Part shown: positions 1 through 64,000 of the stretch, one piece after another
How positions within the stretch are numbered: the stretch's first letter is position 1
Layout of the letters: every line of letters starts with the position of its first letter
Assembly: GCA_002245135.1 (NCBI GenBank)
Contig: NGBS01000013.1
Location: forward strand, 102,471-166,470
DNA: 64,000 nt
Source of the DNA: Proteromonas lacertae
Taxonomy: Eukaryota; Sar; Bigyra; Opalinata; Proteromonadidae
Reading direction: 5' to 3'
Made by a program: the position numbers and the translations under genes
Notes under the pieces: generated by a model
What the model saw: only the letters and a program-made list of their open reading frames with translations
Told to the model about the DNA's origin: nothing
Database searches by the model: none

Positions 1-1102
1 ATGTAAATTTTCCTCAAAAATCAATTTATCATTTATCTGATTTATGTAAAGATAATGAGAATAAATTAATGAAGATTAAAGAGAGATTAAGACCATTTTT
101 AGAGAAGGCTAAAGATAAAGGATTAACTGATAATGTTTATGTTCATTTTATATTGTCAGAATATATTAAAAATAGTGAACCAAAAGTATATATATATATT
201 ATTGTCTTTTTTTAATCTTTTTCATTTTGCTTTTGTTTTTTATTTTTATATATAGGAAATACATTATATGACAACTCTATTCAATGAATTATATCCCGCT
301 TTATTAGTTACTGAAGATGGTAGTTATTGTGTAATGAAAATGATTGGATATTCAACTGCTAAAGATAGAAAAGTCGCAATAAAGACATTTAAAGATCAAA
401 TTAAACATTTAATAGTTCATCCTTTCTCTTATAAAGCAATAATGAAATTGTTATGTGTTGTTGATGATACTGTATATATATAAATATAATATAATATAAT
501 TATTATTATTATTAATTTCTTTTTTCTTTTTTTTTAATTTTACTTCAATTTTCTTATTATTTTTTTTAAATATAGAAATTATTACAAAAAACAATTCTCA
601 ATGAAATGATCAACTGTATGGATGATATAATAGTGAATAACAACGCCTGCGAAGTCTTACTCCAATTGCTATCACCAAATAACGAGAAATACATTTCTAA
701 TGACAATATTGAATTATTAAAAATGAGTTATTTACCTCAAGAAAATGAAGAAACTAAAGAAGTTGAAATGGTTCCTACATCTAAAAAGGATGATTATATC
801 AGAAGAAATGAAATTCTTTCATTTACTGAAACAACAATAGTTAAAAGCATTATCAATAAAATGGATGAAATGTTGATTAAAGAGAATGATATTTCAGTTC
901 CATTAACTGTATATGTGATTTATGAAGAATTGAAGAGAAATTGGAATATGGAAATAATAAACAAATTATGTGAAGTTATAACTGGTAATTGTGAAGTATT
1001 GAAAGAGAATGGAGGTAGATTATGTAACTTGATTTTGAAAGAAAATCCCTAGTGTTGAAATTAAACATCTTATTGTTAAAAGCATCAAAGAGAAGTATAT
1101 TG

Positions 1103-1136
<34 letters not shown>

Positions 1137-1206
1137 TTGTAATAGTTATGATACAGTGAAAGAATACCCGAAATTTAAGAAATTGGAAGAGTTGATGAAA
1201 GATTAA
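1..1206 (+). CDS. PUM3: PUM3/Puf6-like pumilio-family protein, C-terminal part (5' end outside window)
   Basis: Three or more exons encode the C-terminal half of the Puf6/PUM3 family, nucleolar RNA-binding proteins of ribosome biogenesis and mRNA control. The family signature is visible as GYSTAKDRK, VDDT and TSKKDDYIRRNEIL, matching the conserved G-x-x-KDRK, DDT and SKKD-x-RRxEL blocks of the C-terminal (CPL) region. Introns lie at about 187-255, 472-575 and 1097-1150. The reading frame is broken near 1047-1052: the frame stops at TAG 1050-1052, but the next frame continues the family-like helix (SVEIKHLIVKSIKE) and, after one more intron, ends at TAA 1204-1206. Removing one C of CCC 1047-1049 would restore the frame. 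The family call is firm; the frame break is unexplained. Confidence 0.75.
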
Positions 1207-1349
1207 AGATTTGTTAAGTTATTTTTTGTTTGTTTATTTCTATTTTTGACTAAATTCTTTGTTGTTATTGTTATTTAGAGTTTTTTAAAATATGGTGATG
1301 GTTTTATCGAAAATTTTTGGCACAAACAAAAATTTCAAAATACAATTTA

Positions 1350-2151
1350 ATGATACAGAGTCAACATCAATCATCATGTTGGTGTAGCTGCTGTTTGAGA
1401 TATGGTTTGCCGTCTGTTACTTCAATACAAATTGTATATTTTATTGATTCTAGTTAAATAGATAGTTTCATTAATTATATTAACCATTGCAGGAGTGTTG
1501 TATTATGATTCTATTGAATCTCGTATTTTTCTATTTAATATCAATAGATGGAATGATTTCAATAATTTTACCAAATTACACATGTTTAGGAGGATCTTTC
1601 GTATTTATTATTAGTGCAGCCGGAATATTTGCATGTTGTTGCTCTCCAACAAGTTTTGGAGCTTCATTATTCACAACATTGTATAAATACACTCATATAT
1701 ATATATATATATATATATAATTAGATATGCTGCATTTATGTTTGCTGCTGTAACTACTCAGATTATAGCTGGTATAGGATTATTACAAATAGTTGGAAAA
1801 AGTTCATATTATCCAACTCCATTTTTAGAAATTCGTGAAGCATTTGAAAAAGGAGTATTATATCATTATACCATATGCTGTTCAGAAGATGATGATGATT
1901 ATATTCATACAAATAGTACATCTCAGTGTTATATTCAAGAATATGATTGTTCAACATACAATTTATTTCGAAGTAGTTGTATAAATGAGTTTAATGAAAG
2001 ATATAATAACTATTTCACAGAAATAGTTGTTTGTTTGTGTTATGAAGTGTTTGTATTTTTCATAGTTTGTAGTTTGAGTCATGCAAATGATAGAGAACAG
2101 TTTGGTAATTTACCTTGTTGTAGAAGATTAGAAACACCATTAGTTAATTAG
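1350..2151 (+). CDS. Tetraspanin-like four-helix membrane protein
   Basis: Four exons: ATG at 1350, introns at about 1434-1461, a 25-nt intron near 1527-1551, and one near 1682-1722. The short second intron matters because it joins two frames into one continuous protein. The product has a Cys-rich N-terminus (CWCSCC), TM1 (IVSLIILTIAGVLYY), a short loop, TM2 (GGSFVFIISAAGIFACCC), TM3 (around FMFAAVTTQIIAGIGLL), a ~90-residue Cys-containing loop with ICC, and TM4 ending in cytosolic CC. This topology, with a large second extracellular loop and juxtamembrane cysteines, is that of tetraspanins, which organise membrane microdomains. The canonical CCG motif is not exact (ICCS), so the family call is by architecture. 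The upstream interval has no obvious promoter word. Confidence 0.5.
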
Positions 2152-2342
2152 ATGAAATTTAATTTTTAATATTTAATTTTAACTTTATGTTTTATTTAAT
2201 TATTCATATAAATTCCAACAAAAATATATAATAATTTTAGTATTTTGAGTAATATCCCATGAGAAAAATGAAATGAAAGAAATAATGAAACGATTATATT
2301 TCAGTAATTGTTTCAATTTTGAAAAAAGAAACAGTTTAATAA

Positions 2343-3218
2343 ATGCCTTATGAAATACATCATGGAGTATTATCAGACGATGTTTATGGCTATTATAAAG
2401 CCATAGATAAGAATGGAGTATTATATATCGTTGTTTATACCTAATTTCATAGATTACTCATCGTTCATCTTCAAGATGTAATTATCCAATAACAGAGAAT
2501 GAGAAAAAGTCAATAAAAAAGAAACGAGAAGAATTACGAAAAGGTAGAGGATTTGGCTGTCCTATTGATAAACCTTACTCTCCATTAGGAAATATTCAAT
2601 CTGTATTTAATTTAAAAGTGAAAAAGATAGGAGGTAAGGTGATAGAAGAACCTCCTGCTGTTGCACCTCCAGAACCACCTACTTCTCCAGAAATAACTCA
2701 ACCTATCTATTCCTCAAAGAAAACAGATGAAAAAAGTAGTGGTTATTTAGCCATTAGAGAAAGAGTAAAGAATTCAGAAAAAATATTAAAAAACATTCAA
2801 ACAGGTAAAAGTTATTTCAATTATTTAAAAGACAATAAAATTGAAGATCAATTACAATTTGTTAGTAGAAATATGTGTCCCGATAAAGTAACTATCAAAC
2901 CACCAACACCAAAACCATTAACTGAAAGGTTAAAAAAGAAATTTCATAAAATTGATTCTCAATATCAAATTAATAATATCAACACGATCATTAATCAATC
3001 TCATTTGAACGATAATGAAAATGATGAAAATGATGATGATTCATCTTCATTTTCTTCTTCTTTTTTATATTATATGAATTCACCTCCTTCTCCAATTCAT
3101 AAACCACAAAATAATTTCAGTAATTATAATAACAATGATAAAAACAATAAAAGTCGAAAAAAGAAAAAAAATAATAACATAAAGAGAAAAGATGAAATTC
3201 CACAATTAAAGTATAATA

Positions 3219-3253
<35 letters not shown>

Positions 3254-4262
3254 TTATTTATAGATTGCCATCTTTAAATAATGCTACTTCAATAAAAACA
3301 CCATTAACAGAAAGAACAAATAATGATTCATTAGTAGATGAAGTATATACTCCTTTAACATCCAGAGAAAAACAAAATAATAATAAAACAAAATTACCAA
3401 ATTATATATTTAAATCAACTGTACCAGCCAGTAATGATGATTTATATAAATTTCCAGAAATTTCTAATATTAATATTGATGAAGCATTAAAATCAGAAAG
3501 AGTATATATATATATATATATAGTTTTATTTTTTAATTCTATTTAGACTACTCCAATTCCATCATTTGAATCACTTTCCAATATCCCATCCAATTTAGAT
3601 CCAATTCACAACTTAAAGAAGTTATGCAGAGATTTCAAACTCTATGAAACAAAAGCACAAGAAAAATTAATTTTGAAAATAAATATAATGGATTTTCATC
3701 GAACAGAACAAATATATAATAAATACAATGTATAATATTAAGTAAGTAATAATAATAATAAATAAATAGTCATTTAAAGTAGTAAGTAACACAATGAATG
3801 ATGATTTAGAATTAATGAGATTAAATGCTGAAGAAATGAGTATAAAAGAAAGAATAAAAAACATTGAAAAGAACATTTGGTATATCGAATTAATTGATAA
3901 AGCCCAAGAGATTTCACCTGAATTATTAACACCAATTAAAAGGTTTTTACTCTGTATACAGCAGATAGTAGAGAATGGTGTGAAATTTACTACTTCTTTG
4001 TTTTATTATATTCAATTGTATATATTGAATGATGAAGATAGAAAGTGTAATGAATTGATCAGTTTATTAGAATATACGAGGAAGAATATATTGTTTTTAG
4101 ATGTTAAAGAATATGCTGCATTTTTAGAAAAACATCATTTACAAGTATTATATATATATTTGTCTATCAATCTATTAGATTCCTAAAACTCTTCAATCTG
4201 ATTTATTAACATTATCATATCTTGAACAAAGTCGAAATAAAAGGAATAAAGATAATAAATAA
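2343..4262 (+). CDS. Unrecognised Pro/Asn-rich protein with helical C-terminus
   Basis: One gene of about six exons. ATG 2343 opens with MPYEIHHGVLSDDVYGYYKA, then an intron at about 2421-2456. A basic stretch with RGRGFGCPIDKPYSPLG follows, then a proline-rich linker (PPAVAPPEPPTSPE) and Asn/Asp/Ser-rich low complexity. Introns with long (TA)n lie near 3211-3262 and 3503-3546. A 40-nt intron at about 3730-3769 joins the frame ending with YNKYN to the one continuing with MNDDLELMRLNAEEM, so the apparent ORF at 3794 is not a separate gene. The C-terminal ~150 residues look alpha-helical. The last intron is near 4146-4185 and the stop is TAA 4260-4262. I recognise no family. A cytoskeletal role is possible from composition but is not claimed. 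Confidence 0.55.
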
Positions 4263-4321
4263 ACATTGTAATTATATATATGTATGTATAAAAAAATAAA
4301 TGTGCAAATTATTAAAAACGA

Positions 4322-5467
4322 TCAATATTCTGGAAGTGCATAATCTATATTTATTAGTTATATATATATTGGTAATTATACCTATTGTTAGATTTGGACA
4401 TGTTTTCTTTATATTATCGTATATTTTCATCCATTTTTTCTTTTCTGATTCTTCATTTGCATCTTCTTCCCCAATATTAGATATGAAGAAGGAAAATAGA
4501 CTTTTACATTTGTTTAAACTTTTCATTACATTTCTTATACCTTGTCTCTTAATTGAATTATCTAAATTTCATAATTCACAATAATAAATACTATTTAATG
4601 ATAATAGCTCTAGTTTTTCTGGACTTTTGTCCAAATAATCACTCAAATATAGCATACCTTCTTGATTGAACTTATTTCCATCTAAATATAACTCTTTTAA
4701 TTTTGAACAACTTTTGTATAGTAATTTTATACTTTTTAATCCATCATTACTTATCAAATTATCTATAGTAATCAAATATAAATAGAATATTACTTGAGAA
4801 TATAAGACTTTCAATTAAATGATCAGATTTTTCCATACTTTTCATCAATATTTCAAACAAATGATCATCTATTTTACAATCTATCATAATTAGATTAAAA
4901 TTATTAAAATATACTTGTAAGATCTAATGTTGTAATATGTACAGATGGTAATGAAATGTATTTACATACTTCTATGATGATATTTTCATTTAAAACATTA
5001 TCTGAAAGATCTAACGTGTATAATTCTGGAAATTTTGATGCAAATGTTTCACTGAATAATACAGCTGGATTAATATCTTCCCAATTATTCTCTATATGAA
5101 ATAACCATTACGATAAGAAATACTAACAAAGATATGAACAACATTTATGTGAGACAAATCATATCCTTTAAATCCTTCAATAAGCAAACGACATAACTCT
5201 GGCATTATTGATACTATCCAATATAAGGGCTACAATAAAAAATACCATCTAGAAATGTTTTTGACTTATCATCTGCTAATTTTTTCATAAACTTTTCAAA
5301 ACCTGATACTCCTACTGATGTATCATCATCAAAATGAGCTAATGCAATAATAGAGTTAAAGATATACATCTTTCATCAATTGTTTGTGATTTAGGCGTAT
5401 CTAGTAATAGACAAAATGATATGAATTTAATACCAACATAATCTGTTTCTAAGTTATATCTTTTCAT
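4322..5467 (-). CDS. RNI-type leucine-rich repeat protein
   Basis: A minus-strand gene with about eight mini-introns, starting at ATG 5467-5465 and ending at a TGA at 4322-4324. Joined exons give repeated LRR units of ribonuclease-inhibitor/RanGAP type, such as LYTLDLSDN, LKELYLDGNKF and LELLSLN, spaced about 28 residues apart. The N-terminus (MKRYNLETDYVGIKFIS) has no signal peptide, so it is probably cytosolic. One intron of 32 nt (about 5203-5234) is needed to keep the frame across two apparently different ORFs. Proteins of this type are scaffolds for protein interaction; the partner cannot be inferred. GAGCTTGA lies about 10-20 bp upstream of the ATG (plus-strand 5477-5484), like other genes here. 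This LRR gene is diverged from the LRR genes in the TOR-flanking arms. Confidence 0.6.
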
Positions 5468-5532
5468 TTTCAAATCTCAAGCTCTTTACTCAAACTTATT
5501 GATTTATATCTTGATAGAGTCAGCAATTCATT

Positions 5533-6528
5533 ATGAACAATAACAAAATATTATTGATTATAGTCCTATATAGTATATCTGTTTTTGGAATTGAGCAAAT
5601 TTCTTCAATCAAAAATTTCAAAACGAGAGTATATGGTGGTATAAATGATCAGATGTGTGTATCATTAATTGATAATTATATTGTATTTTATTACTTATGT
5701 CCAGATCCGCATCCAGATTTAGGTATAATCACTTAAGAAACTTATATAAATTATTAAATAGATTGTTTTGTCTCAGTAAACAATGTTAATATGTCAAATT
5801 GGAAAATCACTGTTGTTAATAACACTCTGTCTTACATTCAGAAGAATGGTGATTATAACATAAAAATAAATAATGATGATTGTTCATATACACATGAAAT
5901 TAAAGCCATTCCTACATTTTTTCCACACAATACCAATACAAAATTAATGGAATTTAGGAAGTTGTTATTGGAAAAGAGAGTAGATAATCAACAAATAAAT
6001 ATAATTGTAGGTAGTGGATCCTATTATGGATATGATAATTACAATTCTACTTGGTTAGAAACAGATCAAGATTTCTTTGATATTACAAAACGATATGATT
6101 TATTACAAGCATTACCTGCTGAAATAATTGACAATGTGATATCTACTCATGTATTTGAACATTTATTTGCAGAAACATTCATAGATGCAATGATAAACTT
6201 AAAATACTTATTGAAGAGAGGTGGTGGAATGTTTATTAGTGTCCCAGATATGAATTGTCATAAGAATTGGGCTGCAAATAACTTTGAAGAAGTGTTAGGA
6301 TTAAATTTGATTGTAAATCATCGTTTTCTTTGGAGTTATAAATCTTTAAAGTATATTTATGAGTCATTAGGATTTGAAGTAACTCCAATTCAATATTTTG
6401 ATGATAATCACCAAAAAGTGATAAATGATTATATGATAAAACAAATGAAAAAGTATAAAGATTTGAACGACATATTAAATGCAGCTACTATGCATTATTC
6501 AGTAGCTATATATGTAAAGAAGTTATAA
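5533..6528 (+). CDS. Secreted or ER-lumen SAM methyltransferase-like protein
   Basis: Two exons, with an intron at about 5724-5762. The N-terminus (MNNNKILLIIVLYSISVFG) is a classical signal peptide or signal anchor. The second exon carries the second half of a class I methyltransferase fold: NIIVGSGSYYGYDNYNSTWLETD resembles the strand-1 region, ISTHVFEHL matches the motif II 'S.HVLEH' pattern of the Methyltransf_11/UbiE group, and the RGGGMFISVPD segment resembles 'kpGG.l.isvPd'. It ends at TAA 6526-6528. The GxGxG loop is degenerate (GSGSYYG), so activity is uncertain. The substrate is unknown. Methyltransferases of this type with a leader peptide often modify glycans or other exported molecules, but nothing here shows which. 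Confidence 0.5.
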
Positions 6529-6618
6529 AATAGTAAAATGGTTATAATCTATTGTGTTTTTTCTCCTCTTTACTATATGCATTTACACAAAATTATATAT
6601 TCAATATACTCTTATTAA

Positions 6619-9104
6619 TCAAAAATTAATTCCACTATTATTATTAATAAAAAAATATCCACTGTTTAGTATAACGGAACTATATTCTCTACATATTGGA
6701 TCAATGTCATTTTTACTAATTTCTACTAACCATTCACTTAATTCATTCAATTCATTAACAAAATACGATTCTAATATTACTTTAGGAGTAACTAATACCA
6801 ATCTTGATAATAAATACAATACAGATATTCTAACATTATTATCTCTATGATATAAACAAATAAATATGATTTTCATTAATATTACATTATATTCTATAAT
6901 CTTTATTGAATTATAACAACATTCATATATTATTCCAATACAATATAATAATTTTGATAATAAATAACCATCTTTATTCAATAAATCAATTTGACGATTC
7001 TTGTGGTCTATTCCATTCATTAATGGAATTAAATATATATCACTATATTGTAAGAATTTGTTCTTTATTATCTTTGGTTTTTCTACTTTTTTAAATTCTT
7101 TCATTATTCTACCTATTCGTTTTATATCATCTTTTTTATTTGCTTTTTCATTATTTTCATCTTCTTCTTTTACATCACATAGTTGTTTTGCACTTTCACT
7201 TAACATCTTCAATATCATTATTCTATACTCTAAATCTTTTTCTAACGAATAAAATTCTTTTATTAAGTAGGGAACTGTTTCTAATGGAATTAATGTGATT
7301 ATTCTGATTATATTTCTATTTCGAATTTCTTCAAAATTTTCTAAGAAATAAGCATTTCTCATATTCAATAGTATAATACAGATTTTCAAACCATATTTTT
7401 CTATACCTACTGGAATGTTCTTTAATTGTTTAGCTAATGATAGTAAACTTACATCTCTCTTATCTATATTATCATCATCTTTCAATCCTTCAATTATATC
7501 TCGCAAATTGTTTTGATATTTCTCTTTACCAACCATTTTATTATCTTTTTCTATTAATTCATATGATTCTAAACTATCACTATCACTCTCATCATCATTA
7601 TTTTCTTCATTTTCATTTTCTATATCATTTATTAGTAATTCATATTCTTTAAATGTGTTATATTCTATTGGATCTATTATTAATAATGGATTTTCATAGA
7701 TATTATTATTATTATTATTTTCAACATCATTCTTTTTATCATTTTCAACTGTATTCTCATTATTTATTTCTGGATTTGTATAATGGTAATTAATACTATC
7801 ATTTTCTTCATCATCTTCTTCATTTTCGGAAAATCCATCACATTCTATATTCTTATGTTCTTTATCAACAATATGGAATAATTTATTACTCATATATTCT
7901 CCATATCTTTTACAATATTCATTATTACTATTCAATAAATGTTGAATACCATCCATCAAGTATAATAATCGATTATTATTATTTTCCACTTCTAAATCAC
8001 TTTTTATCATTGATTCTAAACATTTCGTTATTATTATACATACACATTTTTCTATTGATTTTTCATTTCTTAAACTAAACTCTTCTTTGGACCATTTTGG
8101 TAATATTTCATCCATTAAGGATAATATTAAGGATCGATTTATTGATTTGAGGTATTTTATAAAGATTTTTATTCTTTTTGATTGTAATGAAGTACTTAAT
8201 AGTACGTTATTAATTATTGATTTATATTCCATCTCATTCTCTATTGTGTCTTTATATAATGACAGAAATATCTCAAAATTCTATTATCATTATATTATAT
8301 ATAACAATATACTATTGACGAGGATTTACATATTAATTTAAACATCTTTATTCTCACATTCAATGCATAAGAATTGAATTCTTTTATTAATACTCTTTTT
8401 TTCTCAAGATTATTTAAGGAACTAATATATATATCATTCAATAACTTCACAAATATTTCTAATCTTTCATTATCGAAATCTCTTATTATGGAGATTATTA
8501 CATTGTTATTCTTTATTTTATTCTCTATCAAACCATCAAAATAACTACTTAGTAGATTGTAATAATAATTATTAATTTGTAAAAATCGTGGAATATTCTT
8601 TAAATAATAATTTGACATTCTATCAGCTATTGATTTTAACAATTGAACTGTTAATTCTACATCAATGTAATTCTTTACATGCTTTTCACTTAGTTCACTT
8701 AATATTAATCTCAAATTATTTCGATTTAACAGCACATTCAACATGGAAGTAAGGAAATTTGAGATTATTGAAGAGTTATTATTCTTTTCTTTCTTTTTTC
8801 TTTCTTTCATATATTCACATATAACTAATATTGATAAAGGATATGTAGAACATTCGCCAGTAAAATAGTTGGACAAGTCTTCGATTATAGCTGGATTTAA
8901 ACAATAAAGCCAGTTTTCAATTATTGAATGGGTTATCACCTTACCAATTGAATAATAATATCTACTTATAAATTTTGATTTTGTTGTTGGGGTTGATAAA
9001 AGATGAACTACAGCTTTGATACATTCTTTTATCTTCTCTAAATTCATTGATCTTTTCATTATTTCAATTATTCCATTTATTTCTTCTCTATTTATTTCTG
9101 TCAT
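6619..9104 (-). CDS. TELO2: TELO2 (Tel2) homologue, TTT co-chaperone subunit for PI3K-like kinases
   Basis: Two long exons split by a ~32-nt intron at about 8294-8325, giving about 820 residues, close to the usual TELO2 length. The diagnostic part is the C-terminal helical domain: LRDIIEGLKDDDNIDKRDVSL, then a helix with P-x-YLIKEFYSLEKDLEYRIMILKMLSESAKQL, matching the conserved 'EFYS..ysl..R..iL..L..aa..L' block of Tel2. It continues with FLQYSDIYLIPLM and a HEAT-like C-terminus. An Asn/Asp/Glu-rich insert sits mid-protein. TELO2 works with TTI1 and TTI2 to fold and stabilise TOR, ATM and related kinases; here its gene lies 2.4 kb from the TOR locus. Its first ~80 codons are duplicated in the right inverted arm (21398-21661). 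It is divergent from the kinase gene at 9250. Confidence 0.75.
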
Positions 9105-9249
9105 TCAAAAAAAAGAAAATAAAATGAAAGAAGCTTGGCTTGATTAAATGAAAAAAAAAGTCTAGAAAATTCTCAAGCCTAAGTGTAAAAAGCTTGAATT
9201 TTTAATTGTTGTTTATTGTTGTTATAGAAGTTATTGCTGATTGAAATAA
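9105..9249. promoter_or_regulatory. Bidirectional promoter between TELO2 and the divergent kinase gene
   Basis: This 145-bp interval separates two head-to-head genes. It holds three copies of the candidate promoter word: GGCTTGA at 9137-9143, TCAAGCC at 9173-9179 and AGCTTGA at 9191-9197. The same interval is copied in inverted orientation at about 21250-21397. The words are seen directly; promoter function is inferred from recurrence upstream of other genes. Confidence 0.5.
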
Positions 9250-10194
9250 ATGAATTCATTATCTGGATGGTTAAATGTTCATAAATATGAGGTATAATCA
9301 ATTTTATCTTTTTTCTTTGTTTTTTTAGTTGTTGAGTGATAGAAATAGTAACAGAATGTGTAAAATTCGAGATGTGGATAATGGCTCAAAGAAGTTATTA
9401 AAGATATTGGATGTGAGTGAGTTAAATTCAAAAGTTGTTGCTGAAGTAGTTTCTACAATGAATAGAGTAAATAATGTGAATATAGATGGTTTAATGAAAT
9501 ACAAAGTGATAGAAAGAGATGAAAACTGTTTATATCGAATAATGAGAGAATATAAAACACATTTAGATGTTATTAACCCATTGAAATACTTTGAAGAGAA
9601 TGGTGTATTTGAAGTATTGAATGGAATATTGAATATATTGAATGGATTAAATGAAGCAGGAACAATTCACAGTGATTTAAAACCATCGAATATCTTTTTA
9701 AATGATGAAAATGAAGTGATTTTGAGTGATTATTGTAATAATTTATTGTTTAAAGGAAGAGAAGGAAGAATAAATCGAAAAGGAGATGATATATGTTTTG
9801 TTTGTTATGATGAATTATTAGGAAAAGAATTAGATATTTTAAGTGATATTTGGAATTTTGGATTAATATTTTATTATATAAAAAGTGGCAAATATCCATT
9901 TGTTGGTAAAAATATGTTAGAAACAATGAACAATATTCGAGATGTGAAGTATAATGCATTAGAATGTGAAAATGGAGATAAATTAAACTCCTTTTTAAGA
10001 AAGATACTTGTTAAAGAAAAGAAAGATAGATTAAAATTGAATGATGTTTTATCTGAATTGAAAAGTATATAATATGATTATTATGATATAATAAAATAGA
10101 ATTAAATGAAGCAGAACTTCCAGTCATTCCATTTGAAGAAGAGAATATAAATATTGATGAAGAACTGAGTATAAATGATATAAATACATTTTAA
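9250..10194 (+). CDS. Divergent protein kinase (atypical HxD and DFG motifs)
   Basis: Three exons. Exon 1 starts at ATG 9250 (MNSLSGWLNVHKYE) and is followed by a ~36-nt intron; a second ~35-nt intron near 10062-10098 leads to a short acidic tail ending at TAA 10192-10194. The product is a single kinase domain without a recognisable glycine loop. KKLLKILDV is a candidate for the ATP-lysine strand. The catalytic loop reads HSDLKPSN, so Asp and Asn are kept but Arg is replaced by Ser. DFG is replaced by SDYCNN, keeping the Asp, and DIWNFGLIFY matches the subdomain IX D-x-W-x-x-G. Activity is possible but not assured. A decayed copy lies in the right arm (about 20420-21255). The divergent promoter is shared with TELO2. 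Confidence 0.65.
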
Positions 10195-10307
10195 ACTAGA
10201 AAATCGAATAGATTAGTAATTAATAAATGTAAAACAGTAAATGGAAATGAATTGAGTATTAGTTGATGTATGTATAATATAATATTTAAATATAATAATT
10301 AGATTAC

Positions 10308-10971
10308 ATGAAAGACGAAGGAATGAAATATTTATATTCAAAACTTGATAGAATGAATAATGTGACAAAAATAGCTATTCAATGTATGATAATTGAATAA
10401 TATTATTTATAGCTAATGATTTAACTTCAATTGGATTAAATACATTCTCAGAATGTTTAAAATTCTTTCCAAATTTAGAAGAATTGTGGTTAAGTTTTAA
10501 TCCATTTGGTAATAATAGTTTAAAAATATTTTCAGAAAATCTTCATTTCATTCCAAAATTGAAGAAATTGGAATTATCTAGTATTAATTTTATCATAATT
10601 ATTAAATAGGATTGTAAATTAGGAGATGAAGCAATGAAATATTTATGTTCACATTTTAAAGATATTCCTAATTTAGAAGGATTATCTTTATTTGGTATAT
10701 TTTATGATAATAATAATGAATAGATAATAAAATAGGTGATAAAGGAATAGAATATTTATGTGAAAATATAAATGAAATACAAAAGTTGCAAATATTGGAT
10801 TTGAATGATAATGAAATTGGTGATATTGGAGGAGAAATATTGATAAACAATCTTCATAAATGTAAAGAATTGAAGAATTTATGGTTGTATAATAACAAAA
10901 TATCCAATTATGATGATTTTAAAAGAAGAATTAAAGAAAATCATCCTAATAAAAGTTTAGAAATTGATTAA
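10308..10971 (+). CDS. RNI-type LRR protein
   Basis: Four exons with introns near 10385-10413, 10579-10609 and 10695-10735. The joined frame reads MKDEGMKYLYSKLDRMNN, then LRR units LEELWLSFNPFG, LKKLELS, LEGLSLFG, LQILDLNDNEIGDIG and LKNLWLYNNKIS, and ends FKRRIKENHPNKSLEID with TAA 10969-10971. It is about 190 residues long and probably cytosolic. It follows the kinase gene at 9250 on the same strand, about 110 bp downstream. I could not find a splice that fuses the two, but an upstream exon cannot be excluded. A broken copy lies at about 19502-20200 and a short relic at 30482-30667, so this is a family that gets duplicated and lost. Confidence 0.6.
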
Positions 10972-11124
10972 TTGTTACAACAATTACATATTTACTTGAT
11001 AATGCTTTTGTTTTTTCTATTATCCTACTATTTGTTTATATTGAACATCTGTATATCTTTGATTATATTATATCTAAATAACTCTTTCTATATAATGATT
11101 TAATTGTCTAATCTATTTTCACAT

Positions 11125-11168
11125 TTTTATCCGTTTCAAGAATTGATATTTTAATTAAAAAAGATCTA
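11125..11168 (+). promoter_or_regulatory. Copy of the TOR upstream region with the CCGTTTCAAG word
   Basis: ATCCGTTTCAAGAATTG lies about 30 bp before the ATG of the TOR stub and is identical in the promoter of the full TOR gene (reverse strand, about 19319-19345). A close relative, ATCCGTTTCAATAGAAT, lies upstream of ISCA1 at 25029, and AATCCGTTTTAAAAATT lies upstream of the VPS9-like gene. Function is inferred from recurrence and position. Confidence 0.45.
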
Positions 11169-11453
11169 ATGTCTTCTATTCTAAATGACAGTGATTTAGT
11201 AAGTCGTGATCCTAAAATGAGAAAGAAAGCAGCATGTAAAGTTCGAGTAAGTCTAGAAATAGCTTTAAAAGATCAAGCAGTTGAAGAACTAACCAAACTA
11301 TTTACGAATTTAACAACGGAAATATTTCATTATATCAATAGTACTGATATTTACGATCGTTTAGGTGGTTTAACCATAATCGACTCAATTCTTGATATTC
11401 TTCGAAATGATATTCAAACTTTAGTTAAGATTGGTAATAAATTCAGATTTTAG
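11169..11453 (+). pseudogene. TOR 5' fragment (first ~86 codons) at the inner edge of the left arm
   Basis: The frame opens exactly like the TOR gene at 19302 (MSSILNDSDLVSRDP, one residue difference K/M nearby) and stays the same up to LRNDIQTLV. It then diverges and stops after eight unrelated codons at TAG 11451-11453. The copied promoter is intact, so a short N-terminal HEAT peptide of 94 residues could be expressed. Seen directly: the copy and its break. Inferred: it is the remnant of an inverted duplication and could act as an alternative TOR 5' end after inversion of the intervening DNA. Confidence 0.75.
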
Positions 11454-11550
11454 TTTAACATAAATCAGAATAATGTAATTCTCACATAAAACAATCATAA
11501 TTATTAAAATAAGTATATAATATTAGTATATATAATGTAATCAGTATCAT

Positions 11551-14500
11551 TTACCAAAATGGACACCAACCAATATATAATTGACATAAATTCACATGAT
11601 CTGTTGCCATTCTAATCAATTTTTGAACTTGATCACTCACATTTAAACTCTCATGAATAAAATCTTTTCCTGTTAACTTATCATTTATTCGATTTATTAT
11701 TGCTAAAGCTTTTTCATTTGATACATCATCATCACCATTATTATTATTAGTATTATCAAATGAGATATGATTTTGGATTAAACTATTACTCAATTCTTTC
11801 TTTCCTTCTTCTTCTTCTCCCATTTCCTCTTCCATTTCTTCTTCCATTTTTCTTTCTACATTTTCTTTTTCTTTCATTTCTTTATTGACATTTTCTTTTT
11901 TATTCTCTTCATTTTCATCACTCAATAATCTCCAACTAACTAATGGATCATGAACAAATGCTTCTAATAAAGCCATTAATGATTCTTTATTATCATTTTC
12001 TCTTAGCACACTCATCACATTCACACAAGTAAATCGGAAAGATCCTTCAATTCCTCGAACTTCCATCGCATTTATTAACATTCGAGTTAATCGGAATGGA
12101 ATTGTTTCAGGAAAATGATCTCTCATCATTGCCACTTCAAAACAATCACCAAAATCAATATGACAGATTTTACCTGTATCATTATCTAACATTATATTAC
12201 TTGGATGTCTATCTCCTAAACCTAACATATATCCAACTATTGACATTATTCCCATTGAACGAGTGAAATTTGTTCTACGTTCTAACCAACTTTCACTATT
12301 TACACTTTTCAACCAAAACATTTTATTCAAATCTTGACCTCGAGTTTTTTCTAAGGCATAATCAAATGCTTCAACTTTACCTATTATTGTCATATCATCA
12401 AAATTGGGACATAATTGATATATCAATTTTTGTTCTACATTTATTAAGATTCGATGACTTTCTCGATATTCTTTGATTATTCCATGAATTGTATTGTGAT
12501 TTTCTACCCATCCAATTAAACCAGCATTATTGGATAATGGACAAGCAACATATCTTCGAATACTTAGATTTCGACGACTACATTCACTATCACTCTTTAG
12601 CAATTGATTTACTAATCCAAATAATTGCATCACTCTTTCATCTTGTCTTAAATCTTCATGACCTTTCAATAAATATGGATAATTAATTCCATCACTTCCA
12701 ATTATTATGATTTTTCGAGGTCTTTGTTTTGGATGGAATTACAGATAGTTTAGGTTGAAATCCAGCTATACAGATATTCTCAGTTTTTACTTTATAATTT
12801 CCAGGTAAAACTAATTCTAGATTCTTTGCAGCTAATAGTTTTGGTGAAGCATATTCTAAATTGCACTGTATGTAATAAATTGATTTGACTTCGAATTATT
12901 TTAAATACATGATAATACATACTCCAAGCAGCATCTAAATGACTTTTATTATTTTCATCATTTTTATATTTCAATATCCATTCATGAGCTTCATCTAATT
13001 CTCTTCCTAAACTCTGTTGAAATGAAATTTCTTTCATTGTAACTGCTCCTTTTTTCATCATCACATGTAATTTTTCTAAGATATTAATCATTTCTTTTAT
13101 ATCATTTTGTATAAAGAAAGTTCGGCTTGCATCTTCCAAACCTTCAAACCACATTTCACTCCATAAAATAGCCACTCTCATTAATTCACTACTTACCATT
13201 GTTGCTTGTTCTACTAATTCAGGATATTTCTCTTTCATTTTATATAAGATCTTCTGACCATTTCTTTGTTTATTCTCCGAATCTGAACTTACTGAAACTG
13301 TTAATGAATAGATTAATGATTGAGGATGACTTTCACCTAATTTCGTCAAAATATCAACTAATAATTTACTAGTGCTTTTGTTAGTAATATTTAATCGAGC
13401 AATCAATTGAGGAATAACATCTAACCAAGTATCAATTGAGATTTTATTAATACCTTCATTTAAACTGTTATTTATTTCATTTATATGACCATATCTAAAC
13501 ATCAATGTTAAGATTCGAAGAATATCTTGAATTAAGTTTGAACCATGCAAATCTTTTGAATATAATATAGCTTTAAAGAATGAATTAACCGCATTTACAA
13601 TTATTCGTTTAGTGTTTTCATCCATCACATTTTCTAATTTGTTGTTATTATTCAACTCTTTTTCTTCTAATTTTTTTATATACATGAAATAGGTTAATGC
13701 TAATTGATGCCAAGTTTTACTATTCTTATTATCAAATTCTATTGCTTTATCTAAAGCATTTAACATATTCTCAAGTATATCTTTATTCATTTTATGATCA
13801 TTTCTAGCCAATAACCATTCACTATAAGTTGTAAAGATTTTTACACTCAAATTCTTTAATTCTCCATTCTTTATTGAATCATTTTCACATAATTCACTGA
13901 TTTTAATAAATGCATTTTCTTTCTCATTATTTTCACCATTACTATTCCATAAGAATTTGCAATAACTATAAATAATCACTGGTTCTAATGAAGCATCAGG
14001 TAATCGATTAATTCCTAAATCATATAAAACATTTGAAGCTAATTCTTTATGGCTTTGTTTTCTACATAACGTACTGAATTTTAACCAAGATTCTAAATTA
14101 TCACTCTTTTTTAATACTAAAGATCGAACTAATAATACTTTATTCCATACATTTATATTCTTCTGACAACCTGTTAATCGTTTATTCCATATACATCGCA
14201 ACTTATTTTCATCATTTCCTAGATGACTTTTATATTCAATAATCTCTTCCATTTCAGATAAATGTTGTAATTTTACTAATTGTAAATAACAACGATTATA
14301 TCCTTCATGAATTAGAGTTGATAAAGTTGAATGTAAATAATCTCGACATTGATGAATATAGTCTTTAGCTTTATTGAAGTTTTCATTATGAATTGATAAT
14401 ACAGCTTGCATAAATGCATCATCTGCACTTACCGTCTCAATTTTATCACTATTTCCACTACCACTACTTCCACTGCCACTACTTCCACTACTTCCTCCAC

Positions 14501-17500
14501 TGTTACTGTTACTGGTATTATCATTATTATATTCTTTTAAATTGAAATCTTTCTTGGTTTTATGTTCAGCAAATTCATCAGCTATTTTTCTCATTTCATC
14601 ATAATTGCCTAAATTCCAAGCTGCATCGAATAACATACGAATTAATGAAGTTTTTAATTCTTCATTATTATTACCTCCACTTTCTCCATCATTTATATTT
14701 GAATTCTTTTTATCATTCCTAAATTGACTACTTAGTTGTTTCCATCGAATATTAACTAAGTTTAATACTTTCTGATATTCTCCTATCGCATATAAACATC
14801 GTAATCTTCCATAAACTATCTTCAAATCTTCATTTATTATTAAATCATCACTATCATTTGCATTTATTCGACTATCAGCTATTAATTGCTTTTCTTCATA
14901 AGTTTTTAATGCTTCATCCCAAAGTCCTAGTTTTTCATACCATAATTCTTCTACTTTGATCTTTGTTCCTTTCGCATAATTCAATATACCTTCAGCTGCT
15001 TCTGGTTGACCCAATTGGTTATAAATTGAGATTAATTGTTCAATACAACTACTAGGAACACGTGTAAATTGGATTTCTAGGAAATGTAAGGCTTTAGCAT
15101 AAGCATTACACTTCAAAGCTAGTTCGCCAATTTGGCTTGGCTCAATTGGTAATGCTCTTTCTTGCAATTCCATGAATTCTAATAGGTTTAAAATCATATT
15201 TAATATCTCTAGAGGTACTGATGACTTATTTATAATTTTCTTGATACTTTGAACCACTTCATCTTGAGCATCTAGCAATAACTCATCCCAACACGATAAG
15301 AACGCTATATTGAATAATTCCTTCTGTAATGGGATATATACAACAGCTAGATTGTGACAAGTTCTTATAACTACTGAAGGTGAACATTTGATTAGTGAAT
15401 AGGAGAGTTTTCTTATCCATTCCATCCAATCTCTATCATCTATCACATTCTCAATATTAAATGATTTTATTACCTCATCACTGGAGAATTTCAAGTTGTG
15501 ATTACTTTCATCATAATTAAGTTTATGTTCTGCAGGTCTGATTATCTCCATTGGTGGTAATGGTAAACCATTTATTAACTATATAAGAAATTATAATGTA
15601 TAATGTATAATATACAGTGGTTAATAAATCTATATACTTTGGATAACCAATTTTCAAATTATATAAAACATTACCAACTGTTGGAGAATAAATTATATAA
15701 TCTTCTTTTAATAAATACACTAATGAACATAATATCTCTAATATTTGACTTCTAATCACTGTATCTGTTGATTGTTCTAATGTTCTTAATAATGGATTTA
15801 TTACTTTCGGAGCATAATCAATATTCTTCATTGATTGACATAATAAATTGATTGTTGTTAAGGTTTTCTTTTGCAATGAGATTAAAGTGGAATTGCTACT
15901 ATTATTTTGATTATTTTCCATCATTTTTAATAGAGATGGCATTACGATATAAGTGAATTCCGTTAGAGATGGAGAGAGATATTGTAAAGTGTTTAAAATC
16001 TTCATTGTTCCTTCTTTATCACTTGATTTATCACTATTTAAGGCTTTTAACATTAATGTCACTAGTTTTGGAACATATAATATAAATTCACTTTTAGCTA
16101 CTGTATAGATATGTTCAACTAGTGTTAATAGACTGGAAAGATTCTTATCCCAATAGTTATAAACTAATTCGAATATTTCTGGTAAATATTCACTTATATT
16201 ATGTTCTACTATTAAGATAATTGTTGGTAATTGTTGAATGATCATTTCTCGACAAACATGAGAACATGATGGAATGAGTGATAATAATGGAGATAAGATT
16301 ATATTCAAATAAGGAACAACTCTATAAATATATAAATATATAAATACTGTGATTTTAATATTGTGACAATACTGGTTATCTTTTGAATTACATCTTGAGG
16401 ATCATCTTTCTTTTCTTTCAACATTTTTATTAATGAAGTGATTGTAGTTGATATTATATAAGAATCACTTTGAGATGTACTAGAATCTTTGATTGGATTG
16501 ATTGCTTTTGATGTAACATTATCATTAATTGGATTAGAACTGTCATTCAGTGTGGAGATTATTGATTTATATTCATACGGATCTAATGCTCCTAATCTTC
16601 CGATTGTTTTCATTGTTTGTTCTCTTGTCTCAGCATCTAATTGAACTGAACCTAATAGGTTTAATAACAGTGGTAATAATTGGGGAAATGCAATATATGG
16701 ATCAATTACCATACTATTTTATAATAATAATAATTATAATAATAATAAAAGATACTTTTCATCTTTTGTGAATTCTTCTAAAACAAATAGTGCAGCTTTC
16801 TTCTTTGGAGCTGGTACATCTTCTTGTAAACAATTTAATAAGATTGGAATTATATCTTTATAATATTGAGATAATTCACTTGGATTTACTCGAATTAATT
16901 CACCTAAGGTAGATAAGATGGCACTAGCAACACCAACTATATATATATAGAATAAAAACATATATACCATGAGAAGTAGCTTGTAATCTTGGAAATAATG
17001 CATTATATGTTGATAATGAATAAGGCTCGAATAGGCTTGGAGCGATTTTTACTAAATGACTAAGTAATTGAATTGCTTCATCTTTAGCTAAACCATCTTC
17101 CCAATATTCTACTTTATTTAAGATTTCAGCATCTGTTTGACGAATATAAGGAGCTATAGCAGAAGGATTGTAATTAACCAATCTTCCAAGGATTTCACAA
17201 CCAACTAATTCATTTTTAAATTCTTCATCTCCTATTGCTCGAAATATGTAATTGATATTTTGAGATTCTTGTAGAAATTGATCATATCGACTATCTAAAC
17301 ATAATAAGATTTTATATCGCAATTCGGCACTTCGATCAGTTACACACATTATCAATAATCGTTGAAGTATATCTTCGATTAAATATTTCGCATTTTGAAC
17401 TTCATTATTTGATTCATATTCTACATTGAAATAGATATTACTAGAATCATTTTTGGGTAGTAATAACTATTAATAAATAAATTATATATAAATATATACT

Positions 17501-19302
17501 TGACAACAAGCTAAAGCAGCAGATTTTCGAATTGAAGATATATGATGATCTAAATAGATTACTACACTCTCTTTCAATAGAGGTAATAAATTGATATTTC
17601 CCCAATCGATTGTTGTTAAAGAATCTAATGCCAATTTGATAGTATTTATATCATAAGTGGTTATATCTTCTTGAATTATATTCGAAGGTAATAAATAACT
17701 TTGAATTAATCGATCAGATTTGGTTATTGAAGCTTTGTAATACGGTTTACCTGATAATACTAATGATAATTCGTGGATTAACCTCTCTTGAATATAAGGA
17801 CATAAACGAGGAATATTCTTGGATACTTCTGTTAATGTGTTGATTAAAGCAGGTGATAAGTGTAAATTAAACATCTATTTTATATTATTATTATTATTAT
17901 TATTATTATACTGGATCTAATATTGATTTTATTGCATCATATAATGTTATTTGAAGTTTTTGAAATGATTCATAAGTTTGATTATGTTTTAAATCTTGAA
18001 TGGATTTCTTATTTAATGGTTCAACTGATTGAGCTAATAAAGCTACACATCGTAATGCTTGGGGAGATGAACGTCTAATTTATAATAGATAATAGATAAT
18101 AAATTATTAATATTATACTTTTTAGATGTTAAAGTATTTACAATATGTTTCATTATTGGACTAATATGAGCTGGATCAAATTTATCTTGTAAAGCTGTTG
18201 CTAATTTACCTATACTTACAAAAGCTAAAGCTTTTTCACTTGAATCAGTTAAAGCACCTTGTAATAACACCATCCATGCATAATAATTATTATTTAAGGA
18301 AATGAAAGTATTTTGATCAAATTTGGCAAAGATATGAGCTAATTCTATATTTCAATATATATATATATATTATATTTTATTATACTAATTACACTGCTTC
18401 GAATATATTTATCTTTTATATCTTTACATTCTAATGTAAATTTCATCATCTCACTACAATGATCTCGAGCAAATTTATCTCCTGCTTTTATTAAACCTGT
18501 TATTATCAATAACATTCCATGTACTTCTTCAGTATTCACTTTGTTTATTTCACTGTTTATTATTATCTCATTTGACATATAATCACTTATATTACTGTAT
18601 AATTTTTCATACCAGTTGTTTTTATCACTACTTTCTTTTTGATATAGTAATTTTAATGCTTCTTTTAATGCTTTATAAGCAGCTAATCGAATATGATATT
18701 TATCACTTTTTAATTTTAACCAAATATTATCTATAAATTTTGGCATCTTTTGGTAGAATATGATTGGAGAATTTCGAGCTAATTGTTTTATCATCGTGAG
18801 AGCTAATAAATGACGATTGGATTGATGTTCATTGTTTAACCATTCTAAAGCACAATCTACTTCTTTTTCTAAAAAGTCAGCTATCTGAGATCCATCGATC
18901 TTACCAAAATGACCTAATAACTAAATCAAATACATATATAGTAAAAACATTATATCTTTATACTTGACAAGACATTTCGATTAATTCGTCTGAACTAGCT
19001 GTTGAAACAGCATTTATTGCCAATCGATTATATAGAGCAAATCGAACTAAAGTTTGGATATCATTTCGAAGAATATCAAGAATTGAGTCGATTATGGTTA
19101 AACCACCTAAACGATCGTAAATATCAGTACTATTGATATAATGAAATATTTCGGTTGTTAAATTCGTAAACAGTTTGGTTAGTTCTTCAACTGCTTGGTC
19201 TTTTAAAGCTATTTCTAGACTTACTCGAACTTTACATGCTGCTTTCTTTCTCACTTTAGGATCACGACTTACTAAATCACTGTCATTTAGAATAGAAGAC
19301 AT
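11551..19302 (-). CDS. TOR: Target of rapamycin (TOR) kinase, multi-exon
   Basis: About 12 or more exons on the minus strand, roughly 2,400 residues. HEAT repeats fill about 15.6-19.3 kb. The FAT domain lies in 12.9-15.5 kb (LWYEKLGLWDEAL, EAHEWILKY). The FRB domain reads ELMRVAILWSEMWFEGLEDASR with AAWSMYYHVF. The kinase domain has GHEDLRQDERVMQL, the catalytic loop LGDRHPSNIML, HIDFGDCFE and PFRLTRM. The FATC tail ends in the hallmark YIGWCPFW. A Glu/Lys-rich insert separates kinase and FATC. TOR controls growth in TORC1/TORC2. Two apparent +1 frame breaks lie about 140 bp apart, near 12861-12875 and 12725-12732. Both flanks are clearly TOR, so the reading frame needs repair or frameshifting there. 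The first exon is duplicated at 11169. Its chaperone TELO2 is encoded nearby. Confidence 0.9.
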
Positions 19303-19345
19303 TAGATCTTTTTTTAATTAAAAATATCAATTCTTGAAACGGATA
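19303..19345 (-). promoter_or_regulatory. TOR promoter region with CCGTTTCAAG word
   Basis: On the TOR sense strand, ATCCGTTTCAAGAATTG lies about 30 bp before ATG 19302, followed by an A/T tract. The word recurs upstream of ISCA1 and, in a T-variant, of the VPS9-like gene. Promoter role is inferred. Confidence 0.45.
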
Positions 19346-19501
19346 AAAATGTGAAAATAGATTAGACAATCAAATCATTATATAGAAAGAGTTATTTAGA
19401 TATAATATAATCAAAGATATACAGATGTTCAATATAAACAAATAGTAGGATAATAGAAAAAACAAAAGCATTATCAAGTAAATATGTAATTGTTGTAACA
19501 A

Positions 19502-20200
19502 TTAATCAATTTCTAAACTTTTATTAGGATGATTTTCTTTCATTCTTCTTTTAAAATCATCATAATTGGATATTTTGTTATTATACAACCATAAATTCTT
19601 CAATTCTTTACATTTATGAAGATTGTTTATCAATATTTCTCCTCCAATATCACCAATTTCATTATCATTCAAATCCAATATTTGCAACTTTTGGTATTTC
19701 ATTTATATTTTCACATAAATATTCTATTCCTTTATCACCTATTTTATTACCTATTAATTATTATTATCATAAAATATATACCCCATAAATACAATCCTTC
19801 TAATTTTGGAATATCTTTAAAATATGAACTTAAATATCTCATATGCTTCATATCCTAATTTACATTCTATTTAATAATTATGATAAAATTAATACTTCCA
19901 ATGATCCAATTTCTTCAATTTTGGAATGAAATGAAGATTTTCTGAAAATATTTTTAAACTATTATTATTACCAAATGGATTAAAATTATAACCATAATTC
20001 CTCCAAATTTGGAAAGAATTTCAAACATTCTGAGAATGTATTTAATCCAATTGAAGTTAAATCATTAGCCTATAAATAATATTATTCAATTATCATACAT
20101 CGTATATCTATTTTTGTCACATTATTCATTCTATCAAGTTTTGAACATAAATATTTCATTCCTTCATCTTTCATATAAACTAATTATTATATAAAAATAT
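19502..20200 (-). pseudogene. Decayed LRR gene copy in right arm
   Basis: This is the inverted counterpart of the LRR gene at 10308-10971. The last exon is still open (KLQILDLNDNEIGDIG to KENHPNKSLEID, stop at 19502), but the exon before it carries an indel near 19695-19705. Further indels occur toward 19880-20010 compared with the intact copy. The product would be truncated. Confidence 0.65.
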
Positions 20201-20419
20201 TATATTATACATACATTTATAAAAAAACAATTCATTTCCATTTCATTTTTTACATTTATTAATTTCATAATCTATTCGATTTTCTAGTTTAAAATGTATT
20301 TATATCATTTATACTCAGTTCTTCATCAATCTTTATATTCTCTTCTTCAAATGGAATGACTGGAAGTTCTGCTTCATTTAATTCTATTTTATTATATCAT
20401 AATAACTATATTATATACT

Positions 20420-21255
20420 TTTCAATTCAGCTATAACTTCATTCAATTTTAATCTATCTTTCTTTTCTTTTAACAAGTATCTTTCTTAAACAGGAGTTTA
20501 TCTTTTCTCCATTTTCACATTCTAATGCATTATACTTCACATCTCGAATATTGTCCATTGTTTCTAACATGTTTAAACCAACAAATGGATATTTGCCACT
20601 TTTTATATAATAAAATATTAATCCAAAATTCCAAATATCACTTAAAATATCTAATTCTTTTCCTAATAATTCATCATAACAAACAAAACATATATCATCT
20701 TCCTTCTCTCGATTTATTCTATCCTTCTCTTCCTTTATATAACAAATTATTTACAACAATCACTCAAAATCACTTCATTTTCATCATTTAAAAAGATATT
20801 CGGATGGTTTTAAATCACTGTGAATTGTTCCTGCTTCATTTAATCCATTCAATACATTCAATATTCCATTCAATACTTCAAATACACCATTCTCTTCAAA
20901 GTATTTCAATGGGTTAATAACATCTAAATGTGTTTTATATTCTCTCATTATTCGATATAAACAGTTTTCATCTCTTTCTATCACTTTGTATTTCATTAAA
21001 CCATCTATATTCACATTATTTACTCTATTCATTGTAGAAACTACTTCAGCAACAACTTTTGAATTTAACTCACTCACATCCAATATCTTTAATAACTTCT
21101 TTGAGCCATTATCCACATCTCGAATTTTACACATCCCACTTCTTCTATCACTCAACAACTAAAAGAACAAAGAAAAAGAACAAAGAAAAAAGATGAAATT
21201 GATTATACCTCATATTTATGAACATTTAACCATCACAGAAAATGAATTCATTTAT
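20420..21255 (-). pseudogene. Decayed kinase gene copy in right arm
   Basis: Counterpart of the kinase at 9250-10194. The first exon has an indel just after the ATG near 21230-21240. The main exon is open from about 21158 to 20784, then shifts frame right after HSDLKPS (about 20800), losing the catalytic-loop Asn and everything downstream. More indels follow near 20720-20770 and 20480-20500. It has no intact kinase domain. Confidence 0.75.
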
Positions 21256-21397
21256 TTCAATCAGCAATAACTTCTATAACAACAATAAACAACAATTAAA
21301 AATTCAAGCTTTTTACACTTAGGCTTGAGAATTTTCTAGACTTTTTTTTTCATTTAATCAAGCCAAGCTTCTTTCATTTTATTTTCTTTTTTTTTGA

Positions 21398-21661
21398 ATG
21401 ACAGAAATAAATAGAGAAGAAATAAATGGAATAATTGAAATAATGAAAAGATCAATGAATTTAGAGAAGATAAAAGAATGTATCAAAGCTGTAGTTCATC
21501 TTTTATCAACCCCAACAACAAAATCAATATTTATAAGTAGATATTATTATTCAATTGGTAAGGTGATAACCCATTCAATAATTGAAAACTGGCTTTATTG
21601 TTTAAATCCAGCTATAATCGAAGAATTGTCAAGTTATTTCATTATAAATATGTATATCTAA
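21398..21661 (+). pseudogene. TELO2 5' fragment at the outer edge of the right arm
   Basis: The frame starts with the same residues as TELO2 (MTEINREEINGIIEIMKRS) and keeps them for about 77 codons. It then departs near EELSSYF and stops at TAA 21659-21661. It lies head to head with the kinase pseudogene, as the intact pair does at 9.1-9.25 kb. It is too short to make the TELO2 C-terminal domain. Confidence 0.75.
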
Positions 21662-21723
21662 CAAACAAATTATAACAAAAACAATATATCTTTTATATAT
21701 TCTATAGATTTAAAGAAATTTCT

Positions 21724-24700
21724 CTATTTATAGTAATTAGGAATGTTCTGGAAGATGTTTTCACTCTCATTTTCATCAAATATATTTATATCATTCAAAT
21801 TTATTTCTTCTCTTTTTTCTTCACTTATTTCGTTTATTCTCATTCTTTCAACATTTTCATCTTCAAACATTTTCCAAATCATATTATCACTTTTGTCTGT
21901 CATTGGAATTATATTATCTCCAATCATCGATGGAAGATTATTCACCATCTTCAATAAATTCAAATTGTTATCTTTTCCATATTCCCAATTTGAAATATAA
22001 TCATACATCACTCCATAATTTAAATTCTTTTCTTTTAACCAATTTCTAGCTTTTTCACCTCCTTCATTACAAAATATATGATAAATTATTCCCAATATTA
22101 TATCATACATTATTTTATCTATTTTTAACACTCTTTTACAATCTTCTTCACATAATAACATCATTCGTTTATAGATATCATACATTCTATCAAAATTATT
22201 GATTACTTTCATATCAACTTTACAGATACTACTTCCATCATAATATTCGATTAATGGAAATTCTTTATTAAATAATTCAGGAAGAATTTTACCATTTAAT
22301 ATTTCACTCAGGTTATTTGAGATATAAACTCCTTCACATTTATTTCGAATGTTTATTATATCATATAATGCTTCTAAATAATTGCCTTTTATCATCTTGC
22401 CATTCATTTCATTTATCCAGTTATTCACTATTCTATCTTCCACTTTCTTGTTTTTAAATTCATTCACCACTTTCCATTTGTTACAATAATTCTCAACAAA
22501 TTTAATTATATTTCGATCTATTCATATCATTATTAATAGATTATATTATATAATAAATACTTTCAAAATATATATCATAGATTGTGTTTAAATTACTTCG
22601 ATCAAATATATATTCAAAAGCATCTAATATCTCTTTTGATGGTTTTCTTTGAGCATCATTATCTCGAGTTATATTTGCTCCATCAATTAAGATTTTTAAG
22701 CATTTCAATAAGTATTCTGGACATTCCACTGATAATTTGGCTAATACAAATGAACTACTGTTGTATAAACTAATATCATTTATATTCATCTTAGAACTTT
22801 CTCCACATTTCTCTTCTACATTTATATTACTTACACTATGAATGATTTTATCTCCATATTGTCTTAATGGATAAGAAACATTACTCAACACTTTTAAACT
22901 CATTATTCGAACTTTCACACTTGAATCACTCAATCCAACTTCAGGTAATATTCGAGCTATTGCCACTCTTAAATCGATTGAACCATATTTCATTAAGAAA
23001 CTAACAGCATTATAATCTAAACAAACAGAATCATTATTTGATGAAGATTCTAATAATCGAATTAAAGCAGATTCTTTTGTAGCTAAATATCCACCTCTTG
23101 TTGTAGTATTGTTTCTATTTATGAGATTTGATAATGATATTAACTTCACAAATGTATTGAAAAGAATGTATGTTAGTGATGGATTATTTATATTTATAAA
23201 TTCATTCAAACATTCTTCTTCACTATCTAATAATTGTTTATTAACACTCATGTCTCTACTCATTCTATCAATATCGTCATTAATCACTTTTATTCTGTCA
23301 ATTATTATTTTGTAATTTGTATAACAAACATTTTTATATTTAATACATAACTCAGTCCAGAATGTGTTTATACTAATAGTTTTTATCTTTGCTAATACTT
23401 TTAATAACTCTATTCTATCATCTATTGTAAATGATTTATCATTATTAGAATTATCTAATTCAGAATATTCATATAAATTGAATATAATTTGACAAATGGC
23501 TCTAGTTATTTTGTAATTAATACAAACACTATCTTGAAAGGAATAAATGATAAAATTTATGGGTTTTGAATCTTCTTCTTTTATTCCATAATAATAGTTT
23601 AATATATTTGAACATAATTCAGGAAATCTTTCAGTATCAATAAATCCATGTTTTATAGCTTCAATCAAAGTAACATATACTTTCCAACCAAACTCAATCT
23701 TCAGATTTTTTTTCTCTGTATTATTAATGAAATATATTCTCACACATTCATATAATAAATTGATAAGTTCTTGATCTGCAAAATCTCCAGATCTTCCACC
23801 AATATTCATTTTCATTATTGCTATATAGATATATGGTAAAATGAATCTATTCCATATTTGCAATGGAAAACATTCACTTCTATTCACTAAAATTTCAATT
23901 TGACGAGTTGAAAGCGGTTCATTAAATGCAAAATGAACAATATCCATTGAATCTATAAAATATTAAAACAAATATATACTTGGACATATTTTTAATAATG
24001 TGTTAATAATATTTAAAAACTCATAAGGTTTTTCACTCTCTTTTTCATTAAAATGTTTAAATATTGTGTAATAACAATGATTACATATTAATATTATTAA
24101 TTTCCCATATTTTTCAATGTCAATAATATATTTATTATCATCATCACTTTTATTAGACATATCAGCTAATAACTTTTCATTTAATGTAGTAAAGACTAAA
24201 GTTGCAATTTCTGATGAATTTTGTTGATTACTTATTAAACTCAATTGTGAGATTAATAAATTAACAACATCACTTGAATTGAAGATTGGTAATTCCCATA
24301 AAACAGATAAAGTAAAAGAATCTTTTACATTCTTTATATAGTATAAAAGTGAATTATTATTTTCATATATTTTGTAATACAATTTCAATATTTTTGATGA
24401 AATATCTCTCAATATGAAATTGTTACTATTTGTTGTTATTAATATTAATGGTTCTGGGTTTATTTTGAATAAATATTTACTATATAATTCTCTATTCACT
24501 GACTGTAATAACATAGACAAATTCATTGAACTTTCTATCACTTTTAAAATTTCACTCTTTTTCTCATTTTCTAACTTTGATTGAGCTAATCTTGACATTA
24601 ATATTTCTATTAAATTTGGACTTAACCATTGGATGAATGATATACCATCTTCTCCTTCACATAATGAGGTGAATTTTGGTTTTGTCAAAAGTATAATGAA

Positions 24701-25016
24701 TAATTGCTTGAATGAATTCATCATTTCAATTATCACATACTTGTCTGAACTATCAAGATTACTTCCTTGAGAACCTAACAACGAAGTGATAAAATCTTTT
24801 GTGCACTTGATGATTTCACCTAAAATAAATAACATATTTCGATTAAATACTTCTCATATCAAGGTTTGAAGCGTAAAACTTAGCACAGTCATACCATTCG
24901 TTGTAGATATTTGAGACAGCATCACTATTAATCACATTTAGAAAAAATAAATACGTTCTTTTAGAGGTGTCACTACCTGTCAAATCTCTTAGATACTTAG
25001 AGTAGTTATAATCCAT
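21724..25016 (-). CDS. Large helical (HEAT-like) protein of unknown family, ~1,085 aa
   Basis: Four exons: ATG 25016-25014 (MDYNYSKYLRDLTGSD), then introns near 24819-24848, 23952-23978 and about 22525-22567, ending at 21724. The protein is almost entirely amphipathic helix. Features include LDYNAVSFLMKYGSIDLRVA and VGLSDSSVKVRIMSLKVLSN, which look like HEAT repeats, and an acidic Asn-rich C-terminus. Its length and helical make-up are compatible with a TTI1-type or condensin/cohesin-type scaffold, but I see no diagnostic motif and do not assign it. It starts only 57 bp from the divergent ISCA1 gene and ends next to the TELO2 fragment. Confidence 0.6.
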
Positions 25017-25073
25017 TTACAAAAATATATCCGTTTCAATAGAATTTTTGTTTCTTTTTTGTCTACACACTGA
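25017..25073. promoter_or_regulatory. 57-bp divergent promoter between HEAT-like gene and ISCA1
   Basis: Two start codons face away from each other with only 57 bp between them. The interval contains ATCCGTTTCAATAGAAT, the same word found in the TOR promoter. This is among the shortest shared promoters in the window. Function is inferred. Confidence 0.45.
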
Positions 25074-25652
25074 ATGAACAGTTTGAAACGGTTTATTTTA
25101 CCAACTTATAAATGCTTTGCTAAAAATATTTCAAGTAATGTTTATTGTAAACCTGTAATAGTATATTTATTGTCTTAATCTTTATAAAAGGTTAGTTATC
25201 ACAATTTTTCAACTAGTAATGCAGCAGGAAGGGTTGTAATAGGAGAAGAAGCAAAAAAATTAAAGAAGACTGAAAGAGAAGCTCCAATTTATCTCGTATA
25301 ATTGTACAGTCGATTTCATGATTTTAATAGACAGATTCTGCAGCTAAACGAATATCAGACTTATTAACTAACAAAGCTGAAGGCACAGCGGTAAGAATAG
25401 GTGTAGAAAAGCGTGGCTGTAGTGGTCACAGTTATACAATGGATTATGTAGCAGCCAGGAATGAAAGGTAAATACGATGAAGAAGTAATTGATAAAGGTG
25501 TAAGGGTAGTTATTGATTCTAGAGCAATAATGTTTATTTTAGGTACAACTGTTGATTATAGAGAAGATGAAATATCAGCTGAGTTTGTTTTTAATAATCC
25601 TCTTGCTACATCTTCATGTGGATGTGGTGAAAGTTTTAATATCAAACAATAG
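25074..25652 (+). CDS. ISCA1: ISCA1-type mitochondrial iron-sulfur cluster assembly protein
   Basis: Three exons, with introns near 25162-25189 and 25300-25329. The N-terminus (MNSLKRFILPTYKCFAKNIS) is basic, hydroxylated and free of acids, as in a mitochondrial presequence. The A-type carrier fold follows: TDSAAKRISDLL, VEKRGCSGHSYTMDYV with the first ligand Cys, GVRVVID, LGTTVDY and the terminal CGCGESF with the other two Cys. All three cluster ligands are present. These proteins act late in mitochondrial [4Fe-4S] assembly with ISCA2 and IBA57. The frame breaks by +1 around 25452-25462: the first frame runs to TAA, while the family sequence GKYDEEV is in the next frame. Losing one C of GCC would restore it. 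Confidence 0.8.
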
Positions 25653-25692
25653 TAATGTATTATTTATAATATTTGTCATATTTTGTGTGTTA

Positions 25693-28437
25693 TTACATTA
25701 AAACAAAAGCAGAGTATATTAAAAAACACCATAAAAAAAAGTATAAGAACTTATTCATCATCTTCGTCTTCCTCTCCATTTCATCATCATCATTGTTATT
25801 GTCATTAGCATCACCTTCACTATTCTCTTCTTCATTTTCATCTTCACTATCATCATGATCAATCTCATTTTCTTCCTCTTCCTCATCATCTTCATCATCT
25901 TCTTCCATATCGTTATTCTGTACTTTATTAAACCATTCATCAATTCTTTCACTTGATAATTCCTCACTTTCATCAACTTCATCATCATCTTCATTTTCAG
26001 TTACATTCTTGACTTTTTCTTTCTTGTTGTTCTTTTTGTTACTTTTTTCATTATTCTTCTTCACTTTCTTTGATGATGATGAAGATTTATTTTCATTAAC
26101 ATCATCTTCATCATTTCCTATTTCCTCCTTATCAATTATTTCCATTTCAATTGATAATTTTTGTCTTTTCTTTTCATCTTTTAAGAAATCATTCACTTTA
26201 TCCAAATCATATGGAACTGCATTGAGATTACTTCGTTTATTTATTATCTATATACACATTATATAAATAATTATATATATATATATATACAAATTCACTT
26301 TGTTTTTCAATTCTATTAATTAATCCTTTTATTTTATTACTCCAATTCAAATTCTTACAGTTGGCAATATACAATTTCAAATTTCTTATCATACCATACA
26401 CCAATTCTGGAAAACTAATATTAAACCAATTAATCTGGAAATATTCATTTAATAATTCATAAACAGTATTAAATATATTTTCTCTTTCACTTCTTATACT
26501 CAAAGAATTCTTTGATAGTTTTAATGTATATCGAATTGTATGATTCATTCCTTCATGACTAGCTTTGTGTAATATTTCATTCATCTTTAAAAATGATAAT
26601 AAATAACTACTACAATTAATATATATATCTTTTTTATAACTAATTACTAATAATAATTTGATTAAGTGTAAACGAAGTGGAATATATCGTGAAGTTGGTA
26701 ATAAATTGATTGTACTTAAGATAATCTATTATTATTAATATATATATATATATTAATATACTTGAACTAATGGATAAACAAGTGCATCTAAAGCATCTTT
26801 AGCATTTGAATCGCATAATAATAAAACGAAAAAACGTATTGAATTGATATATTCCCAATTATATATTTTACCAATACTATTTAAAATAAATAAATAATAT
26901 TTGATAATACATATATATATATATATATATATACTTTTCAACTGTCTTATTTTTATAAACACTTCTTAAATGTATAGCCAATTGACGAATATAAGCAAAA
27001 CAATGTTGATAAGAAAGTATTAAATCAATATTATATAACTCTACTACACAATTTCTCATCACAGTAATTGATGTAATGGTATTTGCACTGACATTCTTAC
27101 TTTTATTCACATAATTCAAATAAATTCCTTTTAATGATAATTCTAAGAATGATTTTGAATGGATTAAACATAATTCTCTAATGCAAAGGAATGACAAACT
27201 TCTCACATTTTGGTTTTCTGTTTCACTCCATATTCTCAACAGACTCTTTAAGTATAAATTATCAACACCTTTGAAGCAAATAACGAATCTCATATATTTA
27301 CGTAACTATAAATAAAATAAATTATTATTATTATTATATACATGAATCATAATAAATCTCAATATTTCAACATCATTTATACCATTCATAAATATCAAAA
27401 TAGATTTCAAAAATGATTTTATAGAATGTTCTATTAATTTCCATTTTGAACTTGTGTTTGGCATTTTGAATGTGATATTTTCTTTTTTTATTGTTTTTTC
27501 ATTCTTTAATATATGATCAAATACTCGATCTAAATTCTTTAAACTCCAACGACATTAACTTATTGAATACTTTTGCATTTAAAATCTTATATTTATATTT
27601 AATCTCATTCTTATTCTTTCTATTTTTCCCACTATTATCATTTTCATCATTTTCACTCATCTTACAAGCTGTTCGACAAGCCATAATTAAATGTCTGAAA
27701 CTATTGATATTATTTTTCAATATGATTTCTTTTACTAATCTGTTGAATAATTTGAGTGTAAAATATCTTTGACCTTCACTCAATGTTCCACCTATTTCAT
27801 CAGCTTCTTTTAAAGCTCTTTCTTCTTCTTCTTTTTCTCTCCTTTTATTATCTTCTTCTATTTCTTCTTTAAAATTGAGTAGTTCTGGATCTTCCTTTTT
27901 TAAGTATTCATATAGATCTGGATCAGTTTCTTTTAAGTTTTCTAACTCTTTAATATGCCTATTTTATATAAAATTAACACAACTAATAAATAATTTATAA
28001 ATACTCTGCTGCTTCATCTTCTGGCGTAATTTCTTCTTCATTATCTTCAGCTATTTCCTCCATTTCATTGTCCAATTCATTAGTTTCATCTTCATTTTCT
28101 TCATTTTCTTCTTCTTTGGTTTTTTCAAAGAACTTCCCTTCTAAAAATTCATCCATTTCTACATCATCCCAATTTGTATCATTCTCTTCTTCTTCTTTTT
28201 GTTTGTTTATATCTACAATATTAACAAATAGTTTATACTCTTTTGTTTTTGGTTATTTATTTCTTTTTCAGCAATTTCTTTTGCTTTATCTTTTAATCCA
28301 GAATTATTACTGCCTTTTTGCTGTTGATGTTTCTAGAATCAGACTTATAATGCTAGATAATACTTTCCTGAACTTTAACTCTCTTTTTAAACCTCCATTC
28401 TTAATGTACTTTTTCGTACTTTTCTTTGCTTTGCCCA
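25693..28437 (-). CDS. NOC2: NOC2-like nucleolar complex protein
   Basis: About eight exons starting at ATG 28437 (MGKAKKSTKKYIKNGGLKRE). The acidic N-terminal third is followed by the conserved NOC2 region: LLRIWSETENQNVRSLSFLC, ITVMRNCVVELYNIDLILSY and HCFAYIRQLAIHLR, then DALDALVYPLVQV and the C-terminal block ending in NDFLKDEKKRQK. NOC2 pairs with NOC1 or NOC3 to move pre-60S particles through the nucleolus and out of the nucleus. The end is uncertain: an Asp/Glu/Lys-rich tail runs into a hydrophobic stretch with stop at 25693, whereas another frame gives an acidic tail stopping near 25751. A frame slip in this low-complexity tail is likely. It is convergent with ISCA1. CAAGCTTGATC lies about 36 bp upstream of the start. 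Confidence 0.75.
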
Positions 28438-28468
28438 TAAATCAATCAAATGATGAAATGACAAATGT

Positions 28469-28485
28469 TTGATCAAGCTTGTAAC
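28469..28485. promoter_or_regulatory. TCAAGCTTG word between NOC2 and the CFAP97-like gene
   Basis: GATCAAGCTTG at 28471-28481 is palindromic around AAGCTT. It lies 36 bp upstream of NOC2 and about 55 bp upstream of the CFAP97-like ORF, in a ~100-bp divergent gap. It is the same word family as upstream of a dozen other genes here. Confidence 0.4.
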
Positions 28486-28535
28486 GAGTATTTTTTAATT
28501 AAATTCGACAGTTATTTTTTATTTTTATTTGTAAT

Positions 28536-30367
28536 ATGTATTGTAACTGGATAGTCGAAGCGAAAATGATGGAAAGGCGTAGAAAACAGTATGAGGAACG
28601 TCTTAAAAATACTAAATCGACAAAGTATTCACAGAACAAAGGAGGATTAGATACAGGACCTCCACATACATCAGATGTTTTGCGTAAAAAGCATAAAAAG
28701 GAGATGTTAAGAAAAGGTACTCTATATTCCTTCATTATTTTTAAATAGAGAGAGAACAAATTATAGCGAAAGAAAATGATATGTTATACAACCAATTAAA
28801 GAAAATAATGACAGCTAAGAAAGGTCAAAGAAAGAAGTTTGTAAATGGAATAGCAATTAACTCAAATGGTTTACCATGTGTTGATTGTTATTTAGATCCA
28901 AGACTGTTACCTCGAAGTATGAATTATTCTCGAAGAGCTCAAAGATTCGAAGAAATAAACAAAGAAAATGAAAGAATTTTAAAAGATTTAGAATCAACTC
29001 AAAGTTACTATCCTCGAGATAAATTATTAGAAGAATATGAATATACTGAATATTTATTATCATTATCTCGTCCTCGTCCTCAAGTTGGAACACCTGGTTT
29101 AACAATCTTTTATAATAATGCAAAATCTCCAAATCGAAGTAATAGAACAACTCCTCGAAGTGTATCTGCATCTCCAAGAAGTAGAAGAGTTGTTAGTTCC
29201 AGACCAAATACAGCTTGTTGTAATATAATGAGAAATGAAAATGAAGATAATATGAAATATAATAGTAATAATCGAGAAATAAGAAGTAGTCCACCAACAC
29301 CTTGTGTATTATTATTATATTATTATAATTATAAATAATTATTTTAATAGCCACCTAAAAGTAAAAAGCCAATAAAAAGAAATGAAATTAGAAATAATAA
29401 TAATCGAATATTATCTACTCCTCCAATTGAACCAAAACCTGAATTTGCTTCTCCTTTAAGTAATCGATTTAGAACTTTAAATGAAGATAATGATATTGAT
29501 GTAAAAGAAAATGAAATGAATAATGAGAAAGAAGATATAGTAATTGAAGATGTAAATGAAGAAAACAGAAATGAAGTGAATGACAATCATGCTGATAATA
29601 AGAGTGAAGAAGTAGAAAATAATAAAGAAGATGAAAATGAAGAAGAAGTAGAGAATAATGAAAATGATAAAGAAGAAGAGAATAAGAATGAAGATATAGA
29701 AAACAATGTGAATGAAGAAGTTAATGAGGAAAATAAGAATGAAGATATAGAAAGAAGTGAAAAAGAAGAAATAAAGAATGAAAGTGCAAGTGTAGGGGGA
29801 AATGAAGAAGGGAATGACAATAATATTGATAATGAGAGTGAAGAAGTAGAAAATGTGAATGAAGAGAAGAATGAAGTTGGAGAAAATGGTAATGATGTTG
29901 AGAATGAAGAAGAAGTAAAAGAAACTGTTGAAGTGAATGAAAATGAAGATGTAAATGAAGAAGAAGTAAAAGAAGAAGAAAATGATGAAAATGATAAAGA
30001 AGAAGAGAATAAGAATGAAGATACAGAAAACAATGCGAATGAAGAAGTTAATGAGGAAAATAAGAATGAAGATATAGAAAGAAGTGAAAAAGAAGAAGTA
30101 AAGAATGAAAGTGCAAGTGTAGGGGGAAATGAAGAAGGGAATGACAATAATATTGATAATGAGAGTGAAGAAGTAGAAAATGTGAATGAAGAGAAGAATG
30201 AAGTTGGAGAAAATGGTAATGATGTTGAGAATGAAGAAGAAGTAAAAGAAACTGTTGAAGTGAATGAAAATGAAGATGTACATGAGAATGAAGTTGAAAA
30301 AGAAGAAGAAAGTGGAAATTTTAGTTCTTCTTTTGAAGTTAGTGAAAGTAAAGATAATACAGATTAG
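28536..30367 (+). CDS. CFAP97-like protein with long Glu/Asn-rich tail
   Basis: Three exons, with introns near 28716-28747 and 29304-29350. The start may be 28536 or the MMERRRK at 28566. The middle exon contains SMNYSRRAQRFEEINKENER, matching the short CFAP97/hemingway signature of an aromatic-Ser helix with R-x-x-x-I-x-x-EN-x-x-L, and continues ILKDLE, as found in proteins linked to motile cilia. A Ser/Pro/Arg-rich linker (SPNRSNRTTPRSVSASPRS) follows. The last exon codes about 280 residues of mainly Glu, Asn, Val and Lys, including a 109-residue segment present twice in tandem, and ends at TAG 30365-30367. The flagellar link is a family inference; the tail has no known function. The long antisense ORFs here are shadows of this repeat. 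Confidence 0.5.
29664..30280 (+). repeat. In-frame tandem duplication, 327-bp period, in the acidic tail
   Basis: The segment starting AATGATAAAGAAGAAGAG at 29663 recurs 327 bp later at 29990, with only a few substitutions up to about 30280. 327 is a multiple of three, so the duplication adds 109 codons in frame. Confidence 0.85.
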
Positions 30368-30481
30368 TTTATTATTTAGTCTATTTTTGTTTTTTGACTT
30401 TTTTCTTTTTGATTTCTTATTGATCTTATGTTGTAGTTTGTATCTTAGTTCAACAGTGCTGGATTCAAATAACTCTTCCTC

Positions 30482-30667
30482 TTGTTTTTTAGCATTGTAA
30501 ATGAAATATCAAAATTGAAGGATCTATATCTAAAAAATAATATAATTTGTGATGAAGATGTAGAAATATTGATAAATAATCTTCATAAATGTAAAGAAAA
30601 AAACAAAATATCATATCATGATGATTTTAAAAGAAGAATGAAAGAAAAACATACCAACAAAGACTAA
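30482..30667 (+). pseudogene. LRR gene relic
   Basis: The frame contains LKDLYLKNN, EILINNLHKCKE and a shortened end (DDFKRRMKEKH), clearly derived from the last exon of the LRR gene at 10308-10971. An internal deletion removed one LRR strand. No upstream LRR exons are visible and the start is arbitrary. I take it as a dispersed fragment. Confidence 0.6.
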
Positions 30668-30921
30668 ACTGTTTATTAACAAGAATATCATCTTTCTTGA
30701 ATTAAATATACTATTCCATTATATTGTATTATACTTTTGAGTATGTTTTGTAAAATAAAATCATCTTATAATCGAAAAAAAATCAAAAATAATTATGGTA
30801 TGCTTGAATGAAGCTTGATTTTAATCAGTTATATTCGTTTTTTAGTTATTCTCATTTTTAATCCTTATTTAAACTTATTTATTCAAAATCTAATTATAAA
30901 ATATTATAGTGAATCATATTA

Positions 30922-32640
30922 ATGGGTTCTGAATTATCTTGCATCCCTCGAATAGGTCCAGATCCCGAAGTTGAGAAGAAACGAAAAGAAGAAGAAGCAA
31001 TCGCAAATGAAGCAAATTCTGGAATTAGATCGAAGTTAGTAAAACACCATGACAACGTAGAAGATGTTTGGAAGATTTATGAAGAAGTGAAAGTATTGGG
31101 TGAAGGAATGACAGGTTCTGTGATAGAGGTAGCTAAAATTACTACAAAGAAGCAGTATATATATATACAACTATAAATATTTTATTAATTTTTACTAGTT
31201 ATGCTATGAAACGAATGAAAAAGAATCGTTTTGATCAACAAATGTTAGATGGATTAAGATCTGAGATAAGTCTATTACAGGAACTAGATCATCCGAACTG
31301 TATAAAACTATTTGAAACATATGAAGATAAACGATGTATTTATTTAATAATGGAAGTATCTATCTATCTATCTATATATTTATGTATAGTTATGCACTGG
31401 TGGTGAATTATTTGATCATTTATCAAAACAAATAGGTAAAAAATTTGGTGAAGGAGATGCAGCTAGATTAATCTCTCAAATGTTAAGAGCAATTGCATAT
31501 TGTCACAGTAAAGGAATCTGCCACAGAGATTTAAAACTTGAAAATTTCGTATTTGATAGTGAAGATAAAGATTCTCAATTAAAACTGATTGATTTTGGTT
31601 TAAGTTGTAAATATGCAATTCATGAAAATACTAATAATAATAATAATAATAATAATGACAAAAAAGAAAACAATAACAATAATGAAAGCGGTGGAGGTGC
31701 TGGTGGAGGTGTTAGACGAATGCAAAGTGTAGTTGGAACTCCATATTATATCGCTCCTGAAGTATTACGAGGTGAAGGATATGGTATAGAATGTGATATG
31801 TGGTCAATGGGAGTTATATCGTATATTTTATTAATTGGTAAACCGCCTTTCAATGATGTAACTGATAGAGGTATAATGATGAAAGTGATGAGAGGTAAAT
31901 ATGATATGAGTTCATCAAAATGTGAAGCATTATCCAGTGATGCAAAAGACTTTATAAATAAATTATTAAAACTTGAACCTGAAGATAGATTAACTGCACC
32001 TGAAGCGTTAAACCATCGTTGGATTGAAAATGCTAAAAATAGAGTAAATTTAAAAGATGCATTAAATGATGACATCGTTGATAGTTTAAAGAATTTTGAT
32101 ACTTACAGTAAACTTAAACAAACAGCATTAGAAGCAATGGCATTTACTTTATCAGTGGATGAAATGAAAGATTTAAGGTTAGCCTTTGAAGCAATTGATG
32201 CTGATGGAAATGGTATTATTACAATGGAGGAATTAGAAATGGCAATGGAAAAGAGTGGAATTAAAGATGACTCAATGAGGAAGTTATTTAACTCAATTGA
32301 TACTAATAACAGTGGATTAATATCCTATTCTGAATTTTTAGCTGCAACAATGAGAAGAAAAATGTTAAATGATGAAGAGAAGTTGATAGAAGCATTTGAT
32401 AAGTTAGATACTGATGGAAATGGTTATTTAGAAGCTGATGACTTTAAGAGATTGATGGGAGAAGAATTTCAATTAAAAGAAGTTGAAGAAATGATTAAAT
32501 CTGCGGATAATAGTGGAGATGGTAAAATCGATTTTCAAGAATTTTTACAGATGATGAGAGGTGCTCTTCATAAGACGTATGAAGGTGAAGAAGGTGAGAC
32601 TAAACCTGATTCTGATGTGATTGTTAAAGATATTGAATAA
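30922..32640 (+). CDS. CDPK: Calcium-dependent protein kinase (CDPK), N-myristoylated type
   Basis: Three exons, with introns at about 31156-31199 and 31356-31389. The N-terminus MGSELSC has a myristoylation Gly2 and palmitoylatable Cys, predicting membrane attachment. The kinase domain has the glycine loop LGEGMTGSV, ATP lysine in YAMKRMKK, catalytic HRDLKLEN, DFG, GTPYYIAPE and DMWSMGVISY. An Asn-rich and Gly-rich insert lies before the activation loop. The junction helix is followed by four EF-hands: DADGNGIITMEE, DTNNSGLISYSE, DTDGNGYLEADD and DNSGDGKIDFQE, each with acidic position 12. It is a complete, probably active CDPK linking calcium to phosphorylation. CDPKs are known from plants, alveolates and a few other protists, so this gene constrains the host lineage. 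GCTTGAATGAAGCTTGA lies about 100-110 bp upstream. Confidence 0.93.
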
Positions 32641-32811
32641 TGTTGAAATTTATTCAAAATCACCAGTTTGTAAATTATATTCTATATCTTTATTTAAATG
32701 CTATTAATGAAAATTTTCTTTTCATTGTTTTTAGCTGAATATATATATATAGAGAGAGAAAGACAATAGTTTATATAAAAAATAATATGTTTTGTTATTA
32801 TTATATATTAT

Positions 32812-33362
32812 TTATCTACGATATCTTTTTCTATTGTAATTACTATTATAATCGTTGTAATTATTATCATATCTACCTCTCTTACTACCTCTTAAATCAC
32901 TAATATCTCTATCTTCATCAATTCTTTTTCTTCTGAAATCTCTAATTTGTGCTCCATTTGCTGCTCTTCCCCACTGTCTTCCATCAGAATATCCCCAATC
33001 AATTTCTACTCTAATTACCCTTTCATCTATTTTTGAGTTATTCAAGCAGTTTACCGCTATCATTGCACTTTCATGGTCATAAAATCTATTTCAATAACAA
33101 TTAACTTAGTCATATATACACTACAAAGCAAAATCCTGCTGGTGTATTAGTTTTCTTATTCAATCCAAGATGTAATTCTTTTATCAATCCTACTTTGGAA
33201 AATACTTCATAGATTTGATATTGTTCAGTATAAAATGACAAATTACCAACATAAACAGTACATGAAGTTTCTAATTTCTCTAATTGTTTACTAAAATCTG
33301 GGAAAATAATCTGGATAATGTTTTGGAACAATTACAGTTGGCACTTCATATAAAAAAGCCAT
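32812..33362 (-). CDS. NCBP2: Nuclear cap-binding protein subunit 2 (CBP20)
   Basis: Minus strand, ATG 33362 (MAFLYEVPTVIVPKHYPDYF). The RRM has RNP2 VYVGNLSF and RNP1-like AGFCFVVF across an intron near 33078-33113. The CBP20-specific tail reads RVEIDWGYSDGRQWGRAANG, with the residues that stack and hold the m7G cap. It ends in an Arg/Asp/Tyr/Asn-rich region. With CBP80 it binds 5' caps of nuclear RNA. The frame from the ATG breaks by +1 at CCC 33302-33300 (reverse strand), just before SKQLEKLETSCTVYVGNL; removing one C would join both parts. Alternatively the N-terminus is built from another exon. It lies head to head with the CDKL gene, about 120 bp apart. Confidence 0.85.
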
Positions 33363-33484
33363 TATTTAAATCTATTTTGACTTATTTTTATTCTGGGTTA
33401 TTGAAAAAAATTTGCGAAAAAAGTTGTTATTTCAATAATTTTGAATTTGTGTTTGAATTTATTGAAATATTGTAGTAGAATTGA

Positions 33485-35332
33485 ATGAATAAATTTGAAA
33501 TACTTGGTGTAATCGGTGAAGGTATTTAAAATCACATTTTATTTTAATTATTTCTGACTAGGAGCTTATGGTATAGTTTTGAAGTGTAGAAATAAAGTAT
33601 AATTATCGCATATTATATATTAATTATAGGAGTCTGGTCAAATAGTTGCTATAAAGAAATTCAAACAATTCGAAGGTATAGAATTATAATAGTGATATGT
33701 CCTTATAATATATTAGATGAATGTGTTTTACAGAAGACAATAGTGAGAGAAGTAAAACTATTAGACACAGTTAAGACATAAAAACATAGTAGATCTAATA
33801 AAAGCATTTAAACGAAAAGGTCAAATCTATCTTGTATTCGAATACATGGAGCGGAATGTTCTAGAATTACTAGATGAACATCCCAGAGGTTTAAAACCGG
33901 AATTAGTAAAGAAATTAATATACCAACTATTATGTGCAATTGACTGTTGTCATTCTCATAACGTGATTCATAGAGATATAAAACCAGAGAATCTATTAGT
34001 AAATAGCGATTATACTATGAAATTATGTGATTTTGGCTTTGCTCGACAGATTAATAGCAAATGTCATACATTAACAGATTATGTAGCTACACGATGGTAT
34101 AGAGCACCTGAATTATTATTAGGGTATATATATATATATATATATATAATATTATAATTGTTTTTTTCTATTTTCTATTCATTTCTTTTTCTCCTTTTTT
34201 CTTTGATTTATATTATAATAGATCAACTACGTATTCATATGCTGTTGATATGTGGGCAATTGGCTGTATAATGGGCGAACTAATCACAGGAGAGCCACTC
34301 TTCCCAGGAGAAAGTGAAATAGATCAATTGTACATAATTCAAAAAGTAATTGGAAGATTAACCTCCAGTCAAATGGAATTATTTTTAAGAAATCCACGAT
34401 TTGCAGGTTTAAGATTTCCTGACTTAATGAAACCAGAAACTATTGAAAAGAAATTTATAGGTAAAATAACACGAACTGCTTTATCTTTCATGGAAGGTGT
34501 ATTACAAATGAACCCTGAAGATAGATTAACAAGTAACGAAGCATTAAACCACGTATATTTTAAGAATTTGAGAAATAAAGATGTTGATGTTGATATTAAT
34601 AATAAAAGTAATAATCCTATAATGTTTAATGATTATAATAATAGAAATAATAATAATAAACGTAATAATAGTAGATGTTATAGTGGAGAAAGAAAAGAAG
34701 ATAATAGCAGTGGTGGTAATATATTTAATAATAGTTTAAGAAATAAAAATAAAGAGTTTAATAGTACAAATTATAATAAAAATATTATTGAAAGTAAAAC
34801 TAATGATATTAATGAAGAAAGAAAAACGGATTCATTTAAAACTAAAAGAAGTATAAATAAACGAAAATTGAGTGAAATTGATAGTTTAAAAAATGAATAT
34901 AAAATAAATGAAGAAAAGAAAATAAATGAAGAAAAGAAAATAAATGAAATAAGACCAAATCTACTAAATCCAACGAATAGTGGAGCAACTGTTACTGCTA
35001 CTACATCTGCTACAGCCAATAGAATTAGTAGTAGCAGTGGGATGAGTAATCTATCAATTGGTGTAAGTGTAAAAAATAGTAATAAAACAAACCCAATTCT
35101 ACATAGTAGAGCTTATAATATAAATAATTCGCCGTATCAAATGATGATCAATATGAGGCCAATTAAAGATAATTATAAAACTGATTTTTATAAACGAAAT
35201 GCTGAGAAAAGAGAAATGATTGGTATAAATCCAGTTGTTAGCTCTAGCTGTGATGGTAATATGAAGAGAATTTATAATGAAAGTAAAATTAGTGAAAGTA
35301 TAGTTGGTAGTGCCTTACCAACAATAAAGTAA
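33485..35332 (+). CDS. CDKL: CDKL-family (CDKL5-like) protein kinase
   Basis: Five exons; ATG 33485 opens with MNKFEILGVIGEG, essentially the CDKL start. Introns lie near 33522-33560, 33598-33629, 33678-33714 and 34122-34220. The kinase has VAIKKFK, HRDIKPEN, DFGFAR, a TDY activation motif (LTDYVATRWYRAPELLL), GCIMGELITGEPLFPGESEI and NPRFAGLRFPD. It ends with ~280 Asn/Ser/Lys-rich residues, stop TAA 35330-35332. CDKL kinases act at cilia and flagella and control their length. A +1 break lies near 33771-33783: the family reads L-K-H-x-NIV, and here VK is in one frame while HKNIVDLIKAF is in the next. Because the His codon lies before the in-frame TAA, the break is not at the stop itself. Confidence 0.88.
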
Positions 35333-35505
35333 ATTATAAATTAAATTTTAAATATGAACTAAATAGTATTGTGTTGGATATTTTAGATTCATCAATGCAT
35401 AAAGATATGAACGAGCAAATTTAATTAACAAATATAGATTTATCACAATCAAATTTGTTGAATATAGGCTTGATTCCTCGTTCGGATGAAATTTTGATCT
35501 TCAAT

Positions 35506-36190
35506 ATGTTTCGATTTTCATCATTATCGATAAGAAAATTCTCCACTCAAACCAGAAAATATACGAAGACAACAAAAGAGGTAGGTAAAGAGTTTGAGGA
35601 CAGAGTAGCACATATATGTAAGTTAGCTGGTTATAGGGATATTAAACAAAACGTAATAATAACAGATTCTCATGGAAATAAATCAGAAATAGATATTATA
35701 TGCCGAAAAGGCATATTACCTTTGAAATACAACAAATTATACATAGAGTGCAAAAATTACACCATTCCAATAAAATTTGATTTAGTTGCCAAATTTAAAG
35801 TATGAATATTGGTATAATACTTATTGTACATAGGAAGTTTTACTGTTAAACAAAATTCGTCCTTCTCAAGGATTGTTCGTTACTAGTTCTGTATATACAC
35901 CGAGATGCAGTAAAATTGGAATAAAATGTATGAATGGAAAAGAGCTAGATGATTGGGAAGACAAGTTAATAAGAGATATAAAGAGAATAAGGAATATGAA
36001 AATATATAGTGGTTTATTTGCAATATTATTGATTGTATGTGGAATAGCATATGAAAGGATGGTAATGCAGCCAAAGAAAATTGAAGAAAATAAAGAAAAA
36101 GAGACAGAAAAAGAAAGAAGAAGAGTATATATTATATATAAATTTGTGTTTTATATATTGGATATTTATTTAATTATATATTTTGTTTAA
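35506..36190 (+). CDS. Mitochondrial PD-(D/E)xK nuclease-like protein (RRG7/Mrr type)
   Basis: Two exons, with an intron near 35801-35834. The N-terminus (MFRFSSLSIRKFSTQTRKY) is a strong mitochondrial presequence. The core has EVGKEFEDRVAHICKLAGY, then SEIDIICRKG and LYIECKNY, giving the E...D-x(n)-ExK triad of Mrr-like endonuclease folds, and PSQGLFVTSSVYTPRC as the following core strand. A C-terminal TM helix (YSGLFAILLIVCGIAYERM) and a basic-acidic tail follow. This set resembles fungal RRG7, needed for mitochondrial function, though the substrate is unknown. The start at 35506 is chosen because GGCTTGA (35467-35473) sits 33 bp upstream. The exact 3' end is uncertain because an intron may begin near 36124. 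Confidence 0.6.
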
Positions 36191-36543
36191 ATAATCACAA
36201 ATATATATAAATTAATAATTAGTTAATATAATCCATATAAATATATATGAAAAGCTTTCGATAGACATTATAAATGTGAATTAATATTATAATGACAGAT
36301 ACGAGCTTAATATTATTCTGCATATATATTTTATTTAAATAGAAACTGATAATGGATATTTGAGTTATGAGAGAAAAGAAAGAAGTATTTAGAGGAAATA
36401 CAATGTAATTAATGTATTATTATTAGTAATAGAATAATATAAAAAGAATTCATTTTGTCTTTATAACCCTAAAAAACAACATCAACAATAACAATGACAA
36501 CATAAAATTATATAATAAAAATATAAATCATAAGTATTTAAAG
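36191..36543. other. Intergenic stretch, no gene seen
   Basis: About 350 bp of A/T-rich sequence between the convergent 3' ends of the nuclease-like and VPS9-like genes. Apart from a possible last exon of the nuclease-like gene at the start, I see no coding or RNA feature. Confidence 0.5.
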
Positions 36544-38062
36544 TTATAACAACAAACTATTCAATTCATTAATACATATCTCATCACCATCTACTTTCTT
36601 ATCAATATCAACAATACTCTCTTCACTACCATTACTACCACTATTTCTATCATCTTCTCCACCATTATACTGCAACAACTCTGGCATTTCAATTGGCGAT
36701 ATTAACAATAATTTCGGTAAATGTCTAACATTATTAAATGAATGAACTGTATGAGATATGTCTGAGTTATTATCATCATTTATTTCTGGTACAAATGAAA
36801 CGGACAAGTATCTTTTATCTCTTTTTTGAGGTGTAACGAATATATTTTTGGTATTTTCATTTTCTTCATTATTACAATTGTATTCTTTCATTGCTGGCTT
36901 TATAGCAGGCATACTTTTAGCAGATCCACGATATTCTATAATATATAAATAAATATATATGATTATACTATAATTATTGTTAATTGAGTGAAATATTGAT
37001 AGTGTCTCTTTAGTAATAGCATTATCATCAGTAGAATAAGTATCATATTTCCATATATGAATATTACATACATCTTCAATTATTCTCAACATGAAATTAA
37101 TACATTGCAAATTAGACGATTTATTATTATTATTATTATTATATATCTTTGGTAAGAATACATGAATCATTAATAAAGTACTAGGCAAATGTTCTGGAAG
37201 TATTTCATATACACAGTATTTTATTATATTAATAAAATACTCATACTTTATCAACAAGTCGTTTGAATGATTGAATAGAAATTTATTCAAATCATTGTGT
37301 ATAGTGATTAATGTTATAACATACACATATAACGAATAACATCTGTTAAATGTACGAAAGCTGGATTTCAATTTGTTGAAAAATGATTCGTCGTATAATT
37401 GTTTTGGAATGTCAAAGAATATTAATAATATTTGACTATTATCATATTTATCTTTTAATGATGATTTTCTTAACGGATTAATTCTTGAATCATAAATTTG
37501 ATTATATATCTGCAAATCATATGATAAAAACTCTTTGTTTACTATATTTAAAATAGTTGGATAGATTGGCTCTAAGATTTTTCTATATAAACACTCATAA
37601 ATTAAGTCTATTTCGCTATCTGTTAAATCTGTTGATAAAAGGGATGAACATCTTCTAGTAAATGTCCTACAAGGATGTAATAAATAAAAGAGTGATGAAT
37701 TTTCAGGAAATGTGATAGAAGCTCTTACTAATTCTATATCACTTAAAATTTCTTCAAACAACTCACTAACTAAATTTCTATAACGAACAAGCACCTATAA
37801 ATAAATAATAAAGCACATACGGATCTGTAAGAGAAAGACTTTTCAATAGTCTTTCCTGCTTTAAAGGGTAATATAGTTTTCAGATCTATCTGTTGTATAT
37901 ATTCGGTTAGAGCAGACAGTTGAATCCTAAATTTCTCGGGTATTGCGCTATCTATATAACTATCTAAACTTTCACAATGAAAATAAGCTACATTATAGAT
38001 AAAACAATGTATATGAGAATACGATTATTTAGAATAATTTTCTTTTTTGAGAAGAGGTTCAT
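36544..38062 (-). CDS. Possible VPS9-domain (Rab5-type GEF) protein
   Basis: Four exons from ATG 38062 (MNLFSKKKIILNN), with introns near 38001-38036, 37795-37822 and about 36938-36986. The middle of the protein, from FFNKLKSSFRTFNRCYSLYV to ILPEHLPSTLLMIHVFL and SNLQCINFML, resembles the VPS9 pattern of a helical core, then 'aDdfLPvl.yv.l.....NL.s...yi'. The conserved catalytic Asp and Tyr are not clear, so the domain is tentative. The C-terminal ~130 residues are acidic and Asn-rich with RYLSVSFVPEI. VPS9 proteins activate Rab5 on early endosomes. AATCCGTTTTAAAAATT lies about 30 bp upstream of the ATG. Confidence 0.35.
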
Positions 38063-38678
38063 ATTCGATTTATAACACAATGACGAATTTTTAAAACGGA
38101 TTTATTTTAGTAACATATATTACATCACAGTCATCACGATTATGATTTTTATCATATCACATCGTTGATATTACAATCAACTACAGTCTTTGAGTTAGAG
38201 CACAGCCTTCACTCATTTTATCCTTCATAATTTCTTCCAATAAACTATTTGCCTTTCAAATTTCATATGTTTTTCTGCTTTATTTTCTATATTGCTTAAT
38301 ATTCCTTAAAAACAATCGCATTTAAGAAGACAACAAACTGAGTAGGATTTTGGTTAATATGTAATGAAGAGCATAATTATAAACTAATACACATGAAACG
38401 ATAATTACAAGGCAAAATATTTAAATAGTTTAATATTATGGATAACTTGATATATCTACTATGTTCATAATTATAATGCAATTTGATCTTATTTATTGCA
38501 TGAATATTACCCATTAGTATCACAGTTTATAAAAAAAATACAATAATTAACAAGAAAGATGACAAATAATACACAATAGTGAAGTTTTATTAATGTTAAG
38601 AAAATTGGTGCAAAAAAAAAGAGAAAATATAATCATATTACCTCTTTTATTCTTATTCAGAGAAAAACTACAAGAAAA
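38063..38678. other. Intergenic stretch with nothing recognisable beyond promoter words
   Basis: About 600 bp between divergent genes. It contains the CCGTTTTAAAA word near the VPS9-like start. No ORF, tRNA-like clover or repeat was seen. Confidence 0.5.
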
Positions 38679-38720
38679 AATATTTGGCTTGATTGATTTT
38701 GAGATTAAAATTTCTTAAGA

Positions 38721-41327
38721 ATGGAAGAATTTGAAAGTATAAGTGATGAATATTCTGTATATTTTACTGTTGTTTAATATGAAATAGTTGATAAGAGTGA
38801 TAAAGAAGAGTGATTTAAGTGTTTTGTTGGAAGTTAAAGAAAAGAATAGTAATGATATAAAATATGTGAAGATATATAACAGAGATAAAATGAATTTGAG
38901 GTGTCTGGATCGTTTTGTTGAATCACTAGAGAAATCGAGTAATTTGAGAGTGAGCAATGTATTGATATATGATAAATACATAATTACCGAAAAATATGTG
39001 ATATTGATAATGAAGAAATATGAGAGTAACTTAGAAGAGTTAATGTTTAAGAAAGAGTTAAAAGAGATAGAAATCAATGAGATAATGTTAAAATTGATAA
39101 AAGGGATAAAGACATTGGAAGAAAATGGTATGATATATAACAATATCAAACTGAATAATATCTTGTTTGATGAAGAAGGAGATATAATAATAGTTGATAA
39201 TTTAAAATATTTGTTATTGAAAGACAGATTAAATGATATAAAAAGAGATATGGATGAGATAATATATTTAAGTCCAGAAATATTGAAAGATGGAGAAATG
39301 AATGTTGCAAGTGATATATGGAATATAGGAATAATCTATTATAGATTATTAAGAAAAGAAATTCCATTTAAAACCAATTCAATATCTGATTTAATAAAAT
39401 CCATAACAGAATTTAAATATGAAAATAATGATAAACTAAACTATAGATACAATAATATATTATCAAGATCACTAACAGTGGAAAAGTATAATCGAATGAC
39501 AATAGAAGAATTAATATTCAGAATTAGAGTTAATGTTATTATTGAATTATTGAAGAATAAAGAAAAAGAAAAAGCGAATGAAATGATGGTAGAAATGAGA
39601 GAAAACAATTCACAAAAAGAAAACTATAAAATGAATGAGATAATAGGAGATTATTATTATGAAAATGTATATTGTTATATATGATGAAATGAATAGAAAG
39701 AATACAGAGAAGCAATTCCATATTACGAAAATAGATTAGAATATGCTATAACAAATGATCATAAAAAATATTGTTATAATAGTTTAGGATATTGTTATTT
39801 TAAATTAGTATTTATAGATTGATATATAGTGTAGAATGAATATCAAAAATCAATTCAATATTATAAAAAAGCTTTACTATTTTCTACATTAAATGAAGAA
39901 AAAGAAATAAATAATCATGGTATAGGAAAATGTTATTATAAAATTGTATATATATAATAATTATTCATTAGCATCGTTATATGGAAGCAATTATATATTA
40001 TAAAATTGCATTAGAATATTCATCAAGAAATAAAGATAAAGAATATAATAATAGAATGATAGGCAAATGTTATTACTATTCAGTATGTTAATCATTGTAA
40101 TAATAAATAGAAAGAATATAGAGAAACAATTCCTTACTTAGAAAGTGGCTTAGAATATTCATCTTCAAATAAAAATAAAGCATGTAATAATAATGGATTA
40201 GGTTGTTGTTATTTTTTATTAGTATATTTATTATTGTAATATTAAGTAGAAAGAATATAGAGAAGCAATTCCTTACTTTGAAAGCGCCTTAGAATATTCA
40301 TCTTCAAATAAAGAAAAAGCATGTAATAATAATGGATTAGGTTGTTGTTATTTTTTATTAGTATATTCACCATTGTAATATTAAGTAGAAAGAATATAGA
40401 GAAGCAATTCCTTACTTTGAAAGTGCCTTAGAATATTCATCAACAAATAAAAATAAAGCATGTAATAATAATTGGTTAGGTAATTGTTATTTTGATTTAG
40501 TATATTTATTATTGTAATAATAAATAGAAAGAATATAGAGAAACAATTCCTTACTTTAAAATTGCCTTAGAATATTCATCATCAAATGAAGAAAAAGCAT
40601 GTAATAATAATGGATTAGGTTGTTGTTATTTTTTATTAGTATATTCACCATTGTAATATTAAGTAGAAAGAATATAGAGAAGCAATTCCTTACTTTGAAA
40701 GTGCCTTAGAATATTCATCAACAAATGAAGAAAAAGCATGTAATAACAGAATGATAGGCAATTGTTATTTTGATTTAGTATATTTATTATTGTAATAATA
40801 AATAGAAAGAGTATAGAGAAGCAATTCCTTACTTTGAAAGTGCCTTAGAATATTCATCAACAAATGAAAAAATACATATATATAACCGAAATCTTGGTAA
40901 TTGTTATTTTGATTTAGTATATTTATTATTGTAATAATTAACTAGAAAGAATATGAAGAAGCATTGAAATATTATAATACTTCATTAGATTATTTAGAAA
41001 ATGAAAAAGATAAAAATCTAGTAAAGGTAGATATAGCAGAATGTTATTTAGAATTAGGAAATAAAGAAAAGACAATTTCATATTTGAATGAAGTAAAAGA
41101 TGAATTATGTGATGATGAAACAAAATATTGGTATAATAAAGTAATGGGAAAATATTATCTTCAAATTGTATTATTTGATAATTGATATATGATATAAATA
41201 GAAAGAAAAAGAAAAGAGTAAAGAATATTTAGAAGAATCACTCAAATATGTAGATAGTCAAGTGAAGGATGATGAAGAGAAAGAAGAAATAAACAAATTA
41301 TTAGAAGAATTAAACAAAATGAATTAA
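38721..41327 (+). CDS. Pseudokinase-TPR protein, copy A (six-unit TPR array)
   Basis: Exon 1 codes MEEFESISDEYS, then a 31-nt intron, then a ~300-residue kinase-like exon. The catalytic loop reads MIYNNIKLNNI, with Asn in place of the catalytic Asp, and the DFG position reads IVDNL. LSPEILKD and DIWNIGIIYYRL keep the APE and subdomain IX. It is therefore a predicted pseudokinase. After GDYYYEN comes a chain of ~37-residue TPR-type repeats such as KEYREAIPYFESALEYSS, each on its own 111-nt exon, separated by ~28-nt phase-0 introns full of stops. Ten TPR exons are followed by a final helical exon ending EELNKMN at TAA 41325-41327. The protein is about 750 residues. It may be a signalling scaffold. 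GGCTTGA is 29 bp upstream of the ATG. Confidence 0.8.
40111..40945 (+). repeat. Tandem exon-intron array A: six 139-bp units
   Basis: Units begin with AAAGAATATAGAGAA at 40111, 40250, 40389, 40528, 40667 and 40806. Each is a 111-nt TPR exon plus a 28-nt intron (29 nt in the last) starting GTATATT and ending TAG. Exon length is divisible by three and the introns are phase 0, so unit number can change without altering frame. Confidence 0.92.
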
Positions 41328-41418
41328 TTTCTCTGTACTAATTTTTTCCTTTTTGGTTAATATTTCTTATTTCTTTTGTAAAAAACAAAAATTTTCATTT
41401 TTAAAATAAAACTATTAA

Positions 41419-43148
41419 TTACAATCCTCCAGTTAAAGCATGAGCTTTATTCAATTTCTCTCTAACATTTTCTTCACGACAAGCAGCTTGTCTTTCTGAT
41501 TTCTGTTTCTTTTCTGCTTCAATCGCTTTATTCAATGCTTCTTTCAACATTACACCCAATTTTTCATCTCCATCACATATTCTCTTCAACATAGGTGGTC
41601 CAAATCTACAAAACATTTTACCATCCACACTTTCACCAATATTCTTCACAAATTTATTGAATTTTCCTTTGTTTGTACTACTAATCCATTCAACTAATTG
41701 TTCATGGGTAAATCTAACAGGTGGTATAAGAATATCATTGCCAGTTCTACAGGAACTTATTTCTTGATTATTTTCTTTCATTGTATTTTCACTTGCACTC
41801 ATCATTGCAACATGACTTAAAGTGTTTAACGTATGTTCTGTATCTTTTGGATTTGGATTAACCGTCGCAATTACTAAAGTTTTGTCCGTTTCATTTTCAA
41901 ATGCATCTTTCAGCAACATAGTTAATTTACTACTTCTATAAGGAATATGATATTTATTATTATCAATGTCATTACTACTACTATCTTTAGATCTTTCTTT
42001 AACTATTCTTATACACTCTTTTAGACACATTAAGGAGGTGTTTATTTCACTACATTCTCTTCGCTGTTCTGCAGTGTGGAACATGGAATCAATGCTCATT
42101 TCACTTCCTGCTAAATCAACAAGTGTTAATACACGAGATTCATTAGGGTATTTGGAGAGTGAAGTGGTGGTGAATATTATACGAATAATTCCATGAGTTC
42201 TACTGCTTGATTCATTCACAACTAAATATATATATAATGAAAAAGAAAGAAGATAAATTGAGTAGAAAAAACATAGAAGAAAACAATGAAAAAAGTGAAT
42301 TATCAATAATATATATATATACAAGTTGATGAGCTTGTTCTTTCTTTTCTTGATATTTCAATATACTTCATAAATTCATCTTCACTATTCACATTAATAT
42401 ATTTCACCCCTCTAACATGTATTTGCTTATCTTCACCTTCTCGTAAAAATACTTCATGATGATGATTAATTACATTATTATTATTATTATTATTATCTTT
42501 ATAACAATTATTATTATTAATCTTTTTATTTTTAATATTACCATCTTTTGTATAGTTTTCTTTACAAGTATTTATATCTTCAAAATTAAATAAATCAAAA
42601 CATTTTTTACCGCTAATTTCAAAACAACACAGTGATATAGAAACTTTACCGTTTTTAATATCTTTTTGGTTGAATATATCATGAGCTAAGAAATTCTCTA
42701 AATTTGACATTGTGTAAGTTTTGCCTGTTCCAGTTTGGCCGTACATAATACATGTACCGTTACCTTTGAAACTAAACACATGAGCTATAAGATCGACAAA
42801 ACTTTCCATATAAATATCTTCATTTGCTGATGATTCATCATATACTTTGTTGAATTGATAGGATACTGTGTTTATAAACATACGTTTCATGTCAGCATGC
42901 ATTCTACAGTCATGGATATAAATGAAAGGATCTTTGCAGGAAACAGAATTAAATGCTCCTTTTTTTATTTCATCCGGAAATAAAGGTCTAACTCTTACAC
43001 AAACAGTAATTGATCCATTTTCTTCTTCTTCAGTTGCTTCTCTATCCAAATTCTCTCTTATTTTTGATATTTCCCTCATAAAATCATCTCTGAACATTTT
43101 TCTGGCTGTTCTTTTATCTAAATTAGCTCTTGTAATGGCATCTGACAT
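41419..43148 (-). CDS. Kinesin-13-like motor with C-terminal SAM-like domain
   Basis: Two exons; ATG 43148 (MSDAITRANLDKRTARKM) and one intron of about 100 nt near 42222-42322, long for this genome. The motor has the N-terminal strand ITVCVRVRPL, P-loop GQTGTGKTYTM, switch I ESSSRTHGI, switch II LVDLAGSE and the KLTMLLKDAF helix. Layout, with an N-terminal extension then an internal motor, and order of motifs fit kinesin-13, which depolymerises microtubules at spindles and flagella. An Asn-rich loop is inserted at about residues 200-230. The C-terminus (RFTHEQLVEWIS, then DGKMFCRF) resembles a SAM domain, followed by a charged coil ending AHALTGGL. It is divergent from the small gene at 43238. 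Confidence 0.8.
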
Positions 43149-43191
43149 TTTCAAAATTTTAAAAACTCTCAAACCAAATCAAATTGATGAA

Positions 43192-43198
43192 TCAAGCC
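43192..43198 (+). promoter_or_regulatory. TCAAGCC word between kinesin-13 and small coiled-coil gene
   Basis: TCAAGCC lies 40 bp before ATG 43238 and 44 bp from the divergent kinesin ATG. Because it lies inside the longest possible ORF opening at 43184, it favours 43238 as the true start. Confidence 0.4.
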
Positions 43199-43237
43199 AA
43201 TTTCAAATCAAAAAAAGGCGCCAATCCTTTAATTCTC

Positions 43238-43691
43238 ATGTCATTCAATAACCAAGGAGTTATTTCAATTGAAAATCAGGAAAACTTTGAAAACAAAGTA
43301 ATATCTTCTCAGAGTAGTGGTAATAGTTCTTCTAGTAAACGAAAACCAAATTCATTCTCTAAAGATAAGTTAAAAAAGTCTGATAAACAATTTTTTGGTA
43401 CTCCATCTTCTACACAATCAACAGTTTCAACTCAAAGTGATAGATCAGAAACTTTAAATGATGCATCTTTAGTAATACATGCTATTGAATATGGTTTAGA
43501 GGTATATTATTTTATTTATATATTAACTTTAGGATTTACAGTTAAGGTTGGATGAGACACTGAAATATGTTTTAAGTAAAGACTTTGGTGTTGATACAGA
43601 AGCAGAATTCGTATTATTTGAAAAAGAAGAAGAAATAAAACGATTAGAGAAGAGAGTAGCAGAACTAAAACAAGAAATCAACAAGAAATAA
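43238..43691 (+). CDS. Small Ser-rich protein with C-terminal coiled coil
   Basis: Two exons, with an intron at about 43502-43532. The protein starts MSFNNQGVISIENQENFENK, has a Ser/Lys/Thr-rich middle (SSKRKPNSFSKDKLKKS), then ASLVIHAIEYGLE and, after the intron, LRLDETLKYVLSKDFGVD and a short coiled coil (EEEIKRLEKRVAELKQEINKK). About 140 residues, stop TAA 43689-43691. No family recognised. It ends 18 bp from the convergent LCMT1 gene. Confidence 0.55.
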
Positions 43692-43709
43692 TTTAATATA
43701 TGTTTTAAT

Positions 43710-44745
43710 TTATAAAAAACTCTTAAGATTTGGTCTTGACGTGGAATGCTTATCATAATATGTTACTGCCTTATATAATTCAGAGTTTTTAGCAACTATG
43801 AAGAAATAATGGCTTTGCATCATATGATATTCTTCAAATTCATCAAATATTTCCAATTTTGAGATTCTTTGAATTTCATTAGTATCTAGCACTTCATAAT
43901 AAATAGTATTCATATCTTCAATTTCAACATATGGATAACCTAACTCAATATACCTTTGTTTCTGGCTTTCTAATGTTGGATATGTTTCAATACTCTGTAA
44001 TGGACATCCTCGTTCCTATAAAATGATGCAAATAAAAATAATACTATCAAATTTTGAATCATAACTTGTCCAAATGGATCTTCTGGCTTTATTTGTTCAT
44101 AAGTAGTAAATACTGAATTAATAAAATGCTCACTACACCATTTTATCAACGCATTTGATTTTTCTACCGGGATATATACTAACACACATTCGCTAATAAA
44201 TAAAGTAGGATAATCTTTATTTAATCCAATAGAAGTAAATAATAATTCACTTAATTTATCTATATCACATAAATCTACTGATCTTATATAATAATCATCA
44301 GATATTGTTAATTCCGTTTGTGATTCGTTTATTACAAAGTGTTTATCTTCGCCCCATAATATTTCTAATCTGTCTTTGTGTTTTTCCATTTGCTGTATTC
44401 TTTTGTGAATCGAAGGAACTAAATCAACATCTACAAATTTTGAAAAGTGTTGTTTCTTTTCTTTCAACTTGAATATTAATGTGTCCAAACCACATCCAAG
44501 GTTAACTATTTGATGATTACTTCCAACCGATAAAAACTTAGATACAATTATATCAATGGAGGTAACACGAGTATAATAGCCACGGTTAATTAATGGTGAT
44601 TTTCTACCATTCATTGAAAAGAACTTGATGTAATTATCTTCTATGTAACCCTTCTTTGTCAAAGAACTATACAAATGATAAACTTCACATACAATTTACA
44701 CGATGCTGCATCATCAGCGGTTGCACGAACAGCAGAATCACTCAT
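43710..44745 (-). CDS. LCMT1: Leucine carboxyl methyltransferase 1 (PP2A methyltransferase)
   Basis: Three exons. Exon 1 from ATG 44745 gives MSDSAVRATADDAASCK, matching the family opening 'VraTndDA..cK'. After a 26-nt intron comes KKGYIEDNYIKFF, then RKSPLINRGYYTRV, the SAM-binding NLGCGLDTLIFKL, and SECVLVYIPVEKSN. A second intron near 44018-44046 precedes the C-terminal exon with TIYYEVLD and EIFDEFEEYHMMQSHY, the typical end of the family. It methylates the C-terminal Leu of PP2A catalytic subunit and so steers B-subunit choice. It is complete, in frame, about 320 residues, and divergent from WDR4 with a ~64-bp gap. Confidence 0.9.
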
Positions 44746-44809
44746 ATTTTAAAATCTTTCAAAATCTACTCAAGTTTTTGCTTGACATTCAATTTTTAAA
44801 ATCTCGAAA

Positions 44810-46025
44810 ATGTTACAATCAAATGAACATTCACTTTATTTAGCAGTAAAAAATACAATAATGGCATATTCTTTATCGTATTTTATGTTGATTATTATGT
44901 GTAGTGATAAAACAGTCAAATTCAATGTTTCTTGCACATCAGATATACTTACATACACTCTGATTGATAATAGTGAGTGGTTGGCTGTTACTGATTTTAA
45001 TAAAGAGTTATTGATTTTAAATTCAAAAACTGGTGAAACAATATCAACAAGGTATGAATAATAGAAATATAAGATGTATATAGAAAAGTACAGAAGAAAA
45101 TCACTCAGTTAACAGCAATTAAACCACCAGAAGATTATAAGCCATATTACAAAGAATTTCCTTCCTTTATTCTATTAGCTTCAGATAAAGTGGGTGAAAT
45201 ATTGGCGTACCCATTACCGGATATTACAAAACAAGAAAATATGATTTTAGGTCATTGTGCTTCAATAATTACATCATTTGTATATATATATATTATATAC
45301 GAATAGAGTTTTTCATTAGATAATCATTATATCATTACAGCTGATAGAGATGAAAAAATTCGAATTTCAAATTATCCTAAAGCTACAATAATATCATCAT
45401 ATTGTCTTAATCATACAAAGTATGTGTTTTGCTTGAGTGTAATAACAGACAATATACTGATTAGTGGTGGAGGAGATGGTAAATTATGTTTATGGAATGT
45501 TCCAGAAGGATATTTATTGAAAGAATATCAGTTCAATGAATTAGTTGGTTTAGATACATCCTTCTCACTCAATTTGATATATTATAATAGAAAGAAGAAA
45601 TTGTTGTTTGTTTCTCTGTTAAAGTATATTTTTCTAATTGTTTATTATTATTATGAAATAGTCATCCTGTATTATATATACTTAGTGTAAATGAAGATAA
45701 CTATGATTTAGCATTAGTAAACAAGGTTAATTATGAATCTTCGATTATTTCACTGTCATTTACTAATGATGATATTGTTTTCTGCTCTACCAAAGGAGGT
45801 GAATATATTTACACGAATTCAATTAATACAGGAGAAAGAATTGAAAATGAAATAATCAAATCGATCAGAGACAATCTGAAAGAATATTATGATGTATTGA
45901 CCAATTACAATAATGATAGTCAATTCCATGGAGAGCTTGAAAAGGAGCAATTAAAAGTGAGATATGATCCTATTGCCTTAAAAGGACAGACTACTACTTT
46001 AACTCCATATCCTGAGAGTAAATAA
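44810..46025 (+). CDS. WDR4: WDR4/Trm82, non-catalytic subunit of tRNA m7G46 methyltransferase
   Basis: Four exons, with introns near 45052-45083, 45280-45306 and 45624-45661. WD40 blades are visible (LAVTDFNKELLILNS, SLDNHYIITADRDEKIRISNYP, ILISGGGDGKLCLWNV). The DRDEKIRISNYP segment followed by a Cys/His-Thr-xx-V motif (CLNHTKYVF) is the Trm82/WDR4 signature. The partner METTL1/Trm8 adds m7G to position 46 of tRNA. The stop is TAA 46023-46025. GCTTGA at 44781-44786 lies about 25 bp upstream of the ATG. Confidence 0.88.
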
Positions 46026-46120
46026 AGTAATTAAAGTTGTTTATTTTTGTGTTGAAACATTGCTTATTTGAGTGTTTGAATAAAAATACATTTCAAGCCA
46101 AACATTGATATTTTAGAAAA

Positions 46121-47553
46121 ATGGTGTTTAATCCTTCTTGGAAACAGTTAACAATAGCGTCCTCTATTGTGTTCTGGCTTCATGGTTCAATGGTGGCTAT
46201 GGCATATAAGACTAGATATTTTAAGGAGTTCACAACATTTACCTTTGAGTTAATAGCATTTTTTCTTGTTGCTTTTGTAGTAGTGCAGAAGAATAAAACA
46301 ATGGTAAGATTATTAGCAGCTATGGCGTATTTTTAATAAATTATTTATAACTTAGGTATATTATTTGTTCAGCTTTTACTATGACAATCATGTCTGCAGC
46401 TTGTTTCTATAGAAACCCATCACAATTACCAATTCTACCAGATTATGGTTTTGACTTAATTCCAGTAATTACTCATGTAAAATTACCATTTGGGTTATAT
46501 ATAAATGGTCAAACAATACCAGACATACTATTTCCAGTATTGATGTTATCAACTGTAACATTTGTTTTAATTCAAAGTAACAGGTTGATAGTGTTAAGAA
46601 GACTAGCTTTGATATGGGGTACAACAATGTTTGTAAGAACCTTCACATTATTATGTACAGCTATGCCTGATGCTTCTCCTATTTGTCAAGAAATTACAGC
46701 AGGAACTGTATTACTAAATCAAATGTCTATCACTAATATCCTAAATCGTGCATTCTATATAATGTTAGGTGATGGAACATTTACATGTGGAGATTTAATA
46801 TTTAGTGGTCATACTACCGAACTGATGGTTTGTGGAATGGTTTGGCATACTTATTATCCAATCAAAAAGAGAGGAAGTAATGTGATCAAAGCATTAGTTT
46901 GGTTTGTAATAATAATATTATTATATGTACTAATTGGATGTAGAAGTCATTATACGATAGATTGTGTTTTAGCAGTGTATATAAATATAACAATATGGAA
47001 TTTATACCATCGATTCGCTCGAGATGTTCAAATGGGAATTAAAAGCAATTTATTATGGTTTTTGGATGATTTGATTTATAGTTTTATAAACTGGTTTGAA
47101 CAAGATGAAAATGATTTGAATGAATCGAGAATGTTGAATAAAAATATGTTTAATAATGAATTTGATGGAAATAATAACAACAATAGTTATGAGTTGGTTA
47201 TATATTTATTATGTAATAATAAAATAGAAGAGATTAAAGAATTGATTAGTAAAATGGATGTGAAGAATTTGAATATATTAAAAAATGGTTTGAAATATAT
47301 GAATGAGAGTTATTTGAATGAAATTTATAAGTTGTATAGAAGCGAAGAGGAATTGATTAATGTAAATGAAAAGATAGATGAAGTGTCTAAAGTTATTTCA
47401 ATAAAAGAAAATGAAATAAAAGTTGAAGAAGATAAGATCAAAAGAACAAGTGAATTGTATGAAAGTAAAATTAGAGAAGATGAATTATTGAAGAATAATC
47501 TAATGCAATTCTTAAATGATGGTAATATAGAAGATTGTTTGAAATTACTGTAA
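46121..47553 (+). CDS. Sphingomyelin-synthase-like (PAP2_C) membrane enzyme with coiled-coil tail, copy 1
   Basis: Two exons, with an intron near 46328-46356. Several TM helices are followed by the catalytic blocks of the SMS/SMSr family: CGDLIFSGHTTELMVCG (first His) and GCRSHYTIDCVLAVYINITIW (second His and Asp). These enzymes move phosphocholine or phosphoethanolamine headgroups onto ceramide in Golgi or plasma membrane. After the last TM come LDDLIYSFINWFEQDE and about 130 residues with heptad-like charged helices (ISIKENEIKVEEDKIKRTSE), unusual for the family. TCAAGCC at 46093-46099 lies 22 bp before the ATG. It is followed directly by a paralogue, so a tandem duplication is clear. The headgroup donor cannot be read from sequence. 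Confidence 0.85.
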
Positions 47554-47746
47554 ACTATTTAATTAGGCACGATAATAATAATTATTTTAAATAAATGACA
47601 TGTGTGATTTATGATTGTTTGTTAGATTTTAAATTATCATCCTATATAAATTTTAATATTTGAAATATAGGTTTGATTCTTATCAAATCAAAAAACACAT
47701 CAAGCCAAACTTTCATTTTTTTAATTTTGACTTTCTAAGAATTCTG

Positions 47747-49267
47747 ATGATTTTTTTTGTTGAAAACTTAGGAGATTTAACTCGTTATGTATTATTTACT
47801 GTAGTTATTGGGTATTTAATTCAAGCATGGTTTAAATCTCGTGGAGATGTCATGAGAGTATTTATAGCTGTAATGTATAATCAATAATATAATATATAAA
47901 ATAGATATATATTTTTCGCTGCTTATTTAATGGTGTTAGCTTCAGCAACAGCATTTTATAGAAATTTAGCTCAAATAGTCACATTGCCTGATGTAGGATT
48001 TGAATTAGTACCAAAACTAACTCTGTTACATCTTCCATTCGGATTAACAATAACCTATGACAAAATAATAGAAGTATTTTTACCATTTTTAGTGACAATA
48101 ACAACAATATTTGTTTTGTGTAGAAAAGACAGTTTAATTCTATTAAGAAGGATAACAGTGATATGGGGTACATTAATGTATTTACGTACAGTCACTGTAA
48201 TATGTACATCAGTTCCAGATCCATCTAATATCTGTAAAGATATAGATCCATCACTATTAAAAATTTCAAATTTATCATTTTTTGAAATGATGAATAAAAT
48301 AATGATTGTTATATTACCAATCAGTACAGGTAATATAACATGTGGAGATATGATATTTAGTGGACATACAACTTTAATTGTATTATGTGGAATGATATGG
48401 CATACTTACTTCATCAATGATAAAAAACTAAATAATATTCATCATCAATTACATAATAATAAATATTACTATAGAATAATTACAAGTATAATTTGGATTA
48501 TTGTATTTACACTTTTATATATATTAATTGGTGTTAGAATGCATTATACAATTGATGTGTTATTAGGTATTTATATGACAATAACTTTATGGAATTCATA
48601 TCATCGTGTAGGAAGAGATGTTCAAATGGGAATGAAATTCAGTACAATGTGGCTAATAGATGGATTTATTTATCCATTTGTAAAATGGTTAGAAATTGAT
48701 GATGATGATATATCTAATACATTGTTATATAAGAATGATTCTATTAATTCATTTGAATTAATTACCACTATTTGTTCACTTTCACCTGATGTTTTCAAAG
48801 AATTTATTAGTAAAATAAATGGAAATACTTTGATAAGATTACAAAGGGAGATTAAATTATGTAAAGAGAATTATTTGAACGAAAATTTCAAATTGGCGAA
48901 GACTGAAGAAATTGTGGAAGATAATAAAGAAAAATTGACAAAATTGACAAATGAAAAAATGATATTGGAGGAAGAATTAAAAGATAGAAAGTATAAGAAT
49001 GAGTTGACTGTGAAATTATATGAAGCTAAAATAAAGAGGAATGAAAAGATAAAGAATGAGTTGAAGGAGATGTTGAAGAAAGGCAATGTGAAGGAGAGTA
49101 TAAAATTAGCAAAACAATTGAATCAAAGTGATGAGAATAAAGTAGAAAATAAAATTGATGCTAATGAGTTGTTGAATAAGATTGAGATATTGGAGAATGA
49201 GATGAAACATATCAAAGAAAGTAGAAATGAATTTTTGTTGAAGAAATCTGAAGAAGAACATAAGTAA
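47747..49267 (+). CDS. Sphingomyelin-synthase-like (PAP2_C) membrane enzyme with coiled-coil tail, copy 2
   Basis: Two exons, with an intron near 47877-47906. I choose ATG 47747 because TCAAGCC (47700-47706) sits 41 bp upstream; an in-frame ATG at 47660 would precede the motif. The product repeats the organisation of copy 1: TM helices, TSVPDPSNICKDID, CGDMIFSGHTTLIVLCG, GVRMHYTIDVLLGIYMTITLW and a C-terminal coiled coil of about 170 residues (ILEEELKDRKYKNELTV). The catalytic His, His and Asp are all present. Divergence between the copies is large outside the active site, so the duplication is old and the two may differ in substrate or compartment. Confidence 0.85.
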
Positions 49268-49474
49268 TTTATTGATTTTTTTTTGATAATTTTAGTTTGT
49301 TATGGATAAAGAAAGAGTATATGTGATGTAAAATAAGATTTTTAAATAATTTGGTGTTTGAAAACTTCATCCCGCCTTTTAAATCATTAGTTTAATAAGG
49401 TTAAGAGTATAAATTAGCCTCATTTTTCATTCATTTCTTCTTCTTCATATATAGCATATATACACATATAAAAA

Positions 49475-50748
49475 ATGGAAGAAATTGGAATCACTGATTT
49501 TGAAGACAAGCAGCAGGAAAAGCAGAATGAAAACTTGCCATTTGAGATAATTAAAATACAAGTATAGTTATTGCATTTATAAAAATGCCATAGAAATTAA
49601 TATCATCAGGAAAAATATATGAAGCAGTAAAAGAGCTTGAAAGACAACACGAATTTATACATTACCAAGAAGAATACTTGAAGGATGAGATAAAGAATTT
49701 AAACAGAGAATACATACGTGCTTTAGATGAAATAAGCCGAATAAAAACCGTACCACTTACAATAGCTCAATTTATGGAAATGGTTGACACAAACTACGGT
49801 GTAATAGTCACATCATCTGGTACAAACTACTATGTGAGAATATTAAGTACAATTGATCGAGAATTATTGAAACCAAATACAAGTGTCTTAGTTCATAGAA
49901 CATCTCACGCTGTAGTTGATATTTTACCTGCTGATGCTGATACAACCATCCATTTAATGGAAGAAAAACCTGATGTAACTTACGAAGAAATAGGTGGATT
50001 GGATATACAAAAGCAAGAGATGAGAGAAGCTGTTGAATTACCATTAACTCAGGCTGATTTGTATAGACAGATTGGTATTGATCCTCCACGTGGTGTATTG
50101 ATGTATGGACCACCAGGAACTGGTAAGACCATGTTAGCTAAGGCTGTGGCTAATGCAACAACTGCATCTTTTATTCAAGTGGTTGCATCAGAATTCGTGC
50201 AGAAATATTTAGGTGAAGGACCTAGAATGGTTAGAGATGTGTTTAAATTAGCAAAACAACGATCGCCTTGTATTATTTTCATAGATGAGATAGATGCCAT
50301 TGCTACGAAGAGATTTGATGCTCAAACTGGTGCTGATAGAGAAGTACAACGTGTACTATTAGAATTGTTGAACCAAATGGATGGATTTGACCAAACTACG
50401 AATGTGAAGGTTATAATGGCTACTAATAGACAAGATACATTGGATCCTGCTATATTAAGACCAGGAAGGTTAGATAGAAAGATAGAATTCCCTAATCCCG
50501 ATCGAAGGCAAAAACGTTTAGTTTATCAAGCATGTACTAGTAAAATGAATTTATCTGAAGAAGTAGATTTAGAAGATTTTGTAAATAGGCCAGAAAAGAT
50601 ATCAGCAGCTGAAATTTCTTCAATCTGTCAAGAAGCCGGTCTACAAGCAGTAAGAAAGAATAGATATGTTATTATTTCAAAAGATTTTGAAAAAGGTTAT
50701 CAAAAGACAGTCAAGAAAGCTGATACAGATTATGAATTTTATAAATAA
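49475..50748 (+). CDS. PSMC4: 26S proteasome AAA-ATPase Rpt3 (PSMC4)
   Basis: Two exons: a short acidic first exon from ATG 49475 ([14 protein letters not shown]), an intron near 49562-49592, then the rest. An N-terminal coiled coil precedes the OB domain ([18 protein letters not shown]). The AAA core has Walker A GPPGTGKT, Walker B IIFIDEID, sensor [12 protein letters not shown] and arginine fingers RPGRLDRK. The Rpt3-specific tail is [15 protein letters not shown], ending EFYK, the gate-opening HbYX-type end. It unfolds and feeds substrates into the 20S core. It is complete and in frame, with no sign of decay. I see neither promoter word upstream, so these are not universal. Confidence 0.93.
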
Positions 50749-50921
50749 GATATTAAAAAAGATATTAATTTCTAAACTTATTTTTTCTGTGTTTAGTTTT
50801 ACAGATAAGATGTTCAATCATAAGTTTTGAAGTTTTTGAGGAAAATAAAATGTAACGAATTTCAGTCAAGTCAAGCTTGAATGTTGTAATACTTTTTTTT
50901 AAAAGATGATATATTAAGAGA

Positions 50922-52167
50922 ATGAAAAACAGCTCTCCACCAATAAAACCAGATCATAGCTATGATCTTATAAACCAGTCATCTAAAAATCTTTTTATGC
51001 TGCCTAATGTACCATTAACAGATGATTCCCTCTGTGACTTAAAAGATGTTGAAAGATGTGAGACATTTAGCTTAGCAGCAAATGTAAAAATAACACCAAT
51101 AAAAACCTCAAAAATTACAAATCCTCAAAGAAGTTTTTGTCAAACACCTGGTCTTCTTACTCCCACAAAGTCATGTTGTTCATCAAATTATAGCTCAATG
51201 ACCCGTCATTCTAGAGTAAGTACTGTTTTATTAAGTATGGGTTGTAGAAGGTCATTTGCTAAGGCTTCACAACAATTAAGTTCAGGTATACGTACTGCTA
51301 AAAGTTCTAATCCTAAAATTGATGCTATTATTAAAATTCAAAAAATCTGTCGTCATCATTTAGTAATGACTAAATTCCGACAATATGAGAGATATAGAGA
51401 AGAAAGTCGAATTATAACCCATCAAGAGTGTAGAAATAGATTAACAGATTTAAATGAGTTATTTCAAGAGCCATCTCTACAATCATATAGACAAAGGCAA
51501 GTAGATAAAGCCAAAAAAGAAATAATGAACTGCGGAGATCTAATTCGAGAAAAGAAATTGACAGAAACTGATGAATATAGTTTATTAAAAGAACTAATCA
51601 GTTGTTTTTCACTCTCTTCGTGTGAGAATATATTTATAGAAGATATTATCTTGTTAATTATTACAATTTTGAGATTACCAGTTACAGTGGGAGAATTGGC
51701 AAATGATAAGGATGAGGTAAGGTGTATTACTGTATTGTATAAAGGTAAACATCCAATTGTACACTTGGATGACTTTTATAAATGGATTTGTGAATGTATT
51801 TATTATTATTATTATTATTATAGTTCGTAAACACAAGCCATCTCCATTTGGCAAATTATACCAAAAGTTTTTATTCTTTTTACATGAAGATATTCCAATT
51901 GATTTTATTATGTATGTATAATAGTATGTTTATTATTATTATTATAGTAATTATATGCAGTTGAAACAAAACCTATATGATATAGCAATCACACTAATGA
52001 ATTATGATAAGAAAAATCCTCCTTTGTTCAAATGTAAAGTATGTGAAAATTACTCTAATTGTTTTCCTCTTCCAGTGGCAAGACATATAGTGAGGTGTAA
52101 AGTAGAATCGACAAAGAAGAAAAAGAAACAGATTAATTTTGTTAAATCAAAAAACAATTTCTTATAA
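50922..52167 (+). CDS. Unrecognised protein with IQ-like motif and C-terminal Cys/His segment
   Basis: Three exons, with Asn/Tyr-codon-rich introns near 51801-51823 and 51912-51949 (both contain (TTA)n). The N-terminus is Ser/Pro/Thr-rich. IIKIQKICRHHLVMTKFRQY around residue 135 looks like an IQ-type calmodulin-binding helix. A helical middle is followed by LKELISCFSLSSCENIFIED. The last exon ends in CKVCENYSNCFPLPVARHIVRC, a possible C2HC zinc site, and a basic tail. TCAAGTCAAGCTTGA lies about 45-55 bp upstream. No family assigned; a centrosomal or ciliary role would be a guess. Confidence 0.5.
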
Positions 52168-52406
52168 TAATAATAATAATAATAATAGTGGAGATGAATG
52201 TGTTATTTCTCTCTCTTTCTTCCAGTATTATATATGTATATTTTATGGATTAGTCATTTAATTGTTATTATTTTAGATCATTATGTTTGTTTTTAATTAT
52301 TTTATCTATCACTCTCTCTATTTATATATTTTACCCTTTCTAAAGCAACAAAAAAACAAATTTAAAAATGCCTCCCGATATATTTCATTTGTTGTTTAAA
52401 CACTAT

Positions 52407-53038
52407 TTAATTCTTTAATGGAAATTGGAATGAAACATCACGTTGTGTTAATTTCTTATATAAAACTGAGAATGTTTCTAATTTAGTTTCTACAACGGTT
52501 TGTTCTGATGGATCTAAATAAACTTTTAATAATTTGCTTCCATCAGTTCCATATCTAGTTCTCTTACCAACGATTTCAGTTGGGAATACTAAATCTTCTA
52601 AAATAGCTTCATGAACATTGGTGATTGTTCTACTTCTTGGTAATGGACCATGGTTCTTTGTTCTCTTCCATGCCTTACCTAAGATGGTTCTTTGGGCAAC
52701 AATAACAACATGATGATCACTAGTAAATATTATTATATTAATTTAAATACGCGAATTTCTTTTCTAATTCTCTTACTAAAGTCTTTTGGATTTTGTGGAA
52801 TGCTTTTAATAATGGGCATGGTACGAAAAGAATGATAGCTTTTTGTCCTCCAGCAATATCTTGTTCTTTAGCACTTACAATGTGTAATTTTGATAACTCT
52901 TCTTTGATTTCAGAGTTTCCATCCTATTTAAATTAACTAATTTCAATAAATACTTGGAATAGCTTGGATTTCTTGAGCTACTTTTAATTCAAAAGCATCT
53001 GGTTCTTGTTTTCCTGGTTTTACTATTTTTGAAGACAT
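52407..53038 (-). CDS. RPS7: 40S ribosomal protein eS7
   Basis: Three exons from ATG 53038 ([20 protein letters not shown]), introns near 52925-52954 and 52719-52749. Conserved blocks are [61 protein letters not shown] and [13 protein letters not shown]; the end [14 protein letters not shown] matches the family. The stop is TAA at 52407-52409. The first splice junction leaves the frame off by one: phase 1 upstream, while the family sequence [11 protein letters not shown] needs another phase. A spare base lies near 52918-52926. Such a defect in an essential single protein suggests a consensus error or an unusual splice. Confidence 0.9.
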
Positions 53039-53575
53039 TTCAAACTATTAAATATAAATAAATAAGAATGAGATTGAATAATGAGTTAATAATAGAACTA
53101 AAAAGTCCAGTGGATGGAATAATATAACATAAAAACAAAACGTTAGTATTTAGATTGAAGTATTGAGAGAGAAGGTAATATATGATAAATACATATTAGT
53201 GGGAGGGATGCAAAATATTTGTATTAATGCCTATTAGATTGAATGATCAATTGATGTTTATTTCTTTACCCCTTAAAGCTTGTTCAATCAAACTTTTCGT
53301 TCTTTTTTAATTTCTTCTTTATCTCATAAACTACTAGATTGTGGAATTAAATAAAATTACACTTGCTATATATTGATTATTGTGAATAGATTGAGTTGGT
53401 TATTTTTGTTTTTAATTCAATTCTTGAATATCGATTTTGAAAATAAATTGGTTTTTACACTTTGATTGAATAAAACAACATTAAGAAGGAATGTTTTCGA
53501 TTGATATAACAAATAATTATCATTATCGATTATATGGTGTACCAAAATTTTCAATAGAAACAGTTTTTTATAGAA
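53039..53575. other. Intergenic region upstream of eS7 and the coiled-coil gene
   Basis: About 540 bp between divergent genes. AAAGCTTGTTCAATCAAAC near 53276-53294 resembles the TCAAGC word family. No convincing ORF, RNA gene or repeat was seen. Confidence 0.45.
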
Positions 53576-56252
53576 ATGGAAGAAACTGGTAGAGAGACAG
53601 AAGATTATTACAAAATAATCAATGAATTGAAAGAAGAAAATAGACAACTTAAAACTAAAGTATAATACTGACTATAGTGTGATAGATTGAAAATCAAGCC
53701 TTTCTTCTCAAGAAGACAGAACAGAAATTGAAGAATGCTAGTAATGGAGGAAGAAAATCCACAGCAAGCGCAAAGAAATCTATAATAGGAAGTGAAGGAG
53801 GTGATAAAAGTAGAAGGACTGATGAAAACCAACAATTAAAGTATTAAATAATGAACTAATATGTAGTAAAACAATATTAAAGTTGAAAGAAGAAAATGAG
53901 CATTTACAAAGTTATGCAAAGAAACTAGAGAATGAACAATTGGATTTAAAAGACTCAGTAACACAACATCTAACAGAATTGGCTGAAGAGAAAAGAAAAG
54001 TAGTAGAATTAAATGAAAAAATAACCAGAAACGAATTAGACTTGAAAATCCAAAAATCAACAATAGATGAAAAGGATCAACAAATCAAAAAGCTTGAAGA
54101 TGACTTGTTTAAAAGTAGTAAAACTGTATTAATGGATTATAACCCAGAAAATGAAGAAGAAAAGACAATATATGAAAAAACAATAAAAAATATGAAAATT
54201 CAAATGATGAGTAGCAATAGTGATAATTATAATATAATAAATGAATTACAGACTGAATTATATATGACAAAATTGACATTAAATAAACAAAAATTAGAGT
54301 ATATATTGTTATATATAATTTCATTTTATTTTATATTTAGTTATGAAGAGGAAATTCAAAATTGTTTATTATCATTAGAAATACAAAAGACAGAAAATGA
54401 AAAGAAATATGAAGATTTAAAGAATGAATATTTGGATTTTAAGAATAAAGAAAATAAAAATAAAGAAATTCTATTGGAGGAACAAAATATAATAATCAAA
54501 TCATTACAATCTCAGTTTGATTTGTATAGAAATACAGCAGAATATTTATTTCAAAAAGAAATATCTCGTTTAAAGGAAATAATCAAAAATCAAATGATTA
54601 AATATGAGTTAGAAATAACAAAGTTATGTAATATGAAAGAATACCATTATGAACAGATAATATCGAGTAAAGATAGTAAAATAATGAATTTAATTGACGG
54701 AACAGATATTCAAGTATATATATTAATAATTAATTTTAATCATATAGAGTTTAATATTGAAATATGAAAGTGAAATAAATGATATAAAAAAGAGTTGTAG
54801 AGAAGAGACGAATAGAATAGTGGATAATTTACAACGTTCTCAAAGTGAAGAAATTTCTAGATTAAATAATGATATATTCAGCCAACAGGAAATAATAGAA
54901 AATTTAAAAGAAAACATACAAAGTTTAAATGTATTTATATATTTATTTAATCTATAAATAGAATGTACAATATAATTTAAATAATCAAATCAAAAGAAAA
55001 GATCAAACTATTCACAAGCTTGAAGATCAATTATCTCATGAAAGAGAAACATTAACATCCAAAATCAACGAACAGTCTAAGAATATAAATAATTTAGAGA
55101 TAAAAATACATCATTTAAAACATTTATTATTACAATATAAATTAAATGAAAAAGGTGAAACAGATGAATCTTTAAAGATGTTAACAAAATATTTGAATAA
55201 TGAAATGATAAAGTTGAATGATGATTATAATATATTAGTTGATAATCATAAATATAATGAATATGAAAGAAACGAACTGATGAGATCTAATCGATTTTTA
55301 GAATCTCAAAATGAAAAATTGAAAAATGTATATTACATATAATAATATCTTAAAAATAGGCTTTAGAATCTCAAACAAGAGAATTTAACAATCTAAACAA
55401 AACTTTGAAAAGTGTAATACAACATCGAGTTAATACATTAAATACAATCAATGACAATGAAAAAAGTAAAAGAATATTATCATTCGAAAAAGATCAAATA
55501 AAACCAATTTATCATGGAAGTGGAATTGGAATACCCAAAGCCCTTGAAACGATAAGAGTATTACTAATAATAATATTTATATAATGTATAGAGATATACC
55601 AAATCTCCAATTCCTACTCCCATTAATAAACCTATTAATACAAACATTAGAAGTATAAACTCTTTATTATCCAATAATGATTCTTATCTTAATACAGAAC
55701 AACAATATAATCCTTCTCCACAACCCCAACCTCCAAAATCATCTTCTTCACATATTTCTGCTGCTATTACAACTACAAATAGAAATAAAATATTGAAAAA
55801 TAAAGTAATTAGATTCAAAGAACCAAAGAAAGTATAATATGATATGAATATTAATAATAATAAATTAGATGAAAGAAAGAAAAGAAGAAAATGAAAGTGA
55901 AGTAATAGATAGTAAAACAATCGAAATATTAGAAAAAGGATTAATTTCAATAAAACATTTTAACAATATAAGTAAAGCGTATTCGAATGGTAATTATGAT
56001 TTGAAGAAAGATAGAGAAGGTAATTTAAATAGAGTAGTATTAAATAATGAAATTAATGATAATGATTTTTTGAACAGTTCAGGAAAAGTTAATACGATGA
56101 ATAATAATAATAGTGATGATAATGAAAGTGAAGAAAATGAAAATAGAAAGATATTTGATAATAATAAGAGTATAGATATTTTAAAGAATGGTCGAAATAA
56201 TGTTAGTAATGAAATTAAAGAAAACTCAAATTTGAGAGCTTTATCAGTTTAA
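53576..56252 (+). CDS. Long coiled-coil protein
   Basis: About ten exons from ATG 53576 (MEETGRETEDYYKIINEL), with introns near 53659-53684, 53841-53866, 54300-54341, 54714-54748, 54932-54960, 55327-55358, 55559-55591 and 55838-55870. Most of the ~800 residues are heptad coiled coil rich in Glu, Lys, Asn and Leu. The opening block with KEENRQLKTKIENQAFLLKK resembles the N-terminal coil of basal-body or ciliary scaffolds such as the RPGRIP1/LCA5 groups, but this is weak. A Pro/Ser-rich linker (NPSPQPQPPKSSSS) precedes an Asn/Asp-rich C-terminus with stop at 56250-56252. Because several exons carry their own in-frame ATG they can be mistaken for separate genes; the splice joins show one gene. 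Confidence 0.6.
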
Positions 56253-56406
56253 TATTTATTATGTTATGTTTTTTGTACGGATTATCTTAATTGATCATAA
56301 TTTTTAATAGTAATTTTCACAGTTTATGTAAATATGAAGTATTTACATAAAAAAACATTAAAAAAATATTTGGCTTGATTGATTTTGAGATTAAAATTTC
56401 TTAAGA

Positions 56407-59400
56407 ATGGAAGAATTTGAAAGTATAAGTGATGAATATTCTGTATATTTTACTGTTGTTTTATATGAAATAGTTGATAAGAGTGATAAAGAAGAGTGAT
56501 TTAAGTGTTTTGTTGGAAGTTAAAGAAAAGAATAGTAATGATATAAAATATGTGAAGATATATAACAGAGATAAAATGAATTTGAGGTGTTTGGATCGTT
56601 TTGTTGAATCACTAGAGAAATCGAGTAATTTGAGAGTGAGCAATGTATTGATATATGATAAATACATAATTACCGAAAAATATGTGATATTGATAATGAA
56701 GAAATATGAGAGTAACTTAGAAGAGTTAATGTTTAAGAAAGAGTTAAAAGAGATAGAAATCAATGAGATAATGTTAAAATTGATAAAAGGGATAAAGACA
56801 TTGGAAGAAAATGGTATGATATATAACAATATCAAGCTGAATAATATGTTGTTGAATGAAGAAGGAGATATAATAATAGTTGATAATTTAAAATATTTGT
56901 TATTGAAAGACAGATTAAATGATATAAAAAGAGATATGGATGAGATAATATATTTAAGTCCAGAAATATTGAAAGATGAAGAAATGAATGTTGCAAGTGA
57001 TATATGGAATATAGGAATAATCTATTATAGATTATTAAGAAAAGAAATTCCATTTAAAACCAATTCAATATCTGATTTAATAGAATCCATAACAGAATTT
57101 AAATATGAAAATAATGATAAACTAAACGAAAGATACAATAATATATTATCAAGATCACTAACAGTGGAAAAGTATAATCGAATGACAATAGAAGAATTAA
57201 TATTCAGAATTAGAGTTAATGTTATTATTGAATTATTGAAGAATAAAGAAAAAGAAAAAGCGAATGAAATGATGGTAGAAATGAGAGAAAACAATTCACA
57301 AAAAGAAAACTGTGAAATGAATGAGATAATAGGAGATTATTATTATGAAAATGTATATTGTTATATATGATGAAATGAATAGAAAGAATACAGAGAAACA
57401 ATTCCATATTACGAAAATGGATTAGAATATGCTATAACAAATGATCATAAAAAATATTGTTATAATAGTTTAGGATATTGTTATTTTAAATTAGTATTTA
57501 TAGATTGATATATAGTGTAGAATGAATATCAAAAATCAATTCAATATTATAAAAAAGCTTTACTATTTTCTACATTAAATGAAGAAAAAGAAATAAATAA
57601 TCATGGTATAGGAAAATGTTATTATAAAATTGTATATATATAATAATTATTCATTAGCATCGTTATATGGAAGCAATTATATATTATAAAATTGCATTAG
57701 AATATTCATCAAGAAATAAAGATAAAGAATATAATAATAGAATGATAGGCAAATGTTATTACTATTCAGTATGTTAATCATTGTAATAATAAATAGAAAG
57801 AATATAGAGAAACAATTCCTTACTTAGAAAGTGGCTTAGAATATTCATCTTCAAATAAAAATAAAGCATGTAATAATAATGGATTAGGTTGTTGTTATTT
57901 TTTATTAGTATATTTATTATTGTAATAATAAATAGAAAGAATATAGAGAAGCAATTCCTTACTTAGAAAGTGCCTTAGAATATTCATCTTCAAATGAAGA
58001 AAAAGAATATAATAATAATGGATTAGGTTGTTGTTATTTTTTATTAGTATATTTATTATTGTAATATTAAGTAGAAAGAATATAGAGAAACAATTCCTTA
58101 CTTAGAAAGTGCCTTAGAATATTCATCTTCAAATAAAAATAAAGCATGTAATAATAATGGATTAGGTTGTTGTTATTTTTTATTAGTATATTTATTATTG
58201 TAATAATAAATAGAAAGAATATAGAGAAGCAATTCCTTACTTAGAAAGTGCCTTAGAATATTCATCTTCAAATGAAGAAAAAGAATATAATAATAATGGA
58301 TTAGGTTGTTGTTATTTTTTATTAGTATATTTATTATTGTAATAATAAATAGAAAGAATATAGAGAAGCAATTCCTTACTTAGAAAGTGCCTTAGAATAT
58401 TCATCTTCAAATAAAAATAAAGCATGTAATAATAATGGATTAGGTTGTTGTTATTTTTTATTAGTATATTTATTATTGTAATAATAAATAGAAAGAATAT
58501 AGAGAAGCAATTCCTTACTTAGAAAGTGCCTTAGAATATTCATCTTCAAATGAAGAAAAAGAATATAATAATAATGGATTAGGTTGTTGTTATTTTTTAT
58601 TAGTATATTTATTATTGTAATATTAAGTAGAAAGAATATAGAGAAGCAATTCCTTACTTTGAAAGTGCCTTAGAATATTCATCAACAAATGAAGAAAAAG
58701 AATATAATAATAATGGATTAGGTTGTTGTTATTTTTTATTAGTATATTTATTATTGTAATAATAAATAGAAAGAATATAGAGAAGCAATTCCTTACTTAG
58801 AAAGTGCCTTAGAATATTCATCTTCAAATGAAGAAAAAGCATGTAATAATAATGGATTAGGTCGTTGTTATTTTTTATTAGTATATTTATTATTGTAATA
58901 ATAAATAGAAAGAATATAGAGAAGCAATTCCTTACTTAGAAAGTGCCTTAGAATATTCATCAACAAATGAAAAAATACATATATATAACCGAAATCTTGG
59001 TAATTGTTATTTTGATTTAGTATATTTATTATTGTAATAATTAACTAGAAAGAATATGAAGAAGCATTGAAATATTATAGTACTTCATTAGATTATTTAG
59101 AAAATGAAAAAGATAAAAATCTAGTAAAGGTAGATATAGCAGAATGTTATTTAGAATTAGGAAATAAAGAAAAGACAATTTCATATTTGAATGAAGTAAA
59201 AGATGAATTATGTGATGATGAAACAAAATATTGGTATAATAAAGTAATGGGAAAATATTATCTTCAAATTGTATTATTTGATAATTGATATATGATATAA
59301 ATAGAAAGAAAAAGAAAAGAGTAAAGAATATTTAGAAGAATCACTCAAATATGTAGATAGTCAAAGAAATGATGATGAAAAGAAAGAAGAAATAAACAAA

Positions 59401-59430
59401 TTATTAGAAGAATTAAACAAAATGAATTAG
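56407..59430 (+). CDS. Pseudokinase-TPR protein, copy B (nine-unit TPR array)
   Basis: Nearly identical paralogue of the gene at 38721. It has the same first exon and ~300-residue pseudokinase exon, with NNIKLNNM in place of the HRD-type loop and VDNL in place of DFG. It differs by a few residues, for example LLNEEG for LFDEEG. Nine array units are followed by the conserved larger TPR exon at 59049 and a final exon ending NKMN with TAG 59428-59430. The predicted protein is about 865 residues, some 111 longer than copy A. Several neighbouring units in this copy are nearly identical, showing recent expansion. GGCTTGA (56372-56378) is 29 bp upstream of the ATG. Confidence 0.8.
57797..59048 (+). 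repeat. Tandem exon-intron array B: nine 139-bp units
   Basis: Units start at 57797, 57936, 58075, 58214, 58353, 58492, 58631, 58770 and 58909. Exon halves alternate between two subtypes, one with AATAAAAATAAAGCATG and one with AATGAAGAAAAAGAATA, so part of the array looks like a doubled 278-bp higher-order unit. Introns are mostly the same 28 nt, with a variant reading GTAATATTAAGTAG at its end. Confidence 0.92.
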
Positions 59431-60113
59431 TGATTTTCTTATTTCTTTTTCTTTTTTCAAAATTTTGATAAAACCAATAATATAAAAATAGTGTTGTATT
59501 TTTCGGTCAAAAAATATAGGTTTACATATAGGTCAAAACCTATATCTTTAGCTTGACCTTTACCTTCCTTATACTAATTATTAGTTGACCTCCTATTGAA
59601 CATGAGTTAAGAAGCATATAATCTAACCATATATACAAAATTAATGTTTTATACATCATCTTTCAAATATCAAATTTGACCTTCGGTCGATGCACTTTTT
59701 ATATTACTATTATTATATATTATAGAGGATATGAGTCAACAGGAATTTTAGTGTTCCTATACCCAAAATATCCAGTTCTGTTGAATAATTTTGCGGAAAA
59801 GTTCTACATCATAATCAGTATAGCTGTACAAATCTATAGTTTTTCTCTACAGTAGCAAAGCCCCGTGGTAGAACAGCTCACTACATCTATAAGTCACTAA
59901 CCCTAACCCTAGTTAGATCTATTTAATCATTATTATGTAATTATTTTTTTATAATATTTGATGCATAAATCATCAAAAACATCAAGAATTTATCAAATGA
60001 ATGATAAATCATCAAATAAATCAATTTTATTTTAACAATATAAAAATTGCATCTTGAATTCATTCGACATTTTCCTGAACTTTTCAGCATAAAATATTTT
60101 TTGCTTTATTAAC
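59431..60113. other. Non-coding junction with GGTCAA/TTGACC cluster and telomere-like run
   Basis: No ORF of note. GGTCAA or TTGACC occurs several times between about 59500 and 59690, once in a hairpin-capable element with TATAGGT and ACCTATA arms (about 59527-59545). A CCCTAA run lies at 59896-59912. The sequence has a somewhat less extreme A/T bias and more varied words than the surrounding gene space. Confidence 0.5.
59896..59912. repeat. Interstitial telomere-like repeat (CCCTAA)
   Basis: ACTAACCCTAACCCTAG contains about two and a half copies of CCCTAA. No longer array is present. It may mark an old chromosome end, or be chance in AT-rich DNA. Confidence 0.5.
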
Positions 60114-60767
60114 ATGTCTCACTTACATCAAATTGTTTACGTATCTGATAGTGATAGTGATACAGATAGTGATTATGAGAGAGATATTGATAGTATCTCT
60201 AATCCAAAAATCAGAAAAATTTGTAAGACAATTAATTTAGAAGATAAGGCTGCTGGTATCAAAAGACCAAAATATAGTATAACTTATATTATATTATAAT
60301 TCATAGGTATACCAGTCACAGGTCGTCCATTCAATCCCTTCAACCCTTATGGTTTATCTATTAAGATTGAATCACCCAATGGTGAGCCACCAAAAGATGA
60401 ATCACCATTATACTCACCAACAACTCCACCTGATACAGAATCGAATGTTAGGCGTTTAATCAACTTTACTGTTCAAGAGCCTCCTCCACCACAGGACACT
60501 TTAACTTATGAGGAGATAAAGAAGCTGAGAAACGAGAGTTTAGTTGGTAATAGAATTAGAAACGGAAGAAAGAGAGCAAAGGCTGCCAGAGAAGAGTTAT
60601 CGTTCAAAGCAGCAGCTGACGTAAATTTAGCTTTGGATCTTCAAAGGTATTATGATACAGTTTTTAAGAAGAAGGAGTTGGAAGATAAGTTGTTTAAGCA
60701 TCATAACTTAGATACAAAACTGTTGAAGAATATCACTAAGAAGGTATTACAGATAAAAAATAATTAA
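60114..60767 (+). CDS. Unrecognised protein with basic helical region
   Basis: Two exons: ATG 60114 (MSHLHQIVYVSDSDSDTDSD), an intron near 60272-60306, then a Pro-rich segment (PPKDESPLYSPTTPPDTESN) and a basic helix, EEIKKLRNESLVGNRIRNGR followed by KRAKAAREELSFKAA, ending QIKNN with TAA 60765-60767. The basic helix has an N-R-x-R-x-x-R-x-R spacing loosely like a bZIP basic region, but no clear leucine zipper follows, so I do not call it one. About 205 residues, probably nuclear by charge. Confidence 0.5.
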
Positions 60768-60811
60768 CTTTTATTATCAATACTTACTATAATTTGAAAT
60801 TGTTTTATATT

Positions 60812-61127
60812 GAAAATTCATCTCTCATAGTATGATCTGTATATATATAATCTTTATTATTTTTGATCTATTATATTTGTCTATGTATAAGATTCTATTA
60901 TTGATAATATCAAGTTAAAAGAAGAAGATTTAATATATTGATGAAATAGAAAAATTGAATAATCAGTGAGAAAATTCATCTATCATAGTATGATCTGTAT
61001 ATATATAATCTTTATTATTTTTGATCTATTATATTTGTCTATGTATAAGATTCTATTATTGATAATATCAAGTTAAAAGAAGAAGATTTAATATATTGAT
61101 GAAATAGAAAAATTGAATAATCAGTGA
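60812..61127 (+). repeat. 158-bp non-coding tandem direct repeat, two copies
   Basis: The block starting GAAAATTCATC at 60812 repeats at 60970 with one or two substitutions and ends at AATCAGTGAGAA near 61127. It lies between two genes and has no ORF. Confidence 0.9.
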
Positions 61128-61219
61128 GAACTTTGTTTTGTCTTTATTTTATAATTGAATTTTTCGATAAGATTTTCATTTTCTTTTTTCTTGTATTTTT
61201 TGATTATTAAAATAAAAGA

Positions 61220-61933
61220 ATGAATCCAATTCTTGAAAATGACTCAAATACAAATCCATTTGATTTAGAAAGAAGAGATAATAAATGTCGAAAATGTAAT
61301 CAATATTATCCAATAAATGATTTTATGAATGACAAAGGTAAACAATGTCAAATGTGTAGCAAATGCAGAGAAGAAAAAAGAATAAGTGTTTCTAATTATA
61401 GAAAAATAAAAAATGAAATATCTGATACTGATATAAAAGATATAAATGATGAAAATGATTCAAATACAATTCCTTATAATTTAGTTAGCAGACCTAAAAT
61501 ATGCTCAAGATGTAATAAAAATAAACCAATAGATGATTTTAAGAATGAAAAAGGTAAAGAATATAAAATGTGTAGTACTTGCAGAAAATATAAAAGAGAA
61601 AAAGCTTCTAATAATATTATAGAAAATGAATTATCTGATATTAATATGGAAGATGCAGCTATTGATGATAAATTTAGATGTTTTAACTGTGATGGATGTT
61701 ATAATGATAAATATAATGCATTTGTTATAAAAGATTTATGTAAAATGTGTTTTAAATTTCAACAAAATTATTTATATAATAGAAAGAGATATTCTAATGA
61801 AGAATTAAGTGATGATGAACAGAGATGTTATATTTGCAGAAAAATAAAACACAAAGCAAAGATGCAGTATAATAATAAGTGTCATAAATGTGTAAGACAT
61901 TATTTGCATAAACTAAATAAAAAAGCTATATAA
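61220..61933 (+). CDS. Cys-rich protein with tandem CxxC zinc-ribbon-like repeats
   Basis: A single intronless frame of 237 residues. Two similar modules, CRKCNQYYPINDFMNDKG then CQMCSKC and CSRCNKNKPIDDFKNEKG then CSTCRKYKRE, share the layout C-x2-C, a P-I-x-DF core, then C-x2-C and a basic tail. Two further Cys-pair modules follow (CFNCDGC...CKMC and CYICRK...CHKC). This layout predicts four small zinc-binding folds. Similar short zinc ribbons occur in large multicopy families in some fungi and in large DNA viruses and phages, so acquisition or expansion is possible. Function is unknown. Confidence 0.55.
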   Translation: MNPILENDSNTNPFDLERRDNKCRKCNQYYPINDFMNDKGKQCQMCSKCREEKRISVSNYRKIKNEISDTDIKDINDENDSNTIPYNLVSRPKICSRCNKNKPIDDFKNEKGKEYKMCSTCRKYKREKASNNIIENELSDINMEDAAIDDKFRCFNCDGCYNDKYNAFVIKDLCKMCFKFQQNYLYNRKRYSNEELSDDEQRCYICRKIKHKAKMQYNNKCHKCVRHYLHKLNKKAI

Positions 61934-62041
61934 CACTTATATAAAAACATTGGTTTTCATTTATTCATTTTATTAGTTTCTTTTATATTTTCATATTAAT
62001 TTCACTAGTCTTTTTCTTACAAACTATTTATTATTTATAAC

Positions 62042-62802
62042 ATGAATTCAGAACCAAATTATAATAACATTAGTAGCAATGATGAATCAAATATTCTTCA
62101 TTCTATTGCTTCAACAAACAAGCATGATAATGCATTATGTAAAGAAGATGGAGATGTCATAAACACCAAAAGAAGTTGCTATTCCAAAGAAAAAGATGAT
62201 ACTTTATACAATAATGTTAATGTAACTCAATGGAAGAAATTGTTAATATTATCTGATAATGTTTATAAATTTATAGAAGAAAAGATAAATAATTGTTACA
62301 ATAAGAATGATTCATCAGTATATAGCGAATATGCCATTTCAAGATATATTAATGCTCTTAATAATTTCTTTACATCTTTAGTGAATAATAATAGTTATAT
62401 AAATAATATTATTTTTGAGGAAATTGATGATGCATTAAATATACCGCCTGTTAGCGTAGGCAATAATATTAATATTGATTCAAAAATATTATTTAACATT
62501 AAAGAAAAAGAAATTCTAATAATGATAACTCCATCAAGAGAAAGAGAAACACTAAAAGAAAAAACATAAATGATTCTTCTAAGAATATATCAAATGAAAT
62601 AGATTCTGCGCAACAAAAAGACTATCTTCAGATAGACCAAATTGAATCAAAAAGCCAAGAAAATATTAATATTGATGATTTAATTAATCAGCCACCTGTA
62701 TTGCCTATAAATACATTTCATAAAACAAATATTGAAGATACAAAGAATAATCTAATTGTTAATGAAAACGAAACTAATATAGAGAATATAAAAGATAAAT
62801 AG
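62042..62802 (+). CDS. Unrecognised Asn-rich protein, possibly frame-broken
   Basis: An open frame from ATG 62042 (MNSEPNYNNISSNDESN) to TAA 62567-62569, 175 residues, with a helical middle (WKKLLILSDNVYKFIEEKIN). Another frame stays open from just before the stop to TAG 62800-62802 (KNISNEIDSAQQKDYLQ and so on) with the same composition, so the gene may be one protein with a single-base loss in the A-run near 62558-62563. It has no intron. No family recognised. Confidence 0.4.
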
Positions 62803-63070
62803 AGACATTGCAGCAACACCTTAATCAATACAGAGGATGTGAAATTTATTCAAACTCATATGATGATTCAAATAATATTGAATTTAGTCCAATTCTATGT
62901 AATGATATGTTAAATTTAAGTGATATATGGTAACAATACGCATGTAATTATAATTTTAAGTTTATTGATTCTATATAATGTATTATACTATTGGGTAAAA
63001 TCATCTGTATAATATACAAAAAGTATTATTCCATGTTTTCTTTAGTTATTTTTATTTTTTTGTTTATAAA
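62803..63070. other. Spacer, no supported gene
   Basis: About 270 bp of A/T-rich sequence. A short open stretch after 62803 may be decayed 3' coding sequence. Nothing else seen. Confidence 0.4.
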
Positions 63071-63427
63071 ATGCAGAGTTCATATAAGTTTTTATCATGG
63101 TTATACACAATATTTGAATCACTAAAAAGAAAAATATTTTCTCAGTCAAACGAGCAACAACCGCAATCTGAATCTTTAGCTGATCAATTGAGATATAATG
63201 AAATGCTAAAACATGTTAAAGATGAAAAATTGAGAGAAAAAAGAAGAAGACATAATATACGAGCTAGGAACGGATTAGATGAAGGATTCATTTACAGCGA
63301 GGATCCAGAAGAATTTGATGAACTAATGGATAGGTACATTACAAAGCATGATATAAAAGCAAAAAAAGAAATAAAAGAAAAATTTGGATTGGACTTAGAC
63401 AAAGTAATCTACGGATTATATCATTAA
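63071..63427 (+). CDS. Small unrecognised basic/acidic protein, 118 aa
   Basis: An intronless ORF from ATG 63071. The N-terminus (SYKFLSWLYTIFESLKRK) is amphipathic. A charged helix (MLKHVKDEKLREKRRRHN) and an acidic part with DEGFIYSEDPEEFDELMD follow, and it ends with KFGLDLDKVIYGLYH. Codon use and composition look coding, and the amino-acid make-up is more balanced than random A/T ORFs. No family recognised. Confidence 0.45.
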   Translation: MQSSYKFLSWLYTIFESLKRKIFSQSNEQQPQSESLADQLRYNEMLKHVKDEKLREKRRRHNIRARNGLDEGFIYSEDPEEFDELMDRYITKHDIKAKKEIKEKFGLDLDKVIYGLYH

Positions 63428-63610
63428 TTAATGTCTCAATTAATTAGTCTCATTCTGATATTATTATATTGTGTTAGTCGTAACATTAACTCCCAAAATG
63501 AATATTTTTAGTATATTATTAAAGTTAGTTTATATTTATTTAAATCATAATACCATATATAGTTTTAATCAAATTCCCAATCATCTAATTGAAATAAAAT
63601 ATCATCATTT

Positions 63611-63967
63611 TCATGATCTTTTTAAACTTTTTATTAATTTTTGATAACTTTTCAAATCAAATTTTCTCTTATATCTTTTATTTAATGAACCTTTACCATA
63701 TCTGACAGGACCATACTGTGGTGAATAAGATTCATCACCTTTCATGTTTCTTCTACATTTTATACATGACTCTTCAATTAATTCTTCAGTATCTTTAGGA
63801 TAATATTTTAAATCTTCAAGTAAATATTTATCATCATCATAACAGAAAAACCATCTTCTAATAATTTGTGTTTTACATATACAATATGCTATATCTTTAG
63901 CTTCATTATGTTTTACTTCTAAATATGTATCAATTAGTTCATAACAAATTCTATCATAAATACTCAT
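63611..63967 (-). CDS. Small unrecognised Cys-containing protein, 118 aa
   Basis: An intronless ORF from ATG 63967 (MSIYDRICYELIDTYLEVKH). It contains AYCICKTQIIRRWFFCYDDD, then EESCIKCRRNMKGDESYS, and a basic end. The C-x-C and C-x2-C pairs could bind zinc. It is close to the window edge, is convergent with the ORF at 63071 and belongs to the same intronless group. No family recognised. Confidence 0.4.
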   Translation of the reverse strand: MSIYDRICYELIDTYLEVKHNEAKDIAYCICKTQIIRRWFFCYDDDKYLLEDLKYYPKDTEELIEESCIKCRRNMKGDESYSPQYGPVRYGKGSLNKRYKRKFDLKSYQKLIKSLKRS

Positions 63968-64000
63968 CTCACCTTTAATATCATGAAAAAGATAACTGAT

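Follow-up and report, generated by a model that had tools for sequence, protein, structure and literature searches.

Tandem 139-bp exon-intron units in two TPR genes of Proteromonas lacertae with a predicted pseudokinase domain

We analysed a 64,000-nucleotide stretch of a Proteromonas lacertae contig (NGBS01000013.1; hereafter, the window) that contains two gene copies, A and B, with tandem TPR arrays. These are very probably spliced protein-coding genes, each encoding a predicted pseudokinase joined to a TPR solenoid, that grow and shrink by whole exon-intron units. The exon/intron anatomy, the whole-unit differences between assembled versions of the same locus, the range of unit numbers and, among the matches listed, the confinement of the array intron to unit-bearing contigs were seen directly.

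Gene anatomy and introns

Splice reconstruction showed that copies A and B read in frame as full ORFs of 753 and 864 aa, respectively, once all of the introns (27/27) are taken out. The exons of copy A are of 36, 879, 9 × 111, 222 and 126 nt (n = 12 introns) and those of copy B are of 36, 879, 12 × 111, 222 and 126 nt (n = 15 introns). The introns are 26–34 nt long and every junction is in phase 0. In both copies a Pkinase-like domain is followed by the consecutive 111-nt phase-0 exons, nine in A and twelve in B, of which the last six (A) and the last nine (B) make up the 139-bp array; three older, diverged 111-nt exons lie 5' of it in each copy. The 222-nt exon consists of two units with no intron between them (Table 1). 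The first-pass annotation had described the unit as a 111-nt phase-0 exon plus its own 28-nt intron, and this was confirmed by splice reconstruction and TRF, as were the counts of six units in A (exons 40111–40916) and nine in B (57797–59019). TRF gave the period of 139 at 40003–40963 (86% matches) and 57689–59066 (92% matches).

Table 1. Coordinates of the features of copies A and B in the window
Feature	Position	Strand	Basis
Gene copy A, spliced CDS 753 aa, 12 introns	38721..41327	+	splice reconstruction
Exon 2 of copy A, coding for the protein-kinase-like domain (predicted pseudokinase, with the HRD Asp replaced)	38788..39666	+	
Three 111-nt exons of copy A, older and diverged (39697-39807, 39835-39945, 39972-40082; introns between of 27 and 26 nt)	39697..40082	+	splice reconstruction
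Array of copy A, 6 × 139 bp (111-nt exon preceded by its 28-nt intron), plus the next intron of 29 nt	40083..40945	+	TRF, splice reconstruction
222-nt exon of copy A, a fusion of two TPR units with no intron	40946..41167	+	
Copy A last exon, TAA stop	41202..41327	+	
Gene copy B, spliced CDS 864 aa, 15 introns	56407..59430	+	splice reconstruction
Copy B exon 2, protein-kinase-like domain	56474..57352	+	
Copy B, three older 111-nt exons (57383-57493, 57521-57631, 57658-57768)	57383..57768	+	splice reconstruction
Array of copy B, 9 × 139 bp (111-nt exon preceded by its 28-nt intron), plus the next intron of 29 nt	57769..59048	+	TRF, splice reconstruction
222-nt exon of copy B, a fusion of two TPR units (helices predicted at 2-16, 20-36, 40-49 and 57-73)	59049..59270	+	
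Copy B last exon, TAG stop	59305..59430	+	

We searched for chains of units, each defined as a GTA..TAG intron (20–38 nt) with an open exon of exactly 111 nt and GTA. The longest chains in the window, on the + strand, had 12 and 9 units, and chains of two or more units appeared in none of 40 second-order Markov shuffles of the window. Every intron had been said to carry stops, which holds for 12/12 introns in A and 14/15 in B, but not for the first intron of copy B; it lies outside the array and is 31 nt long, so that its retention would shift the frame. The array-intron pattern with its junction had 105 matches in 50.2 Mb, compared to 0 for the reversed control, and among the 100 matches listed all were on unit-bearing contigs. 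Genes for the U2 (168.6 bits) and U5 (92.2 bits) snRNAs were found in the assembly, and another gene of the window, starting at 44810, has 372 open codons only after removal of 27–38-nt GT..AG introns. Judged from the sequence, the array introns would qualify as spliceosomal, having GT..AG ends, a frame that is restored on their removal and spliceosomal RNAs in the genome.

Between the two copies lie unrelated genes for a kinesin, an LCM methyltransferase and two PAP2_C proteins (Pfam), along with a WD40-like and a coiled-coil gene judged by eye only. A protein search with one neighbouring PAP2_C gene gave 6 hits. Neither tRNA genes nor Rfam matches at the gathering score were found in the 64-kb window.

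The encoded protein

Copy B matches PF00069 with 78.8 bits (cut-off 31.7). In the kinase-like exon HRDLK is aligned to YNNIK, where the catalytic HRD Asp is absent, and DFG is aligned to DNL, where the Asp is retained; YNNIKLNN and VDNL are invariant in 7 aligned copies. As the catalytic HRD Asp is replaced, the domain is a predicted pseudokinase. Among 7992 scored candidates, 24 were distant matches to the copy B protein, and PF00069 was present in 7 of these 24. The structure model of the kinase exon was poor (pLDDT 44.4) and was set aside.

The TPR_1 profile scored 223.3 bits on spliced copy B (cut-off 27.8), and by profile (PF00515, PF13424) copy B is a TPR repeat protein. Its Pfam scan gave 18 families, of kinase and TPR types plus ANAPC3, Paf67 and ARM_TT21, with NB-ARC absent among them. 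The repeat period is not the canonical 34 residues of TPR, but 37, and 38 in 12 of the 54 units of the C784 gene. The two-unit exon was predicted to form four helices, the five models (alignment of 6 sequences) having pLDDT values of 92.9, 91.9, 83.2, 55.5 and 49.7. The exon had been taken to code for one 37-residue repeat; it does specify 37 residues, but it does not equal one TPR. Exons join at TPR position 14|15, within the turn that links helix A to helix B, and one exon holds helix B of one TPR and helix A of the next. Because the junction is in this turn, the protein should fold with any integral number of units.

The core residues of the TPR are invariant and the variation lies mostly on one face. 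Amino-acid variation is concentrated at the ligand-contact positions 2, 5, 6, 9, 12 and 13, with a mean entropy of 1.60 versus 0.31 (p ∼1e-4 over 34 positions; 0.004 within helix A). Core conservation, entropy, array pN/pS and unit distances were computed on 86 of the 147 parsed exons, namely those of 111 nt that are open, begin with KEY and come fourth or later.

Unit number and variation across the assembly

Second versions of both loci are present in the same assembly, and are presumably haplotypes or alleles of them. Contig C817 is collinear with the A locus and contig C266 with the B locus. The first-pass annotation had named the comparison of unit numbers as a check, and between the two assembled versions the number differs in both cases: the C817 array is exactly 139 bp (1 × 139; one unit) shorter than that of A, and the C266 array exactly 695 bp (5 × 139; five units) shorter than that of B. 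The downstream flanks of C817 and A match at 2572 of 2574 aligned columns with 0 mismatches, and C266 and B match at 2922 of 2928 columns over the upstream region and gene. The junction unit of C817 is a mix of two A units. The B copy of C266 has one single-base deletion in the kinase exon, and the A copy of C817 has several kinase-exon indels with 7 stops inside the match. As the kinase exon is flawed in both, these versions may be dead alleles or poorly sequenced.

We parsed 11 genes, representing 9 loci, two of them in two versions. The numbers of 111-nt-class exons per gene were 4, 4, 5, 5, 7, 8, 9, at least 9, 12, 23 and 54, so that among paralogues, where it had also been proposed to compare it, unit number is not fixed. 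The chains of C387, C10 and C219 were parsed in part, and C916 by hand only (the parser found no start); further unit-bearing places outside the parsed set are in C786, C785, C633, C579, C580, C133 and C387 near 29 kb. Gain or loss had been claimed to preserve frame and splicing always. Whole-unit changes do so, but 12 of the 147 parsed exons are not open in frame, among them 3/54 in C784 and 6/23 in C267; four of the latter six have a TAA following a 3-nt loss. Some of the non-open exons may be assembly errors or parser mis-splits, which occurred at least in C784 at 6261 and C267 at 1432, and possibly at the non-open last exons of C387 (119 nt) and at one of C1111.

The divergent paralogues C1111, C830, C39 and C10, as well as the older units, have the intron at the same site with unrelated intron sequence. 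As these paralogues share the layout and their intron sequences are unrelated, the exon-intron layout is old and the 139-bp amplification recent.

Distances between the 86 units were 6.0 within and 12.9 between loci, of 111 (0/1000 permutations). This likeness is driven by C784 (4.6 of 111) and C267 (6.8); within A (15.5) and within B (10.6) the units do not clearly resemble each other more than units of different loci do. In a set of 78 units (38 distinct), also the basis of the first dN/dS estimate, exon and intron types co-vary weakly, with a Mantel r of 0.17 for the 3' intron (1/500 permutations) and 0.08 for the 5' intron (72/500). The array pN/pS was 1.12 (codon bootstrap 0.62–2.16), about 1, and at the variable codons synonymous change was raised as well. 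We do not claim positive selection on the array, for which a first dN/dS had been 1.58 (703 pairs) before the fuller pN/pS estimate. Between the kinase exons of A and B alone there were 2 synonymous and 9 nonsynonymous changes, an approximately neutral proportion. Higher-order (multi-unit) repeats in C784 were weakly indicated and not retained; its longest repeated run of 5 units was reached in 45 of 1000 shuffles.

Mechanism, alternatives and precedents

We propose that the ancestral gene would have had one short phase-0 intron per helix A/helix B turn, and that in the A/B clade one exon-intron unit would have been amplified at the DNA level into a tandem repeat of 139 bp. Whole units would be added or removed when units misalign during recombination, through unequal crossing over or slippage, with conversion between units and between gene copies also at work, and each step would give the solenoid one helix pair more or fewer. 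Because each unit holds one complete exon and one complete intron, the reading frame and the splice junctions would survive. We infer, along with recombination, that the introns are spliced and the protein is made, and that longer solenoids would alter binding.

It is unlikely that the unit-number differences of C104 from C817 and C266 are assembly artefacts, that is, a collapsed or expanded array of one haplotype. Similar 139-bp units are hard to assemble, C817 starts inside the locus and has many single-base indels, and the flanks hardly differ (0 and 3 mismatches), all of which would suit an artefact. However, the stretch that measures 7.5 kb in the window (43500–51000) takes up ∼14.1 kb in C817, with matches seen at both ends only, and C817 carries the B-copy base at 4 neighbouring sites of the 11 A/B diagnostic sites. 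Moreover, both differences are exact unit multiples, and the range of 4 to 54 among genes is independent of the locus versions.

A non-coding satellite or pseudogene family, in which the 139-bp unit amplifies as DNA and the coding look is inherited, is less probable still. The broken units in C784 and C267, the kinase-exon indels in the C266 B copy and the C817 A copy and the array pN/pS near 1 are in its favour, whereas both A and B have an ORF that runs uninterrupted from the start to the stop codon, 135/147 exons are open, the kinase exon has a pN/pS of 0.51 (n = 9 copies), and the TPR core is conserved with variation on one face. Separate insertion of an intron into each repeat, as in an introner-like burst, rather than copying with the exon, is very improbable. 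It would account for each unit having a single intron in the same position; the intron sequences, however, are alike within the array, and the 100 matches listed for them all fall on unit-bearing contigs. Since older units and divergent paralogues have the same site with unrelated sequence, the intron position is old and its sequence was copied with the unit.

Exon, intron, frame and fold period all coincide in 139 bp, and very short introns can let a minisatellite-sized DNA unit serve as a frame-safe dial of protein length. A doubtful but possible further reading is that the array serves to generate variability in a recognition surface, in which recombination, and possibly frame-neutral exon skipping, alter the number and order of units that keep an invariant TPR scaffold and differ at ligand-contact positions. 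If so, the genes would encode a family of pseudokinase receptors or scaffolds, and their binding face would diversify as fast as a minisatellite. The genes also offer a testable system for the speed at which repeat proteins lengthen and for splicing fidelity over up to 54 similar consecutive splice sites, where skipping would be frame-silent, and they bear on why ORF-based annotation misses such genes.

The first-pass annotation knew of few examples with so small a spliced unit. This understates the precedents, as Tetrahymena LRR genes and brown-algal genes have repeat-wise in-phase exons. In the open-licence literature searched, no TPR array built from so small a unit was found. The unit of the human LPA kringle IV type 2 VNTR holds exons and introns. 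This VNTR is protein-coding, with 1–40 units per allele of 5.6 kb each (PMC11462820); it resembles the A and B arrays as a coding tandem unit, but the unit is about forty times larger. In brown algae, according to the accessible portion of PMC11378527, ROCO LRR exons are of 72 bp in phase 2, individual repeat motifs lie on separate in-phase shuffling exons, the LRR exons are reported to be alternatively spliced, and a TPR version exists in NB-ARC-TPR genes (citing Zambounis 2012 and Teng 2023). These share with A and B the separate in-phase exon for each motif; they differ in having NB-ARC or ROC-COR in place of the kinase-like domain, and that portion does not describe a minisatellite-sized exon-intron unit.

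For the group III LRR genes of Tetrahymena, Xiong et al. 2019 (PMC6564038) give tandem 90-bp exons in phase 2, with 1–51 exons per gene in T. thermophila, introns mostly of ∼257 bp (122 bp in a subset), a unit of ∼347 bp and thousands of genes. Unequal crossing over was proposed for them, and the seven top domains of the species-specific genes in Tetrahymena include TPR and kinase (PMC6564038). In both systems the tandem exons share a single exact length and a single phase, and are repeated together with their introns as the unit. Unlike the Tetrahymena arrays, those described here are of TPR, with 111-nt exons in phase 0, 28-nt introns, a 139-bp unit and a kinase-like fusion. The array works like the Tetrahymena 90-bp LRR exon arrays without being a member of them, which suggests that such exon arrays recur as a solution and are not an isolated oddity.

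Exon structure of the repeat genes

Copies A and B were rebuilt exon by exon from the sequence of the window (C104:102471-166470; G+C 25.2%), which belongs to an assembly of 50.2 Mb in 1181 contigs. This splice reconstruction gave phase 0 at every exon junction of both genes, with introns of 26-34 nt (GTAT...TAG). The last six (A) or nine (B) 111-nt exons make up the 139-bp array (TRF matches 86% and 92%, respectively), and the first three are diverged. Reconstruction and TRF confirmed the observation in the first-pass annotation that the repeat unit is an exon with its own intron, present six times in A and nine times in B; the interpretation placed on it is right in its core, with details corrected. 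The genes are a variant of an already known gene kind, with new features. Their 222-nt exon spans exactly two units of 37 residues, uninterrupted by an intron, so that the boundary intron is missing once.

Features of the window and of two further array loci of the assembly
Feature	Position	Strand	Description
Two 327-bp copies	29643-30311		96% alike; in a lysine/glutamate-rich stretch, coding-looking by eye
Copy A	38721-41327	+	exons: 12-codon, 879 nt, 9 x 111 nt, 222 nt, last 126 nt
Two PAP2_C genes in tandem (Pfam)	46381-49267		best database match of the first, 41% identical over 65%
Copy B	56407-59430	+	exons: 12-codon, 879 nt, 12 x 111 nt, 222 nt, last 126 nt
Short telomere-like run	59897-59912		CTAACCCTAACCCTAG; contig-internal, downstream of copy B (by eye)
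Two 158-bp copies	60812-61130		99% alike; adjoining the multi-copy segment
Multi-copy segment	61140-63900		near contig end; complete on 10 other contigs and partial on C403, at about 100% identity; putative recent multi-copy or subtelomeric element
L073	C784:7600-16900		single gene with 54 consecutive array-class exons
L074	C267:5800-11200		four 108-nt array exons sharing a 3-nt loss that creates an in-frame TAA

Each exon had been taken to code one 37-residue repeat; the length stands, but the junction falls between helices. Helix A of a TPR ends near position 14. Pfam TPR_1 positions 6-29 align with copy B residues 741-764, which places the junction between TPR positions 14 and 15. For the 74-residue double-unit exon, structure prediction (best pLDDT 92.9, two of five models poor; 6 sequences) gave helices at 2-16, 20-36, 40-49 and 57-73, and the unit boundary 37|38 is an inter-helix turn. 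Therefore, an exon corresponds to helix B of one TPR plus helix A of the next, and insertion or skipping of whole units, in any number, is predicted to rejoin an A helix to a B helix.

The claim that every intron carries stops held for 12 of 12 introns in A but for 14 of 15 in B (in-frame stop if retained); the frame thus requires intron removal. A gene starting at 44810 (WD40-like by eye) also needs introns of like size removed (32, 27 and 38 nt), and U2 and U5 snRNA genes are present in the genome. The array intron with its junction had 105 matches genome-wide, compared to 0 for the reversed control; the 100 listed lie on C104, C266, C267, C784, C785, C789, C817 and C916, all unit-bearing contigs.

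The 879-nt exon of both copies codes a protein-kinase-like domain (Pfam Pkinase, 78.8 bits in copy B). In alignment to the kinase motifs, HRDLK is replaced by YNNIK and DFG by DNL, residues invariant in seven aligned copies, two of them at 66-67% identity. With these residues, the domain is unlikely to be catalytic in the usual way, and it may bind ATP.

Unit number and reading frame across the assembly

We observed collinear matches on two other contigs. Window 41330-43500 and 51000-52490 match C817:3346-5517 (about 100%) and C817:19568-21042 (99%), and window 51000-54000 matches C266:465-3457 (99%). The copy A of C817 is exactly 139 bp shorter, with a mixed unit at the junction, and the copy B of C266 lacks exactly 695 bp (five units). 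These whole-unit differences are consistent with the proposal that unit gain or loss lengthens or shortens the array. The simplest reading of C817 and C266 is as a putative second haplotype. The single-base deletion in the kinase exon of C266 copy B and several indels in that of C817 copy A speak against working alleles. At 4 of the 11 sites in this exon that distinguish A from B, all within 39150-39169, C817 carries the base of copy B, consistent with a short conversion tract. About 14.1 kb separates the C817 matches to the ends of the 7.5-kb stretch 43500-51000; judged from these end matches, C817 appears to be about 6.5 kb longer here.

The proposed comparison of unit number across the genome gave 4 to 54 exons outside the 222-nt class in 11 parsed genes (9 loci): C789 and C266:23k, 4 each; C104:35k and C1111, 5 each; C266 copy B, 7; C817 copy A, 8; A, 9; C266:65k, at least 9; B, 12; C267, 23; and C784, 54. 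Mean unit distance was 6.0/111 within loci versus 12.9/111 between them (86 units; 0 of 1000 permutations). This likeness comes from C784 (4.6), C267 (6.8) and C266:65k (4.4); units of A (15.5) and B (10.6) differ among themselves as much as units taken from different loci do.

Among 147 parsed exons, 122 are open at 111 nt, 12 at 114 nt (all in C784, with one codon added near the end of helix A) and one at 105 nt. Four exons of 108 nt in C267 have an in-frame TAA, a stop interrupts two exons of 111 nt, and six are out of frame, at least two of the non-open exons being parser mis-splits around an indel. Open exons number 51 of 54 in C784 and 17 of 23 in C267. The statement that frame is always kept therefore applies to whole-unit changes, but not to the non-open exons of C784 and C267: small indels occur, and some copies are probably broken, or the contigs bearing them have sequencing errors. 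The TAA shared by the four L074 exons appears to have spread along the array by copying, as a nonsense variant; it could be tolerated only with exon skipping or in a dead gene.

Sequence variation, age and precedents

The kinase exon had pN/pS = 0.51 (9 copies; A versus B alone, 2 synonymous and 9 nonsynonymous changes), and the array units 1.12 (bootstrap 0.62-2.16), indistinguishable from 1. Over 37 distinct, non-independent unit proteins, mean entropy was 1.60 at TPR positions 2, 5, 6, 9, 12 and 13, ligand contacts in HOP (PMC1261162), versus 0.31 at other TPR positions (p 1e-4; inside helix A alone, p 0.0038). At the seven positions found most variable by Magliery and Regan (PMC1261162) it was 1.14 versus 0.38 (p 0.0065; their helix A positions inside helix A, p 0.04). 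Variable sites off the ligand face are TPR position 1 (1.57) and one inter-repeat residue (1.67). The pattern would be expected both under relaxed constraint on an exposed face and if a binding face were diversifying. Synonymous change is also raised at the same variable codons, which, together with the non-independence of units, calls for caution on selection readings.

Strict chains (intron GTA...TAG of 20-38 nt plus open 111-nt exon) of 12 and 9 occur in the window, and length 2 was reached in 0 of 40 Markov-2 shuffles. With exons of 105-117 or 222 nt allowed, no chain of two was found in eight other TPR loci of the assembly (L001-L008, best TPR_1 matches), a sample in which two pairs look like duplicates and which came from a six-frame search favouring long exons. 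This looser search found chains in the divergent kinase-TPR paralogues C1111 (55% identity), C830, C39, C10, C219 and C9, and none in C848 (46% identity). Intron sequences were unrelated in C1111, C830, C39 and C10, the divergent paralogues whose introns were read. Given these chains with unrelated introns, the one-intron-per-unit layout predates the array that amplified in the A/B clade.

Such spliced units had been thought to have few examples, and precedents argue otherwise. Tetrahymena LRR genes have tandem phase 2 exons of exactly 90 bp, separated by introns of about 257 or 122 bp; a T. thermophila gene has 1-51 such exons, and one proposed mechanism is unequal crossing over (PMC6564038). 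According to PMC11378527, brown-algal ROCO genes have alternatively spliced 72-bp LRR exons, and the paper cites TPR exon shuffling in the NB-ARC-TPR genes of these algae. LPA KIV-2 is a coding VNTR of 5.6-kb units (PMC11462820). Compared to these precedents from the open-licence literature, the A/B arrays have as their own the combination of 28-nt intron, phase 0, A/B-turn junction and 139-bp unit.
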